DNA of 41,028 nt from a virus: positions 1-41,028 of IMG/VR virus record IMGVR_UViG_3300044633_001152, one strand, 5' to 3'. Numbering within the stretch: position 1 is the stretch's first letter; every line of letters starts with the position of its first letter. Positions 1 through 41,028 of the stretch are shown piece after piece. The position numbers and the translations under genes were made by a program. The notes under the pieces are model-generated. The model saw only the letters and a program-made list of their open reading frames with translations. It made no database searches and was not told where the DNA came from.

Positions 1-525
1 TCTAACAGCAGCAATATGGTACCACTGATTTAAATTAGTGATTACTGATGATATTACATATGTATTTCCAGAATAAAAATAAGGTGCTCGATTGGTGCCG
101 TTAGCTACAATAATACCGTTTAGGTAATCGTTTCTAGTATCAAACATTTGCATAGAATTACCAGGTACAGATGTTTGGTAAAACCAGAACTCTACAGTAT
201 AATTACCGGTACCCATTGCAACTAACGAACCTGCGTTTGCCGTCAAATAATTACTACCACTAAACGCCATACTACCCGTACCAAATTTTTTAACAGTGTT
301 TGATACTGCTACAGATCCCGTATTAGTTATGCTAATTAAATTTTGAGATTTATTCAGCAAATCATTACCAGTCAACAACAATGATACATTAGCAAAGTTA
401 GTATCAACATCAGTATCGCCATTTAACAGTAATGATACATTATCGTAATATTGGTCAGATTCAACGGTTGCTGCAGAAGTAGAAGTACTAGTTCCAGCTG
501 CCATAATAATGTTATCAACACTCAT
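1..525 (-). CDS. LamG-like lectin-fold tail adhesin, C-terminus beyond the left edge
   Basis: 175 residues are visible from the ATG at 525; the frame stays open to the edge. It begins MSVDNIIMAAGTSTST, an N-terminus like those of the two DUF7483-type fibres (MSVRDIVQ, MSVKNVLQ). From about residue 25 it has the pattern of a concanavalin A/laminin-G-3 jelly roll: two VSLLL(N/T)G strands, KKFGTGSMAFSG, GNYTVEFWFYQTS, MFDTRNDY and NQWYHIAAVR at the edge. Such domains bind glycans and are frequent in aquatic phage fibres. Its ATG overlaps the stop of the small gene upstream (ATGA), and an AAGGA lies just before it. It fills the large-adhesin slot of the third cassette. The LamG call is from pattern recognition; the rest of the protein is unseen. 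Confidence 0.85.
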   Translation of the reverse strand, partial: MSVDNIIMAAGTSTSTSAATVESDQYYDNVSLLLNGDTDVDTNFANVSLLLTGNDLLNKSQNLISITNTGSVAVSNTVKKFGTGSMAFSGSNYLTANAGSLVAMGTGNYTVEFWFYQTSVPGNSMQMFDTRNDYLNGIIVANGTNRAPYFYSGNTYVISSVITNLNQWYHIAAVR

Positions 526-875
526 TTAATATCCTTTCCGATAACAACTCCAGTCCATGTTGATCCGTTATCATAAGTATAAAATCCCAACGAATCTCTG
601 CCAGATGCAGTTAATGTTGGTTGAGTGCCTGCTACCCATTTAACGTTACTCCAAAACGTAACTGCTGCACTGCCCCCGTTTGTCAAATCTAATATAAACG
701 ATGCAAATGTGTTAGCAGCCGGTACGTTACTAACAGTTAATGTAGTTGAGCTTGAAATTGTTTTTGAAAATGCATTACCTAATAATAAGTTTATATCATT
801 TGCAGGTAATGCAAATTTTGTTTGGCCTAACCCAGTTATTTCGTATAGATTTGAACTATTTGTTATAGTAGACAT
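522..875 (-). CDS. Small beta-rich tail adhesin accessory protein (117 aa), copy 3
   Basis: Paralogue of the proteins at 6054-6410 and of the C-terminal part of 18615-19148. Shared blocks are YEITGLGQTKFALPA, (I/V)xLxLGNxFxxT, FILDLTNGGSAAVTFW, VKW.AGT.P.LTASGRD and DNGSTWTGVVIGKDIK. The same fold appears at the C-terminus of the 300-aa fibre at 12947-13849, so it is probably a beta-sandwich tip or connector domain. A good AGGA lies upstream of the ATG at 875. The stop overlaps the next start as ATGA, implying translational coupling with the LamG adhesin. A structural or adaptor role is inferred from this invariant pairing; no enzymatic motif is visible. Confidence 0.85.
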   Translation of the reverse strand: MSTITNSSNLYEITGLGQTKFALPANDINLLLGNAFSKTISSSTTLTVSNVPAANTFASFILDLTNGGSAAVTFWSNVKWVAGTQPTLTASGRDSLGFYTYDNGSTWTGVVIGKDIK

Positions 876-917
876 TGTTATTTTTCCTGTGTTGTTAAAA
901 CGATTGTAAAAAGTTAA

Positions 918-2273
918 TTACCAAAATTTTACATCAGCGCAATCTATCCTTAATGTCCATTGAACGCCGGTTGCTGAACCTGTTACGGTAAATCTAACTG
1001 TATTTGCAACAACTGCAGTAACCGTAACATCCCACGCACTTGCTCCGGCTGATTTACCTAAAGTAGTTATTGTAGTTCCTCCAAGTAATGTAGGAGCTGA
1101 ACTACCACTTCCACTAAATACCATAACTCCTTCTATTTTAAAAGCTGCAGTTGCTTGAGAAGAATAATCTCTTCCAACAAGCAATGCAGTATATGCGCTT
1201 GATGTCCAATAAGGAATAACATAATCCATTGTTGAAGTTGGGCCTGATATGTTAGTAGACGTTGACAAATGAATTATACCTGTTTGAGAATAATATGAAT
1301 CTTGGGCGTTAAAAGAAAGCCTATTTGCACTTTCTGTATATGCGCCGACTCCTAACGCAACACAGTTAGCCATAGAACAGTTTGTATTTTTACCAATTGC
1401 GACAGAATTAGCACTAGAAGCTTTAGCTGTTTGACCAATAGCAATTGCGTTAGCCCCAGTTGCTCCATAGGGACTCGCATTATTAGCAATAGCCGCAGCG
1501 AAACTATCTGTACCACTAGCGTAAGAACCACCTAGTGCCATTGCTCCAGAGCCTGTAGCGGTGACTGAGCCATTAAATCCGGAATTGTGACCTAATGCAA
1601 AAGACGCAGATGATCCGGCATTTGATAGATGTCCAAACGCATATGCACCTTGTCCAGACGCCGTTGCACTATTCCCTAATGCCATAGATAAATCGCCAGT
1701 GGATGTACTCCTACCAATAGTTCGACCCATATTTTCAGTATACCCACGCATTGGCTTTTTATTATTAATTTGCCAATTTGTTCCGTCGCAGACAATGTCT
1801 AAACCTTCACCTCGTCTTAAAATTAACGTTGCAACACCGTCAATGGTTTCCGCGCTATTGGGGTCAATCGTAATAGCATCTGTTGACGTATTGGACGTAT
1901 TCCAAATCGTACAAGTAAACCCACTACCTAGTGATGCCGCCGCCGTTAAGCTAACGTTGAATGTACCGCTAGTGCAGTTGATGATTTTGCCGAGATCGGT
2001 AGCAGTTACGTTGTAAGCGACTGCTGTGTTGACTATGGTTTTTGTTGCAGTAGAGGATGCACTTATAACACCGTTATTAATTGTAATAGATGCACCGTCA
2101 ACTTTTACCCCGCCTAACACTACATTACTTGCAGTTGGCAATGGCGATGATAACCATCCGGAACCAGTTGAAGTAAGTATGTTACCGCTAGTTCCGGCAG
2201 ATGTTATCCCAGTTCCGCCACCGGATACCGATAACGTACCGCCATTTATTATATTTGAAAGATTAACAGACAT
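918..2273 (-). CDS. Trimeric-type tail fibre with YadA-like head repeats (451 aa)
   Basis: The N-terminus MSVNLSNIINGG belongs to the short docking-like peptide family seen in the other fibres. GGGTGITSAGTSGNILTS and one LGGVKVDGxxITINxGVIS unit follow. Residues about 75-180 carry a domain (DLGKIINCTSGTF, GSGFTCTIWNTSNTSTDAIT, RRGEGLDIVCDGTNWQI, KKPMRGYTEN) nearly identical to one in the 696-aa fibre. Residues about 194-311 are YadA-type left-handed beta-roll repeats (MALGNSATASGQGAYAFG, NAIAIGQTAKASSANSVAIG). The C-terminal 140 residues are a different beta-rich tip from that of the 696-aa protein, so they probably set specificity. The SD AGGAATATGA precedes the ATG. It is the first gene of the third adhesin cassette. 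Confidence 0.88.
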   Translation of the reverse strand: MSVNLSNIINGGTLSVSGGGTGITSAGTSGNILTSTGSGWLSSPLPTASNVVLGGVKVDGASITINNGVISASSTATKTIVNTAVAYNVTATDLGKIINCTSGTFNVSLTAAASLGSGFTCTIWNTSNTSTDAITIDPNSAETIDGVATLILRRGEGLDIVCDGTNWQINNKKPMRGYTENMGRTIGRSTSTGDLSMALGNSATASGQGAYAFGHLSNAGSSASFALGHNSGFNGSVTATGSGAMALGGSYASGTDSFAAAIANNASPYGATGANAIAIGQTAKASSANSVAIGKNTNCSMANCVALGVGAYTESANRLSFNAQDSYYSQTGIIHLSTSTNISGPTSTMDYVIPYWTSSAYTALLVGRDYSSQATAAFKIEGVMVFSGSGSSAPTLLGGTTITTLGKSAGASAWDVTVTAVVANTVRFTVTGSATGVQWTLRIDCADVKFW

Positions 2274-2286
2274 TCATATTCCTATG

Positions 2287-2769
2287 TTAAATTGGTTGTA
2301 CTGGCCATTGTATATTATAAGGAAACGATTCTTGAGTTGTAACATCTCGTAATTCTTGTCTATAAGTAGCCCATGCATTTTGATCAATTGGAACATCTTT
2401 AACTTGCGTCCAATCAGAATCTTTTAATAATTGATTTCTAGTTTGCCGTACATTGCTAGCAGATGTAGTATCTATATTATATTTATATTTGTTAAATTGT
2501 TCTTCTGCAGTGTGAAATTCGTTGTCAGTAAATACCGGACCGATGTTATATTTTGTAAACCATTTTCCGTTAATTTCTTGAATACCGTTTCTAAAACTGT
2601 ATTCGTATATAGAAGACGGAGTTGCTTGTGGACCTTCTAAAATAGCAACTGCGTTAAAGTCATCAAGCACTTGCTCAGTTAAGATCTGAGGAAAGCTGGT
2701 ATTATTGTGCATATTACGAAATTCATTTTCTGTAATTACTTGTTGTGTTTCTTTTAATAAAATTTCCAT
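2287..2769 (-). CDS. Tail (fibre) assembly chaperone-like protein, long form (160 aa)
   Basis: Starts MEILLKETQQVITENEFRNM with NTSFPQILTEQVLDDFNAVAI, and ends DQNAWATYRQELRDV, then FPYNIQWPVQP. The W..YRQ.LRD....FP..I.WP..P ending is characteristic of small phage tail assembly chaperone/APC-like proteins encoded next to fibres. The 76-aa protein at 16465-16695 is a shortened paralogue lacking the middle of about 84 residues. The central part here (IYEYSFRNGIQEINGKWFTKY and after) resembles other fibre-accessory proteins. AAGGA lies 7 nt before the start. It closes the second cassette and is followed 13 nt later by the third. A role in folding or attaching the 1091-aa fibre is inferred from position. 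Confidence 0.82.
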   Translation of the reverse strand: MEILLKETQQVITENEFRNMHNNTSFPQILTEQVLDDFNAVAILEGPQATPSSIYEYSFRNGIQEINGKWFTKYNIGPVFTDNEFHTAEEQFNKYKYNIDTTSASNVRQTRNQLLKDSDWTQVKDVPIDQNAWATYRQELRDVTTQESFPYNIQWPVQPI

Positions 2770-2778
2770 AGTTATTCC

Positions 2779-5700
2779 TTATGCTATTGCTAGATAGATA
2801 TATGTTGCACTTAATACATTAATATTAGTTGCCGAGGCTTGATTAACAGTAAATCCTGCGTTAAGCGGATTAATACTGTCATCAGCGGTTACTTCTGCTG
2901 CAGTAGTATTTAATGAAAGATGCGGATCATTTCCTGATAGTATTCCGCGAGCAGTATCCCAACAATACCAATCATTTGACCCGCTATCTATTCTGTGTAT
3001 TAAAATAAATCTTGCTCCAGAAACAAATCCGCAATCAATATTTTGACTTGATCCATTTCCTGTATATCCACCAACTTTACTAATACCAGCTAAAGTCGCA
3101 AATAAAAAAGCCACATATGTATTAGCGGCATAATTTACATGATAATCCGTTCCTACAGTAAAAACAGCAGAAGTTGGTGATGTATTGTTCCAATATGTGC
3201 TTCCAGTTAATTCTGTACTTCCGTCTAAATATGTATATTTAGTAGCTCCCATTGTAGAATGATATATAGACCAGTCTGCATTACTTACTGTTCTTCTTTT
3301 TACTATCATCATTTCTGGCGGAACGCCTAAATTATGAGCAAATGTTGTAGCACTACCTGTTCCAGTATAACAAACCACATCAAAGAATCCAGGTGCGCGT
3401 TTGAATAAGCTGTCCACATAAGTTGTCGCAGATGTGTTAATTTGGCCAGATGCGCCAGAGCCAAAGTTAAATCCAGTCATCGTATCAAAACCAGTAACAT
3501 CGTTTGCGTAAGTTGATTCCACTGTGTTCGCTGCGCTCGTTAGCTCTTTTGTTGCACCTCGAAGTCTGTCCGTCCACGCCCACGTTTGCGTTGAGCTTCT
3601 TTGCTTAGTAAATACTAAATCTGTTACTTGACCAAAAGCTGTAGATGTTCCAACTGCGCCTGTTCCTGTTCTTGCTACAGAAGCATAAACCTGCGTCCCC
3701 AATGTAGGCGGCTTGTTTGGACGACGGATTGCCATGTAGATAACTCTATTTGTATCTGCTGTAAGATCATCCCTAAATCCAGTTGAATCGATACAAAAAT
3801 TACTCGAAAATTCAGCACTTGTTACATTAGTTGCTAAAGATTTTGAAGTAAACCCTAAATTAGAAGATAAACCTCTCATGTTATCAGTCATAAACCAATT
3901 ACCAGTAACATTTGTATTTTTCGTTAAGATGAACTGAGGTTCCCATCCTAAATCAATGTGTGTGTATCCGTTCTTGGTATATGATCCACACTGAATAATC
4001 CCAGTAGCTGACGTGTCGTGAGCATATAAGTATGCAACATATTGGACACCATTTGTGTTGACACTATTTACCCCACCCTCATTTCCAGCAGAATGTAGTA
4101 TTGTAAAAAATGTAGACCATTGTCCGTACAATGAATCTTCAAGGGTCATTCTCGAATTACTATTATTTAAATTTAAATACCCATTCCCATAGAGTGCTTG
4201 CATACCAATACTACTTACTATCCAATTACCAGCAGCAGACACGGGTTTTATTATAACCATCCCAATAGTACAACCTAATGGGTTAGTAAACGCCCTTTCA
4301 CCTGTAGTACCGTCCCCGGTATAAGTCACTATATCAAAAAACTTCGCGGCTTTGCGGAATGTCCATGAGGCGTAGGTATTATTGTTATTATTTACTTCAC
4401 TTGCACTGCCGTTTAATATAAATCCAGTAGAACTATAAGATGAAACTCCGCCAGCGTTAGATGTTTGTGGGACCGATAGATTGCTAAATATAGCGTTTCC
4501 CGCTCCACGGACTGTATCTTGAAGAACATTGTCACGACCTAAATCACGCTCTTTAAACCAAACCAACCCACCAGAACTATTAATAGCCGAATAATTTATT
4601 GCTGCAGTTGTTGATAGAGTACCTACTGGATTATTAATAGTAAGATTTGCAGTTCCGACAACTATTGCACTTGCAGCACCATAAGTAGTTGACCCATCAG
4701 TAACATAATTAGCTATAGCACCATATGCAGTTGAATCTACCCAGTTGCCAGTAGTTAGTCCAATAGTTCCTACAGATGTAGTTGCAGAATCTCGTGGATT
4801 ATCTTTATCTAATGTAATAATTTCTGTAGTGTTTTTTACTTCATCATAGCAGGTTATTATGAGATTATTACCACTTATTACCATACCTATGACTGCATCT
4901 CTACCAGTATGATCCAGTGTTCTTGACCATATTAGAGTACCGCTTGAATTCAACTTAAATATGTAATTTAGTCCATTTTCAGTATAATTATACGATGAAA
5001 CGTATATATTATCAGATGAATCTAAACAAGAGGTATAATCCTTATATGATGCTGACCGTAAAGAATTATAACCAGCTCTACCAAAAACTGTAGCACCACT
5101 TGAATTTAATTTAATTATATGACTAGCTTGTGAATTGTTGGAATTCATACTAGTTGCTAATATTTGAAGAATAATATTAGAACTGGAATCAATCAAAATA
5201 TTTTTAACTATAGTAGTTCCTGGATCGAAATTCTGTAGTGTATAATATAACCATCTTGACCAAGTTAATGTCCCATCACTTGCTATTTTTATTAAAATAG
5301 TATTAGGTTGACCGTCATTAGTGCTACCACTAGCACCTGCCGAAAATGTAGCACTTACTATTATTGAACTTGATCCTGGATCAAACGCAATATTACAACT
5401 AGATGGCACGTATCTATCTAATTTCTTACTCCACGCTTGAGCTCCGTTATATCCTAATTTAGTGATTTGAATGTATCCGCCGACGCCGTCATCAGCAGTG
5501 GATACAATATAAGCTTGGTTAGAAGTATCAATTGTCATTTTTGAACGGACAGCAGTATAATTTGCATTGTTAGTTTTTATATACGTTTGCCACAGCAAGG
5601 TGCCGGAAAGATCAAATTTACATACAAATGTATACCACGTTGAAGATGATACAGTTCCACCACAAACATACACACCTGTAGAGTCTACTTTAATAGAAGT

Positions 5701-6054
5701 TGTTCCAACAAATTCATGTGGACCAAAATCTACTTCTCGTATAGTTTTACTCCAGACTACAGATCCTCCTGATACTTTAACAATAAAAGGACGACCGTAT
5801 GTGCTTTCTGTTACATATCCGCCAAGATAGGTATCTAATCCATATATTGCAGAACATGAAATGTTAGCAGAACCTGTAGTTGATACGACTTGTGAACTGA
5901 AACCTGTTGTACTTGCTAATGAAATCCCATTATTGATTGTCTGTGTCGAACCGTTGCCAGTGTAGAGATAAGTGCTAAATACGTCATCAACATACATTTG
6001 AGCTGGTACTGCATTAACTCCAACTAAACCTTGTAAAACATTTTTTACACTCAT
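2779..6054 (-). CDS. Large tail adhesin: DUF7483-like repeats with an inserted beta-propeller (1091 aa)
   Basis: Residues 1-50 (MSVKNVLQGLVG, FSTYLYTGNGSTQTINNGI) and from about 493 to the end (GGLVWFKERD, FFDIVTYTGDGT, QCGSYTKNGYTHIDLGWEP, FDVVCYTGTGSATTF, GGYTGNGSSQNIDCGF, final SATYIYLAIA) match the 637-aa protein at 16705-18618 domain by domain. Between them, at about 55-490, lies an extra stretch of about seven repeats with the signature (I/V)xKxxxxGxxxWS(K/R): IVKVSGGSVVWSKTI, VCKFDLSGTLLWQTYIK, ITKLGYNGAQAWSKKLD, IKIASDGTLTWSRWL, IFKLNSSGTLIWSRTLD. That is a PQQ/SBBP-type beta-propeller pattern. The start shares an A with the preceding stop (TAATG), with AAGGA 10 nt upstream. It is probably a virion receptor-binding protein; the propeller call is inference from repeat pattern. 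Confidence 0.88.
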   Translation of the reverse strand: MSVKNVLQGLVGVNAVPAQMYVDDVFSTYLYTGNGSTQTINNGISLASTTGFSSQVVSTTGSANISCSAIYGLDTYLGGYVTESTYGRPFIVKVSGGSVVWSKTIREVDFGPHEFVGTTSIKVDSTGVYVCGGTVSSSTWYTFVCKFDLSGTLLWQTYIKTNNANYTAVRSKMTIDTSNQAYIVSTADDGVGGYIQITKLGYNGAQAWSKKLDRYVPSSCNIAFDPGSSSIIVSATFSAGASGSTNDGQPNTILIKIASDGTLTWSRWLYYTLQNFDPGTTIVKNILIDSSSNIILQILATSMNSNNSQASHIIKLNSSGATVFGRAGYNSLRSASYKDYTSCLDSSDNIYVSSYNYTENGLNYIFKLNSSGTLIWSRTLDHTGRDAVIGMVISGNNLIITCYDEVKNTTEIITLDKDNPRDSATTSVGTIGLTTGNWVDSTAYGAIANYVTDGSTTYGAASAIVVGTANLTINNPVGTLSTTAAINYSAINSSGGLVWFKERDLGRDNVLQDTVRGAGNAIFSNLSVPQTSNAGGVSSYSSTGFILNGSASEVNNNNNTYASWTFRKAAKFFDIVTYTGDGTTGERAFTNPLGCTIGMVIIKPVSAAGNWIVSSIGMQALYGNGYLNLNNSNSRMTLEDSLYGQWSTFFTILHSAGNEGGVNSVNTNGVQYVAYLYAHDTSATGIIQCGSYTKNGYTHIDLGWEPQFILTKNTNVTGNWFMTDNMRGLSSNLGFTSKSLATNVTSAEFSSNFCIDSTGFRDDLTADTNRVIYMAIRRPNKPPTLGTQVYASVARTGTGAVGTSTAFGQVTDLVFTKQRSSTQTWAWTDRLRGATKELTSAANTVESTYANDVTGFDTMTGFNFGSGASGQINTSATTYVDSLFKRAPGFFDVVCYTGTGSATTFAHNLGVPPEMMIVKRRTVSNADWSIYHSTMGATKYTYLDGSTELTGSTYWNNTSPTSAVFTVGTDYHVNYAANTYVAFLFATLAGISKVGGYTGNGSSQNIDCGFVSGARFILIHRIDSGSNDWYCWDTARGILSGNDPHLSLNTTAAEVTADDSINPLNAGFTVNQASATNINVLSATYIYLAIA

Positions 6055-6410
6055 TATTTAAAGTCCTTATTACAAACACCGGACCAAATAGTACCACCGT
6101 TGTGCGTAAAAAATACAAGTACATCTCTTCCTGATGCAGTTAATATAGGAGCAGTGCCGCCGGCCCATTTTACTCCCCAAAAATTTACAGTACCTGCACC
6201 GCCATTTGTTAAATCTAAAATAAATGCAACTGCAGTACCATCAGCTGGAGTGTTTGATATAGTAAACGTAACAGTTTCTGAAGCACCAACTGTTCTTGTA
6301 AAATAATTGCCTAGGGATAAATCAATTGTACTTGCAGCAATTGTTTTTTTTGTTTCTGCTAGTCCAGTAATTTCATAAACACTGCCAACTAATGATGTTT
6401 GTGCTGCCAT
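6054..6410 (-). CDS. Small beta-rich tail adhesin accessory protein (118 aa), copy 2
   Basis: Paralogue of the 117-aa protein at 522-875: VYEITGLAETKKTIAAS, IDLSLGNYFTRTV, AFILDLTNGGAGTVNFW, VKWAGGTAPILTASGRD, FFTHNGGTIWSGVCNKDFK. AGGAGAG lies upstream of the ATG. Its TAA overlaps the ATG of the 1091-aa adhesin (TAATG), so the two are almost certainly co-translated. It has no signal peptide or membrane segment. It may be an adaptor or trimerisation partner for the large fibre, or a separate fibre tip. Confidence 0.85.
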   Translation of the reverse strand: MAAQTSLVGSVYEITGLAETKKTIAASTIDLSLGNYFTRTVGASETVTFTISNTPADGTAVAFILDLTNGGAGTVNFWGVKWAGGTAPILTASGRDVLVFFTHNGGTIWSGVCNKDFK

Positions 6411-6422
6411 AAATCTCTCCTA

Positions 6423-8513
6423 TTATCCTGTAACTTCTGTTGTGTGTACTGTAGCAACCCATCTAATAGATTTGCCTGATTCGCCGGTGACTGTTACAGA
6501 TAACCCGCCGTTTGAAGTGTGTGCTGTTACGTTGCACTCCCATGCTGTAGTATCTTCTGCTAGTACTGTTTTAATAACTGGTCCAACTAATGCAGTTGAT
6601 GCTGCAGTAGTATTTCTATCTATCACGCCTTTAAATTCATACCCTGCAGATTCGTTATCTGCATCAGTTCGTCTTGCTACTACTAAAATAGTAAATGCGT
6701 AGGTAGAATCATTTGGTAAAATTATTTGATTTGTAGTATCAGGACCGCCAGCATTGGATGTTAAATCTGTCGGAGTGTTATCTGAAGTTGTTTTTCGCAG
6801 TACTATTTTTCCATATTGTGCATCGCCTTGTGCTGAAAAATATCCACTTGCAAATGTATATTTTCCAATTTGTAATGACTTAGATTGGTATCCTAAACTA
6901 ACAGAGTAATTACTGCTAGCATTAACGTTGTTACCTATTGCAACAGCCATTACTCCATTAGATGCACTAATATTACCGATACAGATTGCACCTTGTCCGC
7001 TTGATGATACAGAATAACCAATTGATAGTGCATTTCCGCCTGTAGCTTGAGCAATGTAGCCAATAGCAATGCCGCCAAGACCTGATGCTAATGTAGAATT
7101 ACCAATTGCAATTGAACTAGATGCACTTGCAGTTGCAGTTGCGCCAAGAGCAATACTATTTGCGCCTTGAGCTCCATAGGTACTCGTATTATCTCCAATA
7201 GCCGCAGCGAAACTATCTGTGCCGGAAGCGTATGAACCACCTAATGCCATTGCCCCTGCGCCTGTTACAGAAACAGCGGCAGAACCGCTAGAAGCAGCCC
7301 CTAGCGCAGTTCCATAAGATACTGTAGCTGACGAGCCGTAACCAATAGATACGCTACCATAAGTTCCTCCGGCAACTGCCCATGCACCTAACGCAACCCC
7401 ATAACTACTAGAGCAAGCATTATTTCCTTTACCGATAGCAATAGAATAAGTACCTGAACAATTACCGCCGATAGATACACTGTAATTACCTGATGAAGTA
7501 CCGCCAAGACTTACAGAATCATTACCAGTTGCAATCGGTCTATCTGAGGAGCTTGATATATTCTCAGCATACCCTCGCATCGGCTTTTTATCATCAATCT
7601 GCCAGTTTGTACCATTACAAACGATAGCAAGTCCTTCACCTCTGCGTAATACTAACGTAGCAACACCATCAATCGTTTCAGTTAAATTTGGGTCAATTGT
7701 GATTGCGTCTGTTGATGTATTAGATGTATTCCAAATAGTACAAGTGAACCCACTACCTAATGACGCGGCTGCTGTTAAGCCGACAGTGAATGTACCGCTG
7801 GTACAGTTGATGATTTTACCCAAGTCACTTGCTACGACTGTGTATGCACTAGCTTGATTTGAAATAGTTTTAGTGCTAGTGCTGGTTGCAGAATACACCT
7901 TTGGAATAGATTGTAATTTCCAGTTTGATGTAGATGATACATATATAAATGTAGCGTATGTACCATTAACATCTAAAATTATTGATGTGCTATCTCCCTC
8001 AATAGTTTTACCGTTTGCTAGTACTGTTAAATTTTTAGTTGCAAATGAATTAGTTGTATCAAGTACACCGATAACATCTCCGTCAGCCGGTAATGCAGGG
8101 AACGATATACTAAATGCTCCGCCTGAGGTATTACATCTAACTAAATCACTAGCGGCAGCAATATAACCGTTTGCAATTTTAATTGCAGTTGGATTTAAAC
8201 TGCCGCCAATTGCACCCCATGCTGCTCCATTATACCCTTCAAATGACGAAGTACTTGTGTTAAATCTTAAATTACCAGCAACTGCAGTTGGGCGCGAGCT
8301 AGTATCACCAGATGGAATTGATAGTGTAGCACCAACAGTTAATCCTGCCCCTAACGTTAATGATGTTGGAAATGGTGCCGACACCCAACTTGATCCATTT
8401 GAAGTTAAAAAGTTGCCGCTAGTTCCGGCAGAGGTGATTCCTGTTCCGCCATTTAGTACCGGCAATGTTCCGTAATTTGCCCCTCTTAATGTTGAGGATA
8501 AATTTTTAGCCAT
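6423..8513 (-). CDS. Trimeric-type tail fibre with long YadA-like head-repeat region (696 aa)
   Basis: Starts MAKNLSSTLRGANYGT, one of the shared docking-type peptides, then GGTGITSAGTSGNFLTS as in the 451-aa fibre. Next come LRFNTSTSSFEGYNGAAWG, a module ANGYIAAASDLVRCNTS..DGDVIGVLDT..LDVNGTYATFIYV also found once in the 586-aa and five times in the 1201-aa fibre, and the DLGKIINCTSGTF/RRGEGL module shared with the 451-aa fibre. Residues about 335-555 are YadA-like repeats (SVSIGGNCSGTYSIAIG, SIAIGNSTLASGLGGIAIG). The last 140 residues form a tip with VLRKTTSDN and GYEFKGVIDRNTTA, ending RWVATVHTTEVTG. SD AAGGAAAA; a perfect late promoter lies at 8549-8556. It is the first gene of the second cassette. 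Confidence 0.88.
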   Translation of the reverse strand: MAKNLSSTLRGANYGTLPVLNGGTGITSAGTSGNFLTSNGSSWVSAPFPTSLTLGAGLTVGATLSIPSGDTSSRPTAVAGNLRFNTSTSSFEGYNGAAWGAIGGSLNPTAIKIANGYIAAASDLVRCNTSGGAFSISFPALPADGDVIGVLDTTNSFATKNLTVLANGKTIEGDSTSIILDVNGTYATFIYVSSTSNWKLQSIPKVYSATSTSTKTISNQASAYTVVASDLGKIINCTSGTFTVGLTAAASLGSGFTCTIWNTSNTSTDAITIDPNLTETIDGVATLVLRRGEGLAIVCNGTNWQIDDKKPMRGYAENISSSSDRPIATGNDSVSLGGTSSGNYSVSIGGNCSGTYSIAIGKGNNACSSSYGVALGAWAVAGGTYGSVSIGYGSSATVSYGTALGAASSGSAAVSVTGAGAMALGGSYASGTDSFAAAIGDNTSTYGAQGANSIALGATATASASSSIAIGNSTLASGLGGIAIGYIAQATGGNALSIGYSVSSSGQGAICIGNISASNGVMAVAIGNNVNASSNYSVSLGYQSKSLQIGKYTFASGYFSAQGDAQYGKIVLRKTTSDNTPTDLTSNAGGPDTTNQIILPNDSTYAFTILVVARRTDADNESAGYEFKGVIDRNTTAASTALVGPVIKTVLAEDTTAWECNVTAHTSNGGLSVTVTGESGKSIRWVATVHTTEVTG

Positions 8514-8548
8514 TTAGTTTTCCTTGTATGATTAGTCAAATAATAAAC

Positions 8549-8556
8549 TATTTATA
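8549..8556 (-). promoter_or_regulatory. T4-type late promoter (-10 TATAAATA) for the second adhesin cassette
   Basis: Minus strand reads TATAAATA, the exact T4 late consensus recognised by the gp55/gp33-modified polymerase. It lies 36 nt upstream of the ATG at 8513, giving a leader of about 30 nt that contains AAGGA. It falls just past the in-frame end of the extended 8651-9052 reading frame. Confidence 0.7.
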
Positions 8557-8650
8557 ACTATCACAGTGCTTGGATTTGCTTAGTTAACAGTTCAATCTGT
8601 GCAATAAGTTCTTCTTTAGTTGGTTGAATAGGAGTAATATCAATTAGTGC

Positions 8651-9052
8651 TTATACTGCACTTTCATCAATAATATCCCATCCAAGTAATTCTTCATTCC
8701 ACACATACCGATTACTATCTTGCGGATATTCAACCGGTGGTTGAAACGTACAAGTTGCTTCATTAAACGTCCATGATGGGTGATAATTGTTCCATGCTTC
8801 TTTAACTGTAGTTTGTTTTTCTAATTTTTCTTCAGCAGTCATATCTCTAATATGATGAACATCAGTGTAACTACCGTCTACTAATTCGTATGTTAGTCCT
8901 TCGTAAACTTCGTATATATTAATAGTTGGTTGTTCAACTCTAGTAAACAGTACCCAATGATTAGGTATTTCTCCAAATGCTTGAATTAAATTATCTTCAA
9001 TTGCTGGATGATTTTTTGGTTGATTATTCTCTGTTTCAATATATAAATTCAT
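8651..9052 (-). CDS. Conserved fibre-associated small protein (133 aa), possibly prematurely stopped
   Basis: The sequence pattern (MNLYIETENNQPKNHPAIEDN, LIQAFGEIPNHWVLFTRVEQP, YEVYEGLTYELVDGSYTDVHH, PSWTFNEATCTFQPPVEYP, YVWNEELLGWDII) is that of a small protein encoded next to tail-fibre genes in marine T4-like phages, probably assembly-related. The TAA at 8651-8653 is followed in the same frame by 29 more codons (ALIDITPIQPTKEELIAQIELL..., ending at TGA 8561-8563). These look like the coiled-coil tail often ending such proteins. The visible product may therefore be a nonsense truncation or a readthrough case. No clear SD precedes 9052; coupling to the 20-codon frame at 9056-9118 could drive it. 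Confidence 0.8.
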   Translation of the reverse strand: MNLYIETENNQPKNHPAIEDNLIQAFGEIPNHWVLFTRVEQPTINIYEVYEGLTYELVDGSYTDVHHIRDMTAEEKLEKQTTVKEAWNNYHPSWTFNEATCTFQPPVEYPQDSNRYVWNEELLGWDIIDESAV

Positions 9053-9055
9053 ATG

Positions 9056-9118
9056 TTATCCGTGTACTTGATGATACAAACTTATATTATTTAATAAGCA
9101 GTTAATGGTTACAGCCAT
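9056..9118 (-). CDS. Putative 20-aa microprotein filling the gap between two accessory genes
   Basis: ATG at 9118 encodes MAVTINCLLNNISLYHQVHG and stops at TAA 9056-9058. A GGAG lies 7 nt upstream of the ATG, inside the end of the preceding gene, whose stop is 1 nt away. The next gene starts 3 nt after this stop and lacks its own SD. The exact fit between neighbours and the proper RBS suggest it is translated, at least as a coupling leader. No function is recognised. Confidence 0.45.
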   Translation of the reverse strand: MAVTINCLLNNISLYHQVHG

Positions 9119-9119
9119 A

Positions 9120-9413
9120 TTAGACTCCGATAGCGCCTTCCATATCTGATTGGATTGCGACCCAATTATAAACTTTTTCTAAAAATACAGAACCTTCTTG
9201 TGCTTCAACATCTGATAGCAATGCGTGATACCGTCTAAAATCAATATCTTTAGTATCATCATTAGTTGGCTGAGTTGCATATCCAACTACGTCAATCATA
9301 ACTGAAAATGTTGCAGCTCGTTGCCGAGATACTGACGCAGTTACTACTCTAAAGTATGCACCTTCAAATGGTACACCATAATTTGATGTTGCTAAATCTA
9401 TTTGTAATGCCAT
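9120..9413 (-). CDS. Conserved small tail-associated protein (97 aa)
   Basis: MALQIDLATSNYGVPFEGAYFR opens a short beta-rich protein with VTASVSRQRAATFSVMIDV and FLEKVYNWVAIQSDMEGAIGV. Similar small proteins occur beside fibre genes in many phages, usually as uncharacterised structural proteins. AAGGAAAC lies upstream of the ATG at 9413 and a late-promoter variant (CATAAATA) at 9436-9443. No catalytic motif is visible; a virion or assembly role is inferred from position. Confidence 0.78.
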   Translation of the reverse strand: MALQIDLATSNYGVPFEGAYFRVVTASVSRQRAATFSVMIDVVGYATQPTNDDTKDIDFRRYHALLSDVEAQEGSVFLEKVYNWVAIQSDMEGAIGV

Positions 9414-9435
9414 GTTTGTTTCCTTATAATGTGTA

Positions 9436-9443
9436 TATTTATG
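9436..9443 (-). promoter_or_regulatory. Late-promoter-like -10 (CATAAATA)
   Basis: Minus strand CATAAATA, one base from the late consensus, 22 nt upstream of the ATG at 9413. It lies in the 122-nt gap after the 248-aa gene. That gap otherwise contains only very short frames, the longest being 13 codons at 9439-9480. Confidence 0.4.
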
Positions 9444-9535
9444 CGTATGTTACTTTGACAGCATAGCATCTAAATTGCATACCCACCTAATAGTAGTTAT
9501 CTAAATCTTAATGAATAGATCGTAACATACATTTT

Positions 9536-10282
9536 TTATTTAATAGTTGTTGTTTTCTTTTTGTAAATCCATTTTCTATAAAAACCAGGAGCAGTAGTTC
9601 TGTATTTAAAATTTGCAAGTCCAGATTCGTATGGTGTAATTAACCCAACTTCTGCAGTAATAGTTTCTCGTTTGTACGGAATTATCTGTAACATCGGTGT
9701 ACCTGCATATATTTTAACATGCATCTCACGTAATGGTGAAAACATTACATTAAGAGTATGATATGAATCATAATCATTAATGCCAGGATATAAAAATAAA
9801 TCTCTTAAAAATGGTGAATGAAATAGTGCAGGCAGTACTAATGCCGAATATCCAGGTTTAGTAAATACCTTCCACGGACATGGTAACTTTATTGCATGAT
9901 GTGCAATGTTATCGTCAATGTTTGCAGCTCCGGCAACTACACGATAATCCATAGGTTCAAACGGGTTACATACAAAGTGTCGGCCTTTACCAATAATAAT
10001 TTCTGCAGTTGTGCGAGTAACTATAATTTCAAAATCTTCCCATGCTGGAATAATATATCCAGTTCGGTAATAATCGTGCATTCCCGGACATGATGAAAAT
10101 TTATGAGTTTTGTTGTGTTCGGCAGTTTTAAGTTGTGTAACTAACCATTCTGGTTTTACATCTAATGCACGTTGAACTGGTTGTCCAATCTCATATCCGG
10201 GCACATCGCATTTAAATTTAATTATAGGCTGCGGGTTTACTAATTCACTAACTATTGCTTTAATAGAAGAGAACATTGACAT
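9536..10282 (-). CDS. Phage protein of unknown function, paralogue A (248 aa)
   Basis: Paralogous to its upstream neighbour (10282-11004). Both share an acid-rich opening, (P/K)xWxxxxxT..., a C.PM.D...xGYIIP...D motif (here CPGMHDYYRTGYIIPAWEDFE), PFPKN/PCPWKVFTKPGYSALV, and xYAGTPMLQIIPYKRET near the end. The layout suggests a beta-rich, possibly cupin-like fold. It may correspond to an uncharacterised phage family (DUF6065-like), which I cannot verify. The start overlaps the preceding stop (TAATG). M3 at 10276 is an alternative start. It lies in a three-gene group with a 2OG-Fe(II) oxygenase. Confidence 0.8.
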   Translation of the reverse strand: MSMFSSIKAIVSELVNPQPIIKFKCDVPGYEIGQPVQRALDVKPEWLVTQLKTAEHNKTHKFSSCPGMHDYYRTGYIIPAWEDFEIIVTRTTAEIIIGKGRHFVCNPFEPMDYRVVAGAANIDDNIAHHAIKLPCPWKVFTKPGYSALVLPALFHSPFLRDLFLYPGINDYDSYHTLNVMFSPLREMHVKIYAGTPMLQIIPYKRETITAEVGLITPYESGLANFKYRTTAPGFYRKWIYKKKTTTIK

Positions 10283-11004
10283 TATTTTTTTACCCTAATG
10301 TTGTTAACATAATAACTTGTTTGGTTTGCTTGTTTAGAGCTAGTAACTTCACGATTGTGCCATTCAGTATTAGTAAATTCTCTTACTTTGTAATCAGAAA
10401 TTGTAGTGCTACGTTTAAACGGAATACACTGAATTATAGGAGTTCCGGCAAGTACAAAATCGTCATAATTAGTAGCCATCCAACATGTTGGAAAATTAAT
10501 TTCTCTATCATATTTATCAGTATCTACTACTGCACCTAATGTTATAAACCGTGTTTCTAAATGATTAATCGGTGACACAAACAAACAAGAATAGCCAGGT
10601 GGAGTTTTAATTACAAAATGATTAATAAATTTAATTAAGTGATTTTTAGGAAATGGAAAATTTGGACTTACTTGATCCTGCGAGTGTTCTTCTGTTAACT
10701 TAACAAATCGATTTTCTGTAATTTCTATTAACGATGCATCGTCGTTTGATCGAATATGCACATCACCAGCTAATGGGATAATATACCCGTGTGTCATTGC
10801 ATCTAACATTGGTAAACATTTTTTAGCAGTCATTGACACTCCCCCAGTAATTGTATCTCTATTAGATTTACAATGGGTCGGTATAGATCTATACCAATTT
10901 GGTATAAATTTATTAGCTGGAGCAGGAGGTATTAATACCTCTGCATTTTCTTTAGTGGTTAAAAATTCAATTAGAGGAGATTTAAAAATAGAAATTAATG
11001 ACAT
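10282..11004 (-). CDS. Phage protein of unknown function, paralogue B (240 aa)
   Basis: Motifs NKFIPNWYRSIPTHCKSN, TAKKCLPMLDAMTHGYIIPLAGD, PFPKNHLIKFINHFVIKTPPGY, and TPIIQCIPFKRSTTI match the gene immediately downstream, so the two arose by duplication. The cysteine in (K/S)xCxPM.D is conserved in both. An AAGGG lies 7 nt before the ATG. There is no signal peptide or membrane helix. It sits directly after the 2OG-Fe(II) oxygenase with a 15-nt gap. A modification-related role is conceivable from context only. Confidence 0.82.
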   Translation of the reverse strand: MSLISIFKSPLIEFLTTKENAEVLIPPAPANKFIPNWYRSIPTHCKSNRDTITGGVSMTAKKCLPMLDAMTHGYIIPLAGDVHIRSNDDASLIEITENRFVKLTEEHSQDQVSPNFPFPKNHLIKFINHFVIKTPPGYSCLFVSPINHLETRFITLGAVVDTDKYDREINFPTCWMATNYDDFVLAGTPIIQCIPFKRSTTISDYKVREFTNTEWHNREVTSSKQANQTSYYVNNIRVKK

Positions 11005-11019
11005 ATACCCTTTTGAGTG

Positions 11020-11619
11020 TTATTTAAATTTTGGACCAAGCACCCAGCATACTAAACTCTTACGCTTGCCAGATAATACTTCAGTTACTTGATGTGGAAC
11101 AAAGGCAGGAAACATTAATACGTCTCCTTTTTTAACTTTTGTACTATTTATTTGGTCTGGATTTCCTGCAGGTATAATTTGAAATTCTCCACCTGTAAAT
11201 TCAGTTTCTGGATCAGATAATATTACCGATACTCCTAATTTTCTATGGTACGGGCCGTATGTTTCTTTTGAATCTCCATCAATATGCCATTTATAATAGC
11301 CGCCAGTTTTATATGTAGTGTATTGAAAAGAATCAATATGCGACAATGCAAATTGAAATTTATCAGTGTTAACTCTAGAAACAATTTCTGCCATTTTGTT
11401 AAATAACCAAGCAGTATGTTCTCCAGGTTGAACCCACGAAATTGAACTATGCCTAATTGCTATCTCTTCAGTTCCTGCTCCTAAGTTTCCAACTTTAGCT
11501 TGCTGAAATTCTAAGTTATCACCAATTTTAATAATTTCTGCAATATCTTCATCTGTAAATGCGCCAGACCAACAAATTATTGGCTCAAGTGCTGAGTGTA
11601 TATCCGGTATTGTAAACAT
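11020..11619 (-). CDS. 2-oxoglutarate/Fe(II)-dependent dioxygenase, PKHD/prolyl-hydroxylase-like (199 aa)
   Basis: The double-stranded beta-helix core is clear. W111-H112-I113-D114 supplies the HxD iron ligands, H176 in FVPHQVTEV is the second histidine, and basic residues K185/R186 in SGKRKSLVCWVLG suit 2-oxoglutarate binding. GGEFQIIPAG and KKGDVLMFPAFVPH are typical strands of the PiuC/YbiX-type hydroxylase group. Members oxidise protein side chains or small molecules with O2 and 2-oxoglutarate; the substrate here is unknown. Such enzymes are common in aquatic T4-like phages. No SD precedes the ATG at 11619, and an inverted repeat lies about 30 nt upstream. Surrounded by adhesin genes, it might modify virion fibres, but this is speculation. 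Confidence 0.88.
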   Translation of the reverse strand: MFTIPDIHSALEPIICWSGAFTDEDIAEIIKIGDNLEFQQAKVGNLGAGTEEIAIRHSSISWVQPGEHTAWLFNKMAEIVSRVNTDKFQFALSHIDSFQYTTYKTGGYYKWHIDGDSKETYGPYHRKLGVSVILSDPETEFTGGEFQIIPAGNPDQINSTKVKKGDVLMFPAFVPHQVTEVLSGKRKSLVCWVLGPKFK

Positions 11620-11646
11620 AATATTATATTTTAAATGTAGTTCTAA

Positions 11647-11665
11647 CGTACCTACCTAAGGTACG
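11647..11665. other. Inverted repeat between the 135-aa gene and the oxygenase
   Basis: Perfect 7-bp arms (CGTACCT / AGGTACG) with a 5-nt loop, in the 106-nt intergenic space. No T-run follows on the minus strand, so it is not a clear terminator. It could be a leader hairpin of the oxygenase mRNA. Confidence 0.4.
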
Positions 11666-11725
11666 GTTAGTTCTAGTATTTAATAAAATTAAAACATTGA
11701 TGGATAGTATTTGGTATATTTACAA

Positions 11726-12133
11726 TTAATAACTATCTAATTCGTCATGGGTTGTTGCAGAAGTAATTGATTGAATGTTAGCATCTAATGTTATCTTTGC
11801 TTGCTCTATTACAGTAATATCAAACACTGTTTGATCAGTAATTACTAAATGTAACATTGAATTTATCGTAGTTAAGAAAGTATTTTTAACTTTTCGTAAT
11901 TCTAACTGTTGACGTTCAGCAACAGTTGATTCAATAACTTGATATGAAATGCCAACCGGACTAGTAGATAAATCATATTGCGGAATAACAAGATATCTCG
12001 TAGTAACCGTTGGTTCTGCTTCTAATTCAATCGCATCTCGCCAAGTGTCAGTATCAGATGGTTGAGATGATTCTTGCTTCCATAAATTAATCATACCGTT
12101 GTCATTAATTTTTACTTTAAATGTTGTAGCCAT
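11726..12133 (-). CDS. Small fibre-accessory protein of unknown function (135 aa)
   Basis: The start at 12133 (MATTFKVKINDNGMINLW) is preferred over an in-frame upstream ATG at 12184 because AAAAGGA lies 7 nt before it, while the longer form would overlap the 263-aa gene. The N-terminal half is beta-rich (RYLVIPQYDLSTSPVGISYQV). The C-terminal half is helical (TVAERQQLELRKVKNTFLTTI, EQAKITLDANIQSITSATTHD), like small tail assembly proteins. No family is recognised with confidence. Confidence 0.72.
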   Translation of the reverse strand: MATTFKVKINDNGMINLWKQESSQPSDTDTWRDAIELEAEPTVTTRYLVIPQYDLSTSPVGISYQVIESTVAERQQLELRKVKNTFLTTINSMLHLVITDQTVFDITVIEQAKITLDANIQSITSATTHDELDSY

Positions 12134-12152
12134 GTTAGTTCCTTTTAATTTT

Positions 12153-12944
12153 TTATAATGTAAATGTAATCGTAACGTATCCACCAGCTGGTACTGTTAC
12201 TGGTATTGGACTTGTATTGTATACCGGAGTTGAATATGTGATTGTCGGCGATATATATGTAGCAGTACTTGTATTGCCACCGGGCATAGTAATGCCTAGT
12301 ATGTTAAGTGACGGACCTACTGAATAATTTGTTGCATATACGCCTGTATTTCCAGCGACGTAATTCCCAGGTGTATAATATGATGCGTTTACTCCGGTAT
12401 TTCCAGCAACGTATATAGACCACGGGACACCTGGAATAGTATAATAATTTGATGCGTTGGTATTAATAGCATTTTGATATCCTATTCCGTATTGTGGATC
12501 AGTTGCTGAATAGTAGGTCCATCCTGTCGTTCCTCGATACGTATTTGACGGAGTAAATCCAGGAGCAGTTGCAGTAAACGTTTCAGATGCAGTCCAATTT
12601 GTAAAATGATATACAATTTTATTTGTAGAATTATACGTTTCGCCCCAATATCCGCCAGTTACTACGTATGACGTAGTTCCTGATTGCGCAGTAGATGGGT
12701 TATAATTGCCAGAATTGTAAGTTGAATTATTGTACGGATTACCAGGAGTTGTGACTCCGGCATTAGTATACGAATTATCAAACGGATTACCGGAAGTGGC
12801 TATTGCAGTACCTCCTCTCCCTGATACATATATCTTTTGTTTCCCATATCTTGGATTATAAGTTCCAGTTACATTAAGTGTAACTGGTGAAGTATCAGCA
12901 GGAGTTAATTCTTTTATTACCCTACTAAAAAATTTGCCAATCAT
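12153..12944 (-). CDS. Gly/Asn/Tyr/Thr-rich tail fibre-like protein (263 aa)
   Basis: A low-complexity beta-type sequence with recurring GNPFDNSYTNAG/GNPYNNSTYNSGNYNP and YVAGNTGVNASYYTPGN/YVAGNTGVYATNYSVG units, ending IPVTVPAGGYVTITFTL. The N-terminus (MIGKFFSRVIKELTPADTSP) is amphipathic but unlike the docking peptides of the other fibres. A GGAG occurs about 10 nt before the ATG, only 2 nt after the preceding stop. It is probably a virion surface or fibre component in the same transcript; no catalytic motif is visible. Confidence 0.75.
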   Translation of the reverse strand: MIGKFFSRVIKELTPADTSPVTLNVTGTYNPRYGKQKIYVSGRGGTAIATSGNPFDNSYTNAGVTTPGNPYNNSTYNSGNYNPSTAQSGTTSYVVTGGYWGETYNSTNKIVYHFTNWTASETFTATAPGFTPSNTYRGTTGWTYYSATDPQYGIGYQNAINTNASNYYTIPGVPWSIYVAGNTGVNASYYTPGNYVAGNTGVYATNYSVGPSLNILGITMPGGNTSTATYISPTITYSTPVYNTSPIPVTVPAGGYVTITFTL

Positions 12945-12946
12945 GG

Positions 12947-13849
12947 TTATCTAACTCCATACATTGCTAAACTGCCAGCAAATGTCGCTCCGGCATCAGT
13001 TGTAAAAAATGTCCAAACATCATATCCGCCAGTGCCAATTACAGTTAATGTAGCAGGTGGAATTACACCATTTGGCCATTTAATATTACTAGCAACACCT
13101 GCACGTTGCCATGCTAAACTTGCAATTGCTACGTTGTTTTTAACAATAACATTTATTGAAAATATATTTGCACTAGTCATTGTAGCCGGAGTTCCGGTAA
13201 AATTAAAAGTTTTTGCTTGACTAGCAGTAGTATCGCATGTAATAATTATTGTCGATGTTGTTGTGGTAGTTAGATCAATTGTAAGAGTAGTTGCAGTACT
13301 TGATAACGTAGTAGTTGGTTCTATTATACCAATAACACCACTACCATTAATTGTAATAGTAGTACCATCAACTTTTACACCACCAAGTTGCGATGCAGAT
13401 GCAGTTGCTATTCCAATAGTTCCACTAGTATTCGTAATACCACTAGTACTAACTGCAGGAATAATTACACCACCTAATGCACTAGTAGTAGCAGCAGTTA
13501 ACGAGTAAGGAGCTGCAACTGATATTGTTCCGTCACCTGCAATTGCAACATTTGATCCTTGTTTAACTCCACCAAGTATTACTGATGTAGAAACTGGTAA
13601 CGAGTAAGGAGCTGCAACTGATATTGTTCCGTCACCTGCAATTGCAACATTTGATCCTTGTTTAACTCCACCAAGTATTACTGATGTAGAAACTGGTAAC
13701 GAGTATGTGCTTGCACCACTAATGACACCACTACTGCTAATCATTATTGATGATCCGTCAACTTTTACACCACCTAGTTGTGTACTAGATGCAATTGTTA
13801 ATGGCGTGCTACTACCAGTTCTTAACAGTGCTGATAATTTTTTTGACAT
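12947..13849 (-). CDS. Tail fibre with tandem LGGVK repeats and a beta-sandwich tip (300 aa)
   Basis: Starts MSKKLSALLRTGSSTP, then five LGGV repeat units (QLGGVKVDGSSIMISSSGVIS, ILGGVKQGSNVAIAGDGTISV twice, LGGVIIPAVSTSG, QLGGVKVDGTTITINGSGVIG). Residues about 180-300 form a terminal domain (IKWPNGVIPPATLTVIGTGG, FFTTDAGATFAGSLAMYG) recognisably related to the small 117/118/177-aa proteins. Shaft and tip are therefore fused here but separate elsewhere. SD AAGGAAAA; perfect late promoter at 13868-13875. Two of the repeat units are identical at the DNA level. Confidence 0.85.
   Translation of the reverse strand: MSKKLSALLRTGSSTPLTIASSTQLGGVKVDGSSIMISSSGVISGASTYSLPVSTSVILGGVKQGSNVAIAGDGTISVAAPYSLPVSTSVILGGVKQGSNVAIAGDGTISVAAPYSLTAATTSALGGVIIPAVSTSGITNTSGTIGIATASASQLGGVKVDGTTITINGSGVIGIIEPTTTLSSTATTLTIDLTTTTTSTIIITCDTTASQAKTFNFTGTPATMTSANIFSINVIVKNNVAIASLAWQRAGVASNIKWPNGVIPPATLTVIGTGGYDVWTFFTTDAGATFAGSLAMYGVR
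13499..13705. repeat. Perfect 99-bp tandem duplication within the 300-aa fibre gene
   Basis: 13499-13597 and 13598-13696 are identical base for base, and the first nine bases of the unit occur again at 13697-13705. The unit encodes 33 residues (YSLPVSTSVILGGVKQGSNV...). Lack of synonymous divergence points to a very recent expansion. Confidence 0.95.
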
Positions 13850-13867
13850 TTAGTTTTCCTTATATGT

Positions 13868-13875
13868 TATTTATA
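13868..13875 (-). promoter_or_regulatory. T4-type late promoter (TATAAATA) for the 300-aa fibre gene
   Basis: Exact late consensus on the minus strand, 19 nt upstream of the ATG at 13849, with AAGGA in the short leader. It forms one arm of a 9-bp inverted repeat with the plus-strand site at 13889. Confidence 0.65.
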
Positions 13876-13888
13876 ATCAAATATTACT

Positions 13889-13896
13889 TATAAATA
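13889..13896 (+). promoter_or_regulatory. Plus-strand late-promoter match pointing antisense
   Basis: Exact TATAAATA on the plus strand, back to back with the minus-strand promoter at 13868-13875. Transcription from it would run antisense through the 395-aa propeller gene; no plus-strand gene follows. It may be functional, or simply the mirror arm of the palindrome. Confidence 0.4.
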
Positions 13897-13907
13897 GTCG
13901 GATCTAC

Positions 13908-13982
13908 CTACGGATTAATCCATGAAATTGTTAATTCGTCCCATTGATAATATTTTCCATTTATCCTAGATTGACGTTGCAT
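13908..13982 (-). CDS. Possible 24-aa ORF or out-of-frame C-terminal remnant
   Basis: ATG at 13982 overlaps the end of the 395-aa gene in another frame and encodes MQRQSRINGKYYQWDELTIS plus WINP. The YxWDExxxxW pattern resembles the end of the 133-aa accessory protein (YVWNEELLGW). It may be a separate microprotein, or a fragment left by deletion of a larger accessory gene. There is no convincing SD. Confidence 0.3.
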   Translation of the reverse strand: MQRQSRINGKYYQWDELTISWINP

Positions 13983-15153
13983 AAAGTGGCGCACCTAATT
14001 GAGTAGTATCACTGCTATTCCATCCTACAGCTACAACTAATCCGGCACTATTAACTGCTATTCCTTTTATACGCGATAAAACTCCAGTTCCCATAGAAAC
14101 TGGAGCAGTCCATGTATATCCATCAGTTGACGTAGCATACATAGCGTTACCATAAAAGCGAGGTTGACTGGCATGTAATGTGGTTTGCTGAAAATTAGAC
14201 GTCTGCATCGTATAAAAATCACCAACTGCTACAAATAATCCAGATGGAGTGACTGTTATTGCACTCAATCTACCAAAACCTGTGCCCATGCGAACCGTAA
14301 CATTAGGCCAATTATATCCATCAGGGGATGTAAGCGATACTGATTGGACTGTTACGTTGTAATAATTTTCCTTAGCTCCTACAGCTACAGCTACGCCGGC
14401 ATTATTAACTGCTACTGCCCAGCATTTTGTGTCAAATTGTATTGTACCATTAGGAACACCACGGAAGTTCCAGGTAATACCGTCAAGTGAATCTGACATT
14501 CCCACGCCGGCGTCAGTGTAAGTGTTAGAATTAATAGCTATAAATCTGCCAGTAGTTTGGTTTACTGTTACTGCAACATAGCGATAACCATCTACTGCAT
14601 ATGGAGTAGTCCAAGTAGATCCATCCGTGGATGTAGCAACCATTGCACCTTGATTACTATTATCAAGATAATAATCAGGATCCAGAACAGTGCCGGTATG
14701 CCCTACAGCTACAAATCTTCCGTCGCTTTCTCTAACTGCTACTGCCCACATTTGTGCAACTGTGGTACTACCGTTCATAAGTGCCGGTGTAGTCCAAGTT
14801 GATCCATTAGTTGATGTTGCATACACTGATTGAGAACTACTATTATACCCTACAGCTACAAATTTTCCGTCGCTTTGTCTGCATGTAATCCCAGTCATAT
14901 ATGCAACTGTGGTACTACCATTCATACGCGCTGGTGTAGTCCACGTTGATCCGTTAGTTGAGGTTGCATACACTGGATAATTGCTACTATCATATCCCAC
15001 CGATACAAATAGTCCGGTACTAGTCTTACATGTTATAGCCTTCATTCTTGCATGTGTTGCACTAGCACCTAGTTGGGCCGGTGTAGTAAATCCAGCAATA
15101 TTAGCAGGACCTGACTGTTTAACTGATGTAAACATCTGCATAATACCTGTCAT
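13966..15153 (-). CDS. Seven-bladed beta-propeller tail adhesin with Asp-box motifs (395 aa)
   Basis: About seven repeats of 45-65 residues have the pattern I(T/A)V...G.FVAVG...YATS(T/P)(N/D)G.TW, i.e. the sialidase/BNR Asp-box S-x-(D/N)-G-x-T-W at the ends of blades 1-6. Blade 7 ends at ...GAPLYATSI without its last strand, and the N-terminal GFTTPAQLGASATHARMKA looks like that missing strand, so the ring probably closes by N-/C-terminal velcro. No sialidase catalytic residues can be assigned, so binding is more likely than hydrolysis. The start overlaps the stop of the 426-aa fibre (ATGA), implying coupled synthesis. It may sit at that fibre's tip. Confidence 0.85.
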   Translation of the reverse strand: MTGIMQMFTSVKQSGPANIAGFTTPAQLGASATHARMKAITCKTSTGLFVSVGYDSSNYPVYATSTNGSTWTTPARMNGSTTVAYMTGITCRQSDGKFVAVGYNSSSQSVYATSTNGSTWTTPALMNGSTTVAQMWAVAVRESDGRFVAVGHTGTVLDPDYYLDNSNQGAMVATSTDGSTWTTPYAVDGYRYVAVTVNQTTGRFIAINSNTYTDAGVGMSDSLDGITWNFRGVPNGTIQFDTKCWAVAVNNAGVAVAVGAKENYYNVTVQSVSLTSPDGYNWPNVTVRMGTGFGRLSAITVTPSGLFVAVGDFYTMQTSNFQQTTLHASQPRFYGNAMYATSTDGYTWTAPVSMGTGVLSRIKGIAVNSAGLVVAVGWNSSDTTQLGAPLYATSI

Positions 15154-16430
15154 GACACATTACCTGATACAACACATACACTTGCACTTACGAATAAAAT
15201 TGTAGCAATACCACGAGTAGCTAATGTGATAGATGCTTTTGCTGTATTAGTTCCAGCAATATATGCTGTAAGCGCACTGGTTGTAATAGTGATGTTACCT
15301 GTCGTGTTGTTATAAACAGAGATTGCATCGCCATTTGCAAACCTAGAAGTTGGTACAACAACAGAGCCACTTGCTCCAACACCGACATATTTACCTACAT
15401 CAGTAAGCACTAGTTCATAAGCCGTAGTTTTATCACTACCAGTCTGCGGGATGTTTTTGTATCCTACTGCATTTGTACCATCTACCGTGCAAGATGACAA
15501 CGTACCGCTAGATGGTGTACCTAATGCGCCGCTAGGCGCTAAGAAATCTGTACCGGCAGATGCAGTGGTAATTGCACCTGTACCATTGCCTTTTAAAATA
15601 CCGGTAAGTGTAGTTGCGCCAGTACCGCCATTTGCAATTGGCAGTGTGCCGGTTACATTAGTAGTTAAATTAGCAAATGTAGTAGAAGTTGAACCAGTAC
15701 CACCGTTTGCAATTGGCAACGCAGTTCCAGATAAGCTAATTGCAATAGTACCGCTTGTTGTAATTGCCGATCCTGCTGATAAAAAAGATGGTACTGTAAT
15801 ACCAATCGAAGTTACAGTACCTGTATTTGATGTAAAACCAGACGGATTAGTTGCGGCATACGCACCTAATGCAGTTAATGCGGTGGCAGCAGTTGTAGAA
15901 CCAGTCCCGCCTTGCCCAACTGGTAACGCATTTGCTAGTACTAGATCAGTTGCTCTAATTTTACCGCCAGCATAAATTGCCCATCCATTTGTTATTGTAG
16001 TATTTGTAGATGCAATCGGTGCATCTACAAATAAACTAGCAGCATTAGTAATCGTTACTGCATTAGTACTAGCCAATGTCGGGCTTGCCATAACATTAAC
16101 ATAACTACTTGCAATTGTACCTGTACTAGAAGTATCAGTATATGTTCTTGATTGTAATTTTAAATTAACACCGCTAGTTGCCCATGATGCTGTACTAACT
16201 CCGGTTGAAGCAGTAGATAACGATTCTGCAACAACTAATGGTCCTGCAACGGTAGTAGAAACTCCAGTTGCGCCAATCCCAGTTGAAACAATATTTGGAG
16301 TCCATGCATATGCACTTCCAGTCCAGTTTAAATAACCGGTTGACGGATTAGCTAATGCAGGAATATCACTGTTAGCAACTGTTGGAGTGTTATTGCCAGA
16401 TCGTAATATGGATGATAGATTTTTTGACAT
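15150..16430 (-). CDS. Tail fibre with GGTG repeats (426 aa)
   Basis: Starts MSKNLSSILRSGNNTPTVAN, followed by a beta-rich shaft containing several LP(I/V)(A/G)xGGTG(S/A)(T/S) turns, a widespread phage fibre-shaft motif. The C-terminus (YELVLTDVGKYVGVGASGSV, RFANGDAISVYNNTTGNITIT, TRGIATILFVSASVCVVSGNVS) is a compact tip domain seen in many phage fibres. AGGAATTTCT lies before the ATG. It is translationally coupled to the downstream beta-propeller protein. It probably forms a trimeric receptor-binding fibre. Confidence 0.86.
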   Translation of the reverse strand: MSKNLSSILRSGNNTPTVANSDIPALANPSTGYLNWTGSAYAWTPNIVSTGIGATGVSTTVAGPLVVAESLSTASTGVSTASWATSGVNLKLQSRTYTDTSSTGTIASSYVNVMASPTLASTNAVTITNAASLFVDAPIASTNTTITNGWAIYAGGKIRATDLVLANALPVGQGGTGSTTAATALTALGAYAATNPSGFTSNTGTVTSIGITVPSFLSAGSAITTSGTIAISLSGTALPIANGGTGSTSTTFANLTTNVTGTLPIANGGTGATTLTGILKGNGTGAITTASAGTDFLAPSGALGTPSSGTLSSCTVDGTNAVGYKNIPQTGSDKTTAYELVLTDVGKYVGVGASGSVVVPTSRFANGDAISVYNNTTGNITITTSALTAYIAGTNTAKASITLATRGIATILFVSASVCVVSGNVS

Positions 16431-16464
16431 TTAGAAATTCCTATATCGTATATTTAGCTAACAG

Positions 16465-16695
16465 TTAAGCTGGGTTAACAGGGTATTCTATATTGTATGT
16501 AAAATTAGTATGTCCTGTAATATCGAGTAATGTTTGTCTATAAGTTGCCCATGCTTCGTTATCAACTAGTGCATCTGCATTAAAACTGTCAAGAATTTCT
16601 TTAACTAACAGCTGAGGAAAACTTGTATTTGGATACATTGCTCTAAATTCAGATTCTGATACTGCTTGTTGTGTGTCTAATAATAAAATTTCCAT
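16465..16695 (-). CDS. Tail (fibre) assembly chaperone-like protein, short form (76 aa)
   Basis: MEILLLDTQQAVSESEFRAM plus PNTSFPQLLVKEILDSFNADA joins directly to VDNEAWATYRQTLLDI and NIEYPVNPA. Compared with the 160-aa paralogue at 2287-2769, both ends are kept and about 84 central residues are missing, with the frame preserved. AAAGGA lies before the ATG. It closes the first adhesin cassette, 9 nt after the 637-aa fibre. The small size and conserved ends suggest the chaperone function needs only the terminal segments, if the protein is active. Confidence 0.8.
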   Translation of the reverse strand: MEILLLDTQQAVSESEFRAMYPNTSFPQLLVKEILDSFNADALVDNEAWATYRQTLLDITGHTNFTYNIEYPVNPA

Positions 16696-16704
16696 GTTAT
16701 TCCT

Positions 16705-18618
16705 TTATGCTATTGCTAAAAATATGTAAGTTGCACTCGTAACATTAATGTTAGTTGCTGCAAGTTGATTTACTATAAAACCAGAATTATCTGGGTCAAT
16801 TGAATCATCTGTTGCTTCGGCTGCTGTTGTGTTTAGTGTTACATAAGGATCGTTTCCGCCAACAATCCCTCGTACCGTATCCCATACATACCAATTACCT
16901 GATGCATCAATGCGCTTAATTAAAATAAATCTTGCTCCTGCTGCAAAACCGCAGCTTATAGTTTGTGAGCTACCGTTGCCTGTATATGAGCCTACTTTAC
17001 TAACACCGGCTAGTGTGGCAAACAGATAAGCCACCGAAGGGGAAGAAGTATTTCCAAACGAATATACAGGGTTAAAGGTTGTATCTGTTAAACCGAGTGA
17101 ACTAGCCGTTTCGGTAAATGAAAAACTTAGAGCAATAGTTAGGTTTAATTTTGTTCCACCATAACCGGTAGACGCCTTCGCTACAACATTCCAATCAGAA
17201 GCAATAGTTCTTGACCTATATATAAGTAATTCAGGTATTACTCCTAAACTATGGTTAACATCTTGGTAGCCTGAAACACCAGTCCAGCATACTATGTCAA
17301 AGAATCCGGGGGCGCGTTTGAACATCCATCCCATTCTAGTTGTAAGGTCTGATCGAGCTGAAATATAATTTACACCATTCATAGTATCCATTCTCCAATC
17401 TGCAGATGCGATTTCACCACCTGTACTCTCGGTTGACATATATTGGGGTGCTCCTCTTAACCTATCTTGCACATAGCAAGGACCAGCAGCAACTTTTGCA
17501 AGCAATAAATCAACAGCGATGGGAGAATTAAAAGCCTTAACACTAGGTGTTGTATCTAATCCATAAGAGCAAGAAAAAACCTGCGTCCCCGTTGTAGGCG
17601 GTTTGTTGGGGCGGCGGATTGCCATGTAGATGTAGGTTGCACCGCTAGCATTAAACCCCGCTGCAGCCGTGTTAATTTGAAAGCCAGTTGATGTAGGCGC
17701 AACGAACGTTCCGGTAAATTCAGCAGCAGTTGTATCAGGATTTAGGACTGCATCATTACCATCTGCTGTCATACCACGCATATTATCAACCATCTGCCAG
17801 CTACCAACTCCGGTAGCATTTTTAATAAGTAAAAACTCCGGTTCCCAACCTAAAGAAACAATTGGTCCAGTAGCACTGCCGTTACCGGTATATTTCCCAC
17901 ACTTAATCATACTATCCGCAGCCGTATTGTGGGCAAATAGGTAGGCAACATACGTTGCTCCGGACTCATTTGTACTGTCACCTGGCTGGTTTGCCGATGT
18001 TCCAACACTAAATTGTGTATCAGTTGGCAATGTAAATGATCCATTCCACCACGACTGCCAATTTGGCGAATTTAATAACAGGTCATATCCAGACGTATAT
18101 CCCCAATTTCCGTAACTATTATGAATAACAATCCAAGGACCGGCAGCGTTAGTGCGTTTAATTATCGTCATTCCTGGTATAATTCCTAATGAATGCGACA
18201 GTGTTTTTAAAGATGTTCCATCTCCCGTATAAGTTACTATGTCAAAAAACTTTGCGGCTTTGCGGAATGTCCATGAGACGTATGTATTACCTGAAATATT
18301 TCCTTGAACATCGGATCCAACAGAAAATCCATTAGAATTAAATGCAGTTACATTAGTTGAATATTCTTCCCCATTAGTTACTGATGTATATAGACGATAT
18401 GAAGGTCTACATATTATTCCTTGTGACGCGGCATTTCTACATTTTAACCACACTATCCCGCCGTTTCCAGCTAAATCAATGCCGTTAGTAATAGTTTGCG
18501 ATGTGCCGTTTCCGGTATAGAGATATGTGCTGAAAAAGGCATTAACATCAGTTGTCGTAGGTACGCTGTTACCTGCACTACTACTAGCAGCTGATTGGAC
18601 TATATCACGAACACTCAT
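16705..18618 (-). CDS. Large tail adhesin with DUF7483-like repeats (637 aa)
   Basis: About six related units open with a YTGxG strand and continue with a (L/F)xxxKxxxxxxxWxVxDxxRG strand pair: TYLYTGNGTSQTITNGIDLA, DIVTYTGDGT, KCGKYTGNGSATGPIVSLGWEP, FFDIVCWTGVSG, GSYTGNGSSQTISCGF. The protein ends NVTSATYIFLAIA. This is the DUF7483-type repeat common in fibres of aquatic phages. The N-terminus MSVRDIVQSAASSSAG matches the other large adhesins. The ATG overlaps the preceding stop (ATGA) with AAGGA upstream. It lacks the propeller insertion present in the 1091-aa paralogue, so it represents the simpler architecture. Confidence 0.87.
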   Translation of the reverse strand: MSVRDIVQSAASSSAGNSVPTTTDVNAFFSTYLYTGNGTSQTITNGIDLAGNGGIVWLKCRNAASQGIICRPSYRLYTSVTNGEEYSTNVTAFNSNGFSVGSDVQGNISGNTYVSWTFRKAAKFFDIVTYTGDGTSLKTLSHSLGIIPGMTIIKRTNAAGPWIVIHNSYGNWGYTSGYDLLLNSPNWQSWWNGSFTLPTDTQFSVGTSANQPGDSTNESGATYVAYLFAHNTAADSMIKCGKYTGNGSATGPIVSLGWEPEFLLIKNATGVGSWQMVDNMRGMTADGNDAVLNPDTTAAEFTGTFVAPTSTGFQINTAAAGFNASGATYIYMAIRRPNKPPTTGTQVFSCSYGLDTTPSVKAFNSPIAVDLLLAKVAAGPCYVQDRLRGAPQYMSTESTGGEIASADWRMDTMNGVNYISARSDLTTRMGWMFKRAPGFFDIVCWTGVSGYQDVNHSLGVIPELLIYRSRTIASDWNVVAKASTGYGGTKLNLTIALSFSFTETASSLGLTDTTFNPVYSFGNTSSPSVAYLFATLAGVSKVGSYTGNGSSQTISCGFAAGARFILIKRIDASGNWYVWDTVRGIVGGNDPYVTLNTTAAEATDDSIDPDNSGFIVNQLAATNINVTSATYIFLAIA

Positions 18619-19148
18619 TTTATATCCTTACCAAGTACAAGACCGGTCCAAATTGTTCCTCCATCGTGTGTAAAGAATCCTAATGTGTCTCTACCTGTAG
18701 TAGTTAATGTAGGTGGAGTACCTCCTACCCATTTAACACCCCAAAATGTAACTGCTGAGCTGCCACCGTTGGTTAAATCTAATATAAACGAACTAACTGT
18801 ACCAGCAGCCGGAACATTACTTACTGTTAATGATACTGCACCAGAAATTGTTTTAGTAAAATAAGATCCTAACGATAGATCAATATTTAACGCAGACATT
18901 GCTATTCTAGTTTCGTATGCACCGATTGATGTGATTGTTTTATTAGTTAATGTTTGAGCATCAGTTGTTCCGACCACTGCGCCGGTTACATTAATAGTGT
19001 ATGCTAACGCTGTCCATGTACTAGTCCCGTTTCCTATTTTAAATTTATTTGTTGCTAATTCGACACCGATTTCACCTTGTGCTAATATTGGATTTACTGA
19101 TGTCCAATTTGCTGCAGTGTCGTGTCTTAATTGTAGTTGAACAGCCAT
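18615..19148 (-). CDS. Mtd-N-like domain fused to the small accessory beta domain (177 aa)
   Basis: Residues 1-52 (MAVQLQLRHDTAANWTSVNP, ILAQGEIGVELATNKFKIGNG, TSTWTALAY) match the phage N-terminal domain also found in major tropism determinant and hyaluronidase-like fibre proteins. Residues about 75-177 are the same domain as the free-standing 117/118-aa proteins (FILDLTNGGSSAVTFWGVKWV, LTTTGRDTLGFFTHDGGTIWT). In the first cassette the accessory protein thus carries an extra attachment-type module. A very good AAGGAG precedes the ATG, and ATGA couples it to the 637-aa adhesin. Confidence 0.86.
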   Translation of the reverse strand: MAVQLQLRHDTAANWTSVNPILAQGEIGVELATNKFKIGNGTSTWTALAYTINVTGAVVGTTDAQTLTNKTITSIGAYETRIAMSALNIDLSLGSYFTKTISGAVSLTVSNVPAAGTVSSFILDLTNGGSSAVTFWGVKWVGGTPPTLTTTGRDTLGFFTHDGGTIWTGLVLGKDIK

Positions 19149-19163
19149 TATAACTCCTTATTC

Positions 19164-22100
19164 TTATGCTGCGCCGCCGGCGTTTATTGACGACAATCCT
19201 AATCCACCGTATGTAGATGCAGCAGAGCCACAATCTATATATGTCATGTTATTAACTGAACTTATTACTCCACTACCGTTAATTGTAATCGTAGAACCAT
19301 CAACTTTTACACCACCTAATTGCGTAGTACTTGCAGTTGGCAACGATCCTTGCGATCCTTGTAATACTTTCCAGTTAGTTGAACTTTGATTGTACACTAA
19401 TGAAACATAGGTTCCATTAGTATTTAATACTAATGACGATGTGTTTTGAACAGTATTTCCACTACCGGGTAATATTGTTAAGTTATTTGTAGAGAATGAA
19501 CCAGCACTTGCTACGTCTACAAAGTTAACAATACTACCGTCATTTGGGCTAGTTGGTAATGTTACTGAAAATGCAGCTGAGGTTGTATTGCATCTTACTA
19601 GGTCGTTTACTGATGCAATATAACCATTGCTAGTTTTAATTGCAGTAGAAATAATGCCAGTTCCCGTTGGGGTTTCTAAAATTCGCCAATTACTATTAAC
19701 ATCGTTATACACTAATGCTATGTAAGAACCGTTTATATCAAGAACCAACGAAGTAGTGTCGTCTTCAATTGTTTTAGAACCAGCTGCTAATATTATTAAA
19801 TTATTAAGTGCAAACTTTCTATGTGTATCAATAACACCAATAATATCCCCATCTACTGGAGCACTTGGTAATGTAATTGAAAACGATCCGCTAGTGGTAT
19901 TACATCTAACTAGATCGTTTGCTTTAGCAACATAACTATCAGCAATTTGTATTGCAGTTGGACTTAGACCACCGCCGACGCTACTTATTACACCGCTACT
20001 ATTAATTGTAATTGTATTACCGTCAACTTTTACAGCACCTAATTGTGTAGTACTTGCAGTCGGCAACGAACTTTGTAATAATTTCCAGTTAGTTGAACTT
20101 TGATTGTACACTAATGAAACATAGGTTCCATTAGTATTTAATACTAATGACGAGCTGTTTTGAACAGTATTACCACTACCGGGTAATACTGTTAAATTAT
20201 GTGCAAAAAATGATCCAGCACTTGCTACGTCTACGAAGTTAACAATGCTACCGTCATTTGGACTAGTTGGCAATGTTACTGAAAACGCAGCAGTTGTAGT
20301 GTCGCATCTTACTAAGTCGTTTACTGATGCAATATAACCGTTGCTAGTTATAATTGTAGTAGAACTAGTACCAGTTCCAAGTGGAGTTTCTAAAACTCTC
20401 CAATTGTTGTTAACGTCGTTGTACACTAATGCTATGTAAGAACCGTCTATATCAAGAACTAACGACGTGTCGTCTTCAATTGTTTTAGAACCAGCTGCTA
20501 GTATTGTTAAATTATTAAGTGCAAATTTTCTATGTGTATCAATAACACCAATAATATCTCCATCTACTGGAGCACTTGGTAATGTAATTGAAAATGCTCC
20601 ACTTGTGGTATTACATCTAACTAGGTCGTTTGCTTCAGCAACATAACCATTAGCAGTTTGTATTGCAGTTGGACTTAGACCGCTGCCGGCGCTACTTATT
20701 ACACCACTACCGTTAATTGTAATTGTATTACCGTCAACTTTTACTCCGCCTAGTTGAGTAGTTGATGCAGTTGCTAACCCAATTGTTCCACTGCTATTTG
20801 ATAATCCGCTTGTACCAACTGCTGGAATTATAACACCACCTAACGCACTAGTAGTAGCAGCAGTTAATGAATACGTATTTGCTCCACTTATTACACCACT
20901 TCCGTTAATTGTAATAGTAGTACCGTCAACTTTAACTATACCTAAAACAGAAGTAGATGCCATAGGTGCGGCACTAACTACTGCTTGCATATCTAACATC
21001 TTCCAATTGCCGGTTATTTGTATATACCCAAATACTATGTACGTACCTCGTATATTTAATAACATAGCAGTTCCATCGTTTTCGATAGTTTTGCCATTTG
21101 GTAATACTGACACGTAGTGTATGTCAAATGTTTCAGCAACATCCATAAATCCAATCATATCACCGTCGTTAGGTGATGCAGGTAATAATACTGAAAACGA
21201 TCCGGCAGTTGTATTGCATCTAACTAAGTCATTTGCAGATGCAGTATAACCGTTTGCAATTTTAATCGGAGTTGGGGTTAATCCACTGCTACCACCGCTA
21301 CCACTACCAATTGAACCCCATGCTGATCCGTTATATCCTTCAAATGATGCAGTAGTAGTATTAAATCTTAAATTACCTGCAACTGCACTCGGTCTTGATA
21401 ACGTATCGCCCGACGGTACAGTTAATGTAGTGTTTACTATTAACCCATTTGCAGCAGTTAATGTTCCAAATATTTTTGAAGAAGTTGTTGAACTATTACC
21501 AATTACAGTAGTATTACTACCTAACCCTACTGCAGTTGCACCGATAACGATCTCGTTTGAATTAGTTGCAGATGAACCAACTGTATTATAACCTACATAA
21601 ATGTTATTTGATCCAGTTGTGTTTGCATTTGCACTATTTGCATAACCGGCATAATAACCTAAAGCAGTGTTACCTGCACCTATAGTTGTTGATTTTAGTG
21701 ATTGAAAACCAATTGCAACGTTATCGTTGTTAGTACTATTAAATAATGCATATCCGCCAACTGCAACATTGTTACTTCCGGTAACGTTAGCAAGCAATGT
21801 TTGATAGCCAATTGCAGTGTTATCTGCGCCTACAGTAGTAACCTTAAGTGATTGATATCCAACTGCAGTATTCTCTGCACCTGTAATGATTGCTGCTAAC
21901 CCTTGATAACCAACGATTGTATTTGATGCAACATTGCTATTACCGAGACCTACAGTTAATGTATGTATTGATGCATCAACAGTTGTAGTAATAGCACTTG
22001 ACCAAATGCCTGAGGTAATAGTACCTACACTCGATAATGACGATAATGTAGTTACTGCTGAGTTAACTAATGTTCCGGTAGTTGGAAATGTAACATTTGT

Positions 22101-22769
22101 ATCTGCAGTAGTAGTTAACGTTAACGAATTACCAGTAGTTATTAAAGATGAGCTGTTTGCTAGTGTTAAAGTTGCACTAGTTGACGGCGCAGTAATAGTT
22201 ACTTTGTTTACTTTTGAAGTAAGTAAATTTCCAATCTGTAAAGTATCGTAAGTTGCATTTGAAAAATCAACAGTTGTAGTTGGTTCATCTAGTACGTTAC
22301 TAAACAACTTCCATACAGAATCAGTTGCATCCCTTACTAACCCAGCATGAGTGTCATCGTCAACACCATTGTTGTATCGTCCGATAAGTCCAATATCTAG
22401 TAAATCTGCAGTATTGTTAGCAGCTAAGTAAATTAACGCATCGTTAACACTTAAATTAGTAGCACTGAGTTGGTTAGCAGTTCCATTAAAAAATATGTTT
22501 CCTTCGACTTGTAAATCATGATTAATCTTAGTTAATCCAGGTAATGCTGCGCCTATTACAATTGATGTTGCAGCTCCGGCAAAATTTACAGTAGTTGCAT
22601 TAGTGTTAATTAAATTAAAACTAGCACTTGGTGTTGTTAATGATGTAGAAATTGCAGGACTAGTTGACAATACAACACTACCTGTACCGGTTGATGTAGT
22701 TGTACCTGTACCGCCGCGGGCAACTGAAATAACTCCTTTTTGTAAAATGCTAGAAAGCGTTTTTGACAT
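19164..22769 (-). CDS. Giant modular tail fibre (1201 aa) with NTAVGY beta-roll and five repeated C-terminal modules
   Basis: Starts MSKTLSSILQKGVISVARGGTG. A TLTLANSSSLITTGNSLTLT/SGTLVNSAVTTLS block is shared with the 586-aa fibre. Residues about 270-426 are NTA(V/I)GYQSL-type beta-roll repeats (YadA-head-like). LRFNTTTASFEGYNGSAWG follows. From about 500 to 1136 there are five copies of an approximately 100-aa module (NGYxAxxNDLVRC(N/D)TTxxxFSVxLP, DGxxIxxxD, GxYxxLVY, NWKxL), separated by QLGGVKVDGxTITINGSGVIS linkers. Copies 2+3 and 4+5 are a duplicated pair. It ends YIDCGSAASTYGGLGLSSINAGG, a recurrent fibre ending. SD AAGGAAAA. It is the first gene of the first cassette. Confidence 0.88.
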   Translation of the reverse strand: MSKTLSSILQKGVISVARGGTGTTTSTGTGSVVLSTSPAISTSLTTPSASFNLINTNATTVNFAGAATSIVIGAALPGLTKINHDLQVEGNIFFNGTANQLSATNLSVNDALIYLAANNTADLLDIGLIGRYNNGVDDDTHAGLVRDATDSVWKLFSNVLDEPTTTVDFSNATYDTLQIGNLLTSKVNKVTITAPSTSATLTLANSSSLITTGNSLTLTTTADTNVTFPTTGTLVNSAVTTLSSLSSVGTITSGIWSSAITTTVDASIHTLTVGLGNSNVASNTIVGYQGLAAIITGAENTAVGYQSLKVTTVGADNTAIGYQTLLANVTGSNNVAVGGYALFNSTNNDNVAIGFQSLKSTTIGAGNTALGYYAGYANSANANTTGSNNIYVGYNTVGSSATNSNEIVIGATAVGLGSNTTVIGNSSTTSSKIFGTLTAANGLIVNTTLTVPSGDTLSRPSAVAGNLRFNTTTASFEGYNGSAWGSIGSGSGGSSGLTPTPIKIANGYTASANDLVRCNTTAGSFSVLLPASPNDGDMIGFMDVAETFDIHYVSVLPNGKTIENDGTAMLLNIRGTYIVFGYIQITGNWKMLDMQAVVSAAPMASTSVLGIVKVDGTTITINGSGVISGANTYSLTAATTSALGGVIIPAVGTSGLSNSSGTIGLATASTTQLGGVKVDGNTITINGSGVISSAGSGLSPTAIQTANGYVAEANDLVRCNTTSGAFSITLPSAPVDGDIIGVIDTHRKFALNNLTILAAGSKTIEDDTSLVLDIDGSYIALVYNDVNNNWRVLETPLGTGTSSTTIITSNGYIASVNDLVRCDTTTAAFSVTLPTSPNDGSIVNFVDVASAGSFFAHNLTVLPGSGNTVQNSSSLVLNTNGTYVSLVYNQSSTNWKLLQSSLPTASTTQLGAVKVDGNTITINSSGVISSVGGGLSPTAIQIADSYVAKANDLVRCNTTSGSFSITLPSAPVDGDIIGVIDTHRKFALNNLIILAAGSKTIEDDTTSLVLDINGSYIALVYNDVNSNWRILETPTGTGIISTAIKTSNGYIASVNDLVRCNTTSAAFSVTLPTSPNDGSIVNFVDVASAGSFSTNNLTILPGSGNTVQNTSSLVLNTNGTYVSLVYNQSSTNWKVLQGSQGSLPTASTTQLGGVKVDGSTITINGSGVISSVNNMTYIDCGSAASTYGGLGLSSINAGGAA
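19265..20690. repeat. Tandem duplication of a two-module unit of about 711-723 bp in the 1201-aa fibre gene
   Basis: About 19265-19977 and 19978-20690 align along their whole length. For example, the segment beginning GAACTTTGATTGTACACTAA at 19381 recurs at 20095. Offsets vary from 711 to 723 nt because of small in-frame indels (an extra Thr codon and an extra GSQ in the left copy). Scattered synonymous changes show it is older than the 99-bp repeat. Confidence 0.85.
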
Positions 22770-22786
22770 GTATTTTCCTTATATTT

Positions 22787-24547
22787 TTATGCAACTGGTG
22801 TTACTTGTAATTTCCAATTAGTGGTAGCTAACACATATACAAAGGTTACATATACTCCGTCAATATCAAGTATTAATGATGTAGCATCGCCTTCAATTGT
22901 TGTTCCAACTGGGGGTATAACTGATATATTATGCAGAGAACATGTGTTTGCAATATCAAGCACACCAACTACTGTACCGTCTTCTGGAGAAGTTGGCAAA
23001 TAAATTAAAAATGAACCATCTGTTGAATTTGTTCTAACTAATTCGGCAGGTTGAGCATTATAATCTGATATCTTAACTGAAGTTGAATTTAACCCATCAC
23101 CTACACCAACGTTTGCTAGTCTTCCCCAGTTAACACCGTTATGCCCTTCGTAATAATTGTAAAATGTATTATATCGGATGTTACCTACTGTAGGAGAACT
23201 TGGCCTAACTGACGAATCTCCTACCGGTATAGTTAATGATGCTGATATATTTGTTGTATCAAAATTAACTCCGGATAATGATAAACTACCGCTAGATCGA
23301 TTAAGAGCAAGTGCAGTAGTACCAACATAGATTGACGAATTACCTAATACTGTAGATGGTATAGTTCCAGTTAAACTAGATGCAGTTAAGACAGTTAAAT
23401 TTTCACCTGATATTGCACCAAACAATCCTGACCAAGTACCTGTTGTAATAGTGCCAATACTTGATAACAACGATAATGTAGTTACTGCCGAATTAACCAG
23501 TGTGCCACTAGTTGGCAATGTAACATTTGTGTCTGCAGTAGTCGATAGCGTTAGAGAATTGCCAGTAGTTATAAGTGAAGAGCTATTAGCTAATGTTAAA
23601 GTTGCACTATTTGACGGAGCAGTAATAGTTATTTTGTTTATAGATGTAGCAGTTGCAACACCTAAATTAGGAGTTACTAATATTGGGCTATTTGATAAAA
23701 CAACGCTATTTGTACCTGTACTAGAAGTAACACCAGTACCGCCCGAAGAAACTGGTAATGGTGACGTTAATGTTAATGCTGGCATACTAATACTGTATGC
23801 CCCGTCAAATGTTAAGTTACCATTAAGCGTCCAAGTTTGTGCAAAATTAGATAAAATATTACCACGATTCATTGCGAGTGCATAGTTTGCAGATCCGCCA
23901 GTTGCGTCACCGTATAACCCAATGTTTAAACCGCTGGCATGTGTGTCGTTTGAGTAACCTCTTACTCCGATTGCAGAACCGCTATCTGAAGATGCAGATA
24001 CATGGGCTTCACCTACTACCCCGCCTGATCTAGTACCAGCGTTAGTATAACCTACACCGTATACACCTATACCGTATATTGTTGGGTCAGTGGGATGTGC
24101 AGTTCCTTCTGCAACTAATCCAATATTATGTAATTCGCTTTGCTGTAAACCAACAGCAGTGTTTGATACTACAGCATCTGCATTTGGAAACCTAGTTTCA
24201 TTTGCACCAGTACCTACTAAAACTTTATAGTTACTTGTTAAATCTGATGAAAAAACAATTTTATTAGAGGGTGCATACAGTATTAAATTTCCAATACTAG
24301 AAATAGTGTTATTTTTAATGTTAATATTGTTAATATCAATTTCGGAACTTTTAATTTTAGTTGATCGTGAAGTACCATTAACATCAAATAAGTATGCAGG
24401 CGAATCGGTACCAATACCAATTTTATAATTTGCAGGGTTTAAATCCGACACGCTCAAATACAATAAATTTGTCTCAAACGAAAGGTCCTCGTTGTTACGT
24501 AGTAAGTTTGAGGTTAACATGTGTCCAGATATTTTACCGAGTGCCAT
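22787..24547 (-). CDS. Tail fibre with conserved N-terminal attachment segment (586 aa)
   Basis: The N-terminus MALGKISGHMLTSNLLRNNE followed by DLSFETNLLYLSV and KIGIGTDSPAYLFDVNG is the one seen on long fibre proteins of marine T4-like phages. Residues about 150-235 form a Gly-rich GIGVYGVGYTNAG/GVRGYSND/IGLYGDATGG repeat. Then come a GGTGVTSSTGTNSVVLSNSP linker, the LTLANSSSLITTGNSL block shared with the 1201-aa fibre, IRYNTFYNYYEGHNGVNWG, and one copy of the AELVRTNSTDGSFLIYLP/NWKLQ module as terminal domain. SD AAGGAAAT. It is probably a structural fibre whose distal modules were donor or recipient of the modules in the neighbouring gene. Confidence 0.86.
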   Translation of the reverse strand: MALGKISGHMLTSNLLRNNEDLSFETNLLYLSVSDLNPANYKIGIGTDSPAYLFDVNGTSRSTKIKSSEIDINNINIKNNTISSIGNLILYAPSNKIVFSSDLTSNYKVLVGTGANETRFPNADAVVSNTAVGLQQSELHNIGLVAEGTAHPTDPTIYGIGVYGVGYTNAGTRSGGVVGEAHVSASSDSGSAIGVRGYSNDTHASGLNIGLYGDATGGSANYALAMNRGNILSNFAQTWTLNGNLTFDGAYSISMPALTLTSPLPVSSGGTGVTSSTGTNSVVLSNSPILVTPNLGVATATSINKITITAPSNSATLTLANSSSLITTGNSLTLSTTADTNVTLPTSGTLVNSAVTTLSLLSSIGTITTGTWSGLFGAISGENLTVLTASSLTGTIPSTVLGNSSIYVGTTALALNRSSGSLSLSGVNFDTTNISASLTIPVGDSSVRPSSPTVGNIRYNTFYNYYEGHNGVNWGRLANVGVGDGLNSTSVKISDYNAQPAELVRTNSTDGSFLIYLPTSPEDGTVVGVLDIANTCSLHNISVIPPVGTTIEGDATSLILDIDGVYVTFVYVLATTNWKLQVTPVA

Positions 24548-24572
24548 TTAATTTCCTTATTAAAATTTTATA

Positions 24573-25586
24573 TTACTTGTCAAATCCGTGTAAAACTGTA
24601 ACTACTTTACCAAACGGAACAGGAGAACTAAATTTTAAATAATATCCTGTTGGGGTCTGATTACTTTCAGATATAGTTACTGACGTGTTTACTGGTATAG
24701 TTGATGTAATAGTAGGGTTACTAATCACTGCGCTAATTAACGCATCAGTAGTTGGATCGGAAACATACGATACAATAGTAGTATTAGATTGAATATTTGC
24801 ATTACCGTTAATTGCTGCTCCGGTAATATCAACTGATGTATAAATTGCGTCTGTACTTTTAATTTGACCGGCAACTGACATAGAACCAGGATTAGATACA
24901 AGTGCGTAAGTAACTGAGTTTGTAGTTGAATTTGTTACTGTATAGGTTCCGTTATATGCTAACGGAATAAAACCAGATACTACAATAGATGATCCAACAG
25001 CAAATGGTGTTTGGTCTAACGCAGTAAATGATAGTATTACAGAATTAGCCGACCATGATGCATTAGTACTAATTACATGACTGTTAAAGTACAAAGTAGA
25101 TGATCCGGACGTAGCAGCAAAACTTAATTTAGGTGTATATACTTCTGACGGAATAGTTGGATTTTGAACAACTGTATAGTTAGTAGTTGCAAGTTGAAGA
25201 ACGTTTTCAACAACTACTAAAACATTTTGCCCGCCCCATGATGTATTGCTTTGTACAGTAGATGGAGGTGCAGGGATTAATGGTCCAAAATATAAGTTAG
25301 TGCCGTCGCCTGCACCTAAACTTTGTTGGGTAATTTGGGTTGATTCTTTAAATCGTAAACTACGCCATGTGCCAGACTGATAAATTTCTAATTCGCCACC
25401 TGTAACTATATCGGTATTGTATCGCATCATTCCGTTAACTGGTAACACTGGACGTTGTGCAGTTGTGCCAGATGGCAAGGTTACATTGTTAGTAGTAGTC
25501 ATTACTACTGCATCGTTAATATCAACAGAAAGCCGTTGATCATACGGTGCTCTACGATTTAAAACTTGTTTACGTAAATATCTCAT
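24573..25586 (-). CDS. Structural/fibre protein of a type common in T4-like aquatic phages (337 aa)
   Basis: MRYLRKQVLNRRAPYDQRLS, TLPSGTTAQRPVLPVNGMMRYN and GELEIYQSGTWRSLRFKE give an N-terminal region with the repeated RP...G.(M/L)RYNT.....E.Y..G.WR module. A middle region follows (GDGTNLYFGPL, GGQNVLVVVENVLQLATTNYT), then beta-rich domains ending YYLKFSSPVPFGKVVTVLHGFDK. The ATG lies 1 nt after the stop of the 110-aa gene (TAATATG), with only a weak GGCGG upstream, so it is probably translationally coupled. No enzymatic motif; likely a baseplate or fibre component. Confidence 0.82.
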   Translation of the reverse strand: MRYLRKQVLNRRAPYDQRLSVDINDAVVMTTTNNVTLPSGTTAQRPVLPVNGMMRYNTDIVTGGELEIYQSGTWRSLRFKESTQITQQSLGAGDGTNLYFGPLIPAPPSTVQSNTSWGGQNVLVVVENVLQLATTNYTVVQNPTIPSEVYTPKLSFAATSGSSTLYFNSHVISTNASWSANSVILSFTALDQTPFAVGSSIVVSGFIPLAYNGTYTVTNSTTNSVTYALVSNPGSMSVAGQIKSTDAIYTSVDITGAAINGNANIQSNTTIVSYVSDPTTDALISAVISNPTITSTIPVNTSVTISESNQTPTGYYLKFSSPVPFGKVVTVLHGFDK

Positions 25587-25587
25587 A

Positions 25588-25920
25588 TTATACCGCCAAT
25601 GTACTTACTGTAGCTGTAATATTGCTCAAAGAATCTGTTTTTGCTACTATAAAATCGCCATTTGCTAACACCATTTTTTCTTGATCAAAGCTAACAGTTT
25701 CACCTGCAGGAACAGGAAGACCATTAACAATCATGTTTCCGTCGCCGGCTGTGCCGCCTGATGGCACTGCATATACATACAATAATGATTGATTTAATGT
25801 AGGAGTTGCAGGAACAAATGGAGATATATTACAAAAAATAATAGTTGTAATTGCGTTATTACCAGAACTAGTATAAATTGTTGTATTTGATGATGCTACT
25901 GATGTATTTAAAATTGCCAT
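25588..25920 (-). CDS. Small conserved virion-associated protein (110 aa)
   Basis: MAILNTSVASSNTTIYTSSG, AITTIIFCNISPF, LYVYAVPSGG, NMIVNGLPVPAGETVSFDQEK and MVLANGDFIVAKT read as a compact beta-sandwich of the kind encoded between fibre genes in T4-like marine phages. AAGGACAA precedes the ATG. It sits immediately upstream of, and is probably coupled to, the 337-aa protein. Function unknown. Confidence 0.8.
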   Translation of the reverse strand: MAILNTSVASSNTTIYTSSGNNAITTIIFCNISPFVPATPTLNQSLLYVYAVPSGGTAGDGNMIVNGLPVPAGETVSFDQEKMVLANGDFIVAKTDSLSNITATVSTLAV

Positions 25921-25929
25921 ATGTTGTCC

Positions 25930-26994
25930 TTAGAATAGCATACTAAAAAGTAATGCTCTGTTTTTAGCGACTAATTCGTCTGTATTAACATCATTTGAAA
26001 AGAAAATACCTGATTTTCCTGGATAATTGCTTAACTGCGGTGTTAATTGTGATCTAGAATACAATTTAGTTTTAGTGCTAGTTGATGTTTGAAACGCTGT
26101 CTGATCGTCTAGTTCTAAAATTGCATTTAATTCTACTAAGTTAGCATCAGACGTTAGTATTAATGGGTTCGCACCTGTATTTTTAATTGTATTGTTAAAC
26201 AAATTAAGAGTATCAACACTTAACCCGGTAGATGTAATAATTACACGTTGTGTTGTATCAATTTTAAATTTTATTTCCGACGTGTCAGTTGTTTCAACCA
26301 TTGCTTTTATAGAACCGCTTAAGCCTGCTGTTTTTTTATAAATTGTGTCAACGTCGGCCATGCTACCTAAAAACGGTGTAAACGTCGGAGCAGGTTTTAA
26401 ATTTCCAGAAACAACGTATGTGTTAACATATAATTTAGTTGTGAGACTGCTATCTATTAATCGATTTTCGTATAGTATTGAGTTATGAGTTGAATTAACA
26501 ACTGTTAACGTTGTATCACTGCCTCGTAAATTAAATGCAATTCCATTTGTGTTAGTACCATTACTTGATATTGCACTTAGTTCAATTGATGATACTTGTA
26601 AACTTGCAAGAGTTGAGGTTGAATCTCTAGAAGTTGATAACACATATGTTCCAGCATCAGTACTGCCCGAAATTGGGTTATAATGACTAACGGATTCGTC
26701 ATACACTACTTTTGTAGATAATATAACGCTACCGTCACGACCTCTATCAATTTGAATTCCTGAGCTACCTAATGTAATTCCAGAACCGTTAGTGTGAGGT
26801 TCACCGTTATTTAATACTAAAATATTATCACTAACTGTTGCGTTAATTGATTCAATAGTAGTTGTTTGCCCTTTAATATCAAGGTCACCGGTAATAACTA
26901 CAGAACCAGTTGTACCGGTATCTAATGTAATAGAATTACCAGTAGGAACCTGTATTCTATAATCTCCTTGGCTAACTTTTAATATTTTTGACAT
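25930..26994 (-). CDS. Tail fibre-like protein (354 aa)
   Basis: MSKILKVSQGDYRIQVPTGN, SITLDTGTTGSVVITGDLDIK and ISDNILVLNNGE-like (SDNILVLNNGEPHTNGSGITL) form the conserved N-terminal domain of fibre proteins in T4-like cyanophage relatives. A beta-rich body and a short C-terminal tail follow (YPGKSGIFFSNDVNTDELVA, KNRALLFSMLF). AAGGAATA lies before the ATG and directly abuts the T-run of the terminator at 27003-27030. It is the first gene of the fibre block after that terminator. Confidence 0.83.
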   Translation of the reverse strand: MSKILKVSQGDYRIQVPTGNSITLDTGTTGSVVITGDLDIKGQTTTIESINATVSDNILVLNNGEPHTNGSGITLGSSGIQIDRGRDGSVILSTKVVYDESVSHYNPISGSTDAGTYVLSTSRDSTSTLASLQVSSIELSAISSNGTNTNGIAFNLRGSDTTLTVVNSTHNSILYENRLIDSSLTTKLYVNTYVVSGNLKPAPTFTPFLGSMADVDTIYKKTAGLSGSIKAMVETTDTSEIKFKIDTTQRVIITSTGLSVDTLNLFNNTIKNTGANPLILTSDANLVELNAILELDDQTAFQTSTSTKTKLYSRSQLTPQLSNYPGKSGIFFSNDVNTDELVAKNRALLFSMLF

Positions 26995-27002
26995 TTATAT
27001 TC

Positions 27003-27030
27003 CTTAAAAGAGGGCCTTGCGGCCCTCACT
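27003..27030 (-). terminator. Rho-independent terminator after the 316-aa gene
   Basis: Perfect 7-bp GC-rich stem GAGGGCC/GGCCCTC (27010-27016 and 27021-27027) with a GCAA tetraloop on the minus strand, followed by TTTT. The U-tract runs into the AAGGA ribosome binding site of the next gene. Confidence 0.9.
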
Positions 27031-27039
27031 GTTTTATTA

Positions 27040-27990
27040 TTAACCGTTATCAATTTTTACTGTACCAGTAACTGCAGTACTAAATGACCATGGAACTTGT
27101 TGAGCTTCGCCATTAATTAATGGAAATTCATGACCGGTTGTACCATAAGGAACAATAACTGCTTTATGATTAGTTAGTTTTTTAACATAATATGTTTTAG
27201 ATAAACTATCAGTTGCAGTGATTGTCATTTCACCAACTGTATTAGCTGCAGCAGATGTTTTTAGTTGAGCAATAATAGCGGTTCCGCTAGTATCAACTGT
27301 GTTAACTTTATAACGATCTTTTGAAACTTGTTTAACAATGTCAGCTTGTCTAAGATTTGAACCAGTGTATGCATACGCAATAATTGCAGCTTCTGGATTA
27401 GTTGCTGAACCGGCTGCGGCAGTATTTGCAACAGGTGTTGTCATTACAACTGTACCAACTACTAATCCGCCAGCATTAGTAAGTGTAGTAGTCGGAACAG
27501 TTGTTGTGTAACCAGAACCTGAATCAGTTACTAAAACTTCTTTAGCTTGATATGTAAGTGTTAATACTACACCTGCACCACTGCCGCCTGTAGTAGTAGC
27601 TGATGTTAACGCTTGAAAACTACCACGTGATGCACCAGTGCCTGTAAAATTAACTGTTGCTACTGCACTACCTGATAATGTAGCAACATACGCAGTTGCT
27701 GTACCGCCTGAAGTTGTTATAGTAAGTAAATCACCAACTACGTAAGTACCGGTTTGTGTACCACTTACTGCAGCAGATGATACTTCAGATGTAATTGTTG
27801 CAGCAGGTGCTACACCACTTAAAAGATTAGGTGCACCTGTAAATGCGATTGTAGGACGAGTAGTATACGAACCAGCAGTTGTTACTGGTACGCTAGCTAC
27901 GCCTTTACCGCCGATGCCATCATCTGCAGCTGTACTGATTGAACCGGTGTTACGGTTACCGAAATATTTTTTATTTATTGGACGTCCCAT
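27040..27990 (-). CDS. Head- or tail-associated structural protein (316 aa)
   Basis: MGRPINKKYFGNRNTGSIST and a Gly/Thr/Ala-rich beta body (TTAGSYTTRPTIAFTGAPN, TGTYVVGDLLTITTSGG, VLVTDSGSGYTTTVPTTTLTN) lead to a compact C-terminal domain (SKTYYVKKLTNHKAVIVPYG, EAQQVPWSFSTAV). Proteins opening GRP(I/L)NKKYFG lie near gp23 in related phages and are usually called virion proteins of unknown role. A strong AAAAGGAGA precedes the ATG. It has its own putative promoter (28071) and terminator (27003-27030), so it appears to be a single-gene late transcript, consistent with an abundant product. Confidence 0.83.
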   Translation of the reverse strand: MGRPINKKYFGNRNTGSISTAADDGIGGKGVASVPVTTAGSYTTRPTIAFTGAPNLLSGVAPAATITSEVSSAAVSGTQTGTYVVGDLLTITTSGGTATAYVATLSGSAVATVNFTGTGASRGSFQALTSATTTGGSGAGVVLTLTYQAKEVLVTDSGSGYTTTVPTTTLTNAGGLVVGTVVMTTPVANTAAAGSATNPEAAIIAYAYTGSNLRQADIVKQVSKDRYKVNTVDTSGTAIIAQLKTSAAANTVGEMTITATDSLSKTYYVKKLTNHKAVIVPYGTTGHEFPLINGEAQQVPWSFSTAVTGTVKIDNG

Positions 27991-28036
27991 TTGATTTCTC
28001 CTTTTGACGTTTTATGTCGTACGCAGCGGGTACTGC

Positions 28037-28061
28037 ATAAGTCCGCAAGTGCGGCACTTAT
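28037..28061. other. Hairpin in the leader of the 316-aa gene
   Basis: ATAAGTCCGC and GCGGCACTTAT pair with one bulged C around an AAGT loop. It lies between the putative promoter at 28071 and the ATG at 27990. No T-run follows on the minus strand, so a leader-stability or translation element fits better than a terminator. Confidence 0.5.
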
Positions 28062-28070
28062 TTGACAAAG

Positions 28071-28078
28071 TATTTATC
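28071..28078 (-). promoter_or_regulatory. Late-promoter-like -10 (GATAAATA)
   Basis: Minus strand GATAAATA, one base from the consensus and identical to the site at 38632-38639. It overlaps the stop codon of the 190-aa gene and lies 80 nt upstream of the next ATG, with a hairpin in between. Confidence 0.4.
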
Positions 28079-28646
28079 CGTAGGTAATACCTAAGCCTAT
28101 TTGATTTACAATAACTAAATCGCGATGCGGATATACTTGATTACTTCTAAAACTAATTGCAACTCCAAACGAATCATTTGAAACATCTGTGTTAGTTAAC
28201 GTAGTTCCCCATGTTTCTGTAGGTCCGCCATACACATTTTTGTTACCGACAATAGGAAGTAACGGACTATTTTCACCTGTATACATATTACTTTGTACAG
28301 GGTTAACTGGACTAGCCATATTGTCGCCAATATATTCGTTGTTAAGTCTAAGTTGTATGCGTAAATCTTCAATTCTTGCAACTCTGTGAATATCTAAGTA
28401 AAGTTCTATACCAATTATAGGTAATTCTGTATCCGGAATATTAAATTTAGTACACCATAACTCGTTAGTGTTGCTAAGGAACTTCTCCATCCACAACCCG
28501 CTAATAGTATGTAATGGTTGCTTGCTAGTAATACTGTTGTCCGGAGATAAAGTACCATTAATATTCCATCCTATTAAAGGTTGAATTAACTCATTTTGTT
28601 CGCCGTATTCGGTTATGTTATTAGGATAATAAAATTTAGTAGTCAT
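28074..28646 (-). CDS. Conserved virion-type protein of unknown function (190 aa)
   Basis: MTTKFYYPNNITEYGEQNEL, GIELYLDIHRVARIEDLRIQL, NVYGGPTETWGTTLTNTDVSN and SFGVAISFRSNQVYPHRDLV read as an all-beta protein of a type found near gp23 in T4-like aquatic phages. It follows the gp23 terminator at 28661-28687 and has no convincing SD (GGTAAATACATT before the ATG), so its expression is probably low or needs readthrough. A structural role is inferred only. Confidence 0.75.
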   Translation of the reverse strand: MTTKFYYPNNITEYGEQNELIQPLIGWNINGTLSPDNSITSKQPLHTISGLWMEKFLSNTNELWCTKFNIPDTELPIIGIELYLDIHRVARIEDLRIQLRLNNEYIGDNMASPVNPVQSNMYTGENSPLLPIVGNKNVYGGPTETWGTTLTNTDVSNDSFGVAISFRSNQVYPHRDLVIVNQIGLGITYG

Positions 28647-28660
28647 AATGTATTTACCAT

Positions 28661-28687
28661 AAAAAAAGGGCTCCTAAGAGCCCTTTT
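28661..28687 (-). terminator. Rho-independent terminator of the major capsid gene
   Basis: Perfect stem AAGGGCTC/GAGCCCTT (extending to AAAAGGGCTC) with a 4-nt loop, followed on the minus strand by seven Ts. It lies 25 nt after the gp23 stop. The A/T flanks make it potentially bidirectional. Confidence 0.92.
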
Positions 28688-28711
28688 GTGTAAAATAGAG
28701 TTAAGTAAACC

Positions 28712-29881
28712 TTAGCTAAATTTAACGTTGTTGTAGTTAATACCAACACGACCTAAATAGTCAGCAGCGTTACCCAAAGATGACGCAGTGTTAGAAAGTT
28801 CAACATAACCATAACGTGTCATGAACGAAACAACTGGTTCAAATGTTGATGGATCTAAAACAACACCTGATGACATCAAAGGAATGTACGGGCAATAAAA
28901 CGCAGGAGCGTCTGATTCTGAACCACCTTTGTAACCAATTAAGATTGCAGTGTTGTCAGTTGCATAACTGTTTACATACACTTTCAATGAATTGTTCAAT
29001 GTACCAACAAATTTAGTGTTAGTAGGAGCTTCAAAAGTACCTTCAGTTGTACGAGCAAAAGCTGAAGTAGTAGCTGATTGTAAAATTGTTAATGCAAATG
29101 GAGATACAACAGCGTAGTTGCCAGCGCCACGACGTGTACGTTGTGCAATCAAGTTACTTACACGATTGATTTGAACAGCTAAAGCAGCGTGTTCGTCACC
29201 TACGAAAGTAGCTGTACCTGAAACTGCAGCTTGGTTGTATGTTTCAACATCTGAACCAGCCAATGTTAATAATGAAGCAATAATTTCTTGATCAATCTCA
29301 GCAGTAATTTCTTGAGCTAAAGCAGCCATAATTTCTGCTTCAACGTCAATACCTTGTTGTGATTGAGCATCTTGAGCAGCTTCAAATGTCCAGCGAGCTG
29401 ATAACTTACGAGTTTTCGCTTCAACTGTTTGTTTCAAGATTTGAATGCTCATTTTTTTGCCTGCTTGTCCTTCTAAAGTTGCAGTTGAAGCAGCTTTAGC
29501 AGAAGTTGTGCTATCGTTGCCTGAATATGATTCTGCAATTTTGAATGGGCTCAATGCTTCTTCGCCTGCTACAGTATTATTTGAGCTGTCTGCATAACGA
29601 ACACGCAATGTGTGGATTTGTCCAACTGGGCCAGTCATTGGTTGTACGCCAACTAATTCGTTAGCAATAACGGTTGGCATTACACGTCTAATTACTGGTA
29701 AAATTACACGGTTTAAAGTTGATACGTTGCCAGCAGATGTTGCACCAGCAGTAGGAGATTCCATCAAATACTTACGTGTATTTTCAAGTGTTACGCCCAT
29801 TACTGATTTTTTTGTACCTTGCAAACCCTCTAAAAGAGCTGCTTTTGTTTCTGCCCAACGGCCATTAAGTAGTTCTGACAT
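28712..29881 (-). CDS. 23: Major capsid protein gp23 (389 aa)
   Basis: T4 gp23-family signature: RVILPVIRRVMPTVIANELVG, VQPMTGPVGQIHTLRVRY, a KxxSARWTFEAAQDAQSQQG helix region with E(I/L)xAEID(Q/R)EI, ANYAVVSPF-like GNYAVVSPFALTIL, YCPYIPLMSSGVVLDPSTFEP, TRYGYVEL and the final GVNYNNVKFS. It is shorter than T4 gp23 (521 aa), lacking the extra insertion domain, so it belongs to a more distant T4-like group. Candidate gp21 cleavage points near the N-terminus are after E18 (LLE) or E41 (LME). Very strong AGGAG; terminator just downstream. It forms the hexameric capsid lattice. Confidence 0.96.
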   Translation of the reverse strand: MSELLNGRWAETKAALLEGLQGTKKSVMGVTLENTRKYLMESPTAGATSAGNVSTLNRVILPVIRRVMPTVIANELVGVQPMTGPVGQIHTLRVRYADSSNNTVAGEEALSPFKIAESYSGNDSTTSAKAASTATLEGQAGKKMSIQILKQTVEAKTRKLSARWTFEAAQDAQSQQGIDVEAEIMAALAQEITAEIDQEIIASLLTLAGSDVETYNQAAVSGTATFVGDEHAALAVQINRVSNLIAQRTRRGAGNYAVVSPFALTILQSATTSAFARTTEGTFEAPTNTKFVGTLNNSLKVYVNSYATDNTAILIGYKGGSESDAPAFYCPYIPLMSSGVVLDPSTFEPVVSFMTRYGYVELSNTASSLGNAADYLGRVGINYNNVKFS

Positions 29882-29899
29882 TTAAATTCTCCTAAATTT

Positions 29900-30994
29900 T
29901 TATAGACCAGCGAGGCGGCGGATATCAATAATGTTTGATTCATCTTCGCTGCTACGGGTGGTTGTGGAAACAACTTTGTTTCCGGTTATTTCTTTAGCTT
30001 CTACAAGAGCTTGTCTTTTTTGTGGTGCTTGTTTACCAGAAATTACTGCTGGTAAATATTTTTCAAAACTTTCGTTAAGTTTTGAAGTTTTCACACTCGT
30101 CATCAATTCGCCCATAATAGAGCGTTGTTCAGCGTTTAGAGGAGCCAACAATTCGCCCATAATTGCTTTTCTTTCTTGCGACTCTTTCAACGCAACGATT
30201 TCTGCTTGTTTGCTTTCTAATATTTTTTCAGCTTTGACAACTGCAGTAGCAGCTTCATTGATGGCCAAATCTTTCATGTCTATGACTTTGAGCAATTTTG
30301 CAGTTTCGGATTTTTCATTCAAGTAGCTCGATTGATATTCTGCAGCAAATGCTTCAAATAATTTACGGCCAAAATCTGTACGACGAGCCGATTCAATGTC
30401 TTCTTTTAATGAAGTAATTTCAGCGTTTAAGGTTTGACCTACAACACTTTCAACCATTACTGCTGCACGTTTTACAAATTCTTGTTTTACTCGTTTGATT
30501 TCTTGACGACCTTCACGAATCAGACGAACTTTTGATTCGGCAACGTCTTTTTTATCTTTATAGAACTCTGCAATTTCTTGTGCAAGAGCTTCTACTACGA
30601 AGTGTTCTAATGTACCAAACTTATTTGCCATTGACATTTGATCTTCGTGTAATTCTTTAACTTCTTGTGCTAATTGACGTGTAACAAATTTGTTGACAGT
30701 CGTTGCGCTTTCGGACATTTTTCTAGCAAATTTAACTTTCATTTCTGCTAATTGTCTACGATCATCTACGAATTCGCTAAGTTCACTTGATAGTTGTTCA
30801 GAGATCATACGATCAACTGCATCAACCATTGTGTTCTTATCATGCTCATATTTACGAGCAAATTCTTCGCGGAGTTGTTGAGAAACAATTTCACGGTTTT
30901 CAACAATGCGTTGTTCCCATGCTTGCTCGATAGACTCTTTGATCTCTGCCGAAACCACATTGTTTTCAAATAAAGTTTTTAGTGCATCCAACAT
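29900..30994 (-). CDS. 22: Prohead core scaffold protein gp22 (364 aa)
   Basis: A highly charged, almost entirely helical coiled-coil protein (EQRIVENREIVSQQLREEFA, MISEQLSSELSEFVDDRRQL, QEVKELHEDQMSMANKFGTLE, QEIAEFYKDKKDVAESKVRL). The closing region (MGELLAPLNAEQRSIMGELM, FEKYLPAVI, IIDIRRLAGL) is typical of the gp22 C-terminus. It lies between gp21 and gp23 exactly as in T4. It is expected to assemble the internal core that templates the prohead and then be degraded by gp21. Strong AAAGGAGA before the ATG. It is longer than T4 gp22 (about 270 aa), as in many relatives. Confidence 0.93.
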   Translation of the reverse strand: MLDALKTLFENNVVSAEIKESIEQAWEQRIVENREIVSQQLREEFARKYEHDKNTMVDAVDRMISEQLSSELSEFVDDRRQLAEMKVKFARKMSESATTVNKFVTRQLAQEVKELHEDQMSMANKFGTLEHFVVEALAQEIAEFYKDKKDVAESKVRLIREGRQEIKRVKQEFVKRAAVMVESVVGQTLNAEITSLKEDIESARRTDFGRKLFEAFAAEYQSSYLNEKSETAKLLKVIDMKDLAINEAATAVVKAEKILESKQAEIVALKESQERKAIMGELLAPLNAEQRSIMGELMTSVKTSKLNESFEKYLPAVISGKQAPQKRQALVEAKEITGNKVVSTTTRSSEDESNIIDIRRLAGL

Positions 30995-31010
30995 ATGTGA
31001 TTCTCCTTTA

Positions 31011-31637
31011 CTATTGGAGGTTGCTTATTATATTCAATAAGCTCTCTTTGAGGTATTTTTGTGCTTTTGGATCTCCTCTAACTTCTTCCGCTATGCGAAA
31101 GGATTTAAGACCACCTTTTGTATTCATTAAGTGTTCGTAAATTGGCGTAGGGTAAGCTCCAGGGGCACTTGGTTGAGCTACCATATCAACTGTGATAATC
31201 TCAAAATCTGATACTTCACCGGATCCGCTATCGCTAACGTTACCAGATCCGCGTGAACTAACGCCAAGTTTCACTCCGCTTTCTAACATTGTTTTAATAA
31301 GTTGTCCCATTGGTGTTGGTAAAATTTTAAGTTTACCGTAACCATTTGGACCTTCCATCCACATGTTAGTTATCATATGCGAAACTCGGTCTAAATTAAT
31401 TTTTAGATCATCTGGATGATCTACTTCTCCAAGCACAGAATAACCATTTTGAATTTGATCGTTGAGGGTTTTAACAGCCTTGCTAATCTCACTCACAGGA
31501 TACACACGTTGATTTGCGTTACGGATGCCGCCTTGTATACAAATACCGCTCATATACAGGCTCTTTCCTTCCTTATCGTCGGATTCAACGATCATTTGTG
31601 CTTCGTTGAAGCTAAGGTTTTCTCGGAGATGTAACAT
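31011..31637 (-). CDS. 21: Prohead maturation protease gp21 (208 aa)
   Basis: A gp21-family serine protease with visible catalytic elements: H74 in LGEVDHPDD, a nucleophile serine in GVSSRG (S127/S128) and D151 in TVDMVAQPSAPGA. The N-terminal SLYMSGICIQGGIRNANQRVYP with a VYP...EI element is also typical. It cleaves core proteins and the gp23 N-terminus at (L/I)-x-E sites during head maturation. It starts 3 nt after the stop of the gp68-like gene with only a weak AGAAAG, so it is probably translationally coupled. Confidence 0.95.
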   Translation of the reverse strand: MLHLRENLSFNEAQMIVESDDKEGKSLYMSGICIQGGIRNANQRVYPVSEISKAVKTLNDQIQNGYSVLGEVDHPDDLKINLDRVSHMITNMWMEGPNGYGKLKILPTPMGQLIKTMLESGVKLGVSSRGSGNVSDSGSGEVSDFEIITVDMVAQPSAPGAYPTPIYEHLMNTKGGLKSFRIAEEVRGDPKAQKYLKESLLNIISNLQ

Positions 31638-31640
31638 AAA

Positions 31641-32501
31641 TTACTTTCTGCCTGGAATTAAACTTTTTGTGTTAGGAGCTGATTCACGGTTGCCTTTTTT
31701 CTCTGCACCATGGCCTGGCTCTTGTTTTTTAAATCCTGTTTTACCAGCTTTAGAGTCTGGACGGTTTTGAAGTTTTCCTAAGCCTGCAGTTAAATCTTGT
31801 GTTTTTGGATTTAACAATCCGCCTTGTGTGCCTTCGCCTTTAGCTGTTCCGCCAAATTTAGGAGCTACACCGCCCATATCATTGTATTTAGGTTTGTTAA
31901 AAAGGCTTCTTGGATTTTTTCCGTTGTCACCGTGTGTAGGTAATGCAACTTTGTTTACATATTCAAACATGCTTTGGAATTCATCTTCTTCGCCAACAAC
32001 TTCATCGCCGCCAAACATGTCGTCATCGCCGGCCATCATGTCGTCATCGCTGCCAAACATGTCGTCATGTTCTGGTTCATCTTCTTCACCAGCTAACAAT
32101 TGTTCAAATTCTGATTTTAATTCGTCTAATGCATCTTCAAGATCCATAACGCGGTCTTCTAAATCGCCGTCAGCTTCGTCACCAAATTCGTCGTCAGCAC
32201 CAAATTCGTCATCGCCTTCTTCGTCGTCAGCACCAAATTCGTCATCGCCTTCTTCGTCGTCAGCATCAAATTCGTCATCGCCTTCTTCGTCGTCAGCACC
32301 AAATTCGTCATCGCCTTCTTCGTCGTCAGCACCAAATTCGTCATCGCCTTCTTCGTCATTAGGGAATTCTTCTGCTAATAATTTTTCGTAAATCTCACGT
32401 GATTTACCTACTACGATATTATGAAAAATATCTTTTGCTGCTTCGTGATCTTCATTGATCAACGCCTCAAGCATGGCTTCAAATTTGTTACGGTCAGTCA
32501 T
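31641..32501 (-). CDS. Prohead core protein, gp68-like, with acidic 11-residue repeats (286 aa)
   Basis: The ATG at 32501 (MTDRNKFEAMLEALINEDHE) is chosen over an in-frame ATG at 32531 because CAGGAG lies 9 nt before it. The N-terminus (AKDIFHNIVVGKSREIYEKLL) resembles the gp68 core protein in this position in T4-like phages. Residues about 50-105 are five copies of DDEEGDDEFGA, followed by further acidic, Met-rich sequence. The C-terminus is basic (GKTGFKKQEPGHGAEKKGNRE). Strong charge separation suits an internal scaffold protein. T4 gp68 is much smaller (about 140 aa); the acidic expansion explains much of the difference. Confidence 0.8.
   Translation of the reverse strand: MTDRNKFEAMLEALINEDHEAAKDIFHNIVVGKSREIYEKLLAEEFPNDEEGDDEFGADDEEGDDEFGADDEEGDDEFDADDEEGDDEFGADDEEGDDEFGADDEFGDEADGDLEDRVMDLEDALDELKSEFEQLLAGEEDEPEHDDMFGSDDDMMAGDDDMFGGDEVVGEEDEFQSMFEYVNKVALPTHGDNGKNPRSLFNKPKYNDMGGVAPKFGGTAKGEGTQGGLLNPKTQDLTAGLGKLQNRPDSKAGKTGFKKQEPGHGAEKKGNRESAPNTKSLIPGRK
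32188..32352. repeat. Five tandem 33-bp repeats encoding DDEEGDDEFGA
   Basis: 32188-32220, 32221-32253, 32254-32286, 32287-32319 and 32320-32352 are near-identical; the third has one base change (GGT to GAT on the coding strand, Gly to Asp). Degenerate partial copies flank them. Array length probably varies between strains. Confidence 0.95.
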
Positions 32502-32614
32502 GTTAATCTCCTGTGATATTTTTTTATACAAGGCTGTCTTATATTTACAACTACTTATAAAAAAGGTTGTAAAAATGGGGTCAAACCGGTGGTTTTTGGT
32601 ATTTTAGAAATTAT

Positions 32615-32851
32615 TTATGCCGCTGGCGGCGGTGTTGAATACATTGAATGAACAAATTCTAATTCAACTTCTTGTTCTAAAATATGAGCTTCGCTGCTCT
32701 TACGTAATTCGTTAATTTGCCTAAGTGACAGTCGTGTTTTACGAGTGTCAGCTCGTTGCATTAACGATTTATCATTATCAGGATTGTACCTCATATCGCT
32801 GCCAACAGCTCGCGTATCAGGGTCAATGTAAAAAAGTTCTCTAAGTATCAT
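32615..32851 (-). CDS. Small conserved protein in the gp67 position (78 aa)
   Basis: MILRELFYIDPDTRAVGSDM, RYNPDNDKSLMQRADTRKTRL, SLRQINELRKSSEAH and ELEFVHSMYSTPPPAA closely follow a small protein encoded right after gp20 in many aquatic T4-like phages. In T4 this slot holds gp67, a prohead core protein, so a head-assembly role is likely, although the sequence is unlike acidic T4 gp67. It starts 8 nt after the gp20 stop with no SD, implying coupling to gp20 translation. Confidence 0.85.
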   Translation of the reverse strand: MILRELFYIDPDTRAVGSDMRYNPDNDKSLMQRADTRKTRLSLRQINELRKSSEAHILEQEVELEFVHSMYSTPPPAA

Positions 32852-32859
32852 AAAACTAT

Positions 32860-34611
32860 TTATCCCATCGCCGGAGCAGCGCCGCCTATTGGAGCTGCTG
32901 GCGCCATACCTGCACCCATACCACCCATTCCTGCATCCATACCCATTCCCATATCAGCAGGAGCAGATAAATTTCCTGCCATTCCCATGTCTCCTTCCAT
33001 ACCTGCTGCGGATAAACCTGCACTACGTAGTTCTCCTGCGGCATCTGTATGTGTAGGTTGACCTTTACCTTGTTCTTCGCCCCATAATCTTTCATTTTCT
33101 GCCATTTCATCTTCATTTAATCCTAAAAATCTCTTAAGTGCAAAGCGTTTACTCATGTAAGGCACTGCTTGAATTGTATTAAATGTGTTAATTCTTTCTG
33201 AATCTAACCCTGCTTGGCGAGCACTTGCAAAGTTCATTGGGGGATTAAATGCCAATTCAAATAAATTAGAATCAATGTTAACACCTCTTGAATACATGTA
33301 CATTTTAAATTCATTTGTAAACGCTTCTGTAATTAAACTTTGTAATCTTTCACAGTATTTGTTAAAGCGTAACTCTTGAATGTATGCAGTTCCTACACGG
33401 CCATCGTTAAAACTTGCTTGAGAATCGTCTGCACCGGTTGGTAGATAGCTACTTGGAATACGTAAACCACGGAATAATTTGTTTGTAAAGAATTTTAAGT
33501 CATCAATCTCGCCTAAATTAGTGCCGCCTGGCAATGTATCAACTTTAGATCCGCGACCTTCTGCAGTTTGTGGAAAGAAATAGTCTTCATTTATAGATAA
33601 TGGATTATATGCACTGTCAATTACGTTCTGTCCACCGCCACTTTGACTAGGAATTCTACGTTGATGTATCTCATTTTTAACTCTTTCTACAAAAGCCATA
33701 GCTAAATGGCTAGGCATATTACCTACATCAATATGAAATACACGTCTTTCTGGAGCTCGTTGTATACGATAAATTAAAATAGCATCTTCTAAAAGTTCTT
33801 TTTGCTTGTAAACTTTAAAAATATTCTCTAATAAGCTGTTTCCAAATGGAAAATTATTGTCTAATCCTTCAGAAAGTGATAAATGCACCACATGTTCTGC
33901 ATTAATTGCATGTTCAGTTTCAGCTAAACCAAATCTTGAACCAGAACTTGAACTAGGATACGGTCCCGAAGATCCTTTTTGAGCACCCGGAGAACCCATA
34001 TACCCTGCTCCTGAGGTCATACCACCGCCTGCTTGTCTAGGATTAATATTAGGTGTAATTTGTGTAACTACTAGATTTTCAAAGTTAGGAGCTAAATCTT
34101 TAATGATATATTGTTCAGGTTTCTTACCATCGCTTTCATTTGCAATAATTTTAACGATTTTACTGTTATCGACCCAGTGCCATTTTTGTGTTTCCGGATC
34201 TCTAATAAAGAAAGCATCGCCGTATTTGAACACATTACGAACAATACGAAATATTTTAGTATCAAATTGTTGCAACTTATTCCACTGCTGCAAGTATTCA
34301 CCTAAAATTCGTATTTCAGAGTTAGTGCCTTTGCTATTCCAACGTACAGTAAATGGACTTTTACCATCTTTTAGCTTTTGTGTACAGAATTCAGCTAGAA
34401 TATCTAGTGCTGCGTTGATTTCTGGATCACTATCCATTACTTCATATTGTTGATAACGTTCAACACGGTTAGGACTACCTGTATATACATCAGGCAAGTA
34501 GCTAGAATAATTGGTTCTAGCAGGTCCCGCCTTAGAATTTTGAGATAAACCATTTGATCTTGATATTTCACTGTCTATTTCAACAGGTGAAAAGTGTTTT
34601 CGCCATACCAT
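32860..34611 (-). CDS. 20: Portal vertex protein gp20 (583 aa)
   Basis: The gp20 family is clear: RYQQYEVMDSDPEINAALDIL, RNVFKYGDAFFIRDPETQKWH, VVHLSLSEGLDNNFPFGNSLL, LEDAILIYRIQRAPERRVFHI, DVGNMPSHLAMAFVERVKNEI, NPLSINEDYFFPQTAEGRGS, VDTLPGGTNLGEIDDLKFFTN, LFRGLRIPSSYL. It forms the dodecameric portal through which DNA is packaged and to which the tail attaches. It is slightly longer than T4 gp20 (524 aa). The extra length includes a Gly/Ser-rich loop (GGGMTSGAGYMGSPGAQKGS) and a Gly/Met/Ala-rich C-terminal tail. SD AAGGAATA. Confidence 0.96.
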   Translation of the reverse strand: MVWRKHFSPVEIDSEISRSNGLSQNSKAGPARTNYSSYLPDVYTGSPNRVERYQQYEVMDSDPEINAALDILAEFCTQKLKDGKSPFTVRWNSKGTNSEIRILGEYLQQWNKLQQFDTKIFRIVRNVFKYGDAFFIRDPETQKWHWVDNSKIVKIIANESDGKKPEQYIIKDLAPNFENLVVTQITPNINPRQAGGGMTSGAGYMGSPGAQKGSSGPYPSSSSGSRFGLAETEHAINAEHVVHLSLSEGLDNNFPFGNSLLENIFKVYKQKELLEDAILIYRIQRAPERRVFHIDVGNMPSHLAMAFVERVKNEIHQRRIPSQSGGGQNVIDSAYNPLSINEDYFFPQTAEGRGSKVDTLPGGTNLGEIDDLKFFTNKLFRGLRIPSSYLPTGADDSQASFNDGRVGTAYIQELRFNKYCERLQSLITEAFTNEFKMYMYSRGVNIDSNLFELAFNPPMNFASARQAGLDSERINTFNTIQAVPYMSKRFALKRFLGLNEDEMAENERLWGEEQGKGQPTHTDAAGELRSAGLSAAGMEGDMGMAGNLSAPADMGMGMDAGMGGMGAGMAPAAPIGGAAPAMG

Positions 34612-34629
34612 TTATTATTCCTTATATCT

Positions 34630-37600
34630 CTATGCCCATCTATTATCTGTTAAACCTTTAGTTGCTTTAACTTGTTTTTGACTATTGTGATTAATTTGAT
34701 CAGTATGATGAGCCATCTCTGCCATAGTCTTATTTAACTGCATTAGCACATCATGAATATCTTTTAATGTTGTTTCTTTAGATGCTAACACCGGCGCTGC
34801 AACTGCAGGTTGAACAGCAGCTGCAGCATGATCAGCTGGTTTATGCGGTTCAGCCGGTTTAGGCGGTGTAACATCTTGTTTGCTCAACGATGCTTTGTCT
34901 TTTGATACGTCTTTAATTTGAGCATGTGCTTGTTTTACCTCAGCTGAAGTACGGGCATTGAAATCATTAAACGTTTCAAGACCAAACTTTTTATACATTT
35001 CTGCTAATTTAGGATCCTGCTTTGGAACTTCTGGCTTTTTAACAGTAGCAGTTTCAGGGTTAGCCGGTTCTTTTTGTTTATATCTTGTAGGATCTGCTTG
35101 TCTAGCACGTTCTGCATTAAGGTCTTTTAGTATAGCAGGATCTGTTTCTACTTTACCTATTCCTTCTTGAGATCGTTTTTCTGAAGCAGCTACTTCTTCT
35201 GGTGAAATCTCTCCATATTTTACGTTACCTTTAGCAAATGCCGGTTTATCATCACCTTTAAATGTATTTGATATAGATTTACCAATATCTCCAAACATGC
35301 CACTTACACTCGGCAGGCTATCAAAAAATCCGTTTTCTTCTTTAGGTTTGTCTTTATCTTCAGGAGGAATTACATCTGTTTTAATAGTTCCGGATAACTT
35401 ATCTTTTACATCTGAAAACATATTAGACACATCTGGAAAATCGCTAAAGAATGACGTATCTTCTTCTTTTTCATCTGCCTTATATGTAGTGTCGAGAGTT
35501 TTATTTAAATTTGTAAATACGTCTGCATAATTTGGCGGCTTAAATTCGTCCGAAAGTTTAATTATATCTGTTGGGCCTGTTTGTTCCGGTAATGCATTGG
35601 TAATTACTCCGCCAACTTGATCAGATAACCCTTTAAATGTTGGCATAAGATCAGGCAGTTTTGACGAATTTGAAATATTTTCCGATAATTTAGTAGTAGT
35701 AGTTTCCATATGTTTCTTCATAGTTTCCATATCAGAAATTCTACTTTTACCTTCTTCAATTATCTTGTCATCTTTAACTGCAACTTTAGCTTTGTCTATA
35801 TCTGCAGCATCTTTTTTAGGTTCAGGTAACTTAGCTTCAACTTTTTCAACTGGTTTTTCTTCTTTTTTATCATCTTTTTTATCAGCTGGTTTAACTTCAG
35901 TCGGTTTAAGTGATCCAAACAAAAACTTATTAAGATCTTCAGTTGTTTTAATAACCGGTTCAGGCGGTTTTTCTTTTGAAATTGCAGCAGTTTGAAATTG
36001 AACCTTAGCAGCATATTCCGAAGATGCTTGATATTCTTTAATTTTTGCTTTAGCTGCAAGTTCTGATTGCATTGCTTCAGACCGTTGCTTATCAGTAGTT
36101 GCATTTTTGTATGCATTAACTGATTTTTCAAAATCAGCACCAGCAGGTCCTAATGATGCCATTCTAGCTGCACTTTCTTTTGTTTTTTCACCGCCAACAT
36201 AAATGTCTCTAGTCACTTCTTGTAAAACAGAGTTTAAGTCAGTTAAGTGCGTTTCAGATTTTTTAACAGTTGCCGCGTTTTCTTCTTTTTTCTCAGCTGG
36301 TTTTTCTTCTTTAGGTTTAGCCGGTTCTTCTTTTTTCTCTTCTTTAGGTTTAGCCGGTTCTGCTTTTTTCTCTTCTTTAGGAATTTCTACTTTAACCTCA
36401 ACTGGTTTAGCCGGTTCTGCTTTTTTCTCTTCAGGTTTAACAGTAGGTTTTTCAACTGGTTTTTCAACTGGTTTTGGTTGTATAGCAGCTTGTTTAGCAA
36501 TCTCAGTTGGATTTATTTTATCAAATACTGATGTAATTTTTTCACTAAACGTTTTAGCTGCAGGTTCAAAAGAAACATTTTTAAGTTTTTCAGCTACTTC
36601 TGATAATTGTTTAGTAGTATTGGCTAATTCTTTGTTAATACTAGTAAACGACGATGTAATATCAGGCACTGCGGGCGGAGTAGTAGTATCAGTTGATGTT
36701 GGAAGGGTAGATCCTTCAGGTCCAACTGATAAATTTTGTAACGGTTTTATTTGATTTGCAATATTAGATCCAATTGCAGCAGTTGCAGAATCTTTAATAT
36801 TAACATCTTGAGTTGCACTTTTATTCGACGGGTTCATTTGTTGAATAAATTGCTTCATTTGATCTTCATTTGCAACTAATTCTTTACCGTGTAATATTGC
36901 AGGAGTACCTGCAGGGTCAAATGATGTAAACATATCACTAAACGACCCGCCTCCATTTAAAAATTTATTAAATTCAGGAGTACCACTTGCAAATCCTGGA
37001 GGATTTGCAATTTGATCTGGGGTCATGTTATCAGATCTTTTTTCTGCAGCTCTCCTTGACGCTTCACCTAAGCTACCTGCGTGAAACTTGTCAAGTAATG
37101 AAGTTCCTGCTTTTCCAATAAGTTTTGACGGAGCAGCTTGTTCTTGTGTTAGCGGTGCTAACGCTGCATCTAAACCTGTAAATTTGTCAGTAACTTTTTT
37201 AACAGCAGTAGTTAAGGTACCAAATTCCTGTCCTAATCCAGCTGCCATGTCTTTAGATAACCGATTAGCTTTATTAATATCTCGTGCAACTTCTTGACTA
37301 TCAGTAGGTGCTGAGCCGTCACGATTTTTACCAGCAGATTCTTTTTGAACTTCGTCATGGATTTGTTTACGAGCTTCTTCTGGAGTAAGAGTGACACCTC
37401 CAGTTTTTGCTTCTGCTATTTTTGCATTGACTTTTTCACGTTCTAAGTTCCCGCCATATTGTTCTTTAGCGGCATCAGTAACTCCACCTTTACCGTATTG
37501 AACCATATCTTTAAAGCCGTCACTATTTTGCCATTTATCAACGGCAACCATTGCAGATTGTAATTGTTTGTCAGCAGCAGCTCGTTTTTCTGGAGTGTTA

Positions 37601-38589
37601 GCTTCTTTCATTGCAATTGCAGCTTTTTGCAATTCCGGTCCGGCCGGACCTAATGCTGCCATTGCAGCTTGGCCTTCTTTTGATCTAATACCGCCTGTTA
37701 CAGTTTCTGTAAACAAGTTCTTAACGCCGGCACTCATGCCTTGCATTTGCATCATAGAGTCATCGTGACGTTTTTTAGCTTCAGGGTCTAATCTAGATAA
37801 TGCAACTTGTGTAACTACGTCGCTATTTCTTTTTTCAAGATCATCCATTTGAGCTTTTCTACTTAGACCAGTAATGCGAGTGTTTTCTTCCATTGACACT
37901 GCCATTGCTTCAGCGGATTCAATTGCTTTTCTTTGCGCAACATCACTTGACATGTCCATGCCGCGTTGATGTTGCATTGCAGCTAATGAAACTTTAGTAA
38001 TTTCTTCTGCAGACATTCCCATTTCTTGAAGTTTAGTAGAAACTCCTGATTCTTGCATGCCTTTAGAGAATTTTAAGAAGTTTTCTTGAGCACGTTGTGT
38101 AGTTGACCCTAATCCACCTAATTTTTCAACGTTGTCTTTAAGGAGTGCATTGTACTCCTCGTGGGTCATGCGGGCGCCTTTAACTTGCTTATCCATTTCG
38201 GCAATGTTATTGTTAAATCCTGCGCCTACTTGAGCGTTTTTATTTGACCAATCGTTAACATCTAGTACTGCAGTACCAAGTTCTTTTCCTAATGTGCCTA
38301 CAAATTGGCCAACTGCTCCGCCGTGACGTTGCAACGCACCGGCTACTGCATCAAAACCATCAGCAAGTTTAGCGGATCCTTCCCATACTTTTTTGCCGCC
38401 GGTAGCAACTGTAGTTGCAAACTCTCCTAATGTACTTGCAACTGCAGATAACGGGTTACTTGATCCTCCGCTGTTGCCACCTCCGCTGTTGCCACCTCCG
38501 CTGTTGCTACTTCCGCTTTTTCCAACTAATTGAGCGAGCAGTTTATTGGTTTTTTCTGATTCAGCTAATAACTGTTCTTCGGTTGTCAT
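34630..38589 (-). CDS. Tape-measure-like large structural protein with internal duplication and PEVK-like linker (1319 aa)
   Basis: A Gly/Ser-rich N-terminal spacer (residues about 25-45) precedes a long helical region. GFASGTPEFNKFLNGGG, SFDPAGTPAILHGKELVANED (about 545-575) resembles a motif of large tail or tape-measure proteins in aquatic T4-like phages. The block MAALGPAGPELQKAAIAMKEA near residue 310 recurs as MASLGPAGADFEKSVNAYKNA near 810. Between them, at about 703-778, lies a Lys/Pro/Glu-rich stretch (KPVEKPVEKPTVKPEEKKAEP) like a flexible PEVK linker. The C-terminus is helical. SD TAGGAT. It is more than twice the length of T4 gp29 (590 aa). Tape measure is the best guess; an internal head protein or fibre support is possible. 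Confidence 0.75.
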   Translation of the reverse strand: MTTEEQLLAESEKTNKLLAQLVGKSGSSNSGGGNSGGGNSGGSSNPLSAVASTLGEFATTVATGGKKVWEGSAKLADGFDAVAGALQRHGGAVGQFVGTLGKELGTAVLDVNDWSNKNAQVGAGFNNNIAEMDKQVKGARMTHEEYNALLKDNVEKLGGLGSTTQRAQENFLKFSKGMQESGVSTKLQEMGMSAEEITKVSLAAMQHQRGMDMSSDVAQRKAIESAEAMAVSMEENTRITGLSRKAQMDDLEKRNSDVVTQVALSRLDPEAKKRHDDSMMQMQGMSAGVKNLFTETVTGGIRSKEGQAAMAALGPAGPELQKAAIAMKEANTPEKRAAADKQLQSAMVAVDKWQNSDGFKDMVQYGKGGVTDAAKEQYGGNLEREKVNAKIAEAKTGGVTLTPEEARKQIHDEVQKESAGKNRDGSAPTDSQEVARDINKANRLSKDMAAGLGQEFGTLTTAVKKVTDKFTGLDAALAPLTQEQAAPSKLIGKAGTSLLDKFHAGSLGEASRRAAEKRSDNMTPDQIANPPGFASGTPEFNKFLNGGGSFSDMFTSFDPAGTPAILHGKELVANEDQMKQFIQQMNPSNKSATQDVNIKDSATAAIGSNIANQIKPLQNLSVGPEGSTLPTSTDTTTPPAVPDITSSFTSINKELANTTKQLSEVAEKLKNVSFEPAAKTFSEKITSVFDKINPTEIAKQAAIQPKPVEKPVEKPTVKPEEKKAEPAKPVEVKVEIPKEEKKAEPAKPKEEKKEEPAKPKEEKPAEKKEENAATVKKSETHLTDLNSVLQEVTRDIYVGGEKTKESAARMASLGPAGADFEKSVNAYKNATTDKQRSEAMQSELAAKAKIKEYQASSEYAAKVQFQTAAISKEKPPEPVIKTTEDLNKFLFGSLKPTEVKPADKKDDKKEEKPVEKVEAKLPEPKKDAADIDKAKVAVKDDKIIEEGKSRISDMETMKKHMETTTTKLSENISNSSKLPDLMPTFKGLSDQVGGVITNALPEQTGPTDIIKLSDEFKPPNYADVFTNLNKTLDTTYKADEKEEDTSFFSDFPDVSNMFSDVKDKLSGTIKTDVIPPEDKDKPKEENGFFDSLPSVSGMFGDIGKSISNTFKGDDKPAFAKGNVKYGEISPEEVAASEKRSQEGIGKVETDPAILKDLNAERARQADPTRYKQKEPANPETATVKKPEVPKQDPKLAEMYKKFGLETFNDFNARTSAEVKQAHAQIKDVSKDKASLSKQDVTPPKPAEPHKPADHAAAAVQPAVAAPVLASKETTLKDIHDVLMQLNKTMAEMAHHTDQINHNSQKQVKATKGLTDNRWA

Positions 38590-38614
38590 AATTAAAAATC
38601 CTAATAAATTTGTA

Positions 38615-38622
38615 TATAAATA
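38615..38622 (+). promoter_or_regulatory. T4-type late promoter (TATAAATA) for the plus-strand baseplate genes
   Basis: Exact late consensus on the plus strand, 29 nt upstream of the ATG at 38651, with GGAG in the leader. It faces the minus-strand site at 38632-38639. Confidence 0.75.
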
Positions 38623-38631
38623 CGGTTAATA

Positions 38632-38639
38632 TATTTATC
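38632..38639 (-). promoter_or_regulatory. Late-promoter-like -10 (GATAAATA) for the 1319-aa gene
   Basis: Minus strand GATAAATA, 43 nt upstream of the ATG at 38589. Predicted start sites of this and the opposing promoter interleave within about 10 bp, so the 5' ends of the two transcripts would overlap. Confidence 0.5.
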
Positions 38640-38650
38640 CGGAGTTATAT

Positions 38651-39475
38651 ATGGCACAAAACCCTTTACAAGATTTTTATAGACAACCAAAAATTTTTAT
38701 TTCGTTACCATCAAAAGGATCGTATAATAAATTAGGTTCGTTAAACGGCGATCCAACGCACACCCCTGTGTTTAGCATGACAGGAATGGATGAAATTATT
38801 ATGAAAACACCTGATGCATTACTATCAGGTGAAAGTACAGTTACGGTATTTGAAAGCTGCTGCCCTGCAATTAAAGATGGTTGGGAAGTTACTGCGTTAG
38901 ATACTGACTTATTATTAACTGCAATTCGTATTGCTACATTTGGAAATACACTAGAAGTAGTTCACACTTGTTCTAAATGTAATACAGAAAATGATTATGA
39001 TTTAGATTTAAGTACAGTTATTGATCATTTTACTAATTGCAAATATGAAAATACAATTGAATTAGGAGTGTTAACAATTAAATTACAACCGTTAACCTAT
39101 CGACAATCAACTGATTTTTCTTTAAGAAACTTTAAGTTACAACAACAAATGGCTGCTACCTCAGTATTAGAATTAGATGAGCAATCAGCTGTAGTTGCAC
39201 AACTATTTAAAGATTTAGGTACAATACAACATGACATTTATTCTGCAAGTATAGAATCAATCGAAACAGGCACAGTAGTAGTAACTGAAAGACATTTTAT
39301 AGATGAATGGCTAAAAAATTGTGATAAAGAAGTGTTTGATAAAATACGTCAAACATTTGACACAAATAAAGATAATTGGAAAATTCCAAATATTAATGTA
39401 AAATGTTCAAATTGTAGTCACGAAACATCAGTATCAGTTGAGTTAGATCAAACAACTTTTTTCGCTCGCGCCTAA
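38651..39475 (+). CDS. 26: Baseplate hub assembly protein, gp26 family (274 aa)
   Basis: Signature of the T4_baseplate family: (F/I)ISLPSKGSYN, PVFSMTGMDEIIMKTPDALLS, GESTVTVFESCCPAIKDGWEV, LDTDLLLTAIRIATFGN. Two cysteine pairs (C107/C110 in HTCSKCN and C252/C255 in VKCSNCS) form a likely zinc ribbon, common in non-T4 members. T4 gp26 (208 aa) is involved in assembling the baseplate hub. GGAG lies 7 nt before the ATG, behind a perfect late promoter. It is transcribed opposite to everything around it except the next small gene. Confidence 0.85.
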   Translation: MAQNPLQDFYRQPKIFISLPSKGSYNKLGSLNGDPTHTPVFSMTGMDEIIMKTPDALLSGESTVTVFESCCPAIKDGWEVTALDTDLLLTAIRIATFGNTLEVVHTCSKCNTENDYDLDLSTVIDHFTNCKYENTIELGVLTIKLQPLTYRQSTDFSLRNFKLQQQMAATSVLELDEQSAVVAQLFKDLGTIQHDIYSASIESIETGTVVVTERHFIDEWLKNCDKEVFDKIRQTFDTNKDNWKIPNINVKCSNCSHETSVSVELDQTTFFARA

Positions 39476-39480
39476 TTGGA

Positions 39481-39696
39481 ATGCATATTGATGATATTAG
39501 AGAATTTCTAATTAGGCTTGACAACGAAGTTAAAGGTTTTAAACTTGAATTATTTAAAATTAGTTGGTATATGAGGGGAGGTGTTTCGATAAACGATCTT
39601 CTATACAACTTAGGCTTTGAAGATCGTGATATCATGTACAGTGTTATTAAAGAAAATATCGAACTAACGAAAGAATCTAGAATGCCGCTTCTTTAA
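39481..39696 (+). CDS. Small baseplate/tail assembly protein, gp51- or chaperone-like (71 aa)
   Basis: MHIDDIREFLIRLDNEVKGF followed by ELFKISWYMRGGVSINDLLYN, LGFEDRDIMYSVIKENIELTK, ESRMPLL. The W(Y)MRGG(V/L)S...Y.L...DR..I...I.EN.E.TK....P motif is that of a small protein following gp26 in T4-like phages, often labelled gp51 (baseplate hub assembly catalyst), and also resembles tail assembly chaperones. It starts 5 nt after gp26, so it is probably coupled. Its stop directly abuts the stop of the convergent gene, with no space between. Confidence 0.82.
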   Translation: MHIDDIREFLIRLDNEVKGFKLELFKISWYMRGGVSINDLLYNLGFEDRDIMYSVIKENIELTKESRMPLL

Positions 39697-40539
39697 TTAT
39701 CCATATTTTAATAATAAATTTCCGTTTGCATCTCTGCGCATATTACTTGGTGTATACACATTAGGATCTTGCGCAGGTTCTGCGTTAGGAGATGTAGTTG
39801 GTTTAGTTTCTGCAGAAGTTGTGTTATCAGTTGGTTTAGTTTCTGCAGAAGTTGTGTTATCAGTTGGTTTAGTTTCTGCAGGAGTTGTGTTATCAGTTGG
39901 TTTAGTTTCTGGTTCGCCATCATCTTTCATACCAACTGCTTCTTTAAATATTTTTGCAAAGTAATCAACTGCTGCGGCGCCATTTGCGCCAGTGTCTTTA
40001 AGAATTGCAGCACCGCAAAAGTTAGCTATCATTAAGCGACCTTCTTTAGATGAAACTTTTTCTAAAAAATATACCGACCCTGCAGCACTTAACATAGCAA
40101 TTCCGCCTGCAATTACAGGCCCAATAACTGGAATGTATCGTAGAAATCCTGTCAGTAGAGGTATTGATCGTAATACTCCTGCACCAACAAGTCCTGCAGC
40201 CATTTGCATAATAGCTTCTCCAAGATACGCATCATGCATCTCGTTGTAATTCTCGCGAGTAATTTTGCCGGCAGTTAATTGTTCTTCAGCATTATTCATT
40301 ATGGTGTTGTAATCCCATATTGGTTTAACGAGAAAGAATAACCCTGCAGTTTCTAACCCATCTAATATACCTTTAGCACCTGCTTTTAATCCACCTTTAA
40401 GATAATCAACTGCTTGACCAATTTTTCCAGAACCAGTAGCAATTGCATTAGGTGCAACTTTTTTACCAAGTGTCTTTAATATATTTGCAATACCTTCATC
40501 TAATTGCGGTTGTGGTTTAACAATTTCGTTAATTTTCAT
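39697..40539 (-). CDS. Putative ejected/internal head protein with capsid-targeting-like peptide and membrane-active segment (280 aa)
   Basis: The ATG at 40539 is preferred over 40566 because AAAGGA lies just before it. The start MKINEIVKPQPQLDEG resembles capsid-targeting sequences of T4 internal proteins (MKTYQEF... type) and contains LDE at 13-15, an (L/I)-x-E site for gp21. Residues about 109-160 are hydrophobic and Gly-rich (MAAGLVGAGVL, YIPVIGPVIAGGIAMLSAAG), enough for two membrane passes. Residues about 211-250 are TKPTDNTTSAE repeats. The end is NMRRDANGNLLLKYG. It may be packaged in the head and injected. A plain phage membrane protein is the alternative. Confidence 0.75.
   Translation of the reverse strand: MKINEIVKPQPQLDEGIANILKTLGKKVAPNAIATGSGKIGQAVDYLKGGLKAGAKGILDGLETAGLFFLVKPIWDYNTIMNNAEEQLTAGKITRENYNEMHDAYLGEAIMQMAAGLVGAGVLRSIPLLTGFLRYIPVIGPVIAGGIAMLSAAGSVYFLEKVSSKEGRLMIANFCGAAILKDTGANGAAAVDYFAKIFKEAVGMKDDGEPETKPTDNTTPAETKPTDNTTSAETKPTDNTTSAETKPTTSPNAEPAQDPNVYTPSNMRRDANGNLLLKYG
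39798..39911. repeat. 3.5 copies of a 33-bp repeat encoding TKPTDNTTSAE
   Basis: Units 39798-39830, 39831-39863 and 39864-39896, plus a partial copy to about 39911. The first two are identical and the third has one base change. The unit length is the same as in the gp68-like gene, but the sequence is unrelated. Confidence 0.95.
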
Positions 40540-40550
40540 AATATTCCTTT

Positions 40551-40570
40551 GATATTGCAAACGCAATATC
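40551..40570. other. Perfect hairpin immediately upstream of the 280-aa gene RBS
   Basis: GATATTGC/GCAATATC, an 8-bp perfect stem with a 4-nt loop (GTTT on the minus strand). In the minus-strand mRNA it ends directly before the AAAGGA, so it could protect the 5' end or modulate ribosome access. No T-run follows, so it is not a terminator. Confidence 0.6.
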
Positions 40571-40586
40571 CCTTAAATGTTATTCA

Positions 40587-40594
40587 TATTTATT
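40587..40594 (-). promoter_or_regulatory. Late-promoter-like -10 (AATAAATA)
   Basis: Minus strand AATAAATA, one base from the consensus, 48 nt upstream of the ATG at 40539. A transcript from here would begin just before the hairpin at 40551-40570. The surroundings are very AT-rich, so this could be chance. Confidence 0.35.
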
Positions 40595-40616
40595 AAAAAA
40601 ATATATTCATATTAAA

Positions 40617-40636
40617 AGATGAACTAACGTTCATCT
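40617..40636 (-). terminator. Terminator-like hairpin at the right end
   Basis: Perfect 8-bp stem AGATGAAC/GTTCATCT with a 4-nt loop, followed on the minus strand by TTTTAAT (the first T closing the stem) and on the plus strand by GTATTTT. It would end minus-strand transcripts entering from the right. The stem is only moderately GC-rich. Confidence 0.6.
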
Positions 40637-40751
40637 GTATTTTCGCTATCGCTCAATACTATTCTCTCTAACAGCAATAATGAAAAACAATTAAATTATA
40701 AATGAAATAATATAATTTAATTATTTTAATAAAGAGATATCACTTTTGAAG

Positions 40752-40910
40752 TCAGATGCACCCTAATAAAAATAGATGCATGATTTCACCCCATCGCCAT
40801 GGAATTTGCAGTAAGAATTTATATGACTGTAGACTTTTGCTATTGGCTACCTCCGGACCAACACTTACAGGTATTTTTAAGATATAACTTTCAGGTGCTT
40901 CGTATATCAT
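40752..40910 (-). CDS. Doubtful 52-aa ORF
   Basis: ATG at 40910 encodes MIYEAPESYILKIPVSVGPE, with later FLLQIPWRWGEIMHLFLLGC, ending at TGA 40752-40754. There is no SD, and no family is recognised. It lies between a truncated gene and a terminator hairpin, so it could be the last gene of the upstream transcript or a gene remnant. Confidence 0.25.
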   Translation of the reverse strand: MIYEAPESYILKIPVSVGPEVANSKSLQSYKFLLQIPWRWGEIMHLFLLGCI

Positions 40911-40929
40911 TACAAAATTGTTACTATTA

Positions 40930-41028
40930 CTAGTATTCTACAGATTTAAAGCCTATGTATTCTTTTTCAAATACAGCTAGACCACCATTCCGATTAAACA
41001 AAGCATTGACGTCAATGGACGTTGCTTT
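40930..41028 (-). CDS. C-terminal end of a gene entering from the right edge
   Basis: The frame is open from the right edge and ends at TAG 40930-40932. The visible 32 residues are KATSIDVNALFNRNGGLAVF followed by EKEYIGFKSVEY. The composition is protein-like and there is no stop before the edge, so it is probably the end of a real minus-strand gene. The family cannot be identified from this fragment. Confidence 0.5.
   Translation of the reverse strand, partial: KATSIDVNALFNRNGGLAVFEKEYIGFKSVEY

Follow-up and report, generated by a model that had tools for sequence, protein, structure and literature searches.

Analysis of a 41,028-nt stretch of viral DNA (the window) revealed that its adhesin genes form at least five fibre/adhesin sets in a row on the minus strand. 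The array is probably a hypervariable adhesin island built from repeated cassettes, in which adhesins would be mounted in a "plug-and-socket" manner and specificity would be changed by recombination. By coordinate, the order was set A (22769-16465), set 2, set 3, set B (8513-2287), and set C (2273-1), and all sets were co-oriented with intact frames. The features of the array were as follows.

19164..22769, minus strand: set A fibre, 1201 aa, N-terminal tag MSKTLSSIL..
18615..19148, minus strand: 177-aa small protein S of set A with Mtd_N and S domains; candidate socket
16705..18618, minus strand: 637-aa adhesin of set A with two DUF7483 units; candidate plug at residues 1-19
16465..16695, minus strand: set A Phage_tail_APC chaperone (predicted), 76 aa, internally deleted
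15150..16430, minus strand: set 2 fibre, 426 aa, start MSKNLSSILRSG..
13966..15153, minus strand: 395-aa adhesin of set 2, probably a beta-propeller
13868..13875, minus strand: TATAAATA, a motif of T4-type late promoters; begins 26 nt upstream of where the set 3 fibre starts
12947..13849, minus strand: set 3 fibre, 300 aa, start MSKKLSALLRTG..; 90% to L228
12153..12944, minus strand: 263-aa variable protein of set 3, probably an adhesin; second hot spot
11726..12184, minus strand: 152-aa small protein of set 3, which may be a partner or chaperone; 42% to L228
8651..9052, minus strand: 133-aa protein, possible set 2 chaperone
8549..8556, minus strand: TATAAATA, a motif of T4-type late promoters; begins 43 nt upstream of where the set B fibre starts
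6423..8513, minus strand: set B fibre, 696 aa, YadA_head repeats; 44% over full length in L288
6054..6410, minus strand: set B small protein S, 118 aa, 70% to the L288 S
2779..6054, minus strand: set B adhesin, 1091 aa, propeller-like insert of ~450 aa, then two DUF7483 units
2287..2769, minus strand: set B Phage_tail_APC chaperone (predicted), 160 aa, 72% to L288
918..2273, minus strand: set C fibre, 451 aa, YadA_head repeats
522..875, minus strand: set C small protein S, 117 aa, homology to the other S proteins
1..525, minus strand: set C adhesin of LamG type, truncated where the contig ends; plug motif MSVDNIIMAAG

All of the reading frames that the initial annotation had assigned to set A (1201, 177, 637, and 76 aa), set B (696, 118, 1091, and 160 aa), and set C (451 and 117 aa and the cut LamG frame) were present at these positions on the minus strand. 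The annotation had described one cassette in three versions; the three blocks were homologous, but the count rose to at least five, with set 2 (16430-13966) and set 3 (13849-11726) lying between A and B. Sets 2 and 3 contained neither S nor DUF7483 and used other tags. The set 2 fibre was found in contig G034 (83% over 151 aa), and the set 2 adhesin was related to the insert of a DUF7483 adhesin in G027/L200. The tag MTG[IV]MQ was common to the set 2 adhesin and a different 284-aa protein at the equivalent place in G034, where the homologue of the 133-aa protein stood directly behind the set 2 adhesin. The set A fibre contained repeated modules common to the 586- and 696-aa proteins, and its C-terminal part was 74% identical (protein) to its L228 counterpart. 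In set C, the fibre had a close homologue at a third locus of G027 (82% over 226 aa), and the LamG adhesin was 82% identical over 123 aa to that of L278.

BLASTP comparison of the blocks with one another showed that the corresponding genes aligned beyond low complexity. The adhesins of 637 and 1091 aa were 43% identical over 613 aa (E = 6e-127), the small proteins of 177, 118, and 117 aa were 53-64% identical (E down to 5e-44), and the chaperones of 76 and 160 aa were 42% identical (E = 1e-16) with a second block of 53%. Among the fibres, the 696- and 451-aa proteins were 56% identical over 293 aa (E = 5e-85), and the 1201- and 696-aa proteins 52-53% over 191 aa. Pfam searches found DUF7483 in both large adhesins, Laminin_G_3 in the cut frame of the third block, and Phage_tail_APC in both chaperone-like genes, where the match to PF16778 was full in the 160-aa protein (72.6 bits, above the curated cut-off of 26.6) and half in the 76-aa protein (24.7 bits, below that cut-off). 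YadA_head repeats were present in the 696- and 451-aa fibres, and the 177-aa small protein of set A had an extra Mtd_N domain. In the 1091-aa protein, annotated as repeats plus propeller, the propeller was inserted inside the DUF7483 framework instead of being added at the end. The four-gene order recurred in the independent contig L288/L414 (LamG-APC-fibre625-S116-adhesin1931-APC160-fibre517). A set C chaperone gene is expected off the contig because LamG adhesins precede APC in L288, L270, and L278. The suggestion that the blocks are versions of one receptor-binding cassette, with the framework kept and the exposed domains different, was supported, and this change was visible against the close relative L228/L322.

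The unit of S, adhesin, and APC chaperone was widespread in other phages. The S domain ended no more than 5 aa from the protein C-terminus in 109 of 109 proteins with lengths of 98-1567 aa. For 94 of 107 genes behind S, the start lay between -10 and +30 nt. DUF7483 was followed by APC in 113 of 148 cases, while S was followed by DUF7483 in 61 cases and by another gene in 58. The isolate Roseobacter phage CRP-13 carried one copy of S-DUF7483-APC. A matrix for the N-terminal "plug" motif was trained only on DUF7483 N-termini, with 3779 genes as background; 35 of the 56 non-DUF7483 genes behind S exceeded the 99th percentile of this background, against about 0.6 expected. The survey sequences were related rather than independent, so that fewer events took place than these plug and adjacency counts imply. 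The score of the 1091-aa set B adhesin was weaker (top 1.1%). In the AlphaFold model, the N-terminal segment of the adhesin was a low-confidence helix beside a confident β-rich body (pTM 0.86), and the S domain was modelled with only moderate confidence (pTM 0.56). S and the short shared peptide with which the next gene usually starts are read as a likely "socket" and "plug". This reading applies directly only to sets A, B, and C. The only PDB match to the S fold, the capsid spike of Pseudomonas phage Pa223, was weak (E 1.8e-3, rmsd 14) and was not used.

Neither the DUF7483 model (at E<=0.001) nor its sequence matched a PDB entry, and a structure search of a viral library returned DUF7483 proteins and unnamed phage proteins. 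A search of a literature collection for DUF7483 found no paper. In the isolates S-B68 and Vibrio GR7B, DUF7483 repeats occurred within single very long proteins, and no S/APC cassette was found in the stretches read. The insert of about 450 aa in the set B adhesin was located between the N-terminal strand of DUF7483 and the GGxVWxKxR strand. At this site, 77 of 84 full-length proteins had 4-5 aa and six had 165-450 aa, and the domains inserted there in other phages were LamG, F5/8-C, and other propellers. The insertion site was fixed, and it is read as the one tolerant loop of DUF7483.

Comparison with L228 revealed how the island has changed. In the set A adhesin, the region from residue ~20 to 425/450 was swapped and the C-terminal part was conserved; DNA identity was 59% before and 90% after a single breakpoint near 17266, and none of 1000 block permutations reached the observed score. 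The N-terminal part had its nearest kin in L134 (50%) and the C-terminal part in L228 (85%). Relative to L228, the N-terminal two thirds of this adhesin were replaced at a sharp boundary. The set A S protein was 94% identical to that of L228, and the 76-aa chaperone corresponded to the 160-aa form of L228 minus 84 codons, an in-frame internal deletion. Set 2 was skipped in L228, which matched the window at 16460-16302 (98%) and then at 13960-13903 (88%). Of the set 2 fibre, L228 had only the first 47 aa, and it kept a 68-aa fused remnant of the set. In set 3, the 263-aa variable protein was 42% identical to its L228 counterpart, with flanking genes at 74-90%. The turnover appears to proceed by recombination that exchanges modules, and not by switching.

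In the proposed mechanism, each cassette would begin with a fibre carrying a short N-terminal tag, followed by the S domain, which is the C-terminal fibre tip in many phages and here would be supplied by a separate small gene. Behind S would come the distal adhesin with its short helical start peptide and then a Tfa/APC-type chaperone aiding the folding of the adhesin. The N-terminal peptide would dock onto the S tip, and any adhesin with a matching peptide could then be mounted. Host specificity would change when recombination replaced the exposed part between the conserved ends, when a new binding domain was inserted into the one tolerant DUF7483 loop, or when whole sets were added or removed. 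We infer the docking of the peptide to S, the action of the chaperone, the binding of receptors by the variable parts, and the presence of several sets per virion.

The window represents part of the genome of a T4-like jumbo phage. Homologues of gp23, gp20, and gp21 were found in T4-like order, and the phage fell among the T4-like jumbo relatives of CBB, GAP32, and Phosso, with CBB/GAP32-type phages as the nearest known by capsid protein. The nearest long relative was G027, a 372-kb contig with a capsid protein 96% identical. The island was located behind the head genes, and on its far side the relatives carried neck/tail-sheath-stabiliser genes. G027 had no S match and one DUF7483/APC pair only, at another locus; thus the array is not essential to its group. 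The giant-fibre relatives G001-G003 had the same head-gene order and giant fibres of 1200-3000 aa, and since no DUF7483 match was found in them, their help was limited to marking the island. The motif TATAAATA was not enriched over the whole window (5 seen versus 7.6 expected), and three intergenic, correctly oriented sites were only suggestive of late promoters.

The initial annotation had proposed a duplicated operon. A recent local duplication, in which two further copies arose from one operon and selection for different receptors then drove the copies apart, would fit the four-gene order, which B and C share and A shows with extra domains, and tandem copies were found in 12 of 124 non-redundant loci of at least 8 kb. 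The trees argued against it. In the small-protein tree, A paired with L228 (support 99) and B with L207/L288 (96), C was weakly placed, and no window copy paired with another; in the chaperone tree, A again paired with L228 (99), and B was nearest to L207. The 637- and 1091-aa adhesins were no closer to each other than to unrelated phages, and DNA identity between the blocks was about 70% over the longest stretch. Recent triplication was ruled out by the S and APC trees, recent local duplication was largely refuted for A and B and is unlikely as a general account, and the sets appear instead to be ancient paralogues and/or separate acquisitions. A deep duplication of B and C, inherited with L288, is possible. 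A chimeric metagenome assembly joining the fibre loci of different phages would explain why the G027 homologues lay at three loci (80-36 kb, 195-216 kb, and 269-285 kb), and repeated fibre modules are an assembly hazard. However, L322 independently confirmed the 20.9-9.5 kb stretch at 76-95% DNA identity, G034 the order of sets 2 and 3 and of the oxygenase/DUF6065 genes, and L288 the adjacent order of B and the next fibre, which makes a chimera very unlikely.

The use of the sets was also considered. The earlier suggestion of a reservoir for switching found no support: a phase-variable set of alternative adhesins, working by Mu/P1-like inversion or DGR mutagenesis, would suit several complete adhesins with their own chaperones and the Mtd_N domain in the 177-aa protein, but searches of the window, the 372-kb relative, and two other relatives found no resolvase/invertase or tyrosine integrase. 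Reverse transcriptase (PF00078) was absent in the window, G027, G022, and G023, with positive controls. All sets had one orientation and unbroken frames. The inverted repeats were short and imperfect, and none that was long and of high identity flanked the sets. Inversion and DGR switching were rejected because these enzymes were not found in the window and the three relatives and long inverted repeats were lacking, and switchability of any such kind is extremely improbable. That some sets are decaying remnants, with only one or two functional, would agree with the internal deletion in the 76-aa chaperone and the fused set 2 remnant in L228, but the large adhesin and fibre frames were open, and the 85% protein identity of the C-terminal third of the A adhesin to L228 suggests continued constraint; this reading is doubtful. 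All sets might be mounted at once on a branched adsorption apparatus of the RaK2/PhiK64-1 style, one receptor per branch, and the several specificities per virion suggested earlier are possible, with five or more sets in place of three. The jumbo phages nearest by capsid, the intact and co-oriented sets, the N-terminal tags shared by the fibres, and the T4-type late promoter motifs before sets B and 3 are in line with this, and nine fibre proteins make up the long tail fibres of RaK2 (PMC10253068). On the other side, Pfam and PHROGs reported no T4 gp10-like branching domain in the proteins scanned, and set A, whose chaperone lacks 84 codons, may be decaying, so that simultaneous mounting falls somewhat short of an even chance. 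It concerns use and not origin and is compatible with an island changed by recombination, which we consider the probable explanation.

Modular receptor-binding genes and clusters of such genes are already known; here, the parts list, boundaries, and turnover could be read directly, as a module with a defined socket domain, a plug peptide, a tolerant loop in DUF7483, a domain of unknown function, and a matching chaperone. Recent cases of swap, deletion, and set loss could be seen between relatives. If the plug and socket hold, many environmental phages, those of Pelagibacter and roseobacters among them, could have their host-binding protein and the likely determinant of receptor specificity annotated, and the diversification of adsorption in large phages would become testable. 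More tentatively, the S tip and plug peptide may be a mounting standard common to unrelated marine and freshwater phages, with interchangeable folds and mounts stacked by jumbo phages. DUF7483, LamG arrays, propellers, and F5/8-C hybrids would then move between phage lineages, and the users would range from small isolates to jumbo myoviruses. The island is a clear example of the way in which a phage can remodel its grip on bacteria.

Mu and P1 carry alternative adhesin and chaperone pairs in one genome, as here. Unlike their invertible tail-fibre and chaperone cassettes, the window had no invertase, no inverted orientation, and full-length sets, and unlike a diversity-generating retroelement system, neither it nor G027, G022, and G023 encoded a reverse transcriptase. 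As in the gp37-gp38 system of T-even phages and S16, a separate adhesin gene stood directly behind the fibre tip gene. The gp38 of S16 (PDB 6F45) attaches to gp37 by short N-terminal helices (PMC9608196), which resemble the proposed plug and S tip, read here from genes and models. In contrast, the DUF7483 model had no PDB fold match at E<=0.001, including none to the gp38 adhesin fold with its glycine-rich lattice, and the window added an APC chaperone gene and several cassettes in a row. The predicted chaperones were like the Tfa/Pam3 gp25 type in lying directly behind the client and in a C-terminal region matching PF16778; Pam3 gp25 binds the fibre with its N-terminal domain and trimerises through its C-terminal helices (PMC9608196). 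The set A chaperone differed in the loss of 84 codons from its middle.

The arrays of RaK2 and PhiK64-1 (Alcyoneusvirus) also belong to jumbo phages with many clustered fibre genes (PMC10253068, PMC6872550). Conserved short N-terminal peptides have been proposed to attach secondary receptor-binding proteins, with 7-11 aa in K1E/SP6-like phages and MALxxLV in KP34 viruses (PMC10253068, PMC6872550), and a short conserved N-terminal peptide, as in the branched systems of RaK2/PhiK64-1, G7C, and CBA120, was present here. Pfam and PHROGs scans reported no T4gp10-like docking domain at the sequence level in the proteins scanned. Unlike RaK2/PhiK64-1, the array proteins scanned had no depolymerase β-helix families, and the window had a separate S domain before the tagged protein and an own chaperone gene for each adhesin. 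In the Alteromonas phages A5 and V22, a module of fibre and chaperone is common to unrelated phages, and the fibre is altered by insertions (PMC10579305). By arrangement, the present island is alike in being built on a shared module with insertions, but there each phage has one copy (PMC10579305), whereas here several cassettes stand in a row.

Sequence comparison showed that all open reading frames of the three minus-strand blocks described in the initial annotation (sets A, 22769-16465; B, 8513-2287; and C, 2273-1) were present as described, and corresponding genes gave highly significant pairwise BLASTP matches. Between blocks, the adhesins matched at 43% over 613 aa (E=6e-127), the small proteins at 53-64%, the chaperones at 42% with a second aligned segment at 53%, and the fibres at 56% over 293 aa. 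The array proteins contained the Pfam families DUF7483, Phage_tail_APC (APC, the chaperone), Laminin_G_3, YadA_head, and Mtd_N, and the functions of the domains were taken from these family names. The gene order recurred outside this contig, in the related loci L288/L414, as LamG-APC146-fibre625-S116-adhesin1931-APC160-fibre517-fibre587, where S is the small domain and the 1931-aa adhesin carried six LamG stretches followed by DUF7483. Because the left end of the window is cut, the third chaperone is a prediction. The three tandem blocks proposed earlier were thus confirmed, but not their number, since two more sets were found between A and B:

16430-13966, minus strand, set 2: fibre (tag MSKNLSSIL), then a probable propeller
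13849-11726, minus strand, set 3: fibre (tag MSKKLSALL), then two variable genes

Sets 2 and 3 belong to one array with A and B. The related locus G034 showed a matching set order, but with another protein at the adhesin place that kept only the N-terminal tag MTG[IV]MQ.

The blocks had been interpreted as a duplicated operon, but the S tree, which had only 121 columns and many unresolved forks, paired none of the window's copies with each other. Copy A grouped with the related locus L228 (starred mark 99), copy B with L207/L288 (starred 96), and copy C was weakly placed. In the APC tree, A again grouped with L228 (starred 99), and L207 was the nearest row to B, inside a set of nine that also included A (starred 98). 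Therefore, the sets are older paralogues or separate acquisitions that were brought together in one place.

Comparison with L228/L322, which were syntenic with the window over 20.9-9.5 kb at 76-95% DNA identity, revealed how single genes had changed. The S of set A was 94% identical to that of L228, whereas the identity of the adhesin A DNA rose from 59% before to 90% after a breakpoint near 17266. The likelihood ratio of this breakpoint was 96.5, a value reached by none of 1000 block permutations (largest, 24.7), and the nearest kin were L134 (50%) for the N-terminal part and L228 (85%) for the C-terminal part. The first codons were also near identical to those of L228, so the replaced stretch has matching sequence at both of its ends. 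Chaperone A was 160 aa in L228 and 76 aa in the window, where 252 bp flanked by short similar sequences (TGCAG[AT]TGCA) had been lost in frame. Set 2 was missing from L228, which matched window 16460-16302 at 98% and then 13960-13903 at 88%, leaving a fused remnant of 68 aa. The 263- and 152-aa genes of set 3 matched L228 at only 42%, compared with 74-90% for the other surrounding genes. In the second cassette of a tandem pair in L118 (9843-11654), the N-terminal DUF7483 half was conserved and the C-terminal half differed, the reverse of the swap in the window.

Loci gathered with adhesin and S profiles and then scanned with HMMs showed the same module in other phages, although the sequences counted are related and do not represent independent events: APC was the next gene after DUF7483 in 113 of 148 cases, and the gene behind S was DUF7483 in 61 cases and another gene in 58. 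All 109 unique S proteins examined, which were 98-1567 aa long, had S at the C-terminus, and the following gene was adjacent in 94 of 107. Thus, S is the C-terminal tip of a fibre and forms a separate, split-off gene in the window. Of 124 non-redundant loci with a length of 8 kb or more, 12 held at least two S or APC genes. In the isolate Roseobacter phage CRP-13, gp46-gp45-gp44 corresponded to S-DUF7483-APC. No solved relatives were found by sequence for S or DUF7483, nor by fold for DUF7483. In L269 (4813-6785), a DUF7483 adhesin broken into two ORFs (365 and 291 aa) lay beside an intact cassette and is possibly decaying. Synechococcus phage S-B68 (L424, 9697-14031) and Vibrio phage GR7B (L423, 4806-12912) carried DUF7483 repeats within very long proteins, and in the stretches analysed no S or APC gene lay next to them.

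A short N-terminal peptide, the proposed plug, was shared by adhesins of different types. The non-DUF7483 genes following S were scored with a position matrix whose training was limited to the first 13 residues of DUF7483 proteins, and 35 of 56 scored above the 99th percentile of the background of 3779 other genes. The motif was roughly M[STA]x[RKH][DN][IL][IVL]MAAAG. The window's 637-aa (set A) and LamG (set C) proteins scored higher than every background gene, and the 1091-aa protein (set B) was in the top 1.1%. In L286 (2038-2727), MSTFDLIMAAAG lay inside a longer ORF; automatic start choice conceals the motif in some genes, so the count is probably an underestimate. In the AlphaFold model of the 637-aa protein, residues 3-14 formed a low-confidence helix beside a confident beta-rich body (pTM 0.86). 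We infer that the plug docks on S.

One loop of DUF7483 tolerated insertions. The spacing from the strand FSTYLYTGNG..NGI to GGxVWxKxR was 4-5 residues in 77 of 84 full-length proteins, and six proteins carried 165-450 residues at exactly this site. Pfam identified LamG in L019 and L194 and a sub-threshold F5/8-C in L224; the inserts of L200, L320, and the window's 1091-aa protein were propeller-like by sequence relationship. The window's free-standing 395-aa propeller was 36-49% identical to the inserts of G027 and L200, so one domain serves both as an insert and as a separate adhesin.

The window is the whole IMG/VR record (41,028 bp, linear) and probably a fragment of a larger genome. Its right half is a T4-like head module:

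32860-34611: portal gene
right half of the window: prohead protease and scaffold genes
28712-29881: major capsid protein gene

Acidic repeats (EEGDDEFGADD) ran through the middle of the scaffold-region protein (31641-32531). In GenBank, the capsid protein was related to those of CBB/GAP32/Phosso-type jumbo phages (65-70%), and the nearest long relative was G027, a 372,016-bp contig with 96% capsid protein identity and 93-95% in two adjoining genes. In relatives, the genes behind the capsid protein were conserved as far as a 337-aa protein and were followed by a variable fibre stretch, whose far border in L322, G027, and G005 was a block of three genes (family names read from L322):

opposite strand: small gene (NUDIX in L322)
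opposite strand: T4 gp15-like tail sheath stabiliser
opposite strand: structural gene of 400-450 aa

The G027 fibres occupied three loci (80-36, 195-216, and 269-285 kb) with homologues of window genes scattered across them; therefore, such genes move between loci within a group of 96% capsid identity. No close relative spanned the window joins at 22.8 kb and 9.4-8.5 kb. A 2OG-Fe(II) oxygenase gene and two related DUF6065-type genes (9536-11619) formed a group within the array that was retained in L228 (74-86%), in G027 at a second locus (81-86%), and in G034 (73-76%); they may serve to modify either a virion protein or the surface of the host. A strongly conserved 97-aa protein (9120-9413; 71-81%) lay upstream of the 696-aa fibre in the window but directly downstream of a related fibre in G027, G034, and G041, a local rearrangement.

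The array had also been viewed as a reservoir for switching. This was not borne out: searches of the window, G027, G022, and G023, in which positive controls worked, gave no invertase, integrase, or reverse transcriptase, and no inverted repeats suitable for switching were found. T4-type late promoter motifs preceded sets B and 3, a sequence feature that would fit expression late in infection. Most simply, the sets would be co-expressed as virion components and would change via recombination between coinfecting phages.

RBP mosaicism and multi-RBP jumbo phages are known. A limited literature search, by DUF7483 name, found no description of the S-DUF7483-APC module, plug peptide, or insertion loop, which is not proof of absence. 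Shared fibre-chaperone modules (PMC10579305) and RBP loci of large phages as recombination hotspots (PMC12028318) have been reported. The long tail fibres of jumbo phage RaK2 have nine fibre proteins (PMC10253068), so by analogy one particle could bear all the adhesins. The plug parallels the conserved N-terminal peptides of 7-11 residues on secondary RBPs (PMC6872550), and the docking on S that we infer here parallels that of S16 gp38, which sits on gp37 via short N-terminal helices (PMC9608196).
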